The notes below the pieces were generated by a model. It made no database searches and was not told the origin of the DNA. It saw only the letters and a list, made by a program, of their open reading frames with translations. A program made the translations under genes and the position numbers. Below, one piece after another: positions 1-39,307 of a DNA stretch of 39,307 bases (position 1 is the first letter of the stretch; each line of letters starts with the position of its first letter). This DNA comes from Lachnospiraceae bacterium. GTDB taxonomy: Bacteria > Bacillota > Clostridia > Lachnospirales > Lachnospiraceae. The stretch spans positions 1 through 39,307 of the forward strand of contig JAFWWB010000081.1 of the NCBI GenBank assembly GCA_017518185.1, read 5' to 3'.

Positions 1-384
1 AATCAGTAAATAGATTATATTTGTGACAAGAAAAGGAAGAATTATCTTAGGGAGCCTTTTCGTTAGAAATCCTTCCAGATAATTCTCTTTTGTTTTATAA
101 CTCTTATACAGACCAAATCCCGAAAAGAAGAAAAATACAGACGTGAACAGAATACCGAAATAGCTCCACTCTGTGACGGGTCCTTTTTTTATATCACCGT
201 ACCGGGTTATACTTTGAACCATATGATGAAGAATGATCATCAGCGCCGCGACTGCACGAAGGGCGTTAGACTGAGTCAGACTCCACGCATCTTCATAATA
301 CTCTCTATTTCCCCTGATACTGCATCCCCAGAGCATTACTATAACTATAATCACAGGATAAATAAAGAGCAAATAATTCGCCAT
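1..384 (-). CDS. Acyltransferase family 3 membrane protein, N-terminal 128 residues (runs off left edge)
   Basis: The minus strand is open from an ATG at 382-384 to the window edge, so only the first 128 residues are present. AAGGAGG lies 9 bases before the ATG. The product starts with a hydrophobic helix (residues 5-20), followed by the segment NALRAVAALMIILHHMVQSI (40-59), which matches the first helix of acyltransferase-3 family proteins with the catalytic-type histidine (H53/H54). A second helix (about 76-93) precedes a basic turn and LTKRLPKIILPFLV, the usual family pattern between helices 2 and 3. Members transfer acyl groups, often acetyl or succinyl, to extracytoplasmic polysaccharides or lipids. 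The substrate cannot be inferred here. The gene is convergent with nothing in the window and lies downstream of the large surface-protein operon on the same strand. Confidence 0.85.
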   Translation of the reverse strand, partial: MANYLLFIYPVIIVIVMLWGCSIRGNREYYEDAWSLTQSNALRAVAALMIILHHMVQSITRYGDIKKGPVTEWSYFGILFTSVFFFFSGFGLYKSYKTKENYLEGFLTKRLPKIILPFLVTNIIYLLI

Positions 385-427
385 AACACTTATCCTCCTT
401 ATCCATCACTGATTACCGGTTATATTA

Positions 428-456
428 TATATAATTCTCGGGATAATTCATATCAA
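428..456 (-). promoter_or_regulatory. Possible sigma-A promoter of the acyltransferase gene
   Basis: On the minus strand TTGATA (451-456) is followed after 17 bases by TATATA (428-433), about 45 bases before the acyltransferase ATG. The region 385-589 is AT-rich and contains no credible gene. Many TATA-like words occur here, so the exact -10 is uncertain. Confidence 0.35.
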
Positions 457-589
457 TATAATAACTAATATTATAACTATTGTCATCTCAAATCTATTTG
501 AAGCCGAACATGTTCTTGTATGCAACTTCCTATAAACCACCAATAAGTTTGGCCCATTTTAGTATGTTCCAAGCCATCGATTCCCCCTA

Positions 590-3500
590 TCACTTCATCT
601 TCCTAGCCACTATCTTGAAGGTTCCGGCGCAGGCTCCGGTGTAGGGCTTGCCGGCCTTGGGAACAAGGATCACGGTTGCCTTGCCCTTAGCGGTGTTGTC
701 GGCATAGTAGATATCGAAGTTCTCGGCGACCTCAGCAGCATTAAGGGTGGTGTTCTTATCGATCTTCAGGCAGAGCTGTATGTCACCGTCTGCTTTGAAT
801 TCAATGGCGCTGCCGGTGTATTCTACCTTGGTGGTCTTCTTTGTGCCCTGCATGAGGACGGGCTTCGCCTTGCTTATGTCGGTAACTCCCTCTGCCGCTG
901 CGTTTACATTGTAAGTTGTTGATACAGTCCCAAAGCTGAAATTCTTCTTTTCCTTAGTCTTGACATTTATGCTCAGGCCGTCTGCCGCGCCTTCCAGCTT
1001 TTTGGAACTGTCAGCATACTCAATGCTCAATGCCGACTTGGGCACCAGTGCTCCGTCCGCTATCACCCAGAACTTAGGCTGATACTTACCCTTCTTCTTA
1101 AATACCATATTCCCTGCGATGACGGTTATCTTTGAAGTATCTTCAGGCGCAGGCTTTATCACAAAGGTATTATTCCCCTTGTATTTGGAGCCCTTGAAGT
1201 TTCCGATGAACTTAAGCTTGTATTTCGCGATACCTGCCTTCTTATTTTTACTGAAGCTTACCTTGTAATCCCTGCCCTCGGTAAGCGTGATCTTCGTGGT
1301 ACCCACCACAGCCACGATATTGAGCTCGGGAGTCACACCCTCCTTGCGGTAATAGTATTCCGTTTCCGCAGTCCCTACTTCAAAGTGATCGACCTTGGAT
1401 ATATCCTCCACCTTATCGGATACATTGATCTTTACGGGCGTTATCTTATAGCTCCCGGTCCAGGTTCCGCTGTAGGCGCCTATGCCTGTGACGGTGACCT
1501 TTACCGTACCCGCATCAACAGCATCAGAATAGGTCACCAGATAATCGACGCCCTCGGTAAGGACCTTTCCGTCAGCATCCTTTACCACCAGCTGACCGTC
1601 CCCCGGCAGCTGCTCTTCACCGTTGTAGGTAAAGCTCAGGTTTTCAAGGGTCACATCGATGCCTGAATTTTTGCTCTCCTCTTCGCTCTTTACCGTAAGG
1701 GCCTCGCTGCGTTCGCCTTCGTAGTTTCCTTTACCTGTGATAAGGATGGTGGTGCCGCTCTGCTCAAAGCTGTAATCCGTACCCTCCTTAAGGGTCATGC
1801 CGCTATAGCTGAGCACCGGCGCTGCCTTTCCGTCTTTTACTATCACCAGGTTACCCACCGTGACTTTGTTGATATCCACCGGCTCGATAATGAAGCTCAG
1901 TGTTATGCTGTCCGATAAACTTCCCTTTCCTTTTACGGTGACGGTGGCAGGTTTTTCTTTATTAACGTTCACGTTATTGGAATAGCTTACGGTATAATCA
2001 CGGTCCACCACCAGCTTTTCACCGGCGCAGCGTACCTCAACCTCAGGTGTGATGGCCTTTCCGGTATACTCGGCGCTGTCCTCGCCCTTATCGTTCTTTT
2101 TGACAACGGCTCCGGTAAAGCTTACCCTGAGGCCTTCTTCCTCTGCTGTGGTTATGGTCACGCTCTTTGCGGCTTTTCCGGCCTCTGTTATGGAACCGTC
2201 TGTTATCTCAGCATCTGCGGGCACGCTTATGCGGCAGTCGGATAGCTCTATTCCTCCCGCAAATCCCTTTACGGCTCCTTCTTCGCCTTCCAGCGCAGCC
2301 TCAAGTCCCACTATACTCAGACTGCTGCCGGAGCTGCCGCCTATGCATACACCGAGAGGCGCAGTCACGGTAAGCCTTCCGCTTCCGGTAACAGTGATGC
2401 TCTTCGAGGTCCTGATGGCTTCATCGGCGCCGGAGCAGATATTTGAATCCCCTATCACGTTGATGATGAGTCCGTCTATATCGTTGTCTATGACCGTCAT
2501 CACCGTATCGATATCTCCCTGCACGGTAAGCACCTTCTTGCCGTTATAGGAGAAGCAGCCGTCCCCGAGTATATCGTCCATGTTATCGGTGTTTACATCG
2601 GTGCCTGCGATGGCAAGGGCATAATCCTGACCGTATATCGTAACAAGGCAGCTTGCCGTAAGGCCTCCGGCTTCGGCAGTTATGGTGGCTGTTTCGCCAT
2701 AGGCTGCATCCGCCGCTGCCGTGATCTTTCCTTTATCATCTACCGATACAACCGAAGGCTTGCTGCTGCTCCAGTTTATGAGATAGTCCGCATTGGCGGG
2801 CGTGAACCTCGTTACGAGATCGTAGCTCATGCCCCTTCTTGCACTGATGGTATCCGGAAGCAGCTCTATCCCTTCAAGAGGTATGCCGCTGACCTCGACT
2901 TCAAAGCTGTCCGTGACCGTGCCGCCGCATACCAGCTCATAGCTGTATTTTCCGGCAGCCACACCGGCGGCGTCTATATCCATGGTAAAGTCTTCGTTGT
3001 TAAAGCTGACGGCAGGAGCCCCCTCCGGCGCCTTCACGACCACTTCCGAAAGGTCGTTGGCTGCCATGGGATAGCGGTACAGCGCTATGCCCTCCAGCTT
3101 TTCTCCCGTACCCACGAAAAGTCCGGTATTCTCCATGAGCTTCACGATAGCGGGAGAGACTTTTCCGCTGCTGTCTCCTATGTAGAGTGTAAAGCGGGAA
3201 GTATAATACGAATAGGCGCCCTGCTGATGCTGTACGCTGACATCAATAGTCTTTCCTGCTGCTTCAGGTACTTTAAAGTATACCGTCTTATAAGCTTTGG
3301 TGGTGGCAAGCTTGGTTTCACAGCTGCTGTCCTCAAAGAAAAGCCCGGAAGCATCATAGCCGGCCACAGTGAAGCCCGATGCATATACCCCGTTGAATAC
3401 CGCGTTAGGCGGAGTGGGAACTATATCCAGCTTAAGCACCGCTCCTTCCGCACAGGAATAGTAGCCGAATCCGCAGTTCACCGCATTTTCCTCATCCACA

Positions 3501-5470
3501 ACAAAGCTTATGGACTGCAGCATCTCGCTTTCCCCGCAGTAGCAGCTTGAGCTGCTCACATAGACTCCGGCATAGCTGCCTGCGGTCTCTTTTATGCGTG
3601 AGTATATGTAATAGGTCCTTTCCTTGCCGAAATCAAACTCCAGCTCACCGTCTTTCTCCGGCTTAACGGATTTTTTCCAGTCCTCCTCTGTCAGGCTCGT
3701 CTTGATCTGCTCAAAGAGCAGGTATTCCTGATCGGCCCTGGCATTCTTAAGCGTCATGGTCTCTGCTGTCTTGTCATACACCAGCTGCGGCTGCAGAGGA
3801 TATCTTGTGCAGCTGCGCTTAATGACCGTAACGGGAGCGCTCTCCAGTCTGCCGTCGTAAGACGGGCTGCTTAAGGAGACCCTGATGGATCGTCCTGCCT
3901 CTTCTTCCGACACGAGATGGCCGTTTTTTGCTTTATCGCCGCCAGGAGAGCTCTTTTTCCACTCGCTGCCGTCGTTATAATACCAGGTTGCAAGAAGGAG
4001 ATCCTTTTCGTAAAGCTCCTTCGCAAAGCCCGTGACTTCGGGATAGATCTTTTCGCCCACTACCGGAGTACCGAGGCTTACGGTACCTGTCAGAGACCTG
4101 ATGCTGATCTGCACATAGGCTGCCGTCTTTCCGTTTGAGTCCTTTACCGTGCCGTCTTTTACAAAGCCATCGGAAGGGCTGGCAATATAGCTGCTCCCGT
4201 ACAGGATGATATTACCATCATCGCTGTAAACGGCTGCTTTCTTCCCTTCGGCCACCAATGTGTCATTGACTTCGATATCATCATTTGCCCAGATGCCGTA
4301 ACTGTCGCTGTTGAGAGCTTTTGCTGCCACACTTTTATTTATGGTCAGGCTGCCGTCCTTCACATATATACCGTATTTTTCTCCGCTCAGGGAGCTGATC
4401 TCATGGTTTATGGTGATGTCTCCCGTTTCGGAGTAGAGACCGTAGGTCCCTTCGGCACTGAGCTCTCCCTCCACCACTATATCCCCGCCGGCACCGAGTC
4501 CGAAGCGGTAATCCGAATCTTTGTCAAAACCGCCTGAAGCCGTAACCTTTGCGCCTTTGGCTATGGTAATGTTGTTGGTGACTATCATGGCTGCGGACAT
4601 ACTGCAGACAGCATAGTATTCTCCCTTTATGACCGCATAATCAACCCATGCCCCTCCGCCTCCGCTGACGGAGAGCTTTGAACCGCTTTCTATGGAGAGG
4701 TTACCCTGTACAGCCATGGCGAATTTATTGCTGGATTTGGAATTGACGATCATGTTTGCGGAATCCTTCAGGGCCAGGTTCTCTATACTGACAGCCAGAT
4801 TCTTATTGTCCCCGCCGTTTACGGTCAGGGTCTTAGCCCCTCTTAACGTAAGGGAATACAGGCCGCTTATGCCGCCCAGGGTGATATCATTGTCAAGATA
4901 GAGTACGGTATCCTCTGTAAGCTCAAGGCGCTGGCCCGGCGTAAGGCTGCCGGAGTGGAGCTCTGCAGCCCCTTCGACTCCCGGCTCTTCCTCCGGCTGT
5001 GCCTTTCCTGCCCCGTCTATGCTCATAAGGGCTTCACAACCCTCCCCAAGTGAAAAGCAGGGGGTATCATCCCCATCCTCCTCCACAGGATCCGGGATAT
5101 CCGTGCCGTCAGAGGCTTCAGTTTCCGCAGATGTGTCTTCTTCAGGGTATCCCTCCGGATTCTCTGCCTCTTCCTCCAAAGTCTCGTCTGCGCTCTCACT
5201 CTCTTCGCTCAGATCCGTCTCCTCATCCCCGTCAGCCTCATCGATCTCCTCAGCCGCTTCGGGAGCTGACTCAGGAGCATAAAAGTCCTCGCTCTCTGCC
5301 TCGGCACCGTTCTCTTCTCCTCCGGACCCGGCAGTGTCTGTCTCCGCATCTTCGATGCTCTCTTCAGCCGCAAAGACTCTCATCCCGCTGCTGCCCAGTT
5401 CTCCTGCGCAGAGCACTCCTGCCAGCATTAGAGAAGCTATACGTCTCGCCATCAGATTTCTCTTTTTCAT
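590..5470 (-). CDS. Giant secreted surface protein: acidic linker, beta-helix-like region, Big_2 domain and YTG-type Ig repeats
   Basis: The 1626-residue product begins with a basic, hydrophobic signal peptide ending near VFAAEE (about residue 35). A glutamate/aspartate-rich, low-complexity stretch (about 36-150) follows. Residues about 180-450 carry short repeated strands (xLTVNGG, SLSIESGSKLSVSGG type) resembling beta-helix or Cthe_2159-like folds. A bacterial Big_2 Ig domain lies at about 863-945 (SSSKPSVVSVDDKGKITA). The C-terminal third holds several Ig-like repeats of the form YTGKAITPEVxV...DYTVSYSNN...VKGKGS. No LPXTG signal or obvious anchor is visible. The ATG overlaps the AlkD stop codon (ATGA at 5467-5470), and AAAGGAGG inside the alkD 3' end is its ribosome site, so the two are translationally coupled. 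The role is probably adhesion or cell-surface display. A catalytic domain was not recognised. Confidence 0.85.
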   Translation of the reverse strand: MKKRNLMARRIASLMLAGVLCAGELGSSGMRVFAAEESIEDAETDTAGSGGEENGAEAESEDFYAPESAPEAAEEIDEADGDEETDLSEESESADETLEEEAENPEGYPEEDTSAETEASDGTDIPDPVEEDGDDTPCFSLGEGCEALMSIDGAGKAQPEEEPGVEGAAELHSGSLTPGQRLELTEDTVLYLDNDITLGGISGLYSLTLRGAKTLTVNGGDNKNLAVSIENLALKDSANMIVNSKSSNKFAMAVQGNLSIESGSKLSVSGGGGAWVDYAVIKGEYYAVCSMSAAMIVTNNITIAKGAKVTASGGFDKDSDYRFGLGAGGDIVVEGELSAEGTYGLYSETGDITINHEISSLSGEKYGIYVKDGSLTINKSVAAKALNSDSYGIWANDDIEVNDTLVAEGKKAAVYSDDGNIILYGSSYIASPSDGFVKDGTVKDSNGKTAAYVQISIRSLTGTVSLGTPVVGEKIYPEVTGFAKELYEKDLLLATWYYNDGSEWKKSSPGGDKAKNGHLVSEEEAGRSIRVSLSSPSYDGRLESAPVTVIKRSCTRYPLQPQLVYDKTAETMTLKNARADQEYLLFEQIKTSLTEEDWKKSVKPEKDGELEFDFGKERTYYIYSRIKETAGSYAGVYVSSSSCYCGESEMLQSISFVVDEENAVNCGFGYYSCAEGAVLKLDIVPTPPNAVFNGVYASGFTVAGYDASGLFFEDSSCETKLATTKAYKTVYFKVPEAAGKTIDVSVQHQQGAYSYYTSRFTLYIGDSSGKVSPAIVKLMENTGLFVGTGEKLEGIALYRYPMAANDLSEVVVKAPEGAPAVSFNNEDFTMDIDAAGVAAGKYSYELVCGGTVTDSFEVEVSGIPLEGIELLPDTISARRGMSYDLVTRFTPANADYLINWSSSKPSVVSVDDKGKITAAADAAYGETATITAEAGGLTASCLVTIYGQDYALAIAGTDVNTDNMDDILGDGCFSYNGKKVLTVQGDIDTVMTVIDNDIDGLIINVIGDSNICSGADEAIRTSKSITVTGSGRLTVTAPLGVCIGGSSGSSLSIVGLEAALEGEEGAVKGFAGGIELSDCRISVPADAEITDGSITEAGKAAKSVTITTAEEEGLRVSFTGAVVKKNDKGEDSAEYTGKAITPEVEVRCAGEKLVVDRDYTVSYSNNVNVNKEKPATVTVKGKGSLSDSITLSFIIEPVDINKVTVGNLVIVKDGKAAPVLSYSGMTLKEGTDYSFEQSGTTILITGKGNYEGERSEALTVKSEEESKNSGIDVTLENLSFTYNGEEQLPGDGQLVVKDADGKVLTEGVDYLVTYSDAVDAGTVKVTVTGIGAYSGTWTGSYKITPVKINVSDKVEDISKVDHFEVGTAETEYYYRKEGVTPELNIVAVVGTTKITLTEGRDYKVSFSKNKKAGIAKYKLKFIGNFKGSKYKGNNTFVIKPAPEDTSKITVIAGNMVFKKKGKYQPKFWVIADGALVPKSALSIEYADSSKKLEGAADGLSINVKTKEKKNFSFGTVSTTYNVNAAAEGVTDISKAKPVLMQGTKKTTKVEYTGSAIEFKADGDIQLCLKIDKNTTLNAAEVAENFDIYYADNTAKGKATVILVPKAGKPYTGACAGTFKIVARKMK

Positions 5471-6177
5471 TTTTTTCCTCCTTTTCTGCCCTTCTTCACT
5501 TTCAGACTCTTCAGATGCTCTTTCTGTTCAGGGGTTATGCGGTAACTCTCGACAGCTTTCTGAATGGCCTTGTTGTGAGTCCAGGGATCCAGCTTTTTGT
5601 TCTCTATAAAGGGCAGCACGGCCTCATACTGTTTGGCCAGCGCCGTTGCAAAATACCAGGCCGTCATCATGTTCACGTAATACTCTTCGGAGCGCAGCTT
5701 TGACACCAGCTCCGGATACTTTATGTCAAAATCCTCCTCCAGAAAATGCTCCATCAACATACCGGTGCCGAAACGTATGGTATAGGTCCTGTCAGACTTT
5801 ATCCACTTCTTTATATGCTTAAGGAGCTCCGGCCGGTGCTTTTTGAAGATCTTCGGAGACATCTGGTCGCAGGTGGCCCAGTTATCAACATATGGCATAA
5901 AAAGCTCTGTCTCTTCCATGCACTTTTCGAAATCCTTCATGCCTGAAATGACAAAAGCGTGGATCTGGTTTTCATCGAAATAGCGGTGGGGCAGTTCCCT
6001 CAGGAATACCTCTATATCATCCCGCTTACCCCATTCCTTTGCAAGGCTCCTGAGTTCCGGCGTTCTCACGCCTATCATGCTTTCCTTATCCACGGTGGGC
6101 AGGGTCTTTGCCTGAAAATCCCTGTAGTCCTTATCCTGCCTCGAAAAAAGTTCCTTTCTTATCTCTTCACCTGTCAT
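5467..6177 (-). CDS. AlkD-type DNA alkylation repair protein (HEAT-like)
   Basis: The 236-residue protein matches the DNA alkylation repair (AlkD) family, helical ALK/HEAT-repeat glycosylases that excise N3- or N7-alkylated purines without base flipping. The DNW-ATCD motif places W100 and D104, with R135 in RTYTIRFG and W174 in MMTAWYFATA. By spacing these correspond to Trp109, Asp113, Arg148 and Trp187 of Bacillus cereus AlkD, so the active-site set appears intact. The length is normal for the family. The C-terminus is lysine/glycine-rich (KKGRKGGKK), and its codons double as the ribosome site of the following giant surface-protein gene, which overlaps by 4 bases. The gene starts 1 base after the stop of the upstream unknown gene. 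Function is well supported by family; the reason for coupling to a surface protein is unknown. Confidence 0.92.
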   Translation of the reverse strand: MTGEEIRKELFSRQDKDYRDFQAKTLPTVDKESMIGVRTPELRSLAKEWGKRDDIEVFLRELPHRYFDENQIHAFVISGMKDFEKCMEETELFMPYVDNWATCDQMSPKIFKKHRPELLKHIKKWIKSDRTYTIRFGTGMLMEHFLEEDFDIKYPELVSKLRSEEYYVNMMTAWYFATALAKQYEAVLPFIENKKLDPWTHNKAIQKAVESYRITPEQKEHLKSLKVKKGRKGGKK

Positions 6178-6178
6178 C

Positions 6179-6985
6179 TCATCCCGCCTCTCTTATAAGC
6201 CCTCCCAGAGGGTCTTCACTTGCTGTCTTAACGCCGCTTTCTTTCACTCCTTCCTCAATGCTCTGTTTCATATACCATCTCCTGACCTCGCCCAGATGGT
6301 CGATGCCGGCACGCAGCAGCCTGTCCTCACAGAGAAGCTCGATATACATGCTTTCCGGCAGGTGCTCCCGGAGCAGCTTTTCAAGTTTTTCATCCGTGAT
6401 GTCCGAGGCTTCAGATCCGCCGTCTATCGCCGAGTTAAGATATTCGTAAAAGGGCTTCGTGCGCTCTCCGGAAAGACTCTCAAAAGTGTCGATCCATATC
6501 CTCCTCACACGGCTTCCGAAAAACTTAAGACCGGGTTTTGAAAAAAATACCTTCAGCTCATCCCTGGATGAGTCCGCCCAGCTTTCCTCAAGGAAATAAA
6601 AGCCCTTCTCTCCGGTGTTTATCCGCTCTCCCCAAATGTGGCGTTTCAGGAAATCGAGATCGCTGTCAAGTTCCTGACCTTCATTGAGGCTGATGCCACG
6701 CAGGGCAAACTCCTTTTCGATATCGATCCTGATCAGTCCCTTTTCCGTTTTCACTTCCGGCCTGATGCTCTCATATATGCAGTCCCCGGCTTCGTTCTTC
6801 CATCTGAGAAGGCAGACACTGCCCGCATCGTCGGTTCCCCTCCGGGTAGTCAGAAACTTCCTGTTCCCGAAACGGGCTTTTATCATGAGGGCGTCTTCAT
6901 TATCCGCTGACGGTTCAAAACATAGAAAGACCTTGTCTCCGCTGCTTATGAGACGGCTTAAGTCTATGCATCTTAATTCTTTCAT
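6179..6985 (-). CDS. Unknown protein, 268 residues, between beta-CASP hydrolase and AlkD
   Basis: I do not recognise a family. The product is soluble, with no signal peptide or membrane segment. The N-terminal half looks beta-rich (FLCFEP, RKFLTTRR, VCLLRWKNE), while the C-terminal third is helical and charged (ITDEKLEKLLREHLPESMYIE). The ATG lies inside the last codons of the upstream metallo-hydrolase gene (4-base overlap, 6982-6985), and the stop is 1 base before the alkD ATG. It is therefore almost certainly co-transcribed and coupled with both. The context suggests a role linked to nucleic-acid processing or repair, but nothing in its own sequence shows that. Confidence 0.75.
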   Translation of the reverse strand: MKELRCIDLSRLISSGDKVFLCFEPSADNEDALMIKARFGNRKFLTTRRGTDDAGSVCLLRWKNEAGDCIYESIRPEVKTEKGLIRIDIEKEFALRGISLNEGQELDSDLDFLKRHIWGERINTGEKGFYFLEESWADSSRDELKVFFSKPGLKFFGSRVRRIWIDTFESLSGERTKPFYEYLNSAIDGGSEASDITDEKLEKLLREHLPESMYIELLCEDRLLRAGIDHLGEVRRWYMKQSIEEGVKESGVKTASEDPLGGLIREAG

Positions 6986-8298
6986 CTTTCGTCTCCCACT
7001 ATATCTATAAGATCCGCATACCTTCCTATGTCCAGCCGGTAAAAAGCCTCAGGCTCTTCTGTATGTATGGGCAGGATATGCTTTTCAGGAGCCACTGTCA
7101 ATATCATCTTCCTTATATCCTCCGCAGTAGCGTGTCCGCTGGTATGAAGGCTCACCCTTCTGTTCTCAGGCCAGCTGTTGTACAGGCCTCCCAGATCCTC
7201 CCTGTAAGTATCCGGATACTTTTTCCTGTTGATATATCCGTCCCACATGGAGTAGATCAGCAGGGGATCATACTTTTCGAAACGCTTCATCCTGAGCCTG
7301 TAGGCTTCGGAGGTCCCGATCAGCATGAGGAAACCGTGCTCCTCCATGAACTCCGGCTGGGTGGTGCCGTACCTCGGGTTGATCCTGTCCTGCGGTTCAA
7401 AGGCATAAGTCTTTTTGAACTTAAAGTCCTCATCATCCGCTCCGGCTGTCCTTCTGTAGAGGTCTATCTGTTCCTTCACGTAGGGGTTCACGAAAAAGGC
7501 GCGGGTAGGTCTCAGTGAAAAGGCAGCATTGGCAAAGGATGCCAGACTCTCCACGTTGGTGGAGGAGCAGATAAGGTATGCATATTTATTCTCAGGTCTA
7601 GCCAGGAGCTCCGCGGCTTCAGTCTGAAGCTCTCTTTCCGTACGGACCTTTTCCGTTAACCGGCTCATCATGGTGCCTTCGATGATGAGGGTATCCACCC
7701 TGCGGCCTCCGATGGCCTTCTTTACCTTATCGAACAGGTCCTCTCCGAGACGACCGTGGGTGCGGAAGTCACCGGTGTGCACTATTACCCTGTGATCGCT
7801 GCGGGACTCTATGATGAACATGTAGGCGTCATAGGCCGAATGATCAGCCATCACCGGCGTAATGTTAAAGTCTCCTATATCAAAGCTCTCTCCGCTGTCG
7901 TCGAAGGTGCTGACGCGGCTGTCCAGGAGAGCGATGTAATCCCTGTGTTTCTGCAGTTCCTCCTCAGGCTGATCGTCAAAGTCCGAGAGAGTGGTGTGGA
8001 TATTGCGGAGCACCTGCCTTGCGACAGAGCCCATGTAAAGGCCGATCTTCCGGCCCCGTATGTCCTTTTCGGGTATTCCGCTGATAAGGCCGATGTGGTC
8101 TCCGTGATAGTGGGTGAAAAGTACCGCATCGCACTCCGCATGCCTTATCATATCCACCATCTTCCCGTCGGTAGAGCGCTCCGGATCCACGGACAGCTCA
8201 GAACCGAAATCGATGAAGATGTGGGTATCTTCCGTATATATCTCAACTATGCTGCCGCCGATCTCATGCGATCCGCGGTGAACCTTTATCTCTGTCAT
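6982..8298 (-). CDS. Beta-CASP metallo-beta-lactamase fold hydrolase (RNase J-like)
   Basis: The 438-residue protein carries the full set of metallo-beta-lactamase/beta-CASP motifs. Motif II is HYHGDH (H63, H65, D67, H68), motif III is H153 in VMADHSAYD, and motif IV is D177 in VHTGDFRTHG. The beta-CASP acidic motif A is LIIEGTMM (E207), motif B is HTSGHATAEDI (H385/H389) and motif C is ILPIHTE (H412). This combination is typical of RNase J and other beta-CASP nucleases, which bind two zinc ions and cleave RNA, sometimes DNA. It is shorter than RNase J (about 550) and lacks its C-terminal domain, so it is a stand-alone accessory member. It overlaps both neighbours by 4 bases. RNA or DNA as substrate is inference from family. 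Confidence 0.88.
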   Translation of the reverse strand: MTEIKVHRGSHEIGGSIVEIYTEDTHIFIDFGSELSVDPERSTDGKMVDMIRHAECDAVLFTHYHGDHIGLISGIPEKDIRGRKIGLYMGSVARQVLRNIHTTLSDFDDQPEEELQKHRDYIALLDSRVSTFDDSGESFDIGDFNITPVMADHSAYDAYMFIIESRSDHRVIVHTGDFRTHGRLGEDLFDKVKKAIGGRRVDTLIIEGTMMSRLTEKVRTERELQTEAAELLARPENKYAYLICSSTNVESLASFANAAFSLRPTRAFFVNPYVKEQIDLYRRTAGADDEDFKFKKTYAFEPQDRINPRYGTTQPEFMEEHGFLMLIGTSEAYRLRMKRFEKYDPLLIYSMWDGYINRKKYPDTYREDLGGLYNSWPENRRVSLHTSGHATAEDIRKMILTVAPEKHILPIHTEEPEAFYRLDIGRYADLIDIVGDER

Positions 8299-9284
8299 GT
8301 ACTGCTCCCGAAAAGCGGTCTGAGTATACTGTCATACAGCCAGCCGGCGTAAGCTTCATCATCTGCTTTCTCTGGGACATATTCCCTCAGATGCACTATC
8401 CCGGCCAGCTGCTCTCCCAGTTCCTTTTTTATTATATCATCATAACTGTTATCCGGCACGATGTATATGATCTTTACTTCTTTTTCCCACAGTTCGCTGA
8501 ACTTCTCTTCTCCGACCTCCAGCAGCTGCTCTGCCTGCATGAGTAATTTCTTACTGCCGTACGATCCGTTCTTTATGCATCCTTTCAGATAAAGCTCTGC
8601 GGGAGCCGGGATCCTTTCCCTGCCGTCGGATGATGAGTCCTTTCCGTGAGCTTTCGTGATCCCAGCTCTCTCCACTATCCTGTCGTACAGCTTTTCCAGA
8701 CAGCTGAACGCTGCTGCCGCTTCCCCGTCAGCCGTGGCAGCACTTTCTTCCAGGCTCCCGCTTTTATCCTCTTCTTTCAGCTCTCCTTTCAGATCTTTAT
8801 ATTTCAGCTTTTCCTTTTCCTGCTCTCCTTCCTTTTTCGATCCTATCCCGGTATACCTTACTGCATTGAGCAGGACAATAAACTCCTCTGCCAGTGTTTT
8901 GAAACGGAGCTTACCCCCGTCTTTTCCCTTGAGCTTCTCCCGGTAGTGCTCAAGCTGCGCTTTGTCATCCGTGCTGCCCGCCGTGGTCTTAAGTTCCACC
9001 AGATAAACCGTATTTTTGTCATAGAGCAGGAAATCCGCCTTGGTATTTCTGTTGCTCACATCAGCATTTTTGATGAGCGGAAACTCTTTAGTTATAAAGA
9101 CCGGCTCATTATCCGGATCAAAAAGCTCCTTCCCTTCCTTATCAACCGCCTTCTTCACCACTTCCGTAATGACCGGCGTCAACAGCGTATCCAGTATCAC
9201 CTCGGACTTAATGCCCGCGGTATAGTAATCCCGGATCACATTATCAGCTATTTTATTCAATATCGATCTATCTTCCTGTCCCAT
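8295..9284 (-). CDS. PD-(D/E)XK nuclease-like protein, first gene of the overlapping operon
   Basis: The reading frame is open back to 9335, but the best start is the ATG at 9282-9284. AAAGGG sits 6 bases before it, and the region just upstream holds a palindrome that is probably regulatory. From this start the protein has 329 residues. Residues about 81-99 contain KADFLLYDKNTVYLVELKTT, matching the PD-(D/E)XK core (D84, E97, K99) followed by a helix with a glutamine-containing QLEHYREKL. The middle (about 150-210) is lysine/glutamate-rich and probably disordered. The family was not otherwise recognised, and the nuclease call rests on this motif. It overlaps the beta-CASP gene by 4 bases. An endonuclease or a nuclease-fold binding protein are both possible. 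Confidence 0.7.
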   Translation of the reverse strand: MGQEDRSILNKIADNVIRDYYTAGIKSEVILDTLLTPVITEVVKKAVDKEGKELFDPDNEPVFITKEFPLIKNADVSNRNTKADFLLYDKNTVYLVELKTTAGSTDDKAQLEHYREKLKGKDGGKLRFKTLAEEFIVLLNAVRYTGIGSKKEGEQEKEKLKYKDLKGELKEEDKSGSLEESAATADGEAAAAFSCLEKLYDRIVERAGITKAHGKDSSSDGRERIPAPAELYLKGCIKNGSYGSKKLLMQAEQLLEVGEEKFSELWEKEVKIIYIVPDNSYDDIIKKELGEQLAGIVHLREYVPEKADDEAYAGWLYDSILRPLFGSST

Positions 9285-9305
9285 ATTTTTCCCTTTACTT
9301 TTACA

Positions 9306-9321
9306 CGACACTATTATGTCG
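9306..9321. promoter_or_regulatory. Operator-like palindrome in the divergent nuclease/HTH intergenic region
   Basis: CGACA-CTATTA-TGTCG is an inverted repeat with 5-base arms, 22 bases upstream of the nuclease-like gene start and about 20 bases upstream of the HTH gene -10. A palindrome in a divergent promoter region next to a helix-turn-helix gene is a common arrangement for an autoregulated operator. No binding protein is demonstrated. Confidence 0.35.
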
Positions 9322-9339
9322 CACCCCTTATCCATTCTG

Positions 9340-9348
9340 TGCTATAAT
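9340..9348 (+). promoter_or_regulatory. Extended -10 promoter of the HTH gene
   Basis: TG-C-TATAAT (TATAAT at 9343-9348) forms an extended -10 element about 33 bases before the ATG at 9381, with no good -35. A ribosome site (GGAGG) lies 7 bases before the ATG. Confidence 0.45.
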
Positions 9349-9380
9349 CCTTACAACAAAAGACCAAACGGAGGCCCGGT

Positions 9381-9971
9381 ATGCCCAAAGCAAAAACACC
9401 GAAAACCATAAGACAGCTGAAGCTGCTCATCTATATCGCGACCACCACCTACCACGGTCCCGGTGATCTTACCCTGCATTTCGGCATCAGCCGCCGCATG
9501 CTCCAGCGTGACCTTAAGGATCTGCGGGATGCCGGCGTGATGCAGGTCGAATACGAAAAACGCCATAAAAACTACGACGAATCCTTCATCGATACCGGTC
9601 TTGATGAAACCGCCACAGGCCGGCGCCGTCAGCATCTGCTGCGCCTCCGCCGTCTCTCAACCCTCTTCCTGCATATGGAACGTACCGACGTCTATGCACT
9701 GGAGGAATACGAATCCGCGCTGGAGGAGTATCTGTCCATAAAGGAATATATGAAGGAGGATCCTGAGACTTTCCCTCCCGGTTCTCTCGGTAAACCTCCC
9801 AAAAAGCCCGTCCTTGAGGATATCATAGCCTCCTATTATTCACTGTTCCCGGACAGTAATGAACGCATGCGTCAGAGGGATTTCAAAGCCCTCTGCGATG
9901 CAGGACTTAACATCTATTACGACCATCGTTACAGAGCGGTGATCTTTGACCCCTGCGATGAGGACTGGTGA
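9381..9971 (+). CDS. Helix-turn-helix transcriptional regulator, probably controls the divergent operon
   Basis: The 196-residue protein has an N-terminal winged-HTH-like domain. Residues about 10-60 include DLTLHFGISRRMLQRDLKDL followed by DAGVMQVEYEKRHKNY, the HTH_11/DeoR-type pattern in which the recognition helix leads into a wing. The middle is helical and charged. Residues about 143-190 look like a second, degenerate copy (SNERMRQRDFKALCDAGLNI then YDHRYRAVIF). No WYL or sugar-phosphate sensor domain is present. GGAGG lies at a good distance before the ATG. It is transcribed divergently from the nuclease/beta-CASP/AlkD operon, with a palindrome between them, so it is a plausible regulator of that operon and of itself. 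That role is inferred from position. Confidence 0.8.
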   Translation: MPKAKTPKTIRQLKLLIYIATTTYHGPGDLTLHFGISRRMLQRDLKDLRDAGVMQVEYEKRHKNYDESFIDTGLDETATGRRRQHLLRLRRLSTLFLHMERTDVYALEEYESALEEYLSIKEYMKEDPETFPPGSLGKPPKKPVLEDIIASYYSLFPDSNERMRQRDFKALCDAGLNIYYDHRYRAVIFDPCDEDW

Positions 9972-9978
9972 TCCTTCG

Positions 9979-9999
9979 GAACTGCCCTGCTGTTCCGGT
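9979..9999. terminator. Weak hairpin between convergent genes
   Basis: CGGAAC and GTTCCG flank a 9-base loop in the 41-base gap between the HTH gene stop and the L,D-transpeptidase gene stop. There is no clear T run on either side, so termination activity is doubtful. Confidence 0.25.
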
Positions 10000-10012
10000 C
10001 GGATATGACTGG

Positions 10013-11149
10013 TCATTTCGGTGGCAGGTCCATCTCCCCTTCTCCCGGCTCTATGGCTATGACGCAGTCCGGATGCAGACGCATGAGTATCTCCTTCATG
10101 CGCTCCTCGGCAATGGCCACACAGCCCGCCGTATCCTTTTTCTTTGAATAGCAGTGCAGAAAGATAGCTGCTCCCCTGTCCGGGGTCTGCTCCTCGTTAA
10201 AGCTTATGTTAAGGCAGTACTTATAGGATTTCGTATACTCGATGAGATGTTCGGAATCGCTCTTCAGAAAATCGGATGTCTCCAGATCCGAGACCATGCG
10301 ATTATAATAGGGCGAGTCGGAATTTCCCACCCAGTAAAGATGTTCGTTCACCTTTGTATAGCCCACGGGGCAGCCCGGATCGTCCGCTATGCCGAAGGCC
10401 ATGGTAAAGTGGAACACTCCCGAGGGTGTGGTCTTATCCCCCATGCGCCTGTTTGCCGAAAAACCGTTCTTGCCTATATAGGCGTGGGTCGCAAAGATCT
10501 GGGACCAGCTTCCGTCAGCGTTCTTTTCATAAAGTGAGAGCTCCGCGTTGGAGCCGCCTGTCCCCTTTACATATATAAACTGGCTCCTGCCTTCCAGAGC
10601 CTTCTTACCTTCAAACCAGAAGGGTTCCCGGGCAACAGTCTCCGTGGGAGCTGCCGGCTGTTCAGTAGGAGAAGGTGCTTCCGTGGGTGTTACAGCTTCC
10701 GAAGCTGCCGGCTCTTCCATGGGTAAAGGCTCTTCCGTGGGGGACGGAGCCTCCGTAGGAGTTTCCTCCGCCGCCTCCTCCGCTCCGGTCTCAGTTTCTG
10801 CTTCTTCCGGAGTATCTTCTATGCCCCCGGCAGCGCCGCTTTCCGGAGCACCGTCTTCTTCACTCTCATTCACAAGCCTGCCGGCTTCGGATGCCTGTAC
10901 TCCTTCCGCTCCGGCTATGCCTATCTCTGCTAAGGAAGATTTGCCTGACGGCAAATCTTTGAAGCGCCTCAAAGCCGGCGCGGGCTCCCCCGAGCCAAGC
11001 TCGAGGGCAGAATAGGCAGATTCCGGTATCTGCAGTTCCACCACAGGCCTTTCGGCCTCTGCTGCCGTATCCTCAGGCGCGGCGCTCTCCCCGCAGCCGC
11101 ACAGCAGTGCAAGAAGGAGGACTGCAGCAAATGCCCTGTGCTTAAGCAT
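10013..11149 (-). CDS. L,D-transpeptidase-like lipoprotein with an embedded palindromic repeat
   Basis: The frame is open to 11362, but the upstream part lies inside the next gene. The supported start is the ATG at 11147-11149, preceded by GGAGGAATAGC and giving 378 residues. It opens with a lipoprotein signal (ALLCGC, lipid-modified C19). A long linker follows, rich in Glu, Ala, Pro and Thr with PTEAPSPTEE-type repeats. The catalytic domain is C-terminal: LHCYSKKKDTAGCVAIAEE carries H332 and C343 in the pattern seen in a YkuD-related group of L,D-transpeptidases, which crosslink or modify peptidoglycan. The protein is thus probably anchored to the membrane and acts on the wall. Residues about 46-72 are encoded by a copy of the dispersed ~80-bp repeat (10934-11012), read through without frame loss. 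It is the last gene of a seven-gene same-strand run. Confidence 0.85.
   Translation of the reverse strand: MLKHRAFAAVLLLALLCGCGESAAPEDTAAEAERPVVELQIPESAYSALELGSGEPAPALRRFKDLPSGKSSLAEIGIAGAEGVQASEAGRLVNESEEDGAPESGAAGGIEDTPEEAETETGAEEAAEETPTEAPSPTEEPLPMEEPAASEAVTPTEAPSPTEQPAAPTETVAREPFWFEGKKALEGRSQFIYVKGTGGSNAELSLYEKNADGSWSQIFATHAYIGKNGFSANRRMGDKTTPSGVFHFTMAFGIADDPGCPVGYTKVNEHLYWVGNSDSPYYNRMVSDLETSDFLKSDSEHLIEYTKSYKYCLNISFNEEQTPDRGAAIFLHCYSKKKDTAGCVAIAEERMKEILMRLHPDCVIAIEPGEGEMDLPPK
10934..11012 (-). repeat. Three-hairpin palindromic repeat, copy A, inserted in frame in a coding region
   Basis: Read on the minus strand, this 79-bp copy has the family order. First is a GC hairpin (CCCTCGAGC-TTG-GCTCGGGGG, one wobble pair), then a short CTTTGA/TCAAAG hairpin, then AAGATTTGCC-GTCA-GGCAAATCTT (10-bp stem). 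It encodes the linker peptide SALELGSGEPAPALRRFKDL and continues in frame. It is nearly identical to the intergenic copies at 13.9 and 19.9 kb. Confidence 0.9.
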
Positions 11150-11150
11150 G

Positions 11151-12122
11151 CTATTCCTCCGCGAAGGGATCCGTGTATTCATCTGTAAAGTGCCACAGGC
11201 TCGAAGTATCATATATTTCCGGCAGGACCACCCACTGTCCGTCCTGCACCTCCACATACCAGGTATCCTCGTCAGAGCTGTATTCCATCCAGCCGTAATC
11301 CCCATAATCCGAGGAGATATCCTCATACCAGTACTGCCACTGATAAGGCGTCTCTTCGTCATTAAACCAGAACCAGCATTTCGTTTCGCTGTCGTACCAG
11401 TCCTCCCCGTCCAGATAACAGGTCCTTCCTATCTCTTCCACATAAACGGAATTCTTCCTTGACGCTGTCTCCGTGGTAACGGTCCGGCTTGGGCTGTCCC
11501 CGAATATGGTTATGGCCGTCCCCACCATAACGAAAAGAGCGCAGCTTCCGAAGGTCATGGCCATAAAAATGATGAGCAGGACTACGGCGATCTTTGCGCT
11601 TCTTCTGACAGAAGCCGCGCTATCCTCGCGGGCTTCGGGCTGCCTGTCCATTATGTCTATCTGGAACTGGGCCCCGCAGTTGGAACAGCATGGCAGCTCC
11701 CCTTCCTTACAGCTGTACAGCATCTGGTTCCCGCAGTAGGTACAGCTCAAAAGCAGTGTCGTTCCTGGCACAAACACGTTGCGGTAATAATTTCCCTCCT
11801 CATCGTAGTAGCCCTTCTCAAACCGGCGTCCGTCAGGTGCTGTCCAGGATACGGGATAGTAATCGTAATCATGGCTCTGCATATGATAACGGCTGACGGT
11901 CCTTCCGCCGCCGGACATATAACCTACAGGCTGATGCCTCCTCTCCCTGACACGGGGTATATGGGGCGTCCTGCTCCTTGCAGAATAGGAATAGGAGGAG
12001 TGGCTGCTGCTATGCGAAGAATGGCTCGAACTGCGGCTTCTCGATGATGAATGATGAGAAGACGAGTGGGAGCTTCTGTGTGAACTGCTGTGATGCGAGC
12101 TGCTGTGATGGCTGGGGGGCAT
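11151..12122 (-). CDS. Membrane protein with Ser/His-rich N-terminus and zinc ribbon
   Basis: The 323-residue product starts with a striking low-complexity stretch of serine, histidine and arginine (residues 1-50, runs of HHSSS). A four-cysteine zinc ribbon follows (CTYCGNQ ... CCSNCG, about 128-152), then one transmembrane helix (about 178-205, KIAVVLLIIFMAMTFGSCAL). The C-terminal domain (about 220-323) is rich in Trp, Tyr and Asp (WYDSETKCWFWFNDEE, WQYWYEDI) and is probably extracytoplasmic. No known family was recognised. AAGGAG lies upstream of the ATG. The stop codon is 1 base before the transpeptidase ATG, and its last two Glu codons form that gene's ribosome site. The His-rich tract could bind metal, but this is speculation. 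Confidence 0.8.
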   Translation of the reverse strand: MPPSHHSSSHHSSSHRSSHSSSHHSSSRSRSSSHSSHSSSHSSYSYSARSRTPHIPRVRERRHQPVGYMSGGGRTVSRYHMQSHDYDYYPVSWTAPDGRRFEKGYYDEEGNYYRNVFVPGTTLLLSCTYCGNQMLYSCKEGELPCCSNCGAQFQIDIMDRQPEAREDSAASVRRSAKIAVVLLIIFMAMTFGSCALFVMVGTAITIFGDSPSRTVTTETASRKNSVYVEEIGRTCYLDGEDWYDSETKCWFWFNDEETPYQWQYWYEDISSDYGDYGWMEYSSDEDTWYVEVQDGQWVVLPEIYDTSSLWHFTDEYTDPFAEE

Positions 12123-12140
12123 GGTCTTTTCTCCTTGTTA

Positions 12141-13916
12141 TCAGGAACCGTAATACGGCAGATCCGTTTCGTAGCTGCGGTGGAACACCCAGGTGGCGCT
12201 TCCGAACTTCACCTCGGGATCCGTCCAGACCGCGCGTATCTGAAGACGGTCATCTATAAGTGTCTCAAAATAATATGTAAATTCCCTTCCTTCCTCATCC
12301 TCCGCGACATAGGTGATCTCGGACTGGCCCTGGTCTTCGAAGGTCAGCACCTGTGTCTCTCCGTTTACGCCGCTTAAGATGATGCTTCCGTCCTCATTTA
12401 CTTCAAGGATGGTGCTTCCCTCTTCCGCATACTCCAGGTCGCCCTCCACCTCAGTGGAATAAAGATCCCACCTTCCGGTCAAATCTTCCGGCCAGGCCTT
12501 CCAGATGTTCAGGAAGGAATAGCCTATGTTCTGAAGCTCTGTGGGTACACCGGTGCTGTGGTTGCAGCGGTTGGGTGCAAATGGTATCACCCACCATTCC
12601 ATGCTGAAGGGGGCATAGGCCTCTCTCCAGCCGGTATCCGCCTCCGTGATCCTGTAGCCGATGGCAGTGCAGATAAAGGCATATTCGCCTATCACAGCGT
12701 AATCCTGGATAAAGTTCCTGTATTCATTCGGCATTCCGTATGCCTCGGGCTTGTATATGAAATCCTCATTGAGGATCTGGGCTGAAAAAGGTGATTCCCT
12801 GTAGATCAGGTCACCGTAAGAGTATTCGCTCAGATATATCTCTTCCTCTCCCGTAAAGACTCCTGCGCTTCCTCCGCCCTCCACTAGCATATAGGGAAAA
12901 CCGTCGGATAAGGCATCATAGGCATCCGCATCAAAGACCTCCATGCTGTATTCTTCCCCGGGCATCACCCGGATGGCCGCATAGGAAGCCAGAAAATGCC
13001 CTGTGCCTTCATAAAAGCCTATGAGAAGATATGCTCCGTATTCATCGCTCTCCATCTGCCGGAGCTCGGGCCAGGCCATGCTCTCATCCCCGATGGGATC
13101 GTCCACACTTCCCAGAAGAGTGATATTCCCTTCCGTATCGATGGAGACTATGTCCAGGTCGTGATCATCACTGTAGCGCATGCCCACCAGCATGTCGCCC
13201 CAGAAGCCGAAGATACTCCTCATCCTGTCGTCATCTCCGTTGACGCTGCAGAGTATGTCACCGTCCTTTACTATACTCCAGGTCTCGTCATAATTCTCAT
13301 AATCCTCCACGCCGCAGGTGCAGAGATACTGCCCGTCCTCCGAAATGGCAACCGGGCCGCCGAAGCAGTAAGCCTCCGTAGTACCCGTATCCGGAACGCA
13401 GAGCAGGGTCTGTTCGCTCTCCGGATCGTTCAGGAATATGCCCTAAGGCCCGAGAAATATCTTTCCCACGCCACCGGTCTTACATATCTCTTCGTATTCT
13501 TCGGTATTCAGGTCATAAGCGCAGATGGTGGATTCCCCTGCCCGCCATTCCGTTCCGAGAAAATCTCCGAAAGAAGCGGTATCCTCAAATGACTCCGCCG
13601 CAGACTCCCGGTAATAGACCTTATCGCCCGCGCGGACAAAATAGTCACCGTTATTCTCCACCTCGCCGTTTGCAAAGTCATCCTCAAAAGGAAGGTATTG
13701 AACTGCTGGCGTCTCCGTTGGCTCCGCCTCGGGAGCCGTAGGTTCCGGCTCTTCCGGTTCCGTCACCTCAGGCTTACCGGGCTTTTCGTCCTCCTCCGGC
13801 TCTTCCTCTTTATCCTTTTCATCCGCGTACTTACCGCGGCTTTCACCACCGTCAGCTTCCGCGCAACCTGCCAGCATTGCTGCCGCCAGGAGCAGCGCGA
13901 TCATCCTCTTTTTCAT
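12141..13916 (-). pseudogene. Lipoprotein gene split by an in-frame TAG at 13443-13445
   Basis: The frame runs from the ATG at 13914-13916 (AGAGGAAA upstream) to a TAG at 13443-13445, giving 157 residues: a lipoprotein signal (AMLAGC, C18), an acidic Pro/Glu linker, then NGDYFVRAGDKVYYRES. The same frame continues without another stop from 13442 to 12141, coding about 433 more residues. That second part starts GIFLNDPESEQTLLCVPDTG and includes ISEDGQYLC, WSIVKDGDIL and FGFWGDMLVGMRY, the strand repeats of a beta-propeller-like extracellular domain. Because no frame shift is involved, this is one ~590-residue gene with a single nonsense codon, not two genes. A GTG at 13308-13310 could start a separate cytoplasmic fragment but has no good ribosome site. 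Alternatives are readthrough or a sequence error. TAG ends the neighbouring gene normally. Confidence 0.75.
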
Positions 13917-13926
13917 ATGTTTCCTC

Positions 13927-14010
13927 TTCTGCCCCCGAGCCTCGCTCGGGGGAGCCCGCGCCGGCTTTGAGGCGCTTCAAAGATTTGCCGTTAGGCAAAT
14001 CTTCCTTTTC
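13927..14010 (+). repeat. Three-hairpin palindromic repeat, copy B
   Basis: This is a full copy between the unknown gene ending at 14022 and the split lipoprotein gene. It has stem 1 CCCCCGAGC-CTC-GCTCGGGGG, a middle CTTTGA/TCAAAG hairpin, and stem 3 AAGATTTGCC-GTTA-GGCAAATCTT. On the transcribed minus strand the copy ends in GGGGGCAGAAGAGG, which supplies the purine-rich ribosome site of the next gene. Confidence 0.9.
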
Positions 14011-14021
14011 CGGTGAAAAGA

Positions 14022-14876
14022 TCAGAACCACTGCACTGCTTCATAAATCGTGCTCCGGCGCGCAGTAGGCACCATCTTCTCAACTATCTTATCGGTCTTG
14101 CTCACCACCACAGGTACCAGCACCTTCTTATCACCGGGGAATACCTCTTCCGCGGTCTTCAGCGCATTTCCTATCATCACCGCCAGTGACATCTTGTCCG
14201 AATTCCAGGCCAGCTCCAGCACCAGATAATCCCTTACCTGGGTAAAGAGCAGTGCACCGCAGGGGATGCCGTCCTTATCAAAGCATATCTCGCTGATATC
14301 CTGCCGGTATTCCAGCCAGTCCGGGAAAAGAGGCACCGGCACAGCCCTGTCATCCTGGTTCATCAGAAGATGCAGCTCCGTCCTTTCATCCTCGGTGGTA
14401 TCAAAGAGGCAGCGGCATTCCAGACGATTCATAACTGCCTTGAAGGTCGCCCTCTGCCCCACCTCCGCCAGAGTGAACTCAAAGACGTTGCTCTTCTCTG
14501 CCCTGAGATCCATACGGGCCATTGCAACCACCTGTCTGAAATCATCGGTGATCTCGTCCTCATGGACCTCGAAAAAAGCGCCTTTCAGATTCTTTCCGTT
14601 CCGTCCCCGCTCCCTGCGGATCACATAGCGTAAAAAATCCGCCCTTCTGGAGACCTCGGCTTCCTTTTCATTTTCCAGATGCAACTGAACTATCTCCAGC
14701 CAGTTATTGTGTCTCGCCGTTGCATAAAGTCCGTAAAAGGAGCTGCTCTCACCGCAGTCGTCATAAACGGCCACTGCCCGCATCTCCCCTCTCTTTATCT
14801 GGTCACGGTAGTTCACAGGTATGATATCGCTGAATTCCATAAGGCCGCTGCCCGATATGAGTTTTTCCCTGTACAT
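14022..14876 (-). CDS. Unknown 284-residue protein, possibly GNAT-like fold
   Basis: I do not recognise this protein with confidence. It is soluble and mixed alpha/beta. Short strand-helix patterns (AVAVYDDCGESSSFYGLYATA, WLEIVQLHLENE, GAFFEVHEDEITDDFRQVV) and the phrase IPCGALLFTQVRDYLVLELAW resemble two tandem GNAT-type acetyltransferase folds without the canonical Q/RxxGxG/A motif. Its ATG overlaps the stop of the upstream 486-residue gene by one base (TAATG), with GGAAAGG upstream, so the two are coupled. A later ATG at residue 13 has no ribosome site. It sits in the same run as the kinase-like protein and probably shares its pathway. Only the context supports that. Confidence 0.7.
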   Translation of the reverse strand: MYREKLISGSGLMEFSDIIPVNYRDQIKRGEMRAVAVYDDCGESSSFYGLYATARHNNWLEIVQLHLENEKEAEVSRRADFLRYVIRRERGRNGKNLKGAFFEVHEDEITDDFRQVVAMARMDLRAEKSNVFEFTLAEVGQRATFKAVMNRLECRCLFDTTEDERTELHLLMNQDDRAVPVPLFPDWLEYRQDISEICFDKDGIPCGALLFTQVRDYLVLELAWNSDKMSLAVMIGNALKTAEEVFPGDKKVLVPVVVSKTDKIVEKMVPTARRSTIYEAVQWF

Positions 14877-16336
14877 TACGCCCGCCTTTCCGCCATGGCT
14901 GCTTTGATGGCTTCTCTGGAATCCTTTTCCACATCGGAATAGTGCATGAACTCAAGCTCCTCCCTAAGGTCGTTTAAGGTATCCCCGACAGTGGCCCTCT
15001 CATGATCTGCAGAGAACTCCGCCACCCTGTAACCTACCCTGCACATGGCATCCGCCATCACGAATATGCGGAATAACCCCTCCTGCTCCTCTACGCCAAG
15101 TCCTTCCATCCGGCCTTCCGCAAAAGCCCGGTCTATGGCGTAGCGGAGTTTCTTTGCAAGCGCAAGAGTCTTCATGAGCCCTTCCGTCCCCGTGGCTATG
15201 CCCTTAAGCGTCTGGGCGTCAAACAGCCAGGGTTTGGTGTAGAGGAAGGCCCGCAGCTCTTCCCCGGCGCTGCGGAATTCCTCCACGGTCGTAAGGCTTC
15301 TTTCCTCTTCTTCCTCTTCATTCTCATCCTGCAGATGAACAAAGCCCGGGATCTCACTGAAAGTCATGCCCTCATCCAGGGTGTCCGGGGTGACTCCCCA
15401 TTCCGGCCACATCTTCTCTGCCAGTATGCCGTCGGTCTTCTCTCCCGCCAGCACCCATTTCGCGCAGGCAAGGCAGGCCTCCTCCACATAGAGCAGATCA
15501 CTGACATTCCGGGCCACCCGGCTGGAATATTCCGAAAAAGCAAGCGACATCAAGTACTTCCTTACCGGATCCGTAGCCGGGTCAAAGTACTCGTTGATCA
15601 CCAGCTCCCTCAGCATTTCAAGGCTTTTTGACCTCTCGGCCATCTCCTTCCGGGATCTCATGCTGACCGTATAAATACTCTTTATGATCTTCTGCTTTTC
15701 CGTATCGATCTCCCCGAAGCCCGCAAGGAACTCTGCCAGTTCCGGCGACTCGCCGATATCACCGGCTTCCATGCGTTCTTCTATGCCGGCCTTCTCCTTT
15801 AGATCCTTCATAATGCCTTCTCCGAGGCTGCGGTTTATCCTTTCAGCTTCTGCCTCATATCGTATACAGCTGTTTACCCAGGAATCCCTGGCAGAGGCTC
15901 TGAGCTTCAGGTCATTATGGAGCTCCCCTTTCTCGTCCACTCCGGATGCAGCCAGATAATCCGCCACCGCCTGTTTCATCTCATCCAGGTACTCCGACAT
16001 TCCTTCTGTAAAAGAAGCTAAAGCAGCCGATGCCTCGGACCTGCCGGCTATGATATCCTCTATCCGGTCTCTTGCGTACATGACGGCTGCTACGGAATCG
16101 GCAAAAGCCTGCTTTCCGACAGGGGTCGGGGGCTTCTCCCTGAACTCCTTTCCCGTAAGCAGGGGCATCTCTCCCTTTTCTTTCAGGGCTTCATAGCGTG
16201 AAAGCACCTCGGCCGCCATATCCTGGTTCACATAGTTATCCTTATAGCCTTCCCTTACCGCGCAAGAGGCAAGATAGTATTTCTGTTTTTTCCAGTACAG
16301 GTCGCCCTTCTCCCTGAGGGTCATTTCTTCTGCCAT
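14876..16336 (-). CDS. Unknown mainly helical protein, 486 residues
   Basis: The frame extends to 16378, but the first 14 codons come from the repeat remnant. The ATG at 16334-16336, with GGGAG 7 bases upstream, is the likely start. The product is soluble and almost entirely helical and charged, with no signal peptide or membrane segment. The N-terminal part has a TPR-like feel (EKGDLYWKKQKYYLASCAVREGYKD), and a Glu-rich loop (NEEEEEERSL) lies near residue 350. No catalytic motif was identified. It is flanked by the PI3/4-kinase-like gene upstream and by the coupled 284-residue gene downstream. It could be an adaptor, a substrate or an effector partner of the kinase-like protein. This is inference from operon position only. 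Confidence 0.72.
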   Translation of the reverse strand: MAEEMTLREKGDLYWKKQKYYLASCAVREGYKDNYVNQDMAAEVLSRYEALKEKGEMPLLTGKEFREKPPTPVGKQAFADSVAAVMYARDRIEDIIAGRSEASAALASFTEGMSEYLDEMKQAVADYLAASGVDEKGELHNDLKLRASARDSWVNSCIRYEAEAERINRSLGEGIMKDLKEKAGIEERMEAGDIGESPELAEFLAGFGEIDTEKQKIIKSIYTVSMRSRKEMAERSKSLEMLRELVINEYFDPATDPVRKYLMSLAFSEYSSRVARNVSDLLYVEEACLACAKWVLAGEKTDGILAEKMWPEWGVTPDTLDEGMTFSEIPGFVHLQDENEEEEEERSLTTVEEFRSAGEELRAFLYTKPWLFDAQTLKGIATGTEGLMKTLALAKKLRYAIDRAFAEGRMEGLGVEEQEGLFRIFVMADAMCRVGYRVAEFSADHERATVGDTLNDLREELEFMHYSDVEKDSREAIKAAMAERRA

Positions 16337-16346
16337 TTTATGCTCC

Positions 16347-16384
16347 CTTTTCTGCCCCAAAGATTTGCCGTTAGGCAAATTTTA
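16347..16384 (+). repeat. Three-hairpin palindromic repeat, remnant copy C
   Basis: Only the leading TTTTCTGCCCC and stem 3 (AGATTTGCC-GTTA-GGCAAAT) remain; stem 1 and the middle hairpin are absent. It fills most of the 56-base gap between the kinase-like gene and the next gene, and again donates a purine-rich ribosome site on the minus strand. Confidence 0.8.
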
Positions 16385-16392
16385 CGTCATCA

Positions 16393-19300
16393 TTACACCG
16401 CGACCCTCTCGGCCATGCGCACGATCATATCGCAGTCCATCATCAGCTTCTTGTTCGGCGATTCAGCCCCTGCGTCTTCCCGGCTGACCTCCGCTTTTCT
16501 TTTTCTTGCGGCATCGTTTTTTGCCCTCTGGGTCCGGGCTGCGTCTACGGAGTTCCTTATCATCTCCAGAGCCTTCGTGAGCAGGCCCGAGAACGTTGTC
16601 TGCCCGGCAAGATCAGCGGAACCGGATTCCAGCTTGCTCTTAAGCTTCGCCAGCTCTGCTTCAGGGACCAGCTCATCCAGCTGTGCCGCTTTTGCCGTAA
16701 GTATCGTGGTACCGGATGCATGGACGATATCCATCAGGTCGCATTCATCCCCGGATACAGCATCGGTGGTCACAACCTGCACCATACGCTTCACCAGATC
16801 CCTGTGCTTCTGCTCCTCCACCTCGGAACGGTACTCGATCTTATCCAGCTCCATCAGCCGCTCCGATATCGATACCAGATCATCCTGCTTGGGCGCCATG
16901 GAAGCCTTGACCCTCTGGTTCTGGACATTTCCGTAACCTTCGTTGCGTCTTATCTCCGTGGAAACATCGTCATTTGAGGATATGGACAGAGCCCTCAGTG
17001 CAGCCACGTAATTCTTCACGGCAATGCCTTCCGCAGCCTCTCTCCTCGCATCTGCCAGCAGCGCTTCCAGATACGCATTGGATTCGCCCTTATTCTTATC
17101 CTTCCAGTCCTGAACGTCCTTTTCCAGTATTTTGACGGTCATGAGGACCGCGTCATACTGCGCCGTTACGCTTCCCAGGGAACTGAAGGCGCTTATATCG
17201 TTCTTTATCTGCTGTAAATATGGAGTAAAACTCTCTACCAGGCTTTTATGCTCCCTCATGACGGGACCGGCCCAGTCCCCGGGTGATCCGTCAGGTCCGA
17301 TACCGTCACACTTCATTTTCCCGTATTCTGTCACCACCGGATCAAGATAATACGTGGACAGATAATTCATTGCCATCCTGCGTCTCAGGTTCTCATTCAT
17401 CACCTCTTCCGTGGCAATGCCGTCGGGTACACTACCAGCAGGGAAGAGCAGGTACACTCTGGGCTGCTTATTTGCGTATTTCAGTGCGCAGTCCATGGTA
17501 GTGGTGTCAATGAGGTTTTTCAGATCCTTCTCCTTTGTGGGAGATTCAGGCTTATCCTTATACTTTTTAGCATTCTTAAGTCTGATCGAGCCGTCCCAGT
17601 CATTTCCGCTGCTGCCTACCTCGGTCTTTTTTTCCCTGTATACGCTCAGAACGGTATCAAAATATATGCCGTTGTACTTGCTGTAGCTCTGATCTCCTCT
17701 GGATGCCCACTGTTCGGCGATCTTTGCGGCATTTTTTTCCAGCAGCGCGATACCCCCGTCGAGAGCATCCCTGACCAGGCCGGCGTTATCTTTCACCTTT
17801 TTCTTCTCTGCATCGGTCAGAAGCTGGTAGCTGGCCACAGTCTCTACCGGTGACTTCTGGTAATAGAGTATACGAGGATCCGGGACGTCGGAGGTGATGA
17901 TATTTCGCGTGACGATCCTGCTCTCCTTACAGACCGTATCCATCACACCGGTATCGGAGAGGATCCTTTCCTTTACCCAGCTCTTCTGTTCCGCAGAGAG
18001 CCTCAGTTCATCCTGCGTATCAGCCACGGTGTTCGCAGGTGCCTGCTGCGGTGCTGCGGGCTGCTGTTGCTGCTGCTGCTGCACGGCGATGGGTGTGAAG
18101 GTATAAAGCTCCTCCCCGTTTTCTTGACGCAGCTTCCCGGTCACGTAGACCTGGTCAAAAGCCGCCAACGCGGCCCGGTCCCTGGAATCCACAATCTTCT
18201 GCCGGCGTTCCCGGATAAGCTTCGCAAAAAATACCTCATACTCATGCCTCAGGCCCGTCTTTCTCTGAAGTATCTTATCATACACTTCCCTGTATTTCTT
18301 ATTAGGCTTACCCTTCTTGTCCGTTTCAGGCCCGTACTGCGTCTTGAGCATTGTCCGGAAATTGCCCATGTACTCATCTTCGCTCATTTTTTCAACAATT
18401 TCTATCTGCTTAAGGACCACATCGAAATTCAGATCCTGGACCCTGTCCCCCGTGATGGGACCTTCCACAAAACGGGTGAACAGGACATTGTATATGGTAT
18501 CGTTCTTGTGAAGTACTTCCGTATGGCTCATATGTTCGGCGCGCTTATCGTCGATATGGGAAAAGGATGCCTCCTTGTCTATGGAGACCAGCGAACCGTC
18601 CTGCTGCTGCAGGAAGTTTTCCCCCTTCGTATCGAAGTTGCAGAGCAGCCAGTCCAGAGCATGCTCCCTGAGGACCTGGTTTGCCACATACTGTGACATT
18701 GGCTCCTTCGGATCTGCCTGCCAGGAAAAAAGATCGATGTCAGGGTCACCCTTGGTCTGTACCTTTTCCTGGAAGGTTCCTATGGCTACGCCGTCACGGT
18801 TCCTGGCAATATAGGCCTTCACGCAGTTATTATCCCCGCAGAGGGCTCTCTGCAGGCGGGAAGCTGCCACCGTGACCTCTGCACGGGCCGGCTTCTGTGC
18901 GCCGAGGCAGGTCACTGCCTCTTTATACAGATACTCCTTTTTGCTGCCGTCCTTTTTCTTCTCCTCAAAAAGGTACATGGGCTTCGTTCCGCCGAAGGTC
19001 ATCCTTCCCCTGTTGACCATAAGTTCACCGCTGTCAGGATGGACATAAGCCTTGTCCTCACAGGAAAGGGATTCATCCGGACTGCCGAAGAGACTCCTCA
19101 CCTTCTCATATAAGCTGTGCCACTTACGTGTGGAATTGCCCCTGGAATACTCCTCATTCTTTCCTGCCTCCTTAAGCTCCAGCAGATCCTTCTTCTGTTT
19201 TAAGTCTCTCAGCTGGATGACCATCTTTTCCTTATTTTTTCGCTCACTGCTGCGTACCTTGCTGTCCATGGGGAGCAGGGAAGAAAAGGCATCCTCCGCG

Positions 19301-19875
19301 TCTATCCGCTCCTTCATGGCAGCTATCTGAACCTCCAGCTTTTTCATATACTGTCCGGAGGATAGTTCCTTAAGGGCAGCCGTTTCCCCTGCATCGATGG
19401 CTTCCAGCTTTGCGTTCAGAAGGGCCCGCTCTTTTTGGTAATCTGCCGTGGTCATGCGGTAATCACCGCGCTCCAGCATGCCTATCACCCTGGCGGTCCT
19501 GACCCGTAGCAGATCGTTCTCCATCTTCATGGCCTTTTTCTGAAGGGCGATGGCCTTTTTCTGATGCTTTGTAAGGGCAGGCGGCTCATGCATGGTCGCT
19601 TCATCGGACTGCTCGATGGCAACTGCCGGTACCCCCAGCTCCATGGCAGTGGCAGCCTGGGTAGAAGCGAGGCTCCTGCCCATAAACTTATCAAACAGAG
19701 TGCCCGAAGATATCTGCGTGCTCCTCAGCCAGGCCTGCTCGTTGCCCTTTACTGCCTGCATCTCCGCACCGTAACGGGTGAGGAAGATGTCGTTGGTCCT
19801 GAACAGTGCATCCGCTGTTTCGGCGTCCAGGACCTTCTTTCTGTTTAATTGTTCCATTCCGAAATCATCAGACAT
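16393..19875 (-). CDS. Large protein with PI3/4-kinase-like core and poly-Gln linker
   Basis: The start is the ATG at 19873-19875 after GGGGGGAAAAGTT; the 29 codons upstream belong to the repeat. The product has 1160 residues and no signal peptide. Residues about 100-245 are coiled-coil-like. Residues about 290-440 look like an atypical kinase: FGGTKP (294-299) as nucleotide loop, K318 in YLYKEA, E333 in a following helix, then LDWLLCNFDTKGENFL (D415, N420) and SIDKEASF (D433). The D-x4-N and ID spacing matches type II phosphatidylinositol 4-kinases and relatives (HipA, PI3K), where it forms the catalytic loop and metal site. The Arg usual after the catalytic Asp is replaced by Thr. A Gln/Pro/Ala linker (about 595-615) leads to a long helical C-terminal half. 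Substrate (lipid, protein or nucleotide) is unknown. It heads an operon-like run with two unknown proteins. Confidence 0.75.
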   Translation of the reverse strand: MSDDFGMEQLNRKKVLDAETADALFRTNDIFLTRYGAEMQAVKGNEQAWLRSTQISSGTLFDKFMGRSLASTQAATAMELGVPAVAIEQSDEATMHEPPALTKHQKKAIALQKKAMKMENDLLRVRTARVIGMLERGDYRMTTADYQKERALLNAKLEAIDAGETAALKELSSGQYMKKLEVQIAAMKERIDAEDAFSSLLPMDSKVRSSERKNKEKMVIQLRDLKQKKDLLELKEAGKNEEYSRGNSTRKWHSLYEKVRSLFGSPDESLSCEDKAYVHPDSGELMVNRGRMTFGGTKPMYLFEEKKKDGSKKEYLYKEAVTCLGAQKPARAEVTVAASRLQRALCGDNNCVKAYIARNRDGVAIGTFQEKVQTKGDPDIDLFSWQADPKEPMSQYVANQVLREHALDWLLCNFDTKGENFLQQQDGSLVSIDKEASFSHIDDKRAEHMSHTEVLHKNDTIYNVLFTRFVEGPITGDRVQDLNFDVVLKQIEIVEKMSEDEYMGNFRTMLKTQYGPETDKKGKPNKKYREVYDKILQRKTGLRHEYEVFFAKLIRERRQKIVDSRDRAALAAFDQVYVTGKLRQENGEELYTFTPIAVQQQQQQQPAAPQQAPANTVADTQDELRLSAEQKSWVKERILSDTGVMDTVCKESRIVTRNIITSDVPDPRILYYQKSPVETVASYQLLTDAEKKKVKDNAGLVRDALDGGIALLEKNAAKIAEQWASRGDQSYSKYNGIYFDTVLSVYREKKTEVGSSGNDWDGSIRLKNAKKYKDKPESPTKEKDLKNLIDTTTMDCALKYANKQPRVYLLFPAGSVPDGIATEEVMNENLRRRMAMNYLSTYYLDPVVTEYGKMKCDGIGPDGSPGDWAGPVMREHKSLVESFTPYLQQIKNDISAFSSLGSVTAQYDAVLMTVKILEKDVQDWKDKNKGESNAYLEALLADARREAAEGIAVKNYVAALRALSISSNDDVSTEIRRNEGYGNVQNQRVKASMAPKQDDLVSISERLMELDKIEYRSEVEEQKHRDLVKRMVQVVTTDAVSGDECDLMDIVHASGTTILTAKAAQLDELVPEAELAKLKSKLESGSADLAGQTTFSGLLTKALEMIRNSVDAARTQRAKNDAARKRKAEVSREDAGAESPNKKLMMDCDMIVRMAERVAV

Positions 19876-19888
19876 AACTTTTCCCCCC

Positions 19889-19969
19889 TTTTCTGCCCCC
19901 GAGCTTCGCTCGGGGGAGCCCGCGCCGGCTTTGAGGCGCTTCAAAGATTTGCCATTAGGCAAATCTTCC
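19889..19969 (+). repeat. Three-hairpin palindromic repeat, copy D, flanked by a 14-bp direct repeat
   Basis: This is a full copy: stem 1 CCCCCGAGC-TTC-GCTCGGGGG, a middle CTTTGA/TCAAAG hairpin, and stem 3 AAGATTTGCC-ATTA-GGCAAATCTT. CCTTTTCTGCCCCC occurs at 19887-19900 and again at 19968-19981, bracketing the unit. This could be a target duplication or a remnant of a tandem unit. Confidence 0.9.
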
Positions 19970-19983
19970 TTTTCTGCCCCCCT

Positions 19984-20394
19984 TTACGGCCGGTCCCAGG
20001 CGGCAAGATAATAATCCCCGTTTTCATCATCACTCCTGTGTTCCACCACCCATTCCGGGCGGTTTGAGAAGAACTGATAAAGGTCATCCTCCTCGCTTTC
20101 CGGACATAAGATGGCGATCAGCACTATATACATCCTTTCCGAAGACAGCTCCGCCTTATCCACCAGCATCCCGGCTATCCCCTTACGCCTGGCGGAATCT
20201 GCCACTGCCAGGTGGGTGATCATACAGAAGCTCTCCGCCACATGCATCAGCATTATGCCGCAGGCCTTGTTGTCATCATCCACCGCTCCCACCGCCACTG
20301 TGTCCGGATCGTTCATAAGATCCGCCAGTGCCGTCTTCGTGAGCAGCGGCTTAAATGCGGGTATCAGATTTTCAGTTACCTGTATAAGATCCAT
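19984..20394 (-). CDS. GNAT family N-acetyltransferase
   Basis: The 136-residue protein carries the acetyl-CoA binding motif A of GNAT enzymes: a strand (CMITHLAVADS), then RRKGIAGMLVDKAE (the R/Q-x-x-G-x-G/A turn and helix). The usual N-terminal strands come before it (VAVGAVDDDNKACGIMLMHV). Such enzymes transfer acetyl groups to amines of small molecules or proteins. The acceptor here is unknown. AGGAGG is placed 6 bases before the ATG. The gene lies only 18 bases downstream of the strong terminator of the GGDEF gene, so its own promoter must overlap that region or it relies on readthrough. It is the first gene of the run leading into the kinase-like protein. Confidence 0.82.
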   Translation of the reverse strand: MDLIQVTENLIPAFKPLLTKTALADLMNDPDTVAVGAVDDDNKACGIMLMHVAESFCMITHLAVADSARRKGIAGMLVDKAELSSERMYIVLIAILCPESEEDDLYQFFSNRPEWVVEHRSDDENGDYYLAAWDRP

Positions 20395-20412
20395 GCTGTC
20401 CTCCTGTTCCCC

Positions 20413-20436
20413 AAAAAAAGCCCGGGAACCCCGGGC
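20413..20436 (-). terminator. Rho-independent terminator of the GGDEF gene
   Basis: On the minus strand GCCCGGG-GTT-CCCGGGC (7-bp perfect stem) is followed by TTTTTTT, 18 bases after the GGDEF stop codon. Confidence 0.88.
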
Positions 20437-20454
20437 GGGCTTTGCTTGCCCTGT

Positions 20455-21906
20455 TTACAGCGACTTCATCCTTTTTTTGCAGATATACATCTCATTGTCG
20501 GCGCGTTTGAAAACATCCGCCACGTTCTTATCCAGTTCCGTATCGAAGACGGCGTAGCCTATGGCCGCGGAGATCTGCTGCCAGGGGCTGAGCCTGTCAT
20601 TGAAGCGGATATTCTCTGTTTCCTTCTCAAATTCTTCGATCAGCTTCTCGATATTCTTAAGGTCGTTATCCCTTATGATGACCACGAACTCGTCGCCGCC
20701 GTAGCGGAACACGGGGGAGTGCTTGAACACGCCGCAGATGTTCTCACTGAGCATCTTTATAGAGATATCACCCATCTCATGTCCGTATTTGTCATTGATG
20801 CGCTTTAAATTGTTAAGGTCGGACACTACTATGCCGAAATCCCTAAAGCCCCCGGCTATCGCTTCATCTATCTTTTCCGCCTCAAAATCATAAGCTCTCT
20901 TATTCCTTATGCCGGTAAGGGCATCCATGTTGGCGATCTCGTTTATACGCATCGCCTGCTCCCTTGTGGCCTGTATCTCCTGCTCCGCTCCCAGAAGGTT
21001 GGTATAGTATTCGTTGAAATCGTTCTCCATCTGCTTCATCGAGTCAGCCAGATCCCCTATCTCGTCGTTATTCCTTATCTGAAGCGCAGCAAAGCCGTGG
21101 CGTATGTTGCTCTTTTCCTCCCGGCAGTACTTCTTGGCTGCTTCGGAAAGCTCTCTTAAGGGCCTCACCGCGAACTTCTCCACCAGCACATACCCCAGTA
21201 TGCTTATAAGGATGGTGAGTACCAGCATTATGCCGCCGCAGAGCAGCACATAGGACCTCTGGTCGGCTCTTATGTCCTCCATGTCTATATCCACCATGGC
21301 GTAGCAGATGACCCTGCCTGCCCTGTCACGGACGGGCGCTCCTGCGGTTACCAGCCAGCCGTAATCCTCGGTATCGGTTATATATGCGGGAAAGCCCCTT
21401 TCGGGATCGGTGAGCAGATCATAGTTGATCTCATAAAGAGGATCGAAACAGCCCGGAGGACAGGGTTCCTCGGGATCCGCATCCACCAGATAGATGACTG
21501 TACGGCTTTCCGCATCAACTGTCGCAAGATAGAGACAGTTCACGCTGTTAAGCTCCTGTATCATGCGGAGATTATCCCTTATGGTCAGAAAATCGGGATC
21601 CTTCTCAAAATCGGAAAAGCGGGCTATATAGCTGTTGAAATCCGTGGTGCCCCACTCCTCACTGCTTATACGGTCATCGGGATCGATGCTGTGATAACGC
21701 TCCAGAACGGCATCATTAAGGCGCCTTGCCGGCTCCTTGATCGTTACCGCTGCCACCGTCGCTGCAAGTTCGTCTGCCTGCTTCATGTAATCACGGTCTA
21801 CAAGGTTATTGATGATGGTGCTCGTGACGCTGAGCATGACTCCGCTGAGGAACAGCGCAAATATGACTATGACGATTATGGATTTGACCCGAAGCGATAT
21901 ACGCAT
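20455..21906 (-). CDS. Membrane-bound diguanylate cyclase (extracellular sensor, HAMP, GGDEF)
   Basis: The start is the ATG at 21904-21906 after GGGAGGGAAT; an in-frame ATG 39 bases earlier lies next to the -10 element. The 483-residue protein has a first transmembrane helix (about 8-28) and an extracellular sensor domain of about 190 residues resembling Cache domains (YITDTEDYGWLVTAGAPVRD, then VICYAMVDIDMEDI). A second helix follows (about 220-245), then a HAMP-like linker (RPLRELSEAAKKY), a short coiled coil and a C-terminal GGDEF domain. The signature RYGGDEFVVI (GGDEF at 403-407) is intact, so cyclic di-GMP synthesis is expected. The RxxD inhibitory site five residues before it is missing, so product feedback at that site is unlikely. 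It has its own promoter and terminator, hence is probably monocistronic. Confidence 0.93.
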   Translation of the reverse strand: MRISLRVKSIIVIVIFALFLSGVMLSVTSTIINNLVDRDYMKQADELAATVAAVTIKEPARRLNDAVLERYHSIDPDDRISSEEWGTTDFNSYIARFSDFEKDPDFLTIRDNLRMIQELNSVNCLYLATVDAESRTVIYLVDADPEEPCPPGCFDPLYEINYDLLTDPERGFPAYITDTEDYGWLVTAGAPVRDRAGRVICYAMVDIDMEDIRADQRSYVLLCGGIMLVLTILISILGYVLVEKFAVRPLRELSEAAKKYCREEKSNIRHGFAALQIRNNDEIGDLADSMKQMENDFNEYYTNLLGAEQEIQATREQAMRINEIANMDALTGIRNKRAYDFEAEKIDEAIAGGFRDFGIVVSDLNNLKRINDKYGHEMGDISIKMLSENICGVFKHSPVFRYGGDEFVVIIRDNDLKNIEKLIEEFEKETENIRFNDRLSPWQQISAAIGYAVFDTELDKNVADVFKRADNEMYICKKRMKSL

Positions 21907-21935
21907 ATTCCCTCCCGGAACATAAAATCCTGTAT

Positions 21936-21964
21936 ATTTTATCATAAGGGGATTTTATAAGCAA
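21936..21964 (-). promoter_or_regulatory. Promoter of the GGDEF gene
   Basis: On the minus strand TTGCTT (21959-21964), 17 bases, then TAAAAT (21936-21941), about 30 bases before the chosen ATG. Confidence 0.6.
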
Positions 21965-22000
21965 GGCTTTATGCTGTGTGGGGCATACTATATGTAGTGG

Positions 22001-22029
22001 TTGAAGCAGGTTTTCCTATATAGTATAAT
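22001..22029 (+). promoter_or_regulatory. Promoter of the cotH operon
   Basis: TTGAAG (22001-22006), 17 bases, then TATAAT (22024-22029). The TTG that could be taken as an upstream start codon is this -35 box. Transcription would begin near 22036, just before the ATG at 22061. Confidence 0.65.
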
Positions 22030-22060
22030 TCTGTTTTACGGCAGATGCCTTTACTTACTT

Positions 22061-24094
22061 ATGATAAAGAACAAACACTTCTGGGAAAGTGAATACTTCG
22101 TGCCTTCTGCGGTGGCTGCGGGCCTTATTTTGCTGGCCGTTATCGTCGTCACCGCCAGGTACTTCCGTCCCATCGGCAGGAAAGACGAATTCTTTACCGC
22201 TGCCGATAATGGTGTGCTGTACGCTTCTGCGGAGGATTCCTCCGATGGCGGCAGCTCTTCTGCCGGCGCCGGTTCTTCTTCCGGAGCCGTATCCTTCAGT
22301 ATGAACGGCAATGCCGGGACTTCCCTGAAAAGCAGTCCCGTGCCTCAGACAGGGGGAAACGTTAAGTTTACCCTTACTCCCGAAGAACACCTGGCCATTG
22401 AAGAAGATCCTGCCGAAGAGGAATATCTCCCCGTACCGGACTCCATGGCCTGGTATACCTACGACTTCGGCGGCAATGAATATACGGAGGCCACCTGGTG
22501 CATAGAAGACGGCGTCCTCAAGATAGGCGCCGATTTCAAAGCCACCTCCGATACCATGCGCCACGCAAAGATCGAATTCCTGCTGGAGGGAGGCGAATGC
22601 GTCTTTACGGATGCTGACGGCGCTCCCGCAGCAGCTGCCGACGGCAGCGTAAACCTCCTGGAGCATCCCCTTCTCCGGGTCACGGATGCAAAGGGAAACA
22701 GTGCAAGCTATCCTGTCAGCTGCAGGCACAGGGACTACGGCATGCCCGTCCTTGAAGTGTTCACCGACAGCGGGCAGCCCGTTACTGACCGCTACGAATA
22801 TGTTCCCGGCAGCCTTGAGCTCTACGGCGAGGACTATTCCATTTCCGTCAGGGGCCGCGGCAACGCCAGCTGGGACAAATTCCCCCAGAAGAGCTATATG
22901 CTGAAATTCGACGAGAAGACCTCCATCTACGGCATGCTGGAATGCGAGAAGTACGTTCTGGCTTCCACCTCCGCAGATCCCGCGCTGATAAGGAACTGTG
23001 TGGCCATGGACATAGCCGCCGTAATGGACAATCTGGAGTACACTCCCGAGCAGATCCCCGTAGACCTTTTCATGAACGGTACGTATATGGGTATCTATAC
23101 CCTTTCCGAGAAGATAGACGTGGCCAGCGACAAGATAAGCCTCTTTTCAAAAAAGAGCCTTGATGAGCTGAACAGGGAGGATGAAAAGGACATCGCCTTC
23201 ATGCTGGAATGCGGCGGCGACCTCTTCCAGCAGCATGTCTACGGCCAGGAATACTTCTTCACCCCCCATTCACCCAGGCTCTTCTTCGTATATCCGGAAT
23301 TCGATTCCCCTAACGACGAAGACGCTAAGTACATCGCGGATTACATGAACAATCTGGACAGGGTACTTACCTCCGGCGGCGATTACACCGAATACATCGA
23401 CACCGACAGCTGGGTAGACTGGTTCATCGTGATGGAACTGACCAATAATACGGACTCCTCTTTTGTGCGTTCCAGCTTTATCTACAAACGCCCCGGAGAG
23501 AAGGTCATGCTTGGTCCCGTATGGGACTTCGATATGGCCATGGGCAACTTCTTCGGCGACAACAGGACCTATGAATACTGGGCCACCGCCGAACAGATCT
23601 ACCAGATGTACCAGGGCAATTACATGTCCTTCCTGTATAAGAACGACAGCTTCATGGAAGCGGTACGGGACCGCTGGGACGAGAAGAAGGATGAGCTGAA
23701 GGAGGTCTATACCAACTCCATCGATACCTATACGGCAAGCGTTTCCGAGTCCAGGGTGTACAACTCACCGCTCAGCTGGGGCTACGGTTCCCCTGCTGCC
23801 AGCGTTTACATGAAATCCATACTGGATAAGCGTTTCAACTGGATCGACACCAGCCTCCATACCCCGGGCTTCAACCGCAAGGCTCCGGCGTTTAACCTGC
23901 TGATAAGCGAGGACACCCCCGAGGAGCTCATAGAGCCCCTTACGGACTGGGCCGGAAATCCGGTACTGGATTCCTACGGCAATCCCATCATGATAAAGAT
24001 CCCGGTCATAAAACCGGAAGAAGAACAACGGGATGAGGTCATACCCGGAACCGATGAGGCACCCATACCCGATGCAACGGAGGCACCACAATGA
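22061..24094 (+). CDS. CotH kinase family protein, membrane-anchored
   Basis: The chosen start is ATG 22061 (677 residues); it lacks a clear ribosome site, but the longer frame begins inside the promoter. An N-terminal hydrophobic helix (about residues 13-33) acts as a signal anchor. A Ser/Gly-rich linker follows, then a CotH domain: RGRGNASWDKFPQKSYMLKF (264-283), a middle part with IPVDLFMNGTYMGIYTLSEK, and PVWDFDMAMGN, the acidic metal-binding motif. CotH proteins are atypical secreted kinases; Bacillus CotH phosphorylates spore coat proteins, and others decorate surface proteins. The ATGA overlap with the next gene, a Cthe_2159-like lipoprotein, is a pairing seen in many Clostridia, usually together with VTC and DUF4956 genes. 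Those two are not in this window. The C-terminal tail is rich in Pro, Glu and Thr. Confidence 0.9.
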   Translation: MIKNKHFWESEYFVPSAVAAGLILLAVIVVTARYFRPIGRKDEFFTAADNGVLYASAEDSSDGGSSSAGAGSSSGAVSFSMNGNAGTSLKSSPVPQTGGNVKFTLTPEEHLAIEEDPAEEEYLPVPDSMAWYTYDFGGNEYTEATWCIEDGVLKIGADFKATSDTMRHAKIEFLLEGGECVFTDADGAPAAAADGSVNLLEHPLLRVTDAKGNSASYPVSCRHRDYGMPVLEVFTDSGQPVTDRYEYVPGSLELYGEDYSISVRGRGNASWDKFPQKSYMLKFDEKTSIYGMLECEKYVLASTSADPALIRNCVAMDIAAVMDNLEYTPEQIPVDLFMNGTYMGIYTLSEKIDVASDKISLFSKKSLDELNREDEKDIAFMLECGGDLFQQHVYGQEYFFTPHSPRLFFVYPEFDSPNDEDAKYIADYMNNLDRVLTSGGDYTEYIDTDSWVDWFIVMELTNNTDSSFVRSSFIYKRPGEKVMLGPVWDFDMAMGNFFGDNRTYEYWATAEQIYQMYQGNYMSFLYKNDSFMEAVRDRWDEKKDELKEVYTNSIDTYTASVSESRVYNSPLSWGYGSPAASVYMKSILDKRFNWIDTSLHTPGFNRKAPAFNLLISEDTPEELIEPLTDWAGNPVLDSYGNPIMIKIPVIKPEEEQRDEVIPGTDEAPIPDATEAPQ

Positions 24095-25167
24095 GATCAC
24101 TGAAAAGGGCTGTACTGCCTGCCATACTGACGGCTGTACTTGGCCTCTCCGCCTGCGGACAGACTGCTGAAAGCATCAGCGCATCACAGGCTCCCGAAGG
24201 CGTCACCATCGCCGCCACCAAAGCAGCCGAACCCACCGAAGCTGTGGCTACACCGGAGGATCCGGATGCAGCTTTTTTACTCGATATCATCTCCTCATTT
24301 CCCTATGACACGGAACGAAAAGAAGAATATACCGTATCCGAGGATATGACCGTGAAGTTCTCCGGCTTCGACCGTATGGAGGGCTTTGATGAGGAGCATG
24401 CCATAATCCTTGAATTCAGCAGCAGCGACCTTAATGCAGAGACAAAGGCCGATATCTCCGCCGTCCAGAGAGAGGCTGGCATACGCGAGGCCCTGAGCAT
24501 TAACGGCAAGCAGCTTTCCATAAAGAGAGGCGGCTGCTATATACTCCGGGGTGAGATGACGGACGGACAGATCCTTGTGGAATGCAATGAGCATGAAAAG
24601 ATACAGCTGGTGCTGGACGGTGTGTCCTTAAGCTGCTCCGACAGTGCACCGCTTGTTATACACAGCGCCGATAAGGCCCTGATAACCCTGGCAGCCGACA
24701 GCGAAAACGTTCTGAATGATGCCGCAAAATACGGTGACGAGAGCATTAAGGGCTGCCTCTACAGCGAAAGCGACTTAAGCATCAACGGCAGCGGAAGCCT
24801 TTCCGTGAACGCAGCGGGAGGCAGCGGCATAAACAGCAAAGACGATATACATATCACCAACGGTAATATCTATATCGCCTCTGATAATAACGGGATCAAG
24901 GGAAAAGACAGCGTATGCATAGCCGGCGGCCACATAATGGTGACAGCTAAAGGCGACGCCATCAAGAGTGATAAAGAGGACAGCACCGACAAGGGCTATG
25001 TCTTCATCTCCGGCGGAATACTCAACCTTACCGCAGACGACGACTGCATCCAGGCCGAAAACTTCGTACGCATCCTGGACGATGCCAACATACTCGGCCG
25101 CTGCTTCGATAAACTCATCAACTGCGACGACGTCGAGGGCGAAGACAATATCCGCAAGTGGATTTAA
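24091..25167 (+). CDS. Cthe_2159-like carbohydrate-binding lipoprotein
   Basis: The 358-residue protein has a lipoprotein signal (LGLSAC, C22). After a short linker come beta-helix repeats of the Cthe_2159 family (DUF4353), for example SDLSINGSGSLSVNAAGGSG, INSKDDIHITNGNIYIAS, NGIKGKDSVCIAGGHIMVTA and GDAIKSDKEDSTDKGYVFIS. Members bind acidic polysaccharides such as polygalacturonate through calcium-bound parallel beta-helices. It is at the short end of the family. Its ATG overlaps the cotH stop by 4 bases, with GGAGG 7 bases upstream inside cotH, so the two are coupled. It probably sits on the outer face of the membrane as partner or target of the CotH kinase. Pairing is family knowledge; the phosphorylation link is inference. 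Confidence 0.88.
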   Translation: MRSLKRAVLPAILTAVLGLSACGQTAESISASQAPEGVTIAATKAAEPTEAVATPEDPDAAFLLDIISSFPYDTERKEEYTVSEDMTVKFSGFDRMEGFDEEHAIILEFSSSDLNAETKADISAVQREAGIREALSINGKQLSIKRGGCYILRGEMTDGQILVECNEHEKIQLVLDGVSLSCSDSAPLVIHSADKALITLAADSENVLNDAAKYGDESIKGCLYSESDLSINGSGSLSVNAAGGSGINSKDDIHITNGNIYIASDNNGIKGKDSVCIAGGHIMVTAKGDAIKSDKEDSTDKGYVFISGGILNLTADDDCIQAENFVRILDDANILGRCFDKLINCDDVEGEDNIRKWI

Positions 25168-25192
25168 GCTTGCCGTCAGCCGCCGCAGTCGC

Positions 25193-25627
25193 TCACAGAT
25201 TTGCCATTATCCTGCTCTTCATATATTCAGGGTCATTCGGCAGATAGTCAAAGAACTCCAGCACTTTTTTCCCGTTCTGCATGCAGTACATCTGTATCGC
25301 CCTGTTTGCCACGTGGTCATACTCCCCGTAGCTTTTCCAGTAACGTATATACATAAGCTCCGCCCCGTCCCTGCGCACTATGTAGGAAATGGGCTCCGGG
25401 GGACAGCAGGCGCCTCCGCGCTTCCATATCTCCCTGCCGGCCTGTAGCTCAAGGAAGGCAGGATCCACGTTCTCCAGGATCTCATAGCCGGCCAGTATCT
25501 CTTTCAGCTTTTCATCAAAGGAACGTCCGTCATCCTCATACCGCGGTTTCTCATCCGGCCACTGCACCTCAGGCATAGGCTGCTCACTGCGTTCGGGTTT
25601 TCCGAACAGAAGACCTAAAAGTCCCAT
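25193..25627 (-). CDS. Small unknown protein, partner of the nuclease-helicase gene
   Basis: The 144-residue protein is soluble, apart from a short hydrophobic start (MGLLGLLFG) that could touch the membrane. It has a charged linker and a C-terminal domain with PISYIVRRDGAELMYIRYWKSYGEYDHVANRAIQ. I do not recognise a family. AAGGAGGG lies before the ATG, and the gene starts 14 bases after the stop of the nuclease-helicase gene, so they are very likely co-transcribed. A paired small subunit would fit a two-gene nucleic-acid processing or defence unit, but nothing direct supports that. The 25-base gap to the convergent Cthe_2159-like gene shows no terminator. Confidence 0.7.
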   Translation of the reverse strand: MGLLGLLFGKPERSEQPMPEVQWPDEKPRYEDDGRSFDEKLKEILAGYEILENVDPAFLELQAGREIWKRGGACCPPEPISYIVRRDGAELMYIRYWKSYGEYDHVANRAIQMYCMQNGKKVLEFFDYLPNDPEYMKSRIMANL

Positions 25628-25641
25628 AATTTTCCCTCCTT

Positions 25642-27102
25642 CTAAAATATATCTGTTACTTTACCAAACAGTTCCTCATTCTTATATATGACCAGCGCCA
25701 GTCTTTCCTTTGCCCTGTTCATCCCCTGGAAGAGATTGCGCACCCTTCCGCCATGTGCAGCAGGATAAACGGAGCGGAGATAACCGTCACCGTCATAATA
25801 AAAACTTTCGTCCATCACCATCACCACCCGTTCAAATTCCTTGCAGGCGGCAGCGGAAGCCTCGATGGAATCCTCCTCAGGGAGTGCCGGCAGATCCAGG
25901 CTCCCGTCCTTTATATAGATATAGCCCTCTTCTTCATAATAGCGGAGAAGCTCCCTGAGAGCCTCGCCGTCATCGGCATATACTGCCGACACTGAAGGAT
26001 AATCCGGCCGGTGGGGCTTTGTGTATATGCACATCAGGCTTCTTATGAAAGAGGAAAGCTCCCCGTTGAGACGTATACGGTTGGTCAGCCTGTGCTTCAC
26101 TATACCGGGCAGCGCCTCGATAAGGACCGCCCCGCTCTCTCCCCTCTCATCCGGTGAGACGGGATCCTCCATGTCGTAGGAAAAGATCACCGGCGCATGG
26201 AAGCCCTCCGCAAAGCTTAGTATATCCTCAAGGGCTTCCCTGTTCATCCTGTGCCCTTCATCCACCAGAACGGCGGAATAGGTTTTCCCTGCAGGCATGC
26301 CGTCCCTGTTCTCATAGTAGCAGAAATCCACGCGTTTCAGTCTGGCGTCCAGCTCCTCCAGTTCCTTCTCGTGGGAACCGAAATGGAATATCACCACGTT
26401 ATCGGTGCCGGAAAGCTGAAGCGCGATATCATAGAGCAGCAGGGTCTTTCCGGTTCCCGGCAGTCCGGTGAAGCACTGGTATTTTGACTCCGGCAAAGCT
26501 TTCAGTATCTGTCTGCGTATATCCTTCTGCTGGAAGGTGAGAAAGTATTCACGGCGCAGAAAGCGTCCCGGATCCGTGATGGGGGATATCAGGAACCTGT
26601 CTTCCTTGAAAAGGTCCTCTATCCCTTCCCTGCAGCAATCCTTCTGCTTAGAGAGTGCCGCCGCCAGCTCCGTCCATTCAGCCTTCATGAGACGTCCCGA
26701 GGAAGCAAGCCTCATGAGCCTGTCCTCCCGGCTCACATAGGTGAAGAAGTACATGGACCTTCCGAGGGTTGCCAGATAATACCTGTTCTGCAGGAGCTGG
26801 GCCTGTATGGCCTCGTCAGTGACATTGCCGCTCTTAAGCTCAATGTTCACCACGCTCTCTGCATCCACCCTCAGCAGGTCAAATTCCTTTCCCAGCTTCG
26901 GCATAGTGAAGGAATAGAAGAAGTCCAGGATGCAGGCATCCTCCATCACTTCCTTAAGCCTGGCGCAGAGCGCCTTCAGGCCTTCGGTCTCCCATTCCTT
27001 TATCTTCAGCGCCCTCTTCCGTCCCGACAGCTGCCGCTCCAGCTTTTCCTGTGTGCGGCTGTCAGCAACCCTGGTCAGGGCGTAAATATTTATCGCCTTC
27101 AT
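25642..27102 (-). CDS. PD-(D/E)XK nuclease fused to superfamily 1 helicase-like ATPase (DUF2075-like)
   Basis: The start is the ATG at 27100-27102 (AGAGGGG upstream). The frame is open to 27249, but that extension would cover the terminator of the neighbouring gene. The 486-residue protein has a nuclease-like region (about 60-120: KEFDLLRVDAESVVNIELKS, with D75, E88 and K90). An ATPase follows, with Walker A GLPGTGKT (213-220), Walker B AVLVDEGHRM (277-286), an NRIRLNGELSSFIRSL segment typical of this helicase group, and a C-terminal motif LFQGMNRAKERLALVIYKNE resembling SF1 motif VI. Related nuclease-helicase fusions act on DNA or RNA and some are phage-defence proteins. It is followed after 14 bases by a small unknown gene. 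Activity is well supported; a defence role is inference. Confidence 0.85.
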   Translation of the reverse strand: MKAINIYALTRVADSRTQEKLERQLSGRKRALKIKEWETEGLKALCARLKEVMEDACILDFFYSFTMPKLGKEFDLLRVDAESVVNIELKSGNVTDEAIQAQLLQNRYYLATLGRSMYFFTYVSREDRLMRLASSGRLMKAEWTELAAALSKQKDCCREGIEDLFKEDRFLISPITDPGRFLRREYFLTFQQKDIRRQILKALPESKYQCFTGLPGTGKTLLLYDIALQLSGTDNVVIFHFGSHEKELEELDARLKRVDFCYYENRDGMPAGKTYSAVLVDEGHRMNREALEDILSFAEGFHAPVIFSYDMEDPVSPDERGESGAVLIEALPGIVKHRLTNRIRLNGELSSFIRSLMCIYTKPHRPDYPSVSAVYADDGEALRELLRYYEEEGYIYIKDGSLDLPALPEEDSIEASAAACKEFERVVMVMDESFYYDGDGYLRSVYPAAHGGRVRNLFQGMNRAKERLALVIYKNEELFGKVTDIF

Positions 27103-27127
27103 AACCCCTCTACACGACTCAGCGTTT

Positions 27128-27156
27128 AAAAAAAGGCAGGGACCGGAGCCCCTGCC
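27128..27156 (-). terminator. Rho-independent terminator of the acidic secreted protein gene
   Basis: On the minus strand GGCAGGG-CTCCGGT-CCCTGCC (7-bp stem) is followed by TTTTTTT, about 20 bases after the stop codon at 27176. Confidence 0.92.
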
Positions 27157-27175
27157 GTAAAAGATCCGGTACAGA

Positions 27176-28342
27176 TCACCACCTTGAAACCGGGATATTG
27201 ATATAAAAGACACTGCCGGTAAAATTCCTTCCGGTAGGTGTAACTTCATACCGATAGCATTTTCTTCCGTTAACTGTCACTGTTCCGGGCTGCTTTTTGA
27301 GGGTGCAGTCCTTCTTGGAGATCTTGCTCCATCTTCCGGCATGATCTGCATCAAATGTCGTGGGCTGAGTGGGATCAAGTCTCGCATACAGAGACTTGAA
27401 CGATATGAACTTGCCGCTCCACCGATCCCTCATGATAACACCGTCTACGCAGTAGTTTGATGAATTGCCATTCCACATGGACGTCAGGTTTAAGGGAGTG
27501 ATGGAGAAGGAAATACGGCTTTCCTTCTTCTTTGAAACCTTGTTCAGGGCACTGACTGCCTTCTTAAGCTTTTTAAGATTCTTTCCGCTTATCCCTGCCG
27601 CCTTTGCAGCCTTTGAATCCACTGATACCTTCACGTTGAAATATGCAGGATCGGTCACGTACCTGTTCTTCTTGGCAGTTGCCTTCCACTTTAATATGGT
27701 GGAAGGATTTGCAGAAGGTGACAGTCTTTTGATCAGGTTGTTTATACCGGTGCAGGAAGCAGTCATCCCCAGGTCCTCAATGGGCTTGATCTTCCTTCCG
27801 CGATAGCTGATGCTTCCTGCAAAAGAAACGTTCGCATTCAGCTCGTAAGTGATATCGTCGATCACTATCGTTCCGGCCTTTATAATATAAGTTTTTCTTG
27901 AGCCGGTCGTCATATGAGGCATGCTCACATTAGTAGCTCCGACAGGTTCGATATCATCAGCGGGAGCAGTCACAGCCTCCTCTTCAGCTGAGACCATAGC
28001 GCTGTCTGCCCATAAAGAACAAGCCTCAGGAGCCTCGCCCTGTACCTCTTCTTCAGCCACATCCTCGGTAACTGCCTCCTCAGCAGCTTCCTCGGTCACG
28101 GTCTCCACGACCTCCTCAACCACCTCTTCTTCTGCGGCGGGAGTCTCCTCCACAGCCTCTTCAGCTTCCTCAGCCTCCTCTGCGGCCCCCTCAGCTTCCT
28201 CGACCTCATCCTCTTCAGCTGCCTCTTCGATCACCACCTCATCAGCGGAAACCTCGCCCTCTGCAAATACTGGCAGGGCTTCGCCGGTCAGCATGACAAA
28301 TGACAGCATCATTGCCAGTATCCTTGATCTGCGATTCTTCAT
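27176..28342 (-). CDS. Secreted protein with long Glu/Val/Ala-rich linker
   Basis: The 388-residue protein has a signal peptide (residues 1-27, ending PVFAEG). A roughly 100-residue acidic linker follows, made of EEAEEAEE and EEVVEEVVETVTEEAAEEAV-type near-repeats. The C-terminal domain (about 140-388) is basic and beta-rich: YIIKAGTIVIDDITYELNAN, TILKWKATAKKNRYVTD, NLKKLKKAVSALNKVSKKKE, ending SVFYINIPVSRW. The opposite charge of linker and C-terminal domain could let them interact. No family or catalytic motif was recognised. GGAGG precedes the ATG, and the gene has its own promoter and terminator. It is probably a surface-exposed or matrix protein. A similar acidic N-terminal linker occurs in the surface proteins at 590-5470 and 30497-35125. 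Confidence 0.8.
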   Translation of the reverse strand: MKNRRSRILAMMLSFVMLTGEALPVFAEGEVSADEVVIEEAAEEDEVEEAEGAAEEAEEAEEAVEETPAAEEEVVEEVVETVTEEAAEEAVTEDVAEEEVQGEAPEACSLWADSAMVSAEEEAVTAPADDIEPVGATNVSMPHMTTGSRKTYIIKAGTIVIDDITYELNANVSFAGSISYRGRKIKPIEDLGMTASCTGINNLIKRLSPSANPSTILKWKATAKKNRYVTDPAYFNVKVSVDSKAAKAAGISGKNLKKLKKAVSALNKVSKKKESRISFSITPLNLTSMWNGNSSNYCVDGVIMRDRWSGKFISFKSLYARLDPTQPTTFDADHAGRWSKISKKDCTLKKQPGTVTVNGRKCYRYEVTPTGRNFTGSVFYINIPVSRW

Positions 28343-28395
28343 TTCAAAACCTCCATTCCTTTCGGGACTCTCGTCCTCCGTAACGCGTCATTCTT

Positions 28396-28425
28396 ATAAT
28401 ATCACACTCCATTGCCTTATTACAA
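28396..28425 (-). promoter_or_regulatory. Promoter of the acidic secreted protein gene
   Basis: On the minus strand TTGTAA (28420-28425), 18 bases, then TATTAT (28396-28401), about 50 bases before the ATG. Confidence 0.55.
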
Positions 28426-28446
28426 GCCCTTTTTGGGTCGGAATGC

Positions 28447-28475
28447 TTGCAGTTAGGGCCTTTTTGTTATATACT
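28447..28475 (+). promoter_or_regulatory. Possible promoter of the HD-GYP gene
   Basis: TTGCAG (28447-28452), 17 bases, then TATACT (28470-28475), leaving an 80-90 base leader. The same TTGCAG-17-TATA(C/G)T arrangement precedes the 1542-residue surface protein gene. Confidence 0.4.
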
Positions 28476-28567
28476 TCCAGTTAACTGTTGCTAAATTATC
28501 TGAACATCTCCCCAGCCGGGGATATGATGTTGATTTTTTTGATCCGTTTATAATCAGGAAAATAAGT

Positions 28568-30490
28568 ATGAACAATTCGGTAATCCGCGAAAGCTTTAAA
28601 CAATATGTGGAACGCGTGGCCATGATACGGAAGCTCTCTTCCCCCGTCATAGACAGGGACGACAGCGCGGATCATTACGCCGCCCATCTGCAGGAAAACT
28701 TCAGAAAGATAGGCGATCTGGCCGCCGGCAACCGGGAGATGCTGAAAAACGAGCTCTTCCCTCTTCTGGAATCCTCCGAAACCCTGGACAGCAGGCTGGT
28801 GGAGGATCTGAACGAGCTGGCGGACATTCTTTCCAGCATTGCCTCCGAGGAGGACAACTGTGAGATCCTGGACCTGCCGGTCAGTTCCATGATCACGGAG
28901 CGTCTGGTACAGGATGCGGACCAGAAGAACGACATCACCAACCGCATCCGCCGCATGGACAGCGAGGCGATCACCTGCTACTCCATGATAAACATGACCA
29001 GCCGCATCACCTCGAATCCCTCTCTCTGCCGTGTATATACCGAACGGGGTATGGCTCTGGGCGAGGAATTCTTATGCATGCTGGACAAGGATTTCTTCAT
29101 GACCATCCCGGATGCGGAGATGCGGGAGAGCGTTCTCACCAACGCCCGCTTCATAGCCTGCTTCTTCGAGCGCTTCTGCGGCGACGATTCCATGAACCGC
29201 TATAATCTGGACATTCTGGACCAGATGCTGGAGATAGCTGAGGATGAATACTACCATGAGGCGGTACCGGAGTTCAACTGGGTCTATTTCCGCTTCCGCT
29301 GCCTTGAATATTATATGATGAGCACCGAGATCCTTAATATGAGGGGCTTTTCGGATGAAATGCTGGATCGCATAGAATTCAGGACAACAGAGCTGGAAGA
29401 ACTGCTTGATTCCGACCCGGAATATTTTATGGATATACCGGGGGCGCCTCTCTGCCCGGTGCATATAGCCAGGTGCCGCTATCTGACCGGTGCCGTCAGT
29501 AAAGAGGACTACCGAGGCATACTTCTTGAGAAATACGAGGCCCGGGACAAGACCGATTTCGGTATGAACGGCTATTACAGCAACACCATGATACCTCTGG
29601 AGCTCATTTGTCTGCTGGATCCCATACATCTTTCATCCGAAGAGGCGATCCTGCTCCGCAGACTGTACCAGGGTATGTCCAACTATCTCTTCCACTGCCC
29701 GAATTCAGGCACCATAACCCAGATGCTGGATTACTATATACGCGTTATCGACCGTTTCATCGATGTCCCCAGCGGCGTGGATTTCGAAGAATTTGTACTG
29801 CAGAGTCTTGCGGCGGCCCACCCGCCTACTTACGTGCATTCACGGATGGTCGGACAGATCTCGGAATGCCTGAGCTATCACCTGCTGAACACGGAGCCGG
29901 AACGTTTCATCGGCTTCCCGGGCTGCGGGAGCGTGGAGGATGTGCTCAAAAACAGGGATAAGATCATCCACTACACCTATCACGCTGCCCTCTGCCACGA
30001 TTTCGGCAAGATAAACATCATAGATACGATCTTCGTTTACGGCAGGGGACTGCTGGATCTGGAATACAATATCATCAAATCCCACCCGGAAATGGGCGGC
30101 GCCCTTCTGTCACGCCATGTGGGTACAAAAGAATATGCGGATGTCGCAAGGGGCCACCACCGCTGGTACGACAACAAGGGCGGTTACCCTGATGATCTGG
30201 ATACTTCGAAAAGCCCTTACAAGACCGTTATCGATCTGGTGCTATGTGCCGACTGCATGGATGCAGCCACCGATTCCATCGGACGAAGCTATAACAAGGG
30301 CAAGGATCTGGACACCTTCATCACAGAGCTAAGGGAAGGAGCAGGAACACGCTATGCTCCCTGGCTCCCGGATCTCATAGAACGCATGGCGGTCTACGAT
30401 GACGTGAAATACCTTCTCACAAAGGGGCGTGAGACCAACTACCGTGATACCTACACTCTGCTCCGTGACGTACAGGAAAAGGCAGAGTGA
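28568..30490 (+). CDS. HD-GYP-like phosphohydrolase with long novel N-terminal region
   Basis: The 640-residue protein has AGGAAA before the ATG and no membrane segment. The first ~420 residues are helical and not recognised; they may be a signal-sensing or dimerisation module. The C-terminal domain follows the HD-GYP pattern: an early YVHSRMVGQ histidine, CHDFGKINIIDTI (H477, D478), LLDLEYNIIKSHPEMGGALL, ARGHHRWYDNKGGYP (H530, H531; GYP 539-541) and a late DLVLCADCMDAATDSIGRSY. Canonical members degrade cyclic di-GMP. The motif is HHRWYDNKGGYP rather than the usual HHExxDGxGYP, so Glu is replaced by Arg and one Gly by Asn, which may alter specificity. With the GGDEF gene at 20455-21906, the window carries potential makers and breakers of the signal, but they are not in one operon. 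Confidence 0.85.
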   Translation: MNNSVIRESFKQYVERVAMIRKLSSPVIDRDDSADHYAAHLQENFRKIGDLAAGNREMLKNELFPLLESSETLDSRLVEDLNELADILSSIASEEDNCEILDLPVSSMITERLVQDADQKNDITNRIRRMDSEAITCYSMINMTSRITSNPSLCRVYTERGMALGEEFLCMLDKDFFMTIPDAEMRESVLTNARFIACFFERFCGDDSMNRYNLDILDQMLEIAEDEYYHEAVPEFNWVYFRFRCLEYYMMSTEILNMRGFSDEMLDRIEFRTTELEELLDSDPEYFMDIPGAPLCPVHIARCRYLTGAVSKEDYRGILLEKYEARDKTDFGMNGYYSNTMIPLELICLLDPIHLSSEEAILLRRLYQGMSNYLFHCPNSGTITQMLDYYIRVIDRFIDVPSGVDFEEFVLQSLAAAHPPTYVHSRMVGQISECLSYHLLNTEPERFIGFPGCGSVEDVLKNRDKIIHYTYHAALCHDFGKINIIDTIFVYGRGLLDLEYNIIKSHPEMGGALLSRHVGTKEYADVARGHHRWYDNKGGYPDDLDTSKSPYKTVIDLVLCADCMDAATDSIGRSYNKGKDLDTFITELREGAGTRYAPWLPDLIERMAVYDDVKYLLTKGRETNYRDTYTLLRDVQEKAE

Positions 30491-30496
30491 TTACCG

Positions 30497-33400
30497 TCAC
30501 TTTTCAAGTGAAGCCGCTTTGATCCTGATCTTTACCGGAGTGCTTCCGCAGTACTCACCTGTACCCTTCAGATAGACTGTCATGGTACCCTTTCCTGCAT
30601 TTCTGCTGCAGGCGGTCACTTCGAAGTCCTTTTCCAATACCAGTCCGGTCACAAAGTATCCTGCATCAAGATCCTCCGGAAGGACCTTCCTTCCGGGGTA
30701 CTCCACTTCCGAGCTGCCGGCCTTCACAAGTCCTGCGATATCCTTATCCCCGACTTTTACTTCAATGCGGCAGTCATTTCCGAAGACTGCGAGGCCCGCG
30801 CTCTTATCCGTTCCGGTAACGCTTACCACTATGGTCTCATCTTTTATGATATCCCCGGGCTTTATCTCATTTCCGCTCACGGTGCTCAGACTTATCCTGT
30901 AATACTTCGAACTGAGCGCATTCCCCGCTGCATCCAGCACCTTCACCTTTACCCTGGAAGCCTTGCCGCCGTTAACGGCGCTCACGATGATATTGTCCGG
31001 GTCCACATCCATGGGGATGACATCGAAGAGGCTCGTCCTCTTTCCCTTTAAATTCCCCTTACCGCTGATGAGAAGCGTACCCTGTCCGTCCTTCACGCTG
31101 TACTTGAGCTTATAATCCTGCCCTGCCACCAGAGTGCGGCCTCCGGCCATCACAAGCTCCGGCTCTTCCGAAAAAGGCTTTACTTCCCAGGAGACCTCGC
31201 CTATCCCTTCCGTTTCCACGGAGAGGATATCTGCCGGCACTATCCTGAAGGTCTTTTTCGCCACGCTGCCGTTCTTTCCGCTAAGCACAACGACCGCGCT
31301 TCCCTTATTCACATTATTGCCAAAGGTGATCGCAGCGGGTATCACGTTTCCGTTCTTATCCTTATAACGTCCGTCTGTCTCATCCAGGAGATATTCAGTG
31401 GGCTTCTTTTCTCCTTTAAGCTTAAGCACTATCTTTGCGGGACGGCACTCGGCGCCGCTATAGGTGAGGGGATCTATGGCGCTTATCTTCGCACCCTTAA
31501 GGTCTGCTGCATTACCGGGAACAACGGGTTCTGCGATATTGAAGCTCACCGTACCGCTCTTTCCCGCGTAATCACCCTTGCCCTTTATGGATACGGTACC
31601 GCTGCCCTTCTTGTTGGCCCCGTATACAGGGGTGTAATCCACGCCGGCAGCCATCAGCTTTTCCTTCTTACCCCGGCGGTCCACCACACGGAAGTCGGGC
31701 TTGAGCTTTACGCCGGTATAGTCGTAGCTGTCATACATGCCCGTGAGCCAGATACCGGGGACCAGCTCCCTTTCAACGGTCTCTCTCTTAACCTTTCCTT
31801 CCAGCTCTTCCACGGAAGAGGGCTCCCCGTTCAGGCTTATGGACTCATCCTCGAGACCATCTACCGTCACACCGTTATCCGATACGGAGATCAGCACCTC
31901 TTCACCCGTTCCGTTACCGGAGATGGTAATGACCTTCTCCTCTCCGCCTGCGTCCACATCCGTAAGGGTTGCGGTCAGCTGTCCGTTTTTCTTAAGAGGG
32001 ATGCTCAGATAATAAAGGTTATCCTCCTCACAAATATCAAAGGCCGCCTCTTTTGCATCCGTATCCGCTTCAAGCTTAAGCTCACCGTCGATGGCGGTAA
32101 AGGAAAGACCGTCTTTTCCGCCGCTCTGTATGTGTCTGATGCCTCCGGGAGTGTAGACCGGGTTGTACTCTGCCTTGTAGCTCCTGCCGGGTATGTAATT
32201 CACAACGGGACGTGCGAAAGCATCCGCATCACTGCTCGCGGCTGCACCGTTCTTCACTGTAATGAGCTCATTGTCACCGTCACTGATGCTGTAGTTATCG
32301 GACTCCACGCGGACGGGAGTGCAACGGAGCCGGCAGCGGCCACGAAGCCGGCAGCGGCCGCGGAGTCTGCATCTCCCGCGGAGCCTGCACCTGCCACGTA
32401 GCCTGCAGCGGCCCTGAAGCTCGGGTGAAAGGGTCTTTGAGGGATCCTCCATATACGCACGGATCTGCTCTTCCTCTTCGGCAGTCAGCTCAACTGCGTC
32501 CGGATCCTGCTCATAAAGACTCTGTGCATAGTCGTCCCAGTCATGGAAATTCACATATATGAACTCATCTATATCGGACCATTCCTCATTAGCGGCCAGC
32601 CTGTCAGCCCATTCCGCTGCATCATAGCTGCCTCCGTCAGACCATACAGCGCTGTACACTTCGTAGGGCACATAGGAAAGGGCGCAGTCCTCATAACCTT
32701 CGATCAGCGGATCGCTGCCCCATATCATGGCAGCGGCTGCTGCTGCGGAATTAAGCCTGTATGACCAGGTGTAATACTCATAAGGATCCTCAGCTCCCGC
32801 ATTATAGGTTTTCTTCATAAAGCTGATGCTCCGTTTTTCCTCAGGCCAGTTGCTGTCGTATACGTCTGCGATATAACCATTGAAGCTCGCTGCTTCCCTT
32901 ATATCGTAGGCCAGCACCGCATGTCCTGCCGGGCTTCCGTCCGGCATATTTCCATAAAGTCCCAGAAGGACCGGCTTATCCGATGCCTGAAGCTCGGCGA
33001 TCACCTCCTCGGGATAGCAGTCCAGTGAGATGCAGTACTGCACGCGGTCGTCACACTGGGATATCTGCATGGCCTCGATGAACTTACGGAGATCGGTCTT
33101 AAGCTCGGAGGCGGTATCATCTGAAGGATCGTAATCCACCTCCTTTTCCAGTACCAGCTCGGGCACACTCTCCGCTCCCTTCTTATAATCGGAAGGCTTT
33201 ACGCTCTTATCTTCATTAAAGAGTGCACTGGTGGAGGACATTCCGTAGCAGCTGCCGCCCCAGACATCATCAAAAACAGAGAAGATGTTGTGTCCCTTCT
33301 CTCCGAAGAGCGCCACATAACGCTCCTCGGGTATGTGGTATTCTCTCTTTTCATCATACCCCAGGCCGTAGGCTCCGAAATCGTTTATGAATGAATAATT

Positions 33401-35125
33401 ATATATGCTGGCAGGGCTGACATTTACCTTCTCCCATTCCGCGTCCCAGAGGGGATCGTTTTCGACTCCCGCATCATTTTTGATCTCATCCTTAGTCTTT
33501 GACCCGGAATAGTATACCTTTTCTATACGCACATCTTCTGCAAAAGCCCTCTCACCTATGATACCGGTATTCAGGGAAAGCGTTACTTCCTTCAGCATCG
33601 TGCAGCCTGCAAAACAGCCTGCGGGGATATCCGTCACCGTATCGGGTATTATGATCCCGGTCAGGGAGCTGCAGCCGTTGAAGGCGTTTGTGCCGAGCTT
33701 CCGGGTCTGCCCCGGGATCGCAACGGAGGAAAGATTTTTACAGCCAGAGAATGCGTAAGTACCTATTGTCTTTACACTGTCCGGTATCGTTACTGTCTTC
33801 AGGGAAGCTGCATCTGCAAATACTTTATCCGGAACCAGAACACTTCCCTCTTCAAAACCGGCGGTCACAAGGCTTGTACAGCCGTAGAATATCGAATAAC
33901 CTCCGATACCTCCTATCTCCTTCTTTATCCTGGCGGGGATGATGATATCATTAAGCTTTATGCATTCACTGAAAGCATTCTCTCCGATATACAGCTCACC
34001 GGTACCCTTTTCGAAGGTCACCGTTTTCAGCACTCCGCACCCCGAAAAAGCCACACGGTCCAGCGTTGTCACCGATCCGGGTATGCTTATGCTGCTGACA
34101 GCCGTATTGCTGAAAGCAGCTGAGCCTATGGTCGTGAGCCCCTCCGGCAGCAATACACCGGAAAGGTTACTGCAGTTCAGGAACGCATAATTGCCGATCT
34201 CCAGGACGCTGTCAGGGACCGTCACGTTCTTCAGGGCAGCTGCTTCCGCAAACACATTTGCCGGTACATAGGTGATACCGTCTTCAAAACCTGCAGTCAC
34301 AAGGCTTGTACAGCCGTAGAATATCGAATAACCTCCGGTACCCCTGAGATCCTTCTCCGTTCTGGCAGGAAGAACGATATTGTTAAGCTTCTTACAGTTT
34401 CTGAAGGCATTCTCACCGATATACAGTCCCCCGTCTGCAGCTGTTGCCTCTTCAAAGGTCAGGCTCTCAAGCGCTGTACAATCCGAAAAGCACCTGTCTC
34501 CTATCCGAGTGATACTGTGTCCTATCTCTACAGACTTCAGGGACGGGATATTTGAAAACACGCCGTTGTTCAGGATATGGACATTCGAAGAAAAGCGGAT
34601 CTTCGTTATCGCATAGTCCTTTAACGAAGACTCATTGTACTTCACGTCGACATCGGTTCCGGTGCCTTCTACGACAAGGACCAGATCCTCGCCGTCTTCG
34701 TAAATATATGCGGTCACGCCGGTGCCGAGCTCACCCTCTGCGATATAATCTGTAGCTTTATCCGCCCCGGCTTCTTCCGCACCGGCATCCTCAGCTGCAG
34801 GAGCAGCTTCAGACCCTTTTGCTTCTCCGGTCTCAGTATCCTCAGAAGCTTCTTCTGCAGTCTCTTCCTCTGCTCCGGATGCTTCATTTTCTGCAGCAGC
34901 TTCAAAGCTCTCATTTCCCGCAGCAGCTTCAAGGCTCTCATTCTCCGCTGCCTCTTCAGCAGCTTCCTCCTCTTCCTCATTCAAAAGCCCTGCTCCGGAT
35001 CTTTCTTCAGCTCCGGTTTCCATGGAAGCTCCCCCTTCGGCAGCCAGCACCGGCAGAGTCTCCGTTCCCAGCATCACCACGCTGAGGCCCAGAGCCAGCA
35101 TGCGTCTTATCTTTCCCGCTTTCAT
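30497..35125 (-). CDS. BspA-type LRR surface protein with papain-like cysteine peptidase domain and Ig repeats
   Basis: The 1542-residue product has a signal peptide (to about residue 28), an acidic linker (about 30-125), and BspA/LRR_5 leucine-rich repeats (about 165-560, units such as IPDSVKTIGTYAFSGCKNLS). Two blocks around GGYSIFYGCTSLVTAGFE are near-identical, about 140 residues apart, marking internal duplication. A cysteine-peptidase-like domain follows (about 585-830): GGSCYGMS (C626), AGHAVLAYD (H735) and VYDSNWP (N759), the order and context of a papain/C39 triad. Residues 905-934 are five GRCRLR units. The rest is Ig-like, with YTG/YSG-type repeats (GKGDYAGKSGTVSFNI). AAGGAGAGG precedes the ATG. 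It ends 6 bases from the convergent HD-GYP stop. Likely a secreted adhesin-protease; peptidase activity is inferred. Confidence 0.87.
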   Translation of the reverse strand: MKAGKIRRMLALGLSVVMLGTETLPVLAAEGGASMETGAEERSGAGLLNEEEEEAAEEAAENESLEAAAGNESFEAAAENEASGAEEETAEEASEDTETGEAKGSEAAPAAEDAGAEEAGADKATDYIAEGELGTGVTAYIYEDGEDLVLVVEGTGTDVDVKYNESSLKDYAITKIRFSSNVHILNNGVFSNIPSLKSVEIGHSITRIGDRCFSDCTALESLTFEEATAADGGLYIGENAFRNCKKLNNIVLPARTEKDLRGTGGYSIFYGCTSLVTAGFEDGITYVPANVFAEAAALKNVTVPDSVLEIGNYAFLNCSNLSGVLLPEGLTTIGSAAFSNTAVSSISIPGSVTTLDRVAFSGCGVLKTVTFEKGTGELYIGENAFSECIKLNDIIIPARIKKEIGGIGGYSIFYGCTSLVTAGFEEGSVLVPDKVFADAASLKTVTIPDSVKTIGTYAFSGCKNLSSVAIPGQTRKLGTNAFNGCSSLTGIIIPDTVTDIPAGCFAGCTMLKEVTLSLNTGIIGERAFAEDVRIEKVYYSGSKTKDEIKNDAGVENDPLWDAEWEKVNVSPASIYNYSFINDFGAYGLGYDEKREYHIPEERYVALFGEKGHNIFSVFDDVWGGSCYGMSSTSALFNEDKSVKPSDYKKGAESVPELVLEKEVDYDPSDDTASELKTDLRKFIEAMQISQCDDRVQYCISLDCYPEEVIAELQASDKPVLLGLYGNMPDGSPAGHAVLAYDIREAASFNGYIADVYDSNWPEEKRSISFMKKTYNAGAEDPYEYYTWSYRLNSAAAAAAMIWGSDPLIEGYEDCALSYVPYEVYSAVWSDGGSYDAAEWADRLAANEEWSDIDEFIYVNFHDWDDYAQSLYEQDPDAVELTAEEEEQIRAYMEDPSKTLSPELQGRCRLRGRCRLRGRCRLRGRCRLRGRCRLRCTPVRVESDNYSISDGDNELITVKNGAAASSDADAFARPVVNYIPGRSYKAEYNPVYTPGGIRHIQSGGKDGLSFTAIDGELKLEADTDAKEAAFDICEEDNLYYLSIPLKKNGQLTATLTDVDAGGEEKVITISGNGTGEEVLISVSDNGVTVDGLEDESISLNGEPSSVEELEGKVKRETVERELVPGIWLTGMYDSYDYTGVKLKPDFRVVDRRGKKEKLMAAGVDYTPVYGANKKGSGTVSIKGKGDYAGKSGTVSFNIAEPVVPGNAADLKGAKISAIDPLTYSGAECRPAKIVLKLKGEKKPTEYLLDETDGRYKDKNGNVIPAAITFGNNVNKGSAVVVLSGKNGSVAKKTFRIVPADILSVETEGIGEVSWEVKPFSEEPELVMAGGRTLVAGQDYKLKYSVKDGQGTLLISGKGNLKGKRTSLFDVIPMDVDPDNIIVSAVNGGKASRVKVKVLDAAGNALSSKYYRISLSTVSGNEIKPGDIIKDETIVVSVTGTDKSAGLAVFGNDCRIEVKVGDKDIAGLVKAGSSEVEYPGRKVLPEDLDAGYFVTGLVLEKDFEVTACSRNAGKGTMTVYLKGTGEYCGSTPVKIRIKAASLEK
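32324..32413 (-). repeat. Five tandem 18-bp units encoding GRCRLR
   Basis: In the reading frame of the surface protein each unit is Gly-Arg-Cys-Arg-Leu-Arg. The units differ at codon positions GGC/GGG, CGC/AGG/AGA, AGG/AGA/CGG, CTA/CTC/CTT and CGT/CGC, and every difference is synonymous. In the other two forward frames the same differences change amino acids. This points to selection for the hexapeptide after duplication. Confidence 0.93.
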
Positions 35126-35207
35126 ATGACCTCTCCTTTCTTATCTCATCTCAGTGCAGAAAAATATTCTCAGAAAACCCTTATACTCAACCAGATAAGT
35201 ACCTTTG

Positions 35208-35236
35208 ACTATACCACTATTACCCATGCCCTGCAA
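35208..35236 (-). promoter_or_regulatory. Promoter of the LRR/cysteine-peptidase surface protein gene
   Basis: On the minus strand TTGCAG (35231-35236), 17 bases, then TATAGT (35208-35213), leaving an ~75-base leader before the ATG at 35125. Confidence 0.55.
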
Positions 35237-35281
35237 CTTTATTGTTTTTTTCCTTCCCGTGAAATTTTTCAAAAAAAGGTA

Positions 35282-35310
35282 TTGACATATTATCATTTTG
35301 ATAATATGAT
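35282..35310 (+). promoter_or_regulatory. Near-consensus promoter of the four-gene operon
   Basis: TTGACA (35282-35287) is separated by 17 bases from TATGAT (35305-35310). The predicted start near 35317 gives a ~46-base leader to the ATG at 35363. This is the best promoter match in the window and it overlaps a perfect inverted repeat, so it is likely strong and repressible. Confidence 0.82.
35288..35306. promoter_or_regulatory. Operator-like perfect palindrome between -35 and -10
   Basis: TATTATCA-TTT-TGATAATA has perfect 8-base arms and fills the spacer of the operon promoter and the first bases of its -10, the classic site for a repressor that blocks RNA polymerase. Confidence 0.6.
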
Positions 35311-35326
35311 AAAGGCACAACAGAGA

Positions 35327-35345
35327 TATAATCAATTTGATATTA
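35327..35345. promoter_or_regulatory. Second, imperfect operator-like palindrome in the leader
   Basis: TATAATCA-ATT-TGATATTA matches the first site at its core (ATCA-NTT-TGAT), with 6 of 8 arm pairs. Its centre is 39 bases downstream of the first, just after the predicted start of transcription. Two similar sites suggest cooperative binding by one regulator. Confidence 0.5.
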
Positions 35346-35362
35346 TGATAGGAGGTGATCAT

Positions 35363-35944
35363 ATGAATGAATTCATGAACGGGATGCTGGGAAAGATAGC
35401 GCCGGGAATGTGCAGGCTTTCCATGAGCGGAGGGATAGCCATTAAGACTTCCGGAGGCTACAAGTCCTACGACATTAAAATCGGAAGGCTCACGAACTGC
35501 AACAGCTTCGTATTTGACATAGGTGAGGATTTCTTCTTCGTGATCCCCACCAACAAGGTTAAGCCGGGTGACATCATCCTGGCGAACGGGAAGCCCAAGT
35601 GCGTGATCTCCGCCGGAAAGGATACGATTTCCGCCCTGAATTATGAAGATTCCACCGTGGAGCAGATAATGCCGGAACGCCACATCTTTATGGGAAGCAC
35701 CTACTTCTACGGAAAGATCGTTTCCATGCTTGGCAGCCGACTGAAGAAGGGTAAAGGCCCCGGAAAGATCATGAAATACATGTGTCTCTCCCAGATGATG
35801 AAGGGAGGCGGCGGCGAAAAGAACAGTCTGCTTCCCCTGCTGATGCTGGGAGGCGGCGGAAACGGACTGTTTGAAGGAGTCTTTGATGACGATATCCTCG
35901 GTGAGGACGATGATGATGATGAAAACGATGATGATATCGTATAA
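35363..35944 (+). CDS. Unknown 193-residue protein with Asp-rich tail, first gene of the VWA/PurA-like/NUDIX operon
   Basis: The frame is open from 35126, but AGGAGGTGATCAT places the start at ATG 35363. The product is soluble and probably beta-rich: GGIAIKTSGGYKSYDIKIGR, NSFVFDIGEDFFFVIPTNKV and KPGDIILANGKPKCVISAG. A glycine-rich segment (KGGGGEKNSLLPLLMLGGGG) follows, with a C-terminus almost entirely of Asp and Glu (GEDDDDDENDDDIV). I do not recognise a family. The acidic tail could bind divalent metal or mimic nucleic acid. It is 36 bases from the VWA gene and shares its promoter, so a joint function is likely. The VWA product, with a MIDAS metal site, is a candidate binding partner. That is inference. 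Confidence 0.78.
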   Translation: MNEFMNGMLGKIAPGMCRLSMSGGIAIKTSGGYKSYDIKIGRLTNCNSFVFDIGEDFFFVIPTNKVKPGDIILANGKPKCVISAGKDTISALNYEDSTVEQIMPERHIFMGSTYFYGKIVSMLGSRLKKGKGPGKIMKYMCLSQMMKGGGGEKNSLLPLLMLGGGGNGLFEGVFDDDILGEDDDDDENDDDIV

Positions 35945-35951
35945 GCGTTAA

Positions 35952-35965
35952 GGTACCGCGGTACC
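35952..35965. repeat. Perfect 14-bp palindrome before the VWA gene
   Basis: GGTACCGCGGTACC lies 8 bases after the upstream stop and just before the ribosome site of the VWA gene. It could form only a short hairpin, and its role is unknown. Confidence 0.4.
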
Positions 35966-35980
35966 GGAAAGGAGGAACAT

Positions 35981-36847
35981 ATGGGATGCGGAATATGGAG
36001 AGAAGATACTTTCAGAGCGTATTCGACAAGGATGGGACGTACCGTGAGCAAGAGCGGCAGCCTGGCGGGAGATATGAGCAATCAGCAGATGTTCACCGCA
36101 AGGAACATCGATCCGGCTCTGGATCCGAAGGATGTGTTCAGGGAGTGCTGCGATAACGAAGAACACCCTGCCACCATACCGGTGATCCTGGCCCTGGATG
36201 TCACCGGTTCCATGGGACAGGCCGCCGTAGAGGTTGCAAAGCAGCTGAACGTCATAATGACCGGCCTTTACAAAAAGCTTAAGGACGTGGAATTCATGGT
36301 AATGGGCATAGGCGATCTGGCCTACGACAGATGCCCCTTGCAGGTGACCCAGTTCGAATCGGACATACGTATCGCCGAGCAGCTTGACAAGCTCTATTTC
36401 GAATTCGGAGGCGGAGGAAATTCTTATGAATCCTACACCGCGGCATGGTACTTCGCAACAGAGCACTGCCGTCTGGATGCCTGGAAGCGCGGGCAGAAGG
36501 GCATCATCATAACCATGGGTGACGAAGGCATAAATCCCTATCTGCCCGGAAAACGGCTCGGTGAGATCACCGGAAGACCCGTCAGCGGGGATGTTGAAAC
36601 GGATGCTCTCTACAGGGCTGTGCAGGAAAAGTACGAGGTCTATCACCTGTTCGTAAGGCACGGGAACAGCAGGGATGAAGGCTATATCCGTACCTGGAAG
36701 GATTTCATGGATGAAGAGCACTTCAAAATAACCGATATACAGGGGATCGCGGATACCATCATCCGCATCGTGACCGGCAGGGCTGAAGAAAATGTACGTT
36801 TTGAATGCAGCGGGAACCTGGCCCTTGCCCCCGAGATCAGCTGGTAA
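35981..36847 (+). CDS. VWA (von Willebrand factor A) domain protein
   Basis: The 288-residue cytoplasmic protein (no signal peptide) has AAAGGAGG before the ATG. A VWA fold begins about residue 65: IPVILALDVTGSMGQAAVEV gives the MIDAS motif as DVTGSMG, close to DxSxS with Thr at the middle position. Later MIDAS-side elements are GGGGNSYES (about 146-154) and ITMGDEGIN (about 185). Such domains bind a divalent metal and through it a protein partner. They often work with AAA+ or other enzymes, but none is in this operon. The N-terminal 60 residues (MGCGIWREDTFRAYSTRMGR) may be a tail that contacts the partner. The gene sits between the acidic-tailed unknown gene and, across a three-hairpin repeat, the PurA-like gene. 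Confidence 0.87.
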   Translation: MGCGIWREDTFRAYSTRMGRTVSKSGSLAGDMSNQQMFTARNIDPALDPKDVFRECCDNEEHPATIPVILALDVTGSMGQAAVEVAKQLNVIMTGLYKKLKDVEFMVMGIGDLAYDRCPLQVTQFESDIRIAEQLDKLYFEFGGGGNSYESYTAAWYFATEHCRLDAWKRGQKGIIITMGDEGINPYLPGKRLGEITGRPVSGDVETDALYRAVQEKYEVYHLFVRHGNSRDEGYIRTWKDFMDEEHFKITDIQGIADTIIRIVTGRAEENVRFECSGNLALAPEISW

Positions 36848-36926
36848 TTCTGCCCCCCGGCAATGCCGGGGGGAGCCCGCGCCGGCTTAGAGGCGCTTCA
36901 GAGATCTGCCGCCAGGCAGATCTTCA
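36848..36926 (+). repeat. Three-hairpin palindromic repeat, diverged copy E with compensatory stem changes
   Basis: Stem 1 is CCCCCCGGC-AAT-GCCGGGGGG and stem 3 is GATCTGCC-GCCA-GGCAGATC. Compared with copies B and D, two base pairs of stem 1 (G-C to C-G, A-T to G-C) and one of stem 3 (T-A to C-G) are changed on both sides, keeping the pairing. It starts 1 base after the VWA stop and ends before the ribosome site of the PurA-like gene. Confidence 0.9.
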
Positions 36927-36946
36927 AATCCAAAGGAGGTGGCGGT

Positions 36947-38101
36947 ATGCGAGACATAAAGGCAGTCATCGGAGCGAATTACGGTGATGAGGGAAAGGGC
37001 CTCATGACTGACTTCTTCGCAGCGGAAGCTGCGGAAGCCGGAAGGACCGCTCTGGTCATCTTAAGCAACGGCGGCGCCCAGCGCGGTCATACCGTCACCA
37101 CCCCCGGCGGAGTACGGCATGTTTTCCATCATTTCGGCTCCGGCAACTTCGCCGGAGCCGCAAGCTGGCTTCCCCGCTTCTATATCGTAAATCCCATGAT
37201 CTTCATGAACGAGTACGAGGAGCTCACGGTCAAAGGGCTGCGTGATCTGCGCATCTTCATGGATCCCGAATGTCCGGTGACCACTCCCTTTGACATGATC
37301 ACCAACCAGATACTGGAGGAAAACCGGGGAGCAAAGCGTCACGGCAGCTGCGGCACCGGAATATGGGAAACTCTGCTCAGGCAGGGGCCGGGCCTTGAAA
37401 AAATGCTGGATATGACGGATAATGAGATCACGGCTTATCTGAAAGGTCCATGCAGGGAGCAGATGCAAAAGCGGCTTGCGGCTGCAGGGATAGATGATAT
37501 ACCGGGCAACTGGAGAGAGATCATTGAAGATGAAGGCCTGGTCGCTAACTATATCGCGGATCTGCGGGCAATGGCAGGGATAGCTGAGCTGAAAAGCGGT
37601 GATATACTTAAGGATTACGACCGTCTTATCTTTGAAAACGGACAGGGACTTTTATTGGACAGGAACAGAAGGGAATTCGGCTGCCACACCACACCCAGCA
37701 ATACCGGCCTCCGCAATCCCGCGGCACTGATAAGGGAGTACCTTAAGGATGAAGCCTGCGATGCTGAGATCTGCTATGTCACCAGGACTTACCTCACCCG
37801 TCACGGCGCCGGCCCCTTTCCCGGACAGTGTGACAAGGCAGAGATAAATCCGGATATGCAGGATCTGACAAATGTACCCAATCCCCACCAGGGTACGATG
37901 CGCTACGGAAAGCTGGATGAAAAGAGCTTCCGCCGCAGGATAAGGGAGGATTTCGACAGCGAGCGCCTTCCCGGAGGCTTCACAAAACGCATGACCGTCG
38001 GCCTGACCCACATAAACGAATACACCAGCCCGCTCACTCAGTCCGCTGATTATATCTCAAATAAAGAAACCAAAGTGATCAGAAGAGGTAGTACCCCATG
38101 A
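36947..38101 (+). CDS. Adenylosuccinate synthetase-like protein (PurA paralogue)
   Basis: The start is ATG 36947 after AAAGGAGGTGGCGGT; the 28 codons upstream belong to the repeat. The 384-residue product has the PurA nucleotide loop GANYGDEGKGL (catalytic-type D14, K17), GGAQRGHTV (H48), HGSCGTGIWETLL, FENGQGLLLD followed by CHTTPSNTG, and YLTRHGAGPFP. It differs from housekeeping PurA: GGHNAGHT becomes GGAQRGHT, the C-terminal GRPRRCGWFD region is replaced by NPHQGTMRYGKLD, and the protein is about 45 residues shorter. PurA joins IMP and aspartate with GTP; phage PurZ acts on dGMP, but its catalytic Asp is changed, while this one keeps it. A ligase on an unusual purine substrate is plausible. 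It overlaps the NUDIX gene by 4 bases (ATGA). Confidence 0.85.
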   Translation: MRDIKAVIGANYGDEGKGLMTDFFAAEAAEAGRTALVILSNGGAQRGHTVTTPGGVRHVFHHFGSGNFAGAASWLPRFYIVNPMIFMNEYEELTVKGLRDLRIFMDPECPVTTPFDMITNQILEENRGAKRHGSCGTGIWETLLRQGPGLEKMLDMTDNEITAYLKGPCREQMQKRLAAAGIDDIPGNWREIIEDEGLVANYIADLRAMAGIAELKSGDILKDYDRLIFENGQGLLLDRNRREFGCHTTPSNTGLRNPAALIREYLKDEACDAEICYVTRTYLTRHGAGPFPGQCDKAEINPDMQDLTNVPNPHQGTMRYGKLDEKSFRRRIREDFDSERLPGGFTKRMTVGLTHINEYTSPLTQSADYISNKETKVIRRGSTP

Positions 38102-38997
38102 TAAACCATAAGACAACCCCTGAAGAAAAAGCCTTCCTGAAGACTTACGACATGACCGCCTTTGACCGTCCGTCCCTGACCGCGGACATGGCGGTCTTTG
38201 CCGTACTCTCCTCCGGGGAACAGCCGGAATACCGTAAGGATCCCGGAAAATACCTTGGTATACTTCTCATACGCAGGGGCGGCTTCCCGTATAAGGATCA
38301 TTACGCCCTCCCGGGCGGCTTTTCTCACAAGGATGAGACCATAGAAGAAACAGCCCTGAGGGAACTGAAAGAGGAAACCTCTTTGGATAGCGCATATCTG
38401 GAACCCTTCGGGATGTTCAGCCGTCCCGGCAGGGATCCCAGAGGCTGGATAATCTCCCAGGGCTTCCTCGCTCTTGTGGATGCCGAAAAATACCGGGTCC
38501 GCGCCGGCAGCGATGCCTGGGAAGCGGGCTGGTTTAAGATCGATATGGACTGTGAAGAATCCACCAGGCATGTCAGAAAGGACAATGCCGAGATAACGAC
38601 GATTTACCGTCTGAAAATGGAAAAGGACGATGTCAGACTCACCGCCCTTGTAAAAGAAAACCGTATTTTTTCGGGACATCACGAAAAAACCTCTTATGAG
38701 ATCCTGGAGGACGAGGGCCTGGCCTTCGATCATGCCGAGATCATAGTGCGCGCCCTGAAAGCCCTGCGTGAAAAGACTGCGCAGTCCGGGCGCATCGTCT
38801 TCGACCTCATGCCGGAGCTTTTTACACTTTACAGCCTTCAGGAGGCCACCGAGATAATCCTCGGCGAAAAGCTCCTCACACCCAATTTCCGCAGAAAGAT
38901 GACTCCCTTCGTCATCGAGACCTCACAGCTCTCCTCCGGCGCCGGCCACCGTCCCGCCAAACTCTTCCGCAGGAATATGGAAGCTTTCTACGGGTGA
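38098..38997 (+). CDS. NUDIX hydrolase with C-terminal winged helix, NrtR-like
   Basis: The 299-residue protein has the complete NUDIX box: G74-x5-E80-x7-REL-x-EE-x-S-L (GGFSHKDETIEETALRELKE, with one Gly to Ser near the end). The N-terminal part (about 30-70) has the strands of ADP-ribose pyrophosphatases. The C-terminal third (about 230-299: FTLYSLQEATEIILGEKLLT, NFRRKMTPFVI, GHRPAKLFRRN) matches the DNA-binding winged helix of NrtR regulators, which repress NAD-related operons and sense ADP-ribose. The enzymatic box looks intact, so it may hydrolyse as well as regulate. It is coupled to the PurA-like gene by ATGA. As the last gene of the operon it could be the repressor acting on the palindromes in the promoter at 35282-35345; this is inference. 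Confidence 0.87.
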   Translation: MINHKTTPEEKAFLKTYDMTAFDRPSLTADMAVFAVLSSGEQPEYRKDPGKYLGILLIRRGGFPYKDHYALPGGFSHKDETIEETALRELKEETSLDSAYLEPFGMFSRPGRDPRGWIISQGFLALVDAEKYRVRAGSDAWEAGWFKIDMDCEESTRHVRKDNAEITTIYRLKMEKDDVRLTALVKENRIFSGHHEKTSYEILEDEGLAFDHAEIIVRALKALREKTAQSGRIVFDLMPELFTLYSLQEATEIILGEKLLTPNFRRKMTPFVIETSQLSSGAGHRPAKLFRRNMEAFYG

Positions 38998-39044
38998 GAA
39001 CCAAGGGGGTGGGTGAACCCACCCCCTTGGTTCTCAGCTTTTCT
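38995..39044 (+). terminator. 20-bp perfect hairpin terminator beginning at the stop codon
   Basis: The stem TGAGAACCAAGGGGGTGGGT pairs perfectly with 39017-39036 across a 2-base loop (GA) and is followed by GCTTTTCTCTC. The stem includes the NUDIX gene's TGA stop. It also lies just downstream of the convergent gene at the right edge, but the T-rich side favours plus-strand termination. Confidence 0.75.
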
Positions 39045-39045
39045 C

Positions 39046-39307
39046 TCACATTACGCTCAGGGCCCTGTCAACCGTCTCCCGATCCACCCCGGATGCAAGG
39101 ATACTCTCTTCCTTTTCTCCTCCGCGAAGCCGTCCTATCACATCGATCAGCATATCCTGACCTTTTTCTATTCCTTTTTCCATGCCCTCTTCCCATGAGT
39201 CTTTTGCTATCAGCCTCAGTTCCTCTTCTGCATCATATTCCGTAAGCACACTCATCTGCACTTCCTCCTTATTTTCCAGAAGAAAACTCCTGATACGAAA
39301 ATCTTCC
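39046..39307 (-). CDS. Rpn-family / PD-(D/E)XK transposase-type nuclease, C-terminal fragment (runs off right edge)
   Basis: The frame is open through the window edge (EDFRIRSFLLENKEEVQMSV), so the visible ~86 residues are the C-terminal end, not a complete small protein. The pattern FLLENKEEV...MSVLTEYDAEEELRLIAK, then EEGMEKGIEKGQ, is the typical tail of Rpn (recombination-promoting nuclease) and PD-(D/E)XK transposase-like proteins, where the EKGxEKG repeats form a charged helix. The catalytic nuclease domain would lie outside the window. Such genes are commonly multicopy in Lachnospiraceae. The tail repeats are the main evidence, so the family call is good but the exact subgroup is open. 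Confidence 0.75.
   Translation of the reverse strand, partial: EDFRIRSFLLENKEEVQMSVLTEYDAEEELRLIAKDSWEEGMEKGIEKGQDMLIDVIGRLRGGEKEESILASGVDRETVDRALSVM

Follow-up and report, generated by a model that had tools for sequence, protein, structure and literature searches.

The three-hairpin repeat of contig JAFWWB010000081.1, from a Lachnospiraceae bacterium, is probably a non-autonomous mobile palindromic element, which may enter DNA 3' of CCTT-like sites. Its unit is 81 bp long (27 codons) and consists, in order, of TTCTGCC, hairpin 1, AGCC, hairpin 2 with the loop GGCTTTGA, TTCA, hairpin 3 and CTTCCTT; long forms of the element reach about 120-132 nt. Five copies sharing the order of three hairpins had originally been predicted in the window, the whole stretch of 39,307 nt that was analyzed. 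Four of these (A, B, D and E) are near-complete, whereas copy C lacks hairpins 1 and 2. Copy A (10932-11012, minus strand; hairpin 1 at 10987-11007, hairpin 2 at 10964-10981, hairpin 3 at 10937-10958) is a full unit supported by a covariance-model match of 106 bits and by alignment. It had been counted among the intergenic copies, but is located in frame within an ORF (10013-11149, minus strand) that contains a YkuD (L,D-transpeptidase) domain according to Pfam, where translation of the host protein would run through it in the sense direction. Copies B (13927-14007, plus strand; hairpins 1 to 3 at 13932-13952, 13958-13975 and 13981-14002) and D (19891-19971, plus strand; hairpins at 19896-19916, 19922-19939 and 19945-19966) are full units matching the model at 108 bits each, and both lie between minus-strand genes. 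Copy C (16345-16383, plus strand) is a remnant, recognized by alignment, in which the left end is fused to hairpin 3 (16358-16383); its blastn match spans 26 nt and it is below the reach of the covariance model. Copy E (36848-36928, plus strand; hairpins at 36853-36873, 36879-36896 and 36902-36923) is a full unit with a score of 99 bits that abuts the stop codon of the gene at 36044-36847 and is followed, after 18 nt, by the start (36947) of an adenylosuccinate-synthetase-like gene. Copies A, B, D and E all fold better than the mean of their shuffled sequences on both strands (z from -2.5 to -4.7).

A search of the own genome with the covariance model, as the original prediction had proposed, revealed further copies: 23 matches were obtained, some of them partial, compared with 24 blastn hits. 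The top model score is common to five full copies, and two arrays contain tandem copies with a period of 81. With the own genome included in both counts, the model matched 6 of the 35 genomes from the genus and 9 of 299 genomes drawn from the family; in genomes of other genera 11 to 15 places were scored per genome, so that copy counts there are lower bounds. A set of 148 distinct cores was reduced to 131 by dropping look-alikes on the reverse strand and rows in which no hairpin was clear; 129 of these had a readable right end, and hairpin 1 is misplaced in a few rows (e.g., L021, L028 and L117). A phage or plasmid vehicle was considered and rejected: the exact pattern gave no hits in viral contigs, and a two-unit query was unmatched among plasmids and phages.

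The mobility that had been proposed is borne out by the many dispersed copies, by the tandem copies and by empty sites. In a gene for a TPP enzyme, exactly 81 bp are absent from all nine aligned orthologues, the closest of those fetched; this is the sole pair of filled and empty coding orthologues at the DNA level. The 7-nt repeat CTTCCTT is present at both ends of this site, so that the cut points there are ambiguous; taken by itself, that site may also be read as a core of 74 bp accompanied by a 7-bp duplication. For a second host gene, the protein matches in relatives such as G001 and G007 are split and skip about 28-30 residues at the insert. Orthologues of the FAD-dependent oxidoreductase host (L008) are much diverged. 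Copy E is absent from the corresponding gap in seven aligned relatives, and the region of copies B to D (12100-20600) gave only short matches, in 3 of 7 relatives. Among the fetched loci, none contained a longer, autonomous version of the element. A form whose hairpin 2 loop carries a gene was rejected, since only 59-nt loops (versus 8 nt) recur in these loci and the other spacings look like chance matches.

The four bases to the left of the unit favor C, C, T and T (69, 68, 59 and 74 of the 124 rows retained after removal of five with a tandem neighbor), although CCTT itself precedes only 27 of the 124 copies. The right end of the unit also reads CCTT. Its two termini, TTCTGCC and CTTCCTT, do not form an inverted-repeat pair. 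Four identical copies have the left flanks CAAT, CCTT, CATT and CCAT with the same right end, which argues against target duplication. In 17 of 119 non-tandem copies, a number attained in 2 of 2000 shuffles, left flank and right end are identical (9.8 expected); this excess, significant though weak, leans toward some duplication or tandem remnants. We propose that, on the strand carrying hairpins 1 to 3, the element enters 3' of a CCTT-like tetranucleotide. Tandem arrays would then form when a new copy enters at the CCTT with which an older copy ends, and the same preference would explain why copies are close to Shine-Dalgarno sequences (AAGG when read on the opposite strand) and why no clear duplication of the target is seen. 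In the three minus-strand gaps the element end had been suggested to supply the ribosome site of the next gene, and an AAGG lies just outside that end; at this position the empty TPP-enzyme orthologue L251 reads AAGGAAGG, while the other eight differ. The AAGG may therefore belong to the target, with the qualification that the L251 site is coding, unlike the gaps of copies B, C and D.

The gene context was scored at 104 places, hand-picked from the model hits, with a tandem pair counted as one place. Weak or partial hits were omitted (among them copy C, L017, L022, L034, L075, L083, L087, L184 and several hits in L170, L176, L181, L204, L206 and L222), and one of the duplicate contigs C11 and C102 of G018 was used. 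Genes were called by a codon-usage script, which would miss genes frameshifted by the element. By these calls, 28 places lie inside genes and 76 outside, 10 of the latter partly overlapping a gene. In 25 of the 28 the element is antisense and read in one frame (P = 1.2e-9 against a crude expectation of one third, three frames being open in most copies); antisense frame 0 of the element is usually open. The in-gene slices measure 81 nt (23 cases), 132 nt (2), 162, 60 and 82 nt, and the 82-nt slice corresponds, by its empty site, to an exact 81-bp insertion. The hosts are unrelated proteins, and the gene models indicate that the element would often add 27 amino acids to ordinary enzymes without breaking the host genes. 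Intergenic copies had been thought to occur only between co-directional genes; this holds for copies B, D and E, but the 104 places include 14 convergent and 4 divergent gaps. Within co-directional gaps, 16 of 30 antisense copies are positioned 5-30 nt from the next start.

Alignment showed that the stem changes are compensatory. Copy E departs from copy B by double changes at two pairs of stem 1 and at one pair of stem 3, all of which keep the pairing, as had been predicted. The prediction of a CTTTGA/TCAAAG stem as hairpin 2 had to be replaced: a two-sided change was found in none of its six pairs and the pairing is broken in copy E, whereas covariation supports a GCGCC/GGCGC stem with the loop GGCTTTGA. 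A test on 39 further copies that were absent from the first alignment, with columns set on the first row and the copies inspected beforehand, found both-side changes in 13 of the 14 pairs of hairpins 1 and 2, hairpin 3 having been left out of this count because of register shifts; one of the five measures of this test was reached by 43 of 500 shuffles. The linkers AGCC and TTCA and the loop GGCTTTGA are nearly fixed, while the stems differ across genomes. A variant loop, GGCTCCCC, replaces GGCTTTGA in five copies from three genomes and is the exact complement of the upstream GGGGAGCC.

Strong covariation is also what would be expected of a cis-acting RNA, such as an attenuator, a terminator or an mRNA stabilizer, whose hairpins are selected as RNA and kept for regulation. 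Counted on the strand that carries hairpins 1 to 3, the eight inner pairs of hairpins 1 and 3 include 26 G-T but 6 A-C combinations (P = 5e-4, both being scored equally), which is modest evidence as the copies are related; the excess shrinks to 44 versus 28 over whole stems and is 0 versus 2 in hairpin 2 alone. At two sites common to two species, 2 of 162 element bases differ compared with 199 of 1865 flank positions, so that some copies appear old and constrained. The position of antisense copies close to the next start also fits regulation. Nevertheless, the element occurs in both orientations relative to transcription and inside genes, which agrees with the earlier view that it is unlike a fixed attenuator, and it is missing from orthologous genes and gaps. 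No fitting Rfam family was found: the window had no match at the gathering threshold, and a permissive search of the fetched copies gave only three weak matches, all below gathering scores. We regard a purely regulatory RNA as unlikely. A more credible possibility, although one that we still judge improbable, is that the element is mobile and most of its compensatory changes arise from DNA template switching between palindrome arms, the pairing being a mutational by-product. Template switching is reported as a source of compensatory changes (PMC8794818), and the loop variant GGCTCCCC is of the kind that it would leave; the near-fixed AGCC, GGCTTTGA and TTCA between varying stems are left unexplained by it. 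Selection on the hairpins, as originally claimed, is plausible in view of the covariation and of the two sites conserved in place, while template-switch repair could yield part of the pattern. Finally, the single reading frame of most in-gene copies would suit a repeated protein motif selected as a 27-residue peptide and spread with its genes, but the predominance of places outside called genes and the unrelated hosts make this highly improbable.

The reading as a mobile palindrome of the REP/MITE type stands as regards mobility, but neither a GTAG foot nor, in the own genome, a RAYT gene nor terminal inverted repeats were found, the last of which also separates the element from classical (DDE-type) MITEs. 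REPs are described as hairpins of 20-40 bp (PMC3733652) or 21-65 nt (PMC6006769) that bear a tetranucleotide of the GTAG type at their foot and frequently have a RAYT gene close by. The element resembles REPs and REPINs, as portrayed in PMC3733652, in its many dispersed hairpin repeats, tandem copies and copies in genes, but GTAG and GTGG are absent from both strands of the consensus of 30 aligned copies. Contrary to the expectation of a RAYT-type or other Y1 transposase, no Y1_Tnp match was found in the own genome, listed as 99.77% complete, nor in seven other carriers, among them G007, G229 and G310 (listed as about 100% complete). Y1 matches are patchy, being present in 4 of 12 carriers, and the element model had no match in ten Y1-bearing loci of carriers. 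A Y1 transposase is accordingly not supported as the mobilizer by the own genome, the 12 carriers or the ten Y1 loci. Draft genomes can lose IS genes that are present in multiple copies, and the element could still be a true REP/REPIN or an IS200/IS605 derivative whose mobilizing Y1 transposase is absent from the assemblies. To our knowledge, IS200/IS605 insertion causes no target duplication. Subterminal hairpins, a tetranucleotide flanking the left end and a matching one at the right end are described for this group (PMC6006769); hairpins 1 and 3 near both ends of the unit and the tetranucleotide preference at its left flank and its right end are consistent with such an origin, as are the Y1 genes of the four carriers. 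Given the Y1-free genomes of high listed completeness, the lack of a GTAG foot and the Y1 loci devoid of the element, we consider this origin possible but doubtful.

In frequently being located in frame within genes (28 of 104 places), the element is similar to the Rickettsia palindromic elements (RPEs), with which we compare it by description. RPEs are characterized (PMC10969869, PMC3733652) as short palindromic repeats lying in frame in unrelated genes and adding a peptide, with many copies also outside genes. The element occurs in other bacteria and packs three hairpins into 81 nt; R. conorii RPE repeats are described as ending in CGTC (PMC3733652), whereas the ends here are TTCTG and CTTCCTT, with CGTC only in the consensus loop of hairpin 3. 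PARCELs, as outlined in PMC2996958, are palindromic, peptide-coding and maybe mobile DNAs forming tandem 25-residue domains within ORFs; the element shares these three properties but lies mostly outside called genes. The element works like an RPE or a REP, yet it did not show the end tags or transposase marks for which it was tested. As in IS200/IS605 and REP systems, its hairpins may be recognized on single-stranded DNA by a putative enzyme acting in trans. Beyond mobility itself, we offer only tentatively, and as something we rather doubt, the fuller picture of a mobile family of gut Lachnospiraceae defined by its fold more than by its sequence, in which stems turn over between genera while three hairpins and short linkers persist, and in which a small single-stranded unit would be placed at CCTT-like sites by a putative non-Y1 enzyme, its length in colonized genes having settled at exactly 27 codons.

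The palindromes singled out in the literature for colonizing genes in frame at high frequency are those of Rickettsia (PMC10969869), and no description of a gene-invading palindrome in Lachnospiraceae was found in the open-licence literature. The carriers fall in several genera and some of the hosts are enzymes of known fold. Together with the exact 81-bp empty site, this makes the movement of a palindrome without an obvious transposase testable, as it does the tolerance of proteins to a sudden 27-residue insert. The element also offers a clean setting in which selection for a fold can be told apart from the repair of palindromes by template switching.

Four near-complete units of the 81-bp element (TTCTGCC, hairpin 1, AGCC, hairpin 2, TTCA, hairpin 3, CTTCCTT) lie in the window: A (10932-11012, minus strand), B (13927-14007), D (19891-19971) and E (36848-36928). 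Five copies with three hairpins had been predicted originally; this description fits these four, while copy C (about 16345-16383) is a remnant with the left end and hairpin 3 only. Each of A, B, D and E folds more stably than its dinucleotide shuffles do on average (z −2.5 to −4.7, both strands considered) and, as predicted, copy E keeps pairing despite changes relative to copy B at two positions in hairpin 1 and one in hairpin 3. Elsewhere in the window, 12141-13310 (with a lipoprotein-like start) and the next ORF on the same strand, 13443-13916, may be one frameshift-broken gene, and a 1542-residue ORF contains a direct repeat of 156 nt (33846-34001 and 34278-34433; 80% identical).

An alignment of 30 copies (29 distinct) from three genomes of the genus showed 97.9% of cells paired across three helices, double-sided changes in 10 of 23 pairs, and 52 double-change cells (12.0 in shuffles). 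Of five measures, four had observed values that were never reached in 500 shuffles, and the fifth was reached by eight. Hairpin 2 is a GCGCC/GGCGC stem with the loop GGCTTTGA. The CTTTGA/TCAAAG helix, originally proposed as a hairpin, had no double change in its six pairs. A second alignment comprised 39 copies from other genomes, all outside the first alignment, with columns set on the first row, copies seen beforehand, and hairpin 3 left uncounted because its register shifts there. Its paired cells amounted to 91.3% (hairpin 1, 87.2%; hairpin 2, 98.5%), with double changes in 13 of the 14 pairs that hairpins 1 and 2 have together, 98 double-change cells vs. 25.8 in shuffles and a covariation score of 0.520 vs. 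0.188; the pair-type count was matched by 43 of 500 shuffles. Between genomes the hairpin 2 stem reads GCGCC, GTCGC, GTCCC, GCCCC, CTCCGC, CTTCGC or a four-base version, each matched by its complement, and the linkers and loop are nearly fixed (AGCC before hairpin 2, GGCTTTGA within and TTCA after). Two small hairpins with complementary, pairing loops (L and L') are another possible fold of AGCC-L-GGCT and TTGA-L'-TCAA in all full copies, one that covariation cannot tell apart from hairpin 2. By eye, one or two hairpin 3 types dominate some genomes and another, G045, mixes several.

Compensatory stem changes may arise without selection, since template switching has been argued to create them too (PMC8794818). 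The loop GGCTCCCC, the exact complement of GGGGAGCC just upstream, replaces GGCTTTGA in five copies from three genomes (loci L014 and L016 of the own genome, L095 and L220 of genome G343, and L136), which suggests that template switching in a quasi-palindrome has recurred. Covariation alone is therefore no proof that the fold is selected, although selection on the hairpin fold is likely. Two sites are common to two congeners; there, 2 of 162 bases differ within the element and 199 of 1865 in the flanks (p = 7e-6). At an apparent third site of this kind (L118/L147, from two named assemblies), the left flank shows 84% identity over 223 bp, yet hairpin 3 is different. Some copies are thus constrained to their sites, and the hairpin 3 arm can apparently be swapped. 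Long versions of 120-132 nt (L170 3364-3495, L171 973-1104, L185 118-249, L187 1004-1132, L221 3932-4061 and L222 253-372) carry extra hairpins in the hairpin 2 loop, which is 59 nt instead of 8 nt; those of L170 and L171 span 44 codons and keep the frame.

The further copies expected in the genome were found, with 24 blastn matches and 23 covariance-model matches, some partial. Counting the own genome each time, the model picked out 6 genomes among 35 of the genus, 9 among 299 sampled from the family and 5 among 392 sampled from the order; these last five all belong to the same family, and one of them is a weak match. A degenerate pattern recovered 48 stretches in 17 assemblies (counted by accession prefix), labeled mostly Lachnospiraceae; eight of these assemblies mention a host gut in their titles, in every case that of a ruminant. 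Searches of viral contigs, plasmids and phages gave no match. Ten genes that adjoin copies in the own genome (polysaccharide genes, recA, recX, RNase Y, fliF and others) are of ordinary kinds; the recA/recX junction carries a copy (L014 1695-1775).

Empty sites bear out the prediction of a mobile repeat. In a host gene with TPP-enzyme, pyruvate-oxidoreductase and ferredoxin domains (Pfam), which we take to be indolepyruvate ferredoxin oxidoreductase, the copy of the own genome is missing from all nine aligned orthologues, a difference of exactly 81 bp. The left flank of the insertion and the element both end in CTTCCTT (hairpin strand), so the position of the cut points is ambiguous over 7 nt. 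In relatives (e.g., G001 and G007), protein matches to a second host gene (L008) are split and skip about 28-30 residues at the insert, and the gap holding copy E lacks the element in seven aligned relatives, an eighth being unmappable by script. The surrounding genes (36044-38101), one without a Pfam match and one adenylosuccinate-synthetase-like, are paired in eight relatives. Two arrays in the own genome contain tandem units of period 81. Four identical copies have different left flanks (CAAT, CCTT, CATT and CCAT) and the same right end, which speaks against target duplication; yet among 119 non-tandem copies the left flank equals the right end 17 times, where 9.8 would be expected, a count that 2 of 2000 shuffles attained. 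The four positions preceding the unit favor C, C, T and T (69, 68, 59 and 74 of 124), with whole CCTT in 27 of 124. The element would enter 3' of a CCTT-like site, a proposal that is partly supported. AAGG, the opposite strand of CCTT, is a Shine-Dalgarno core, and this reading of the entry site would explain why, in co-directional gaps, the distance to the next start is 5-30 nt for 16 of 30 antisense copies vs. 3 of 17 sense copies. For the gaps of B, C and D no empty state was found, and the ribosome site there may come from either the element or its target.

Among 104 examined places (tandem pairs counted once), 28 fell within genes; the own genus contributed 22 of its 56 and genome G101 6 of its 14, and G343, G229 and G334 together had none among 34 (Fisher, 2.4e-6). 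Units are mostly 81 nt in the own genus and G101, and mostly 75-82 nt in the other three. Genes were called by a simple codon-usage caller that would miss those broken by frameshift, and in-gene copies therefore show tolerance, not target choice. As many as 25 of the 28, a count in which L045 and L172 represent one site shared by two species and some inserts are close to the protein end, are antisense in frame 0 and encode a peptide of about KEDLPDGKSLKRLKAGAGSPEPSSGAE (p = 1.2e-9 with one third as a crude expectation). The bias is not accounted for by frame openness alone, because three frames are mostly open (48, 48 and 43 of 53 units of 81 nt). Pfam families were found in 21 of 26 scanned host proteins and none in five; hosts include beta-ketoacyl-ACP synthase III, a tetrapyrrole methylase, a CapD-like protein, an Orn/Lys/Arg decarboxylase, RuvX and ABC transporters. 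An AlphaFold model of the TPP-enzyme host has a mean pLDDT of 80.9; four of its segments fall below 50, and the insert (residues 420-446) is one of them. These residues are missing from the other alignment rows, which by itself reduces confidence in that stretch.

Several known systems resemble the element. Rickettsia palindromic elements (RPEs) are likewise palindromes lying in frame within coding genes (PMC10969869 and PMC3733652), but the CGTC end of R. conorii repeats was looked for and is absent from the ends of the 81-bp element. IS200/IS605 elements share the inferred insertion logic (PMC6006769). However, the RAYT or other Y1 transposase sought on the original prediction did not appear: the Y1_Tnp profile had no match in the own genome, and matched in 4 of 12 carriers. 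The element model gave no match on ten Y1-bearing loci, and the fetched loci contained no longer, gene-bearing version. Neither the GTAG foot and RAYT of REPs nor the inverted termini of classical MITEs were found. Because these marks are absent, we do not file the element under RPE, REP, IS200/IS605 or MITE, and the open-licence papers searched yielded no published account of it. The verdict is that the element is a real, mobile, gene-colonising palindrome, its well-established aspects being the covariation, the empty sites and the frame bias.
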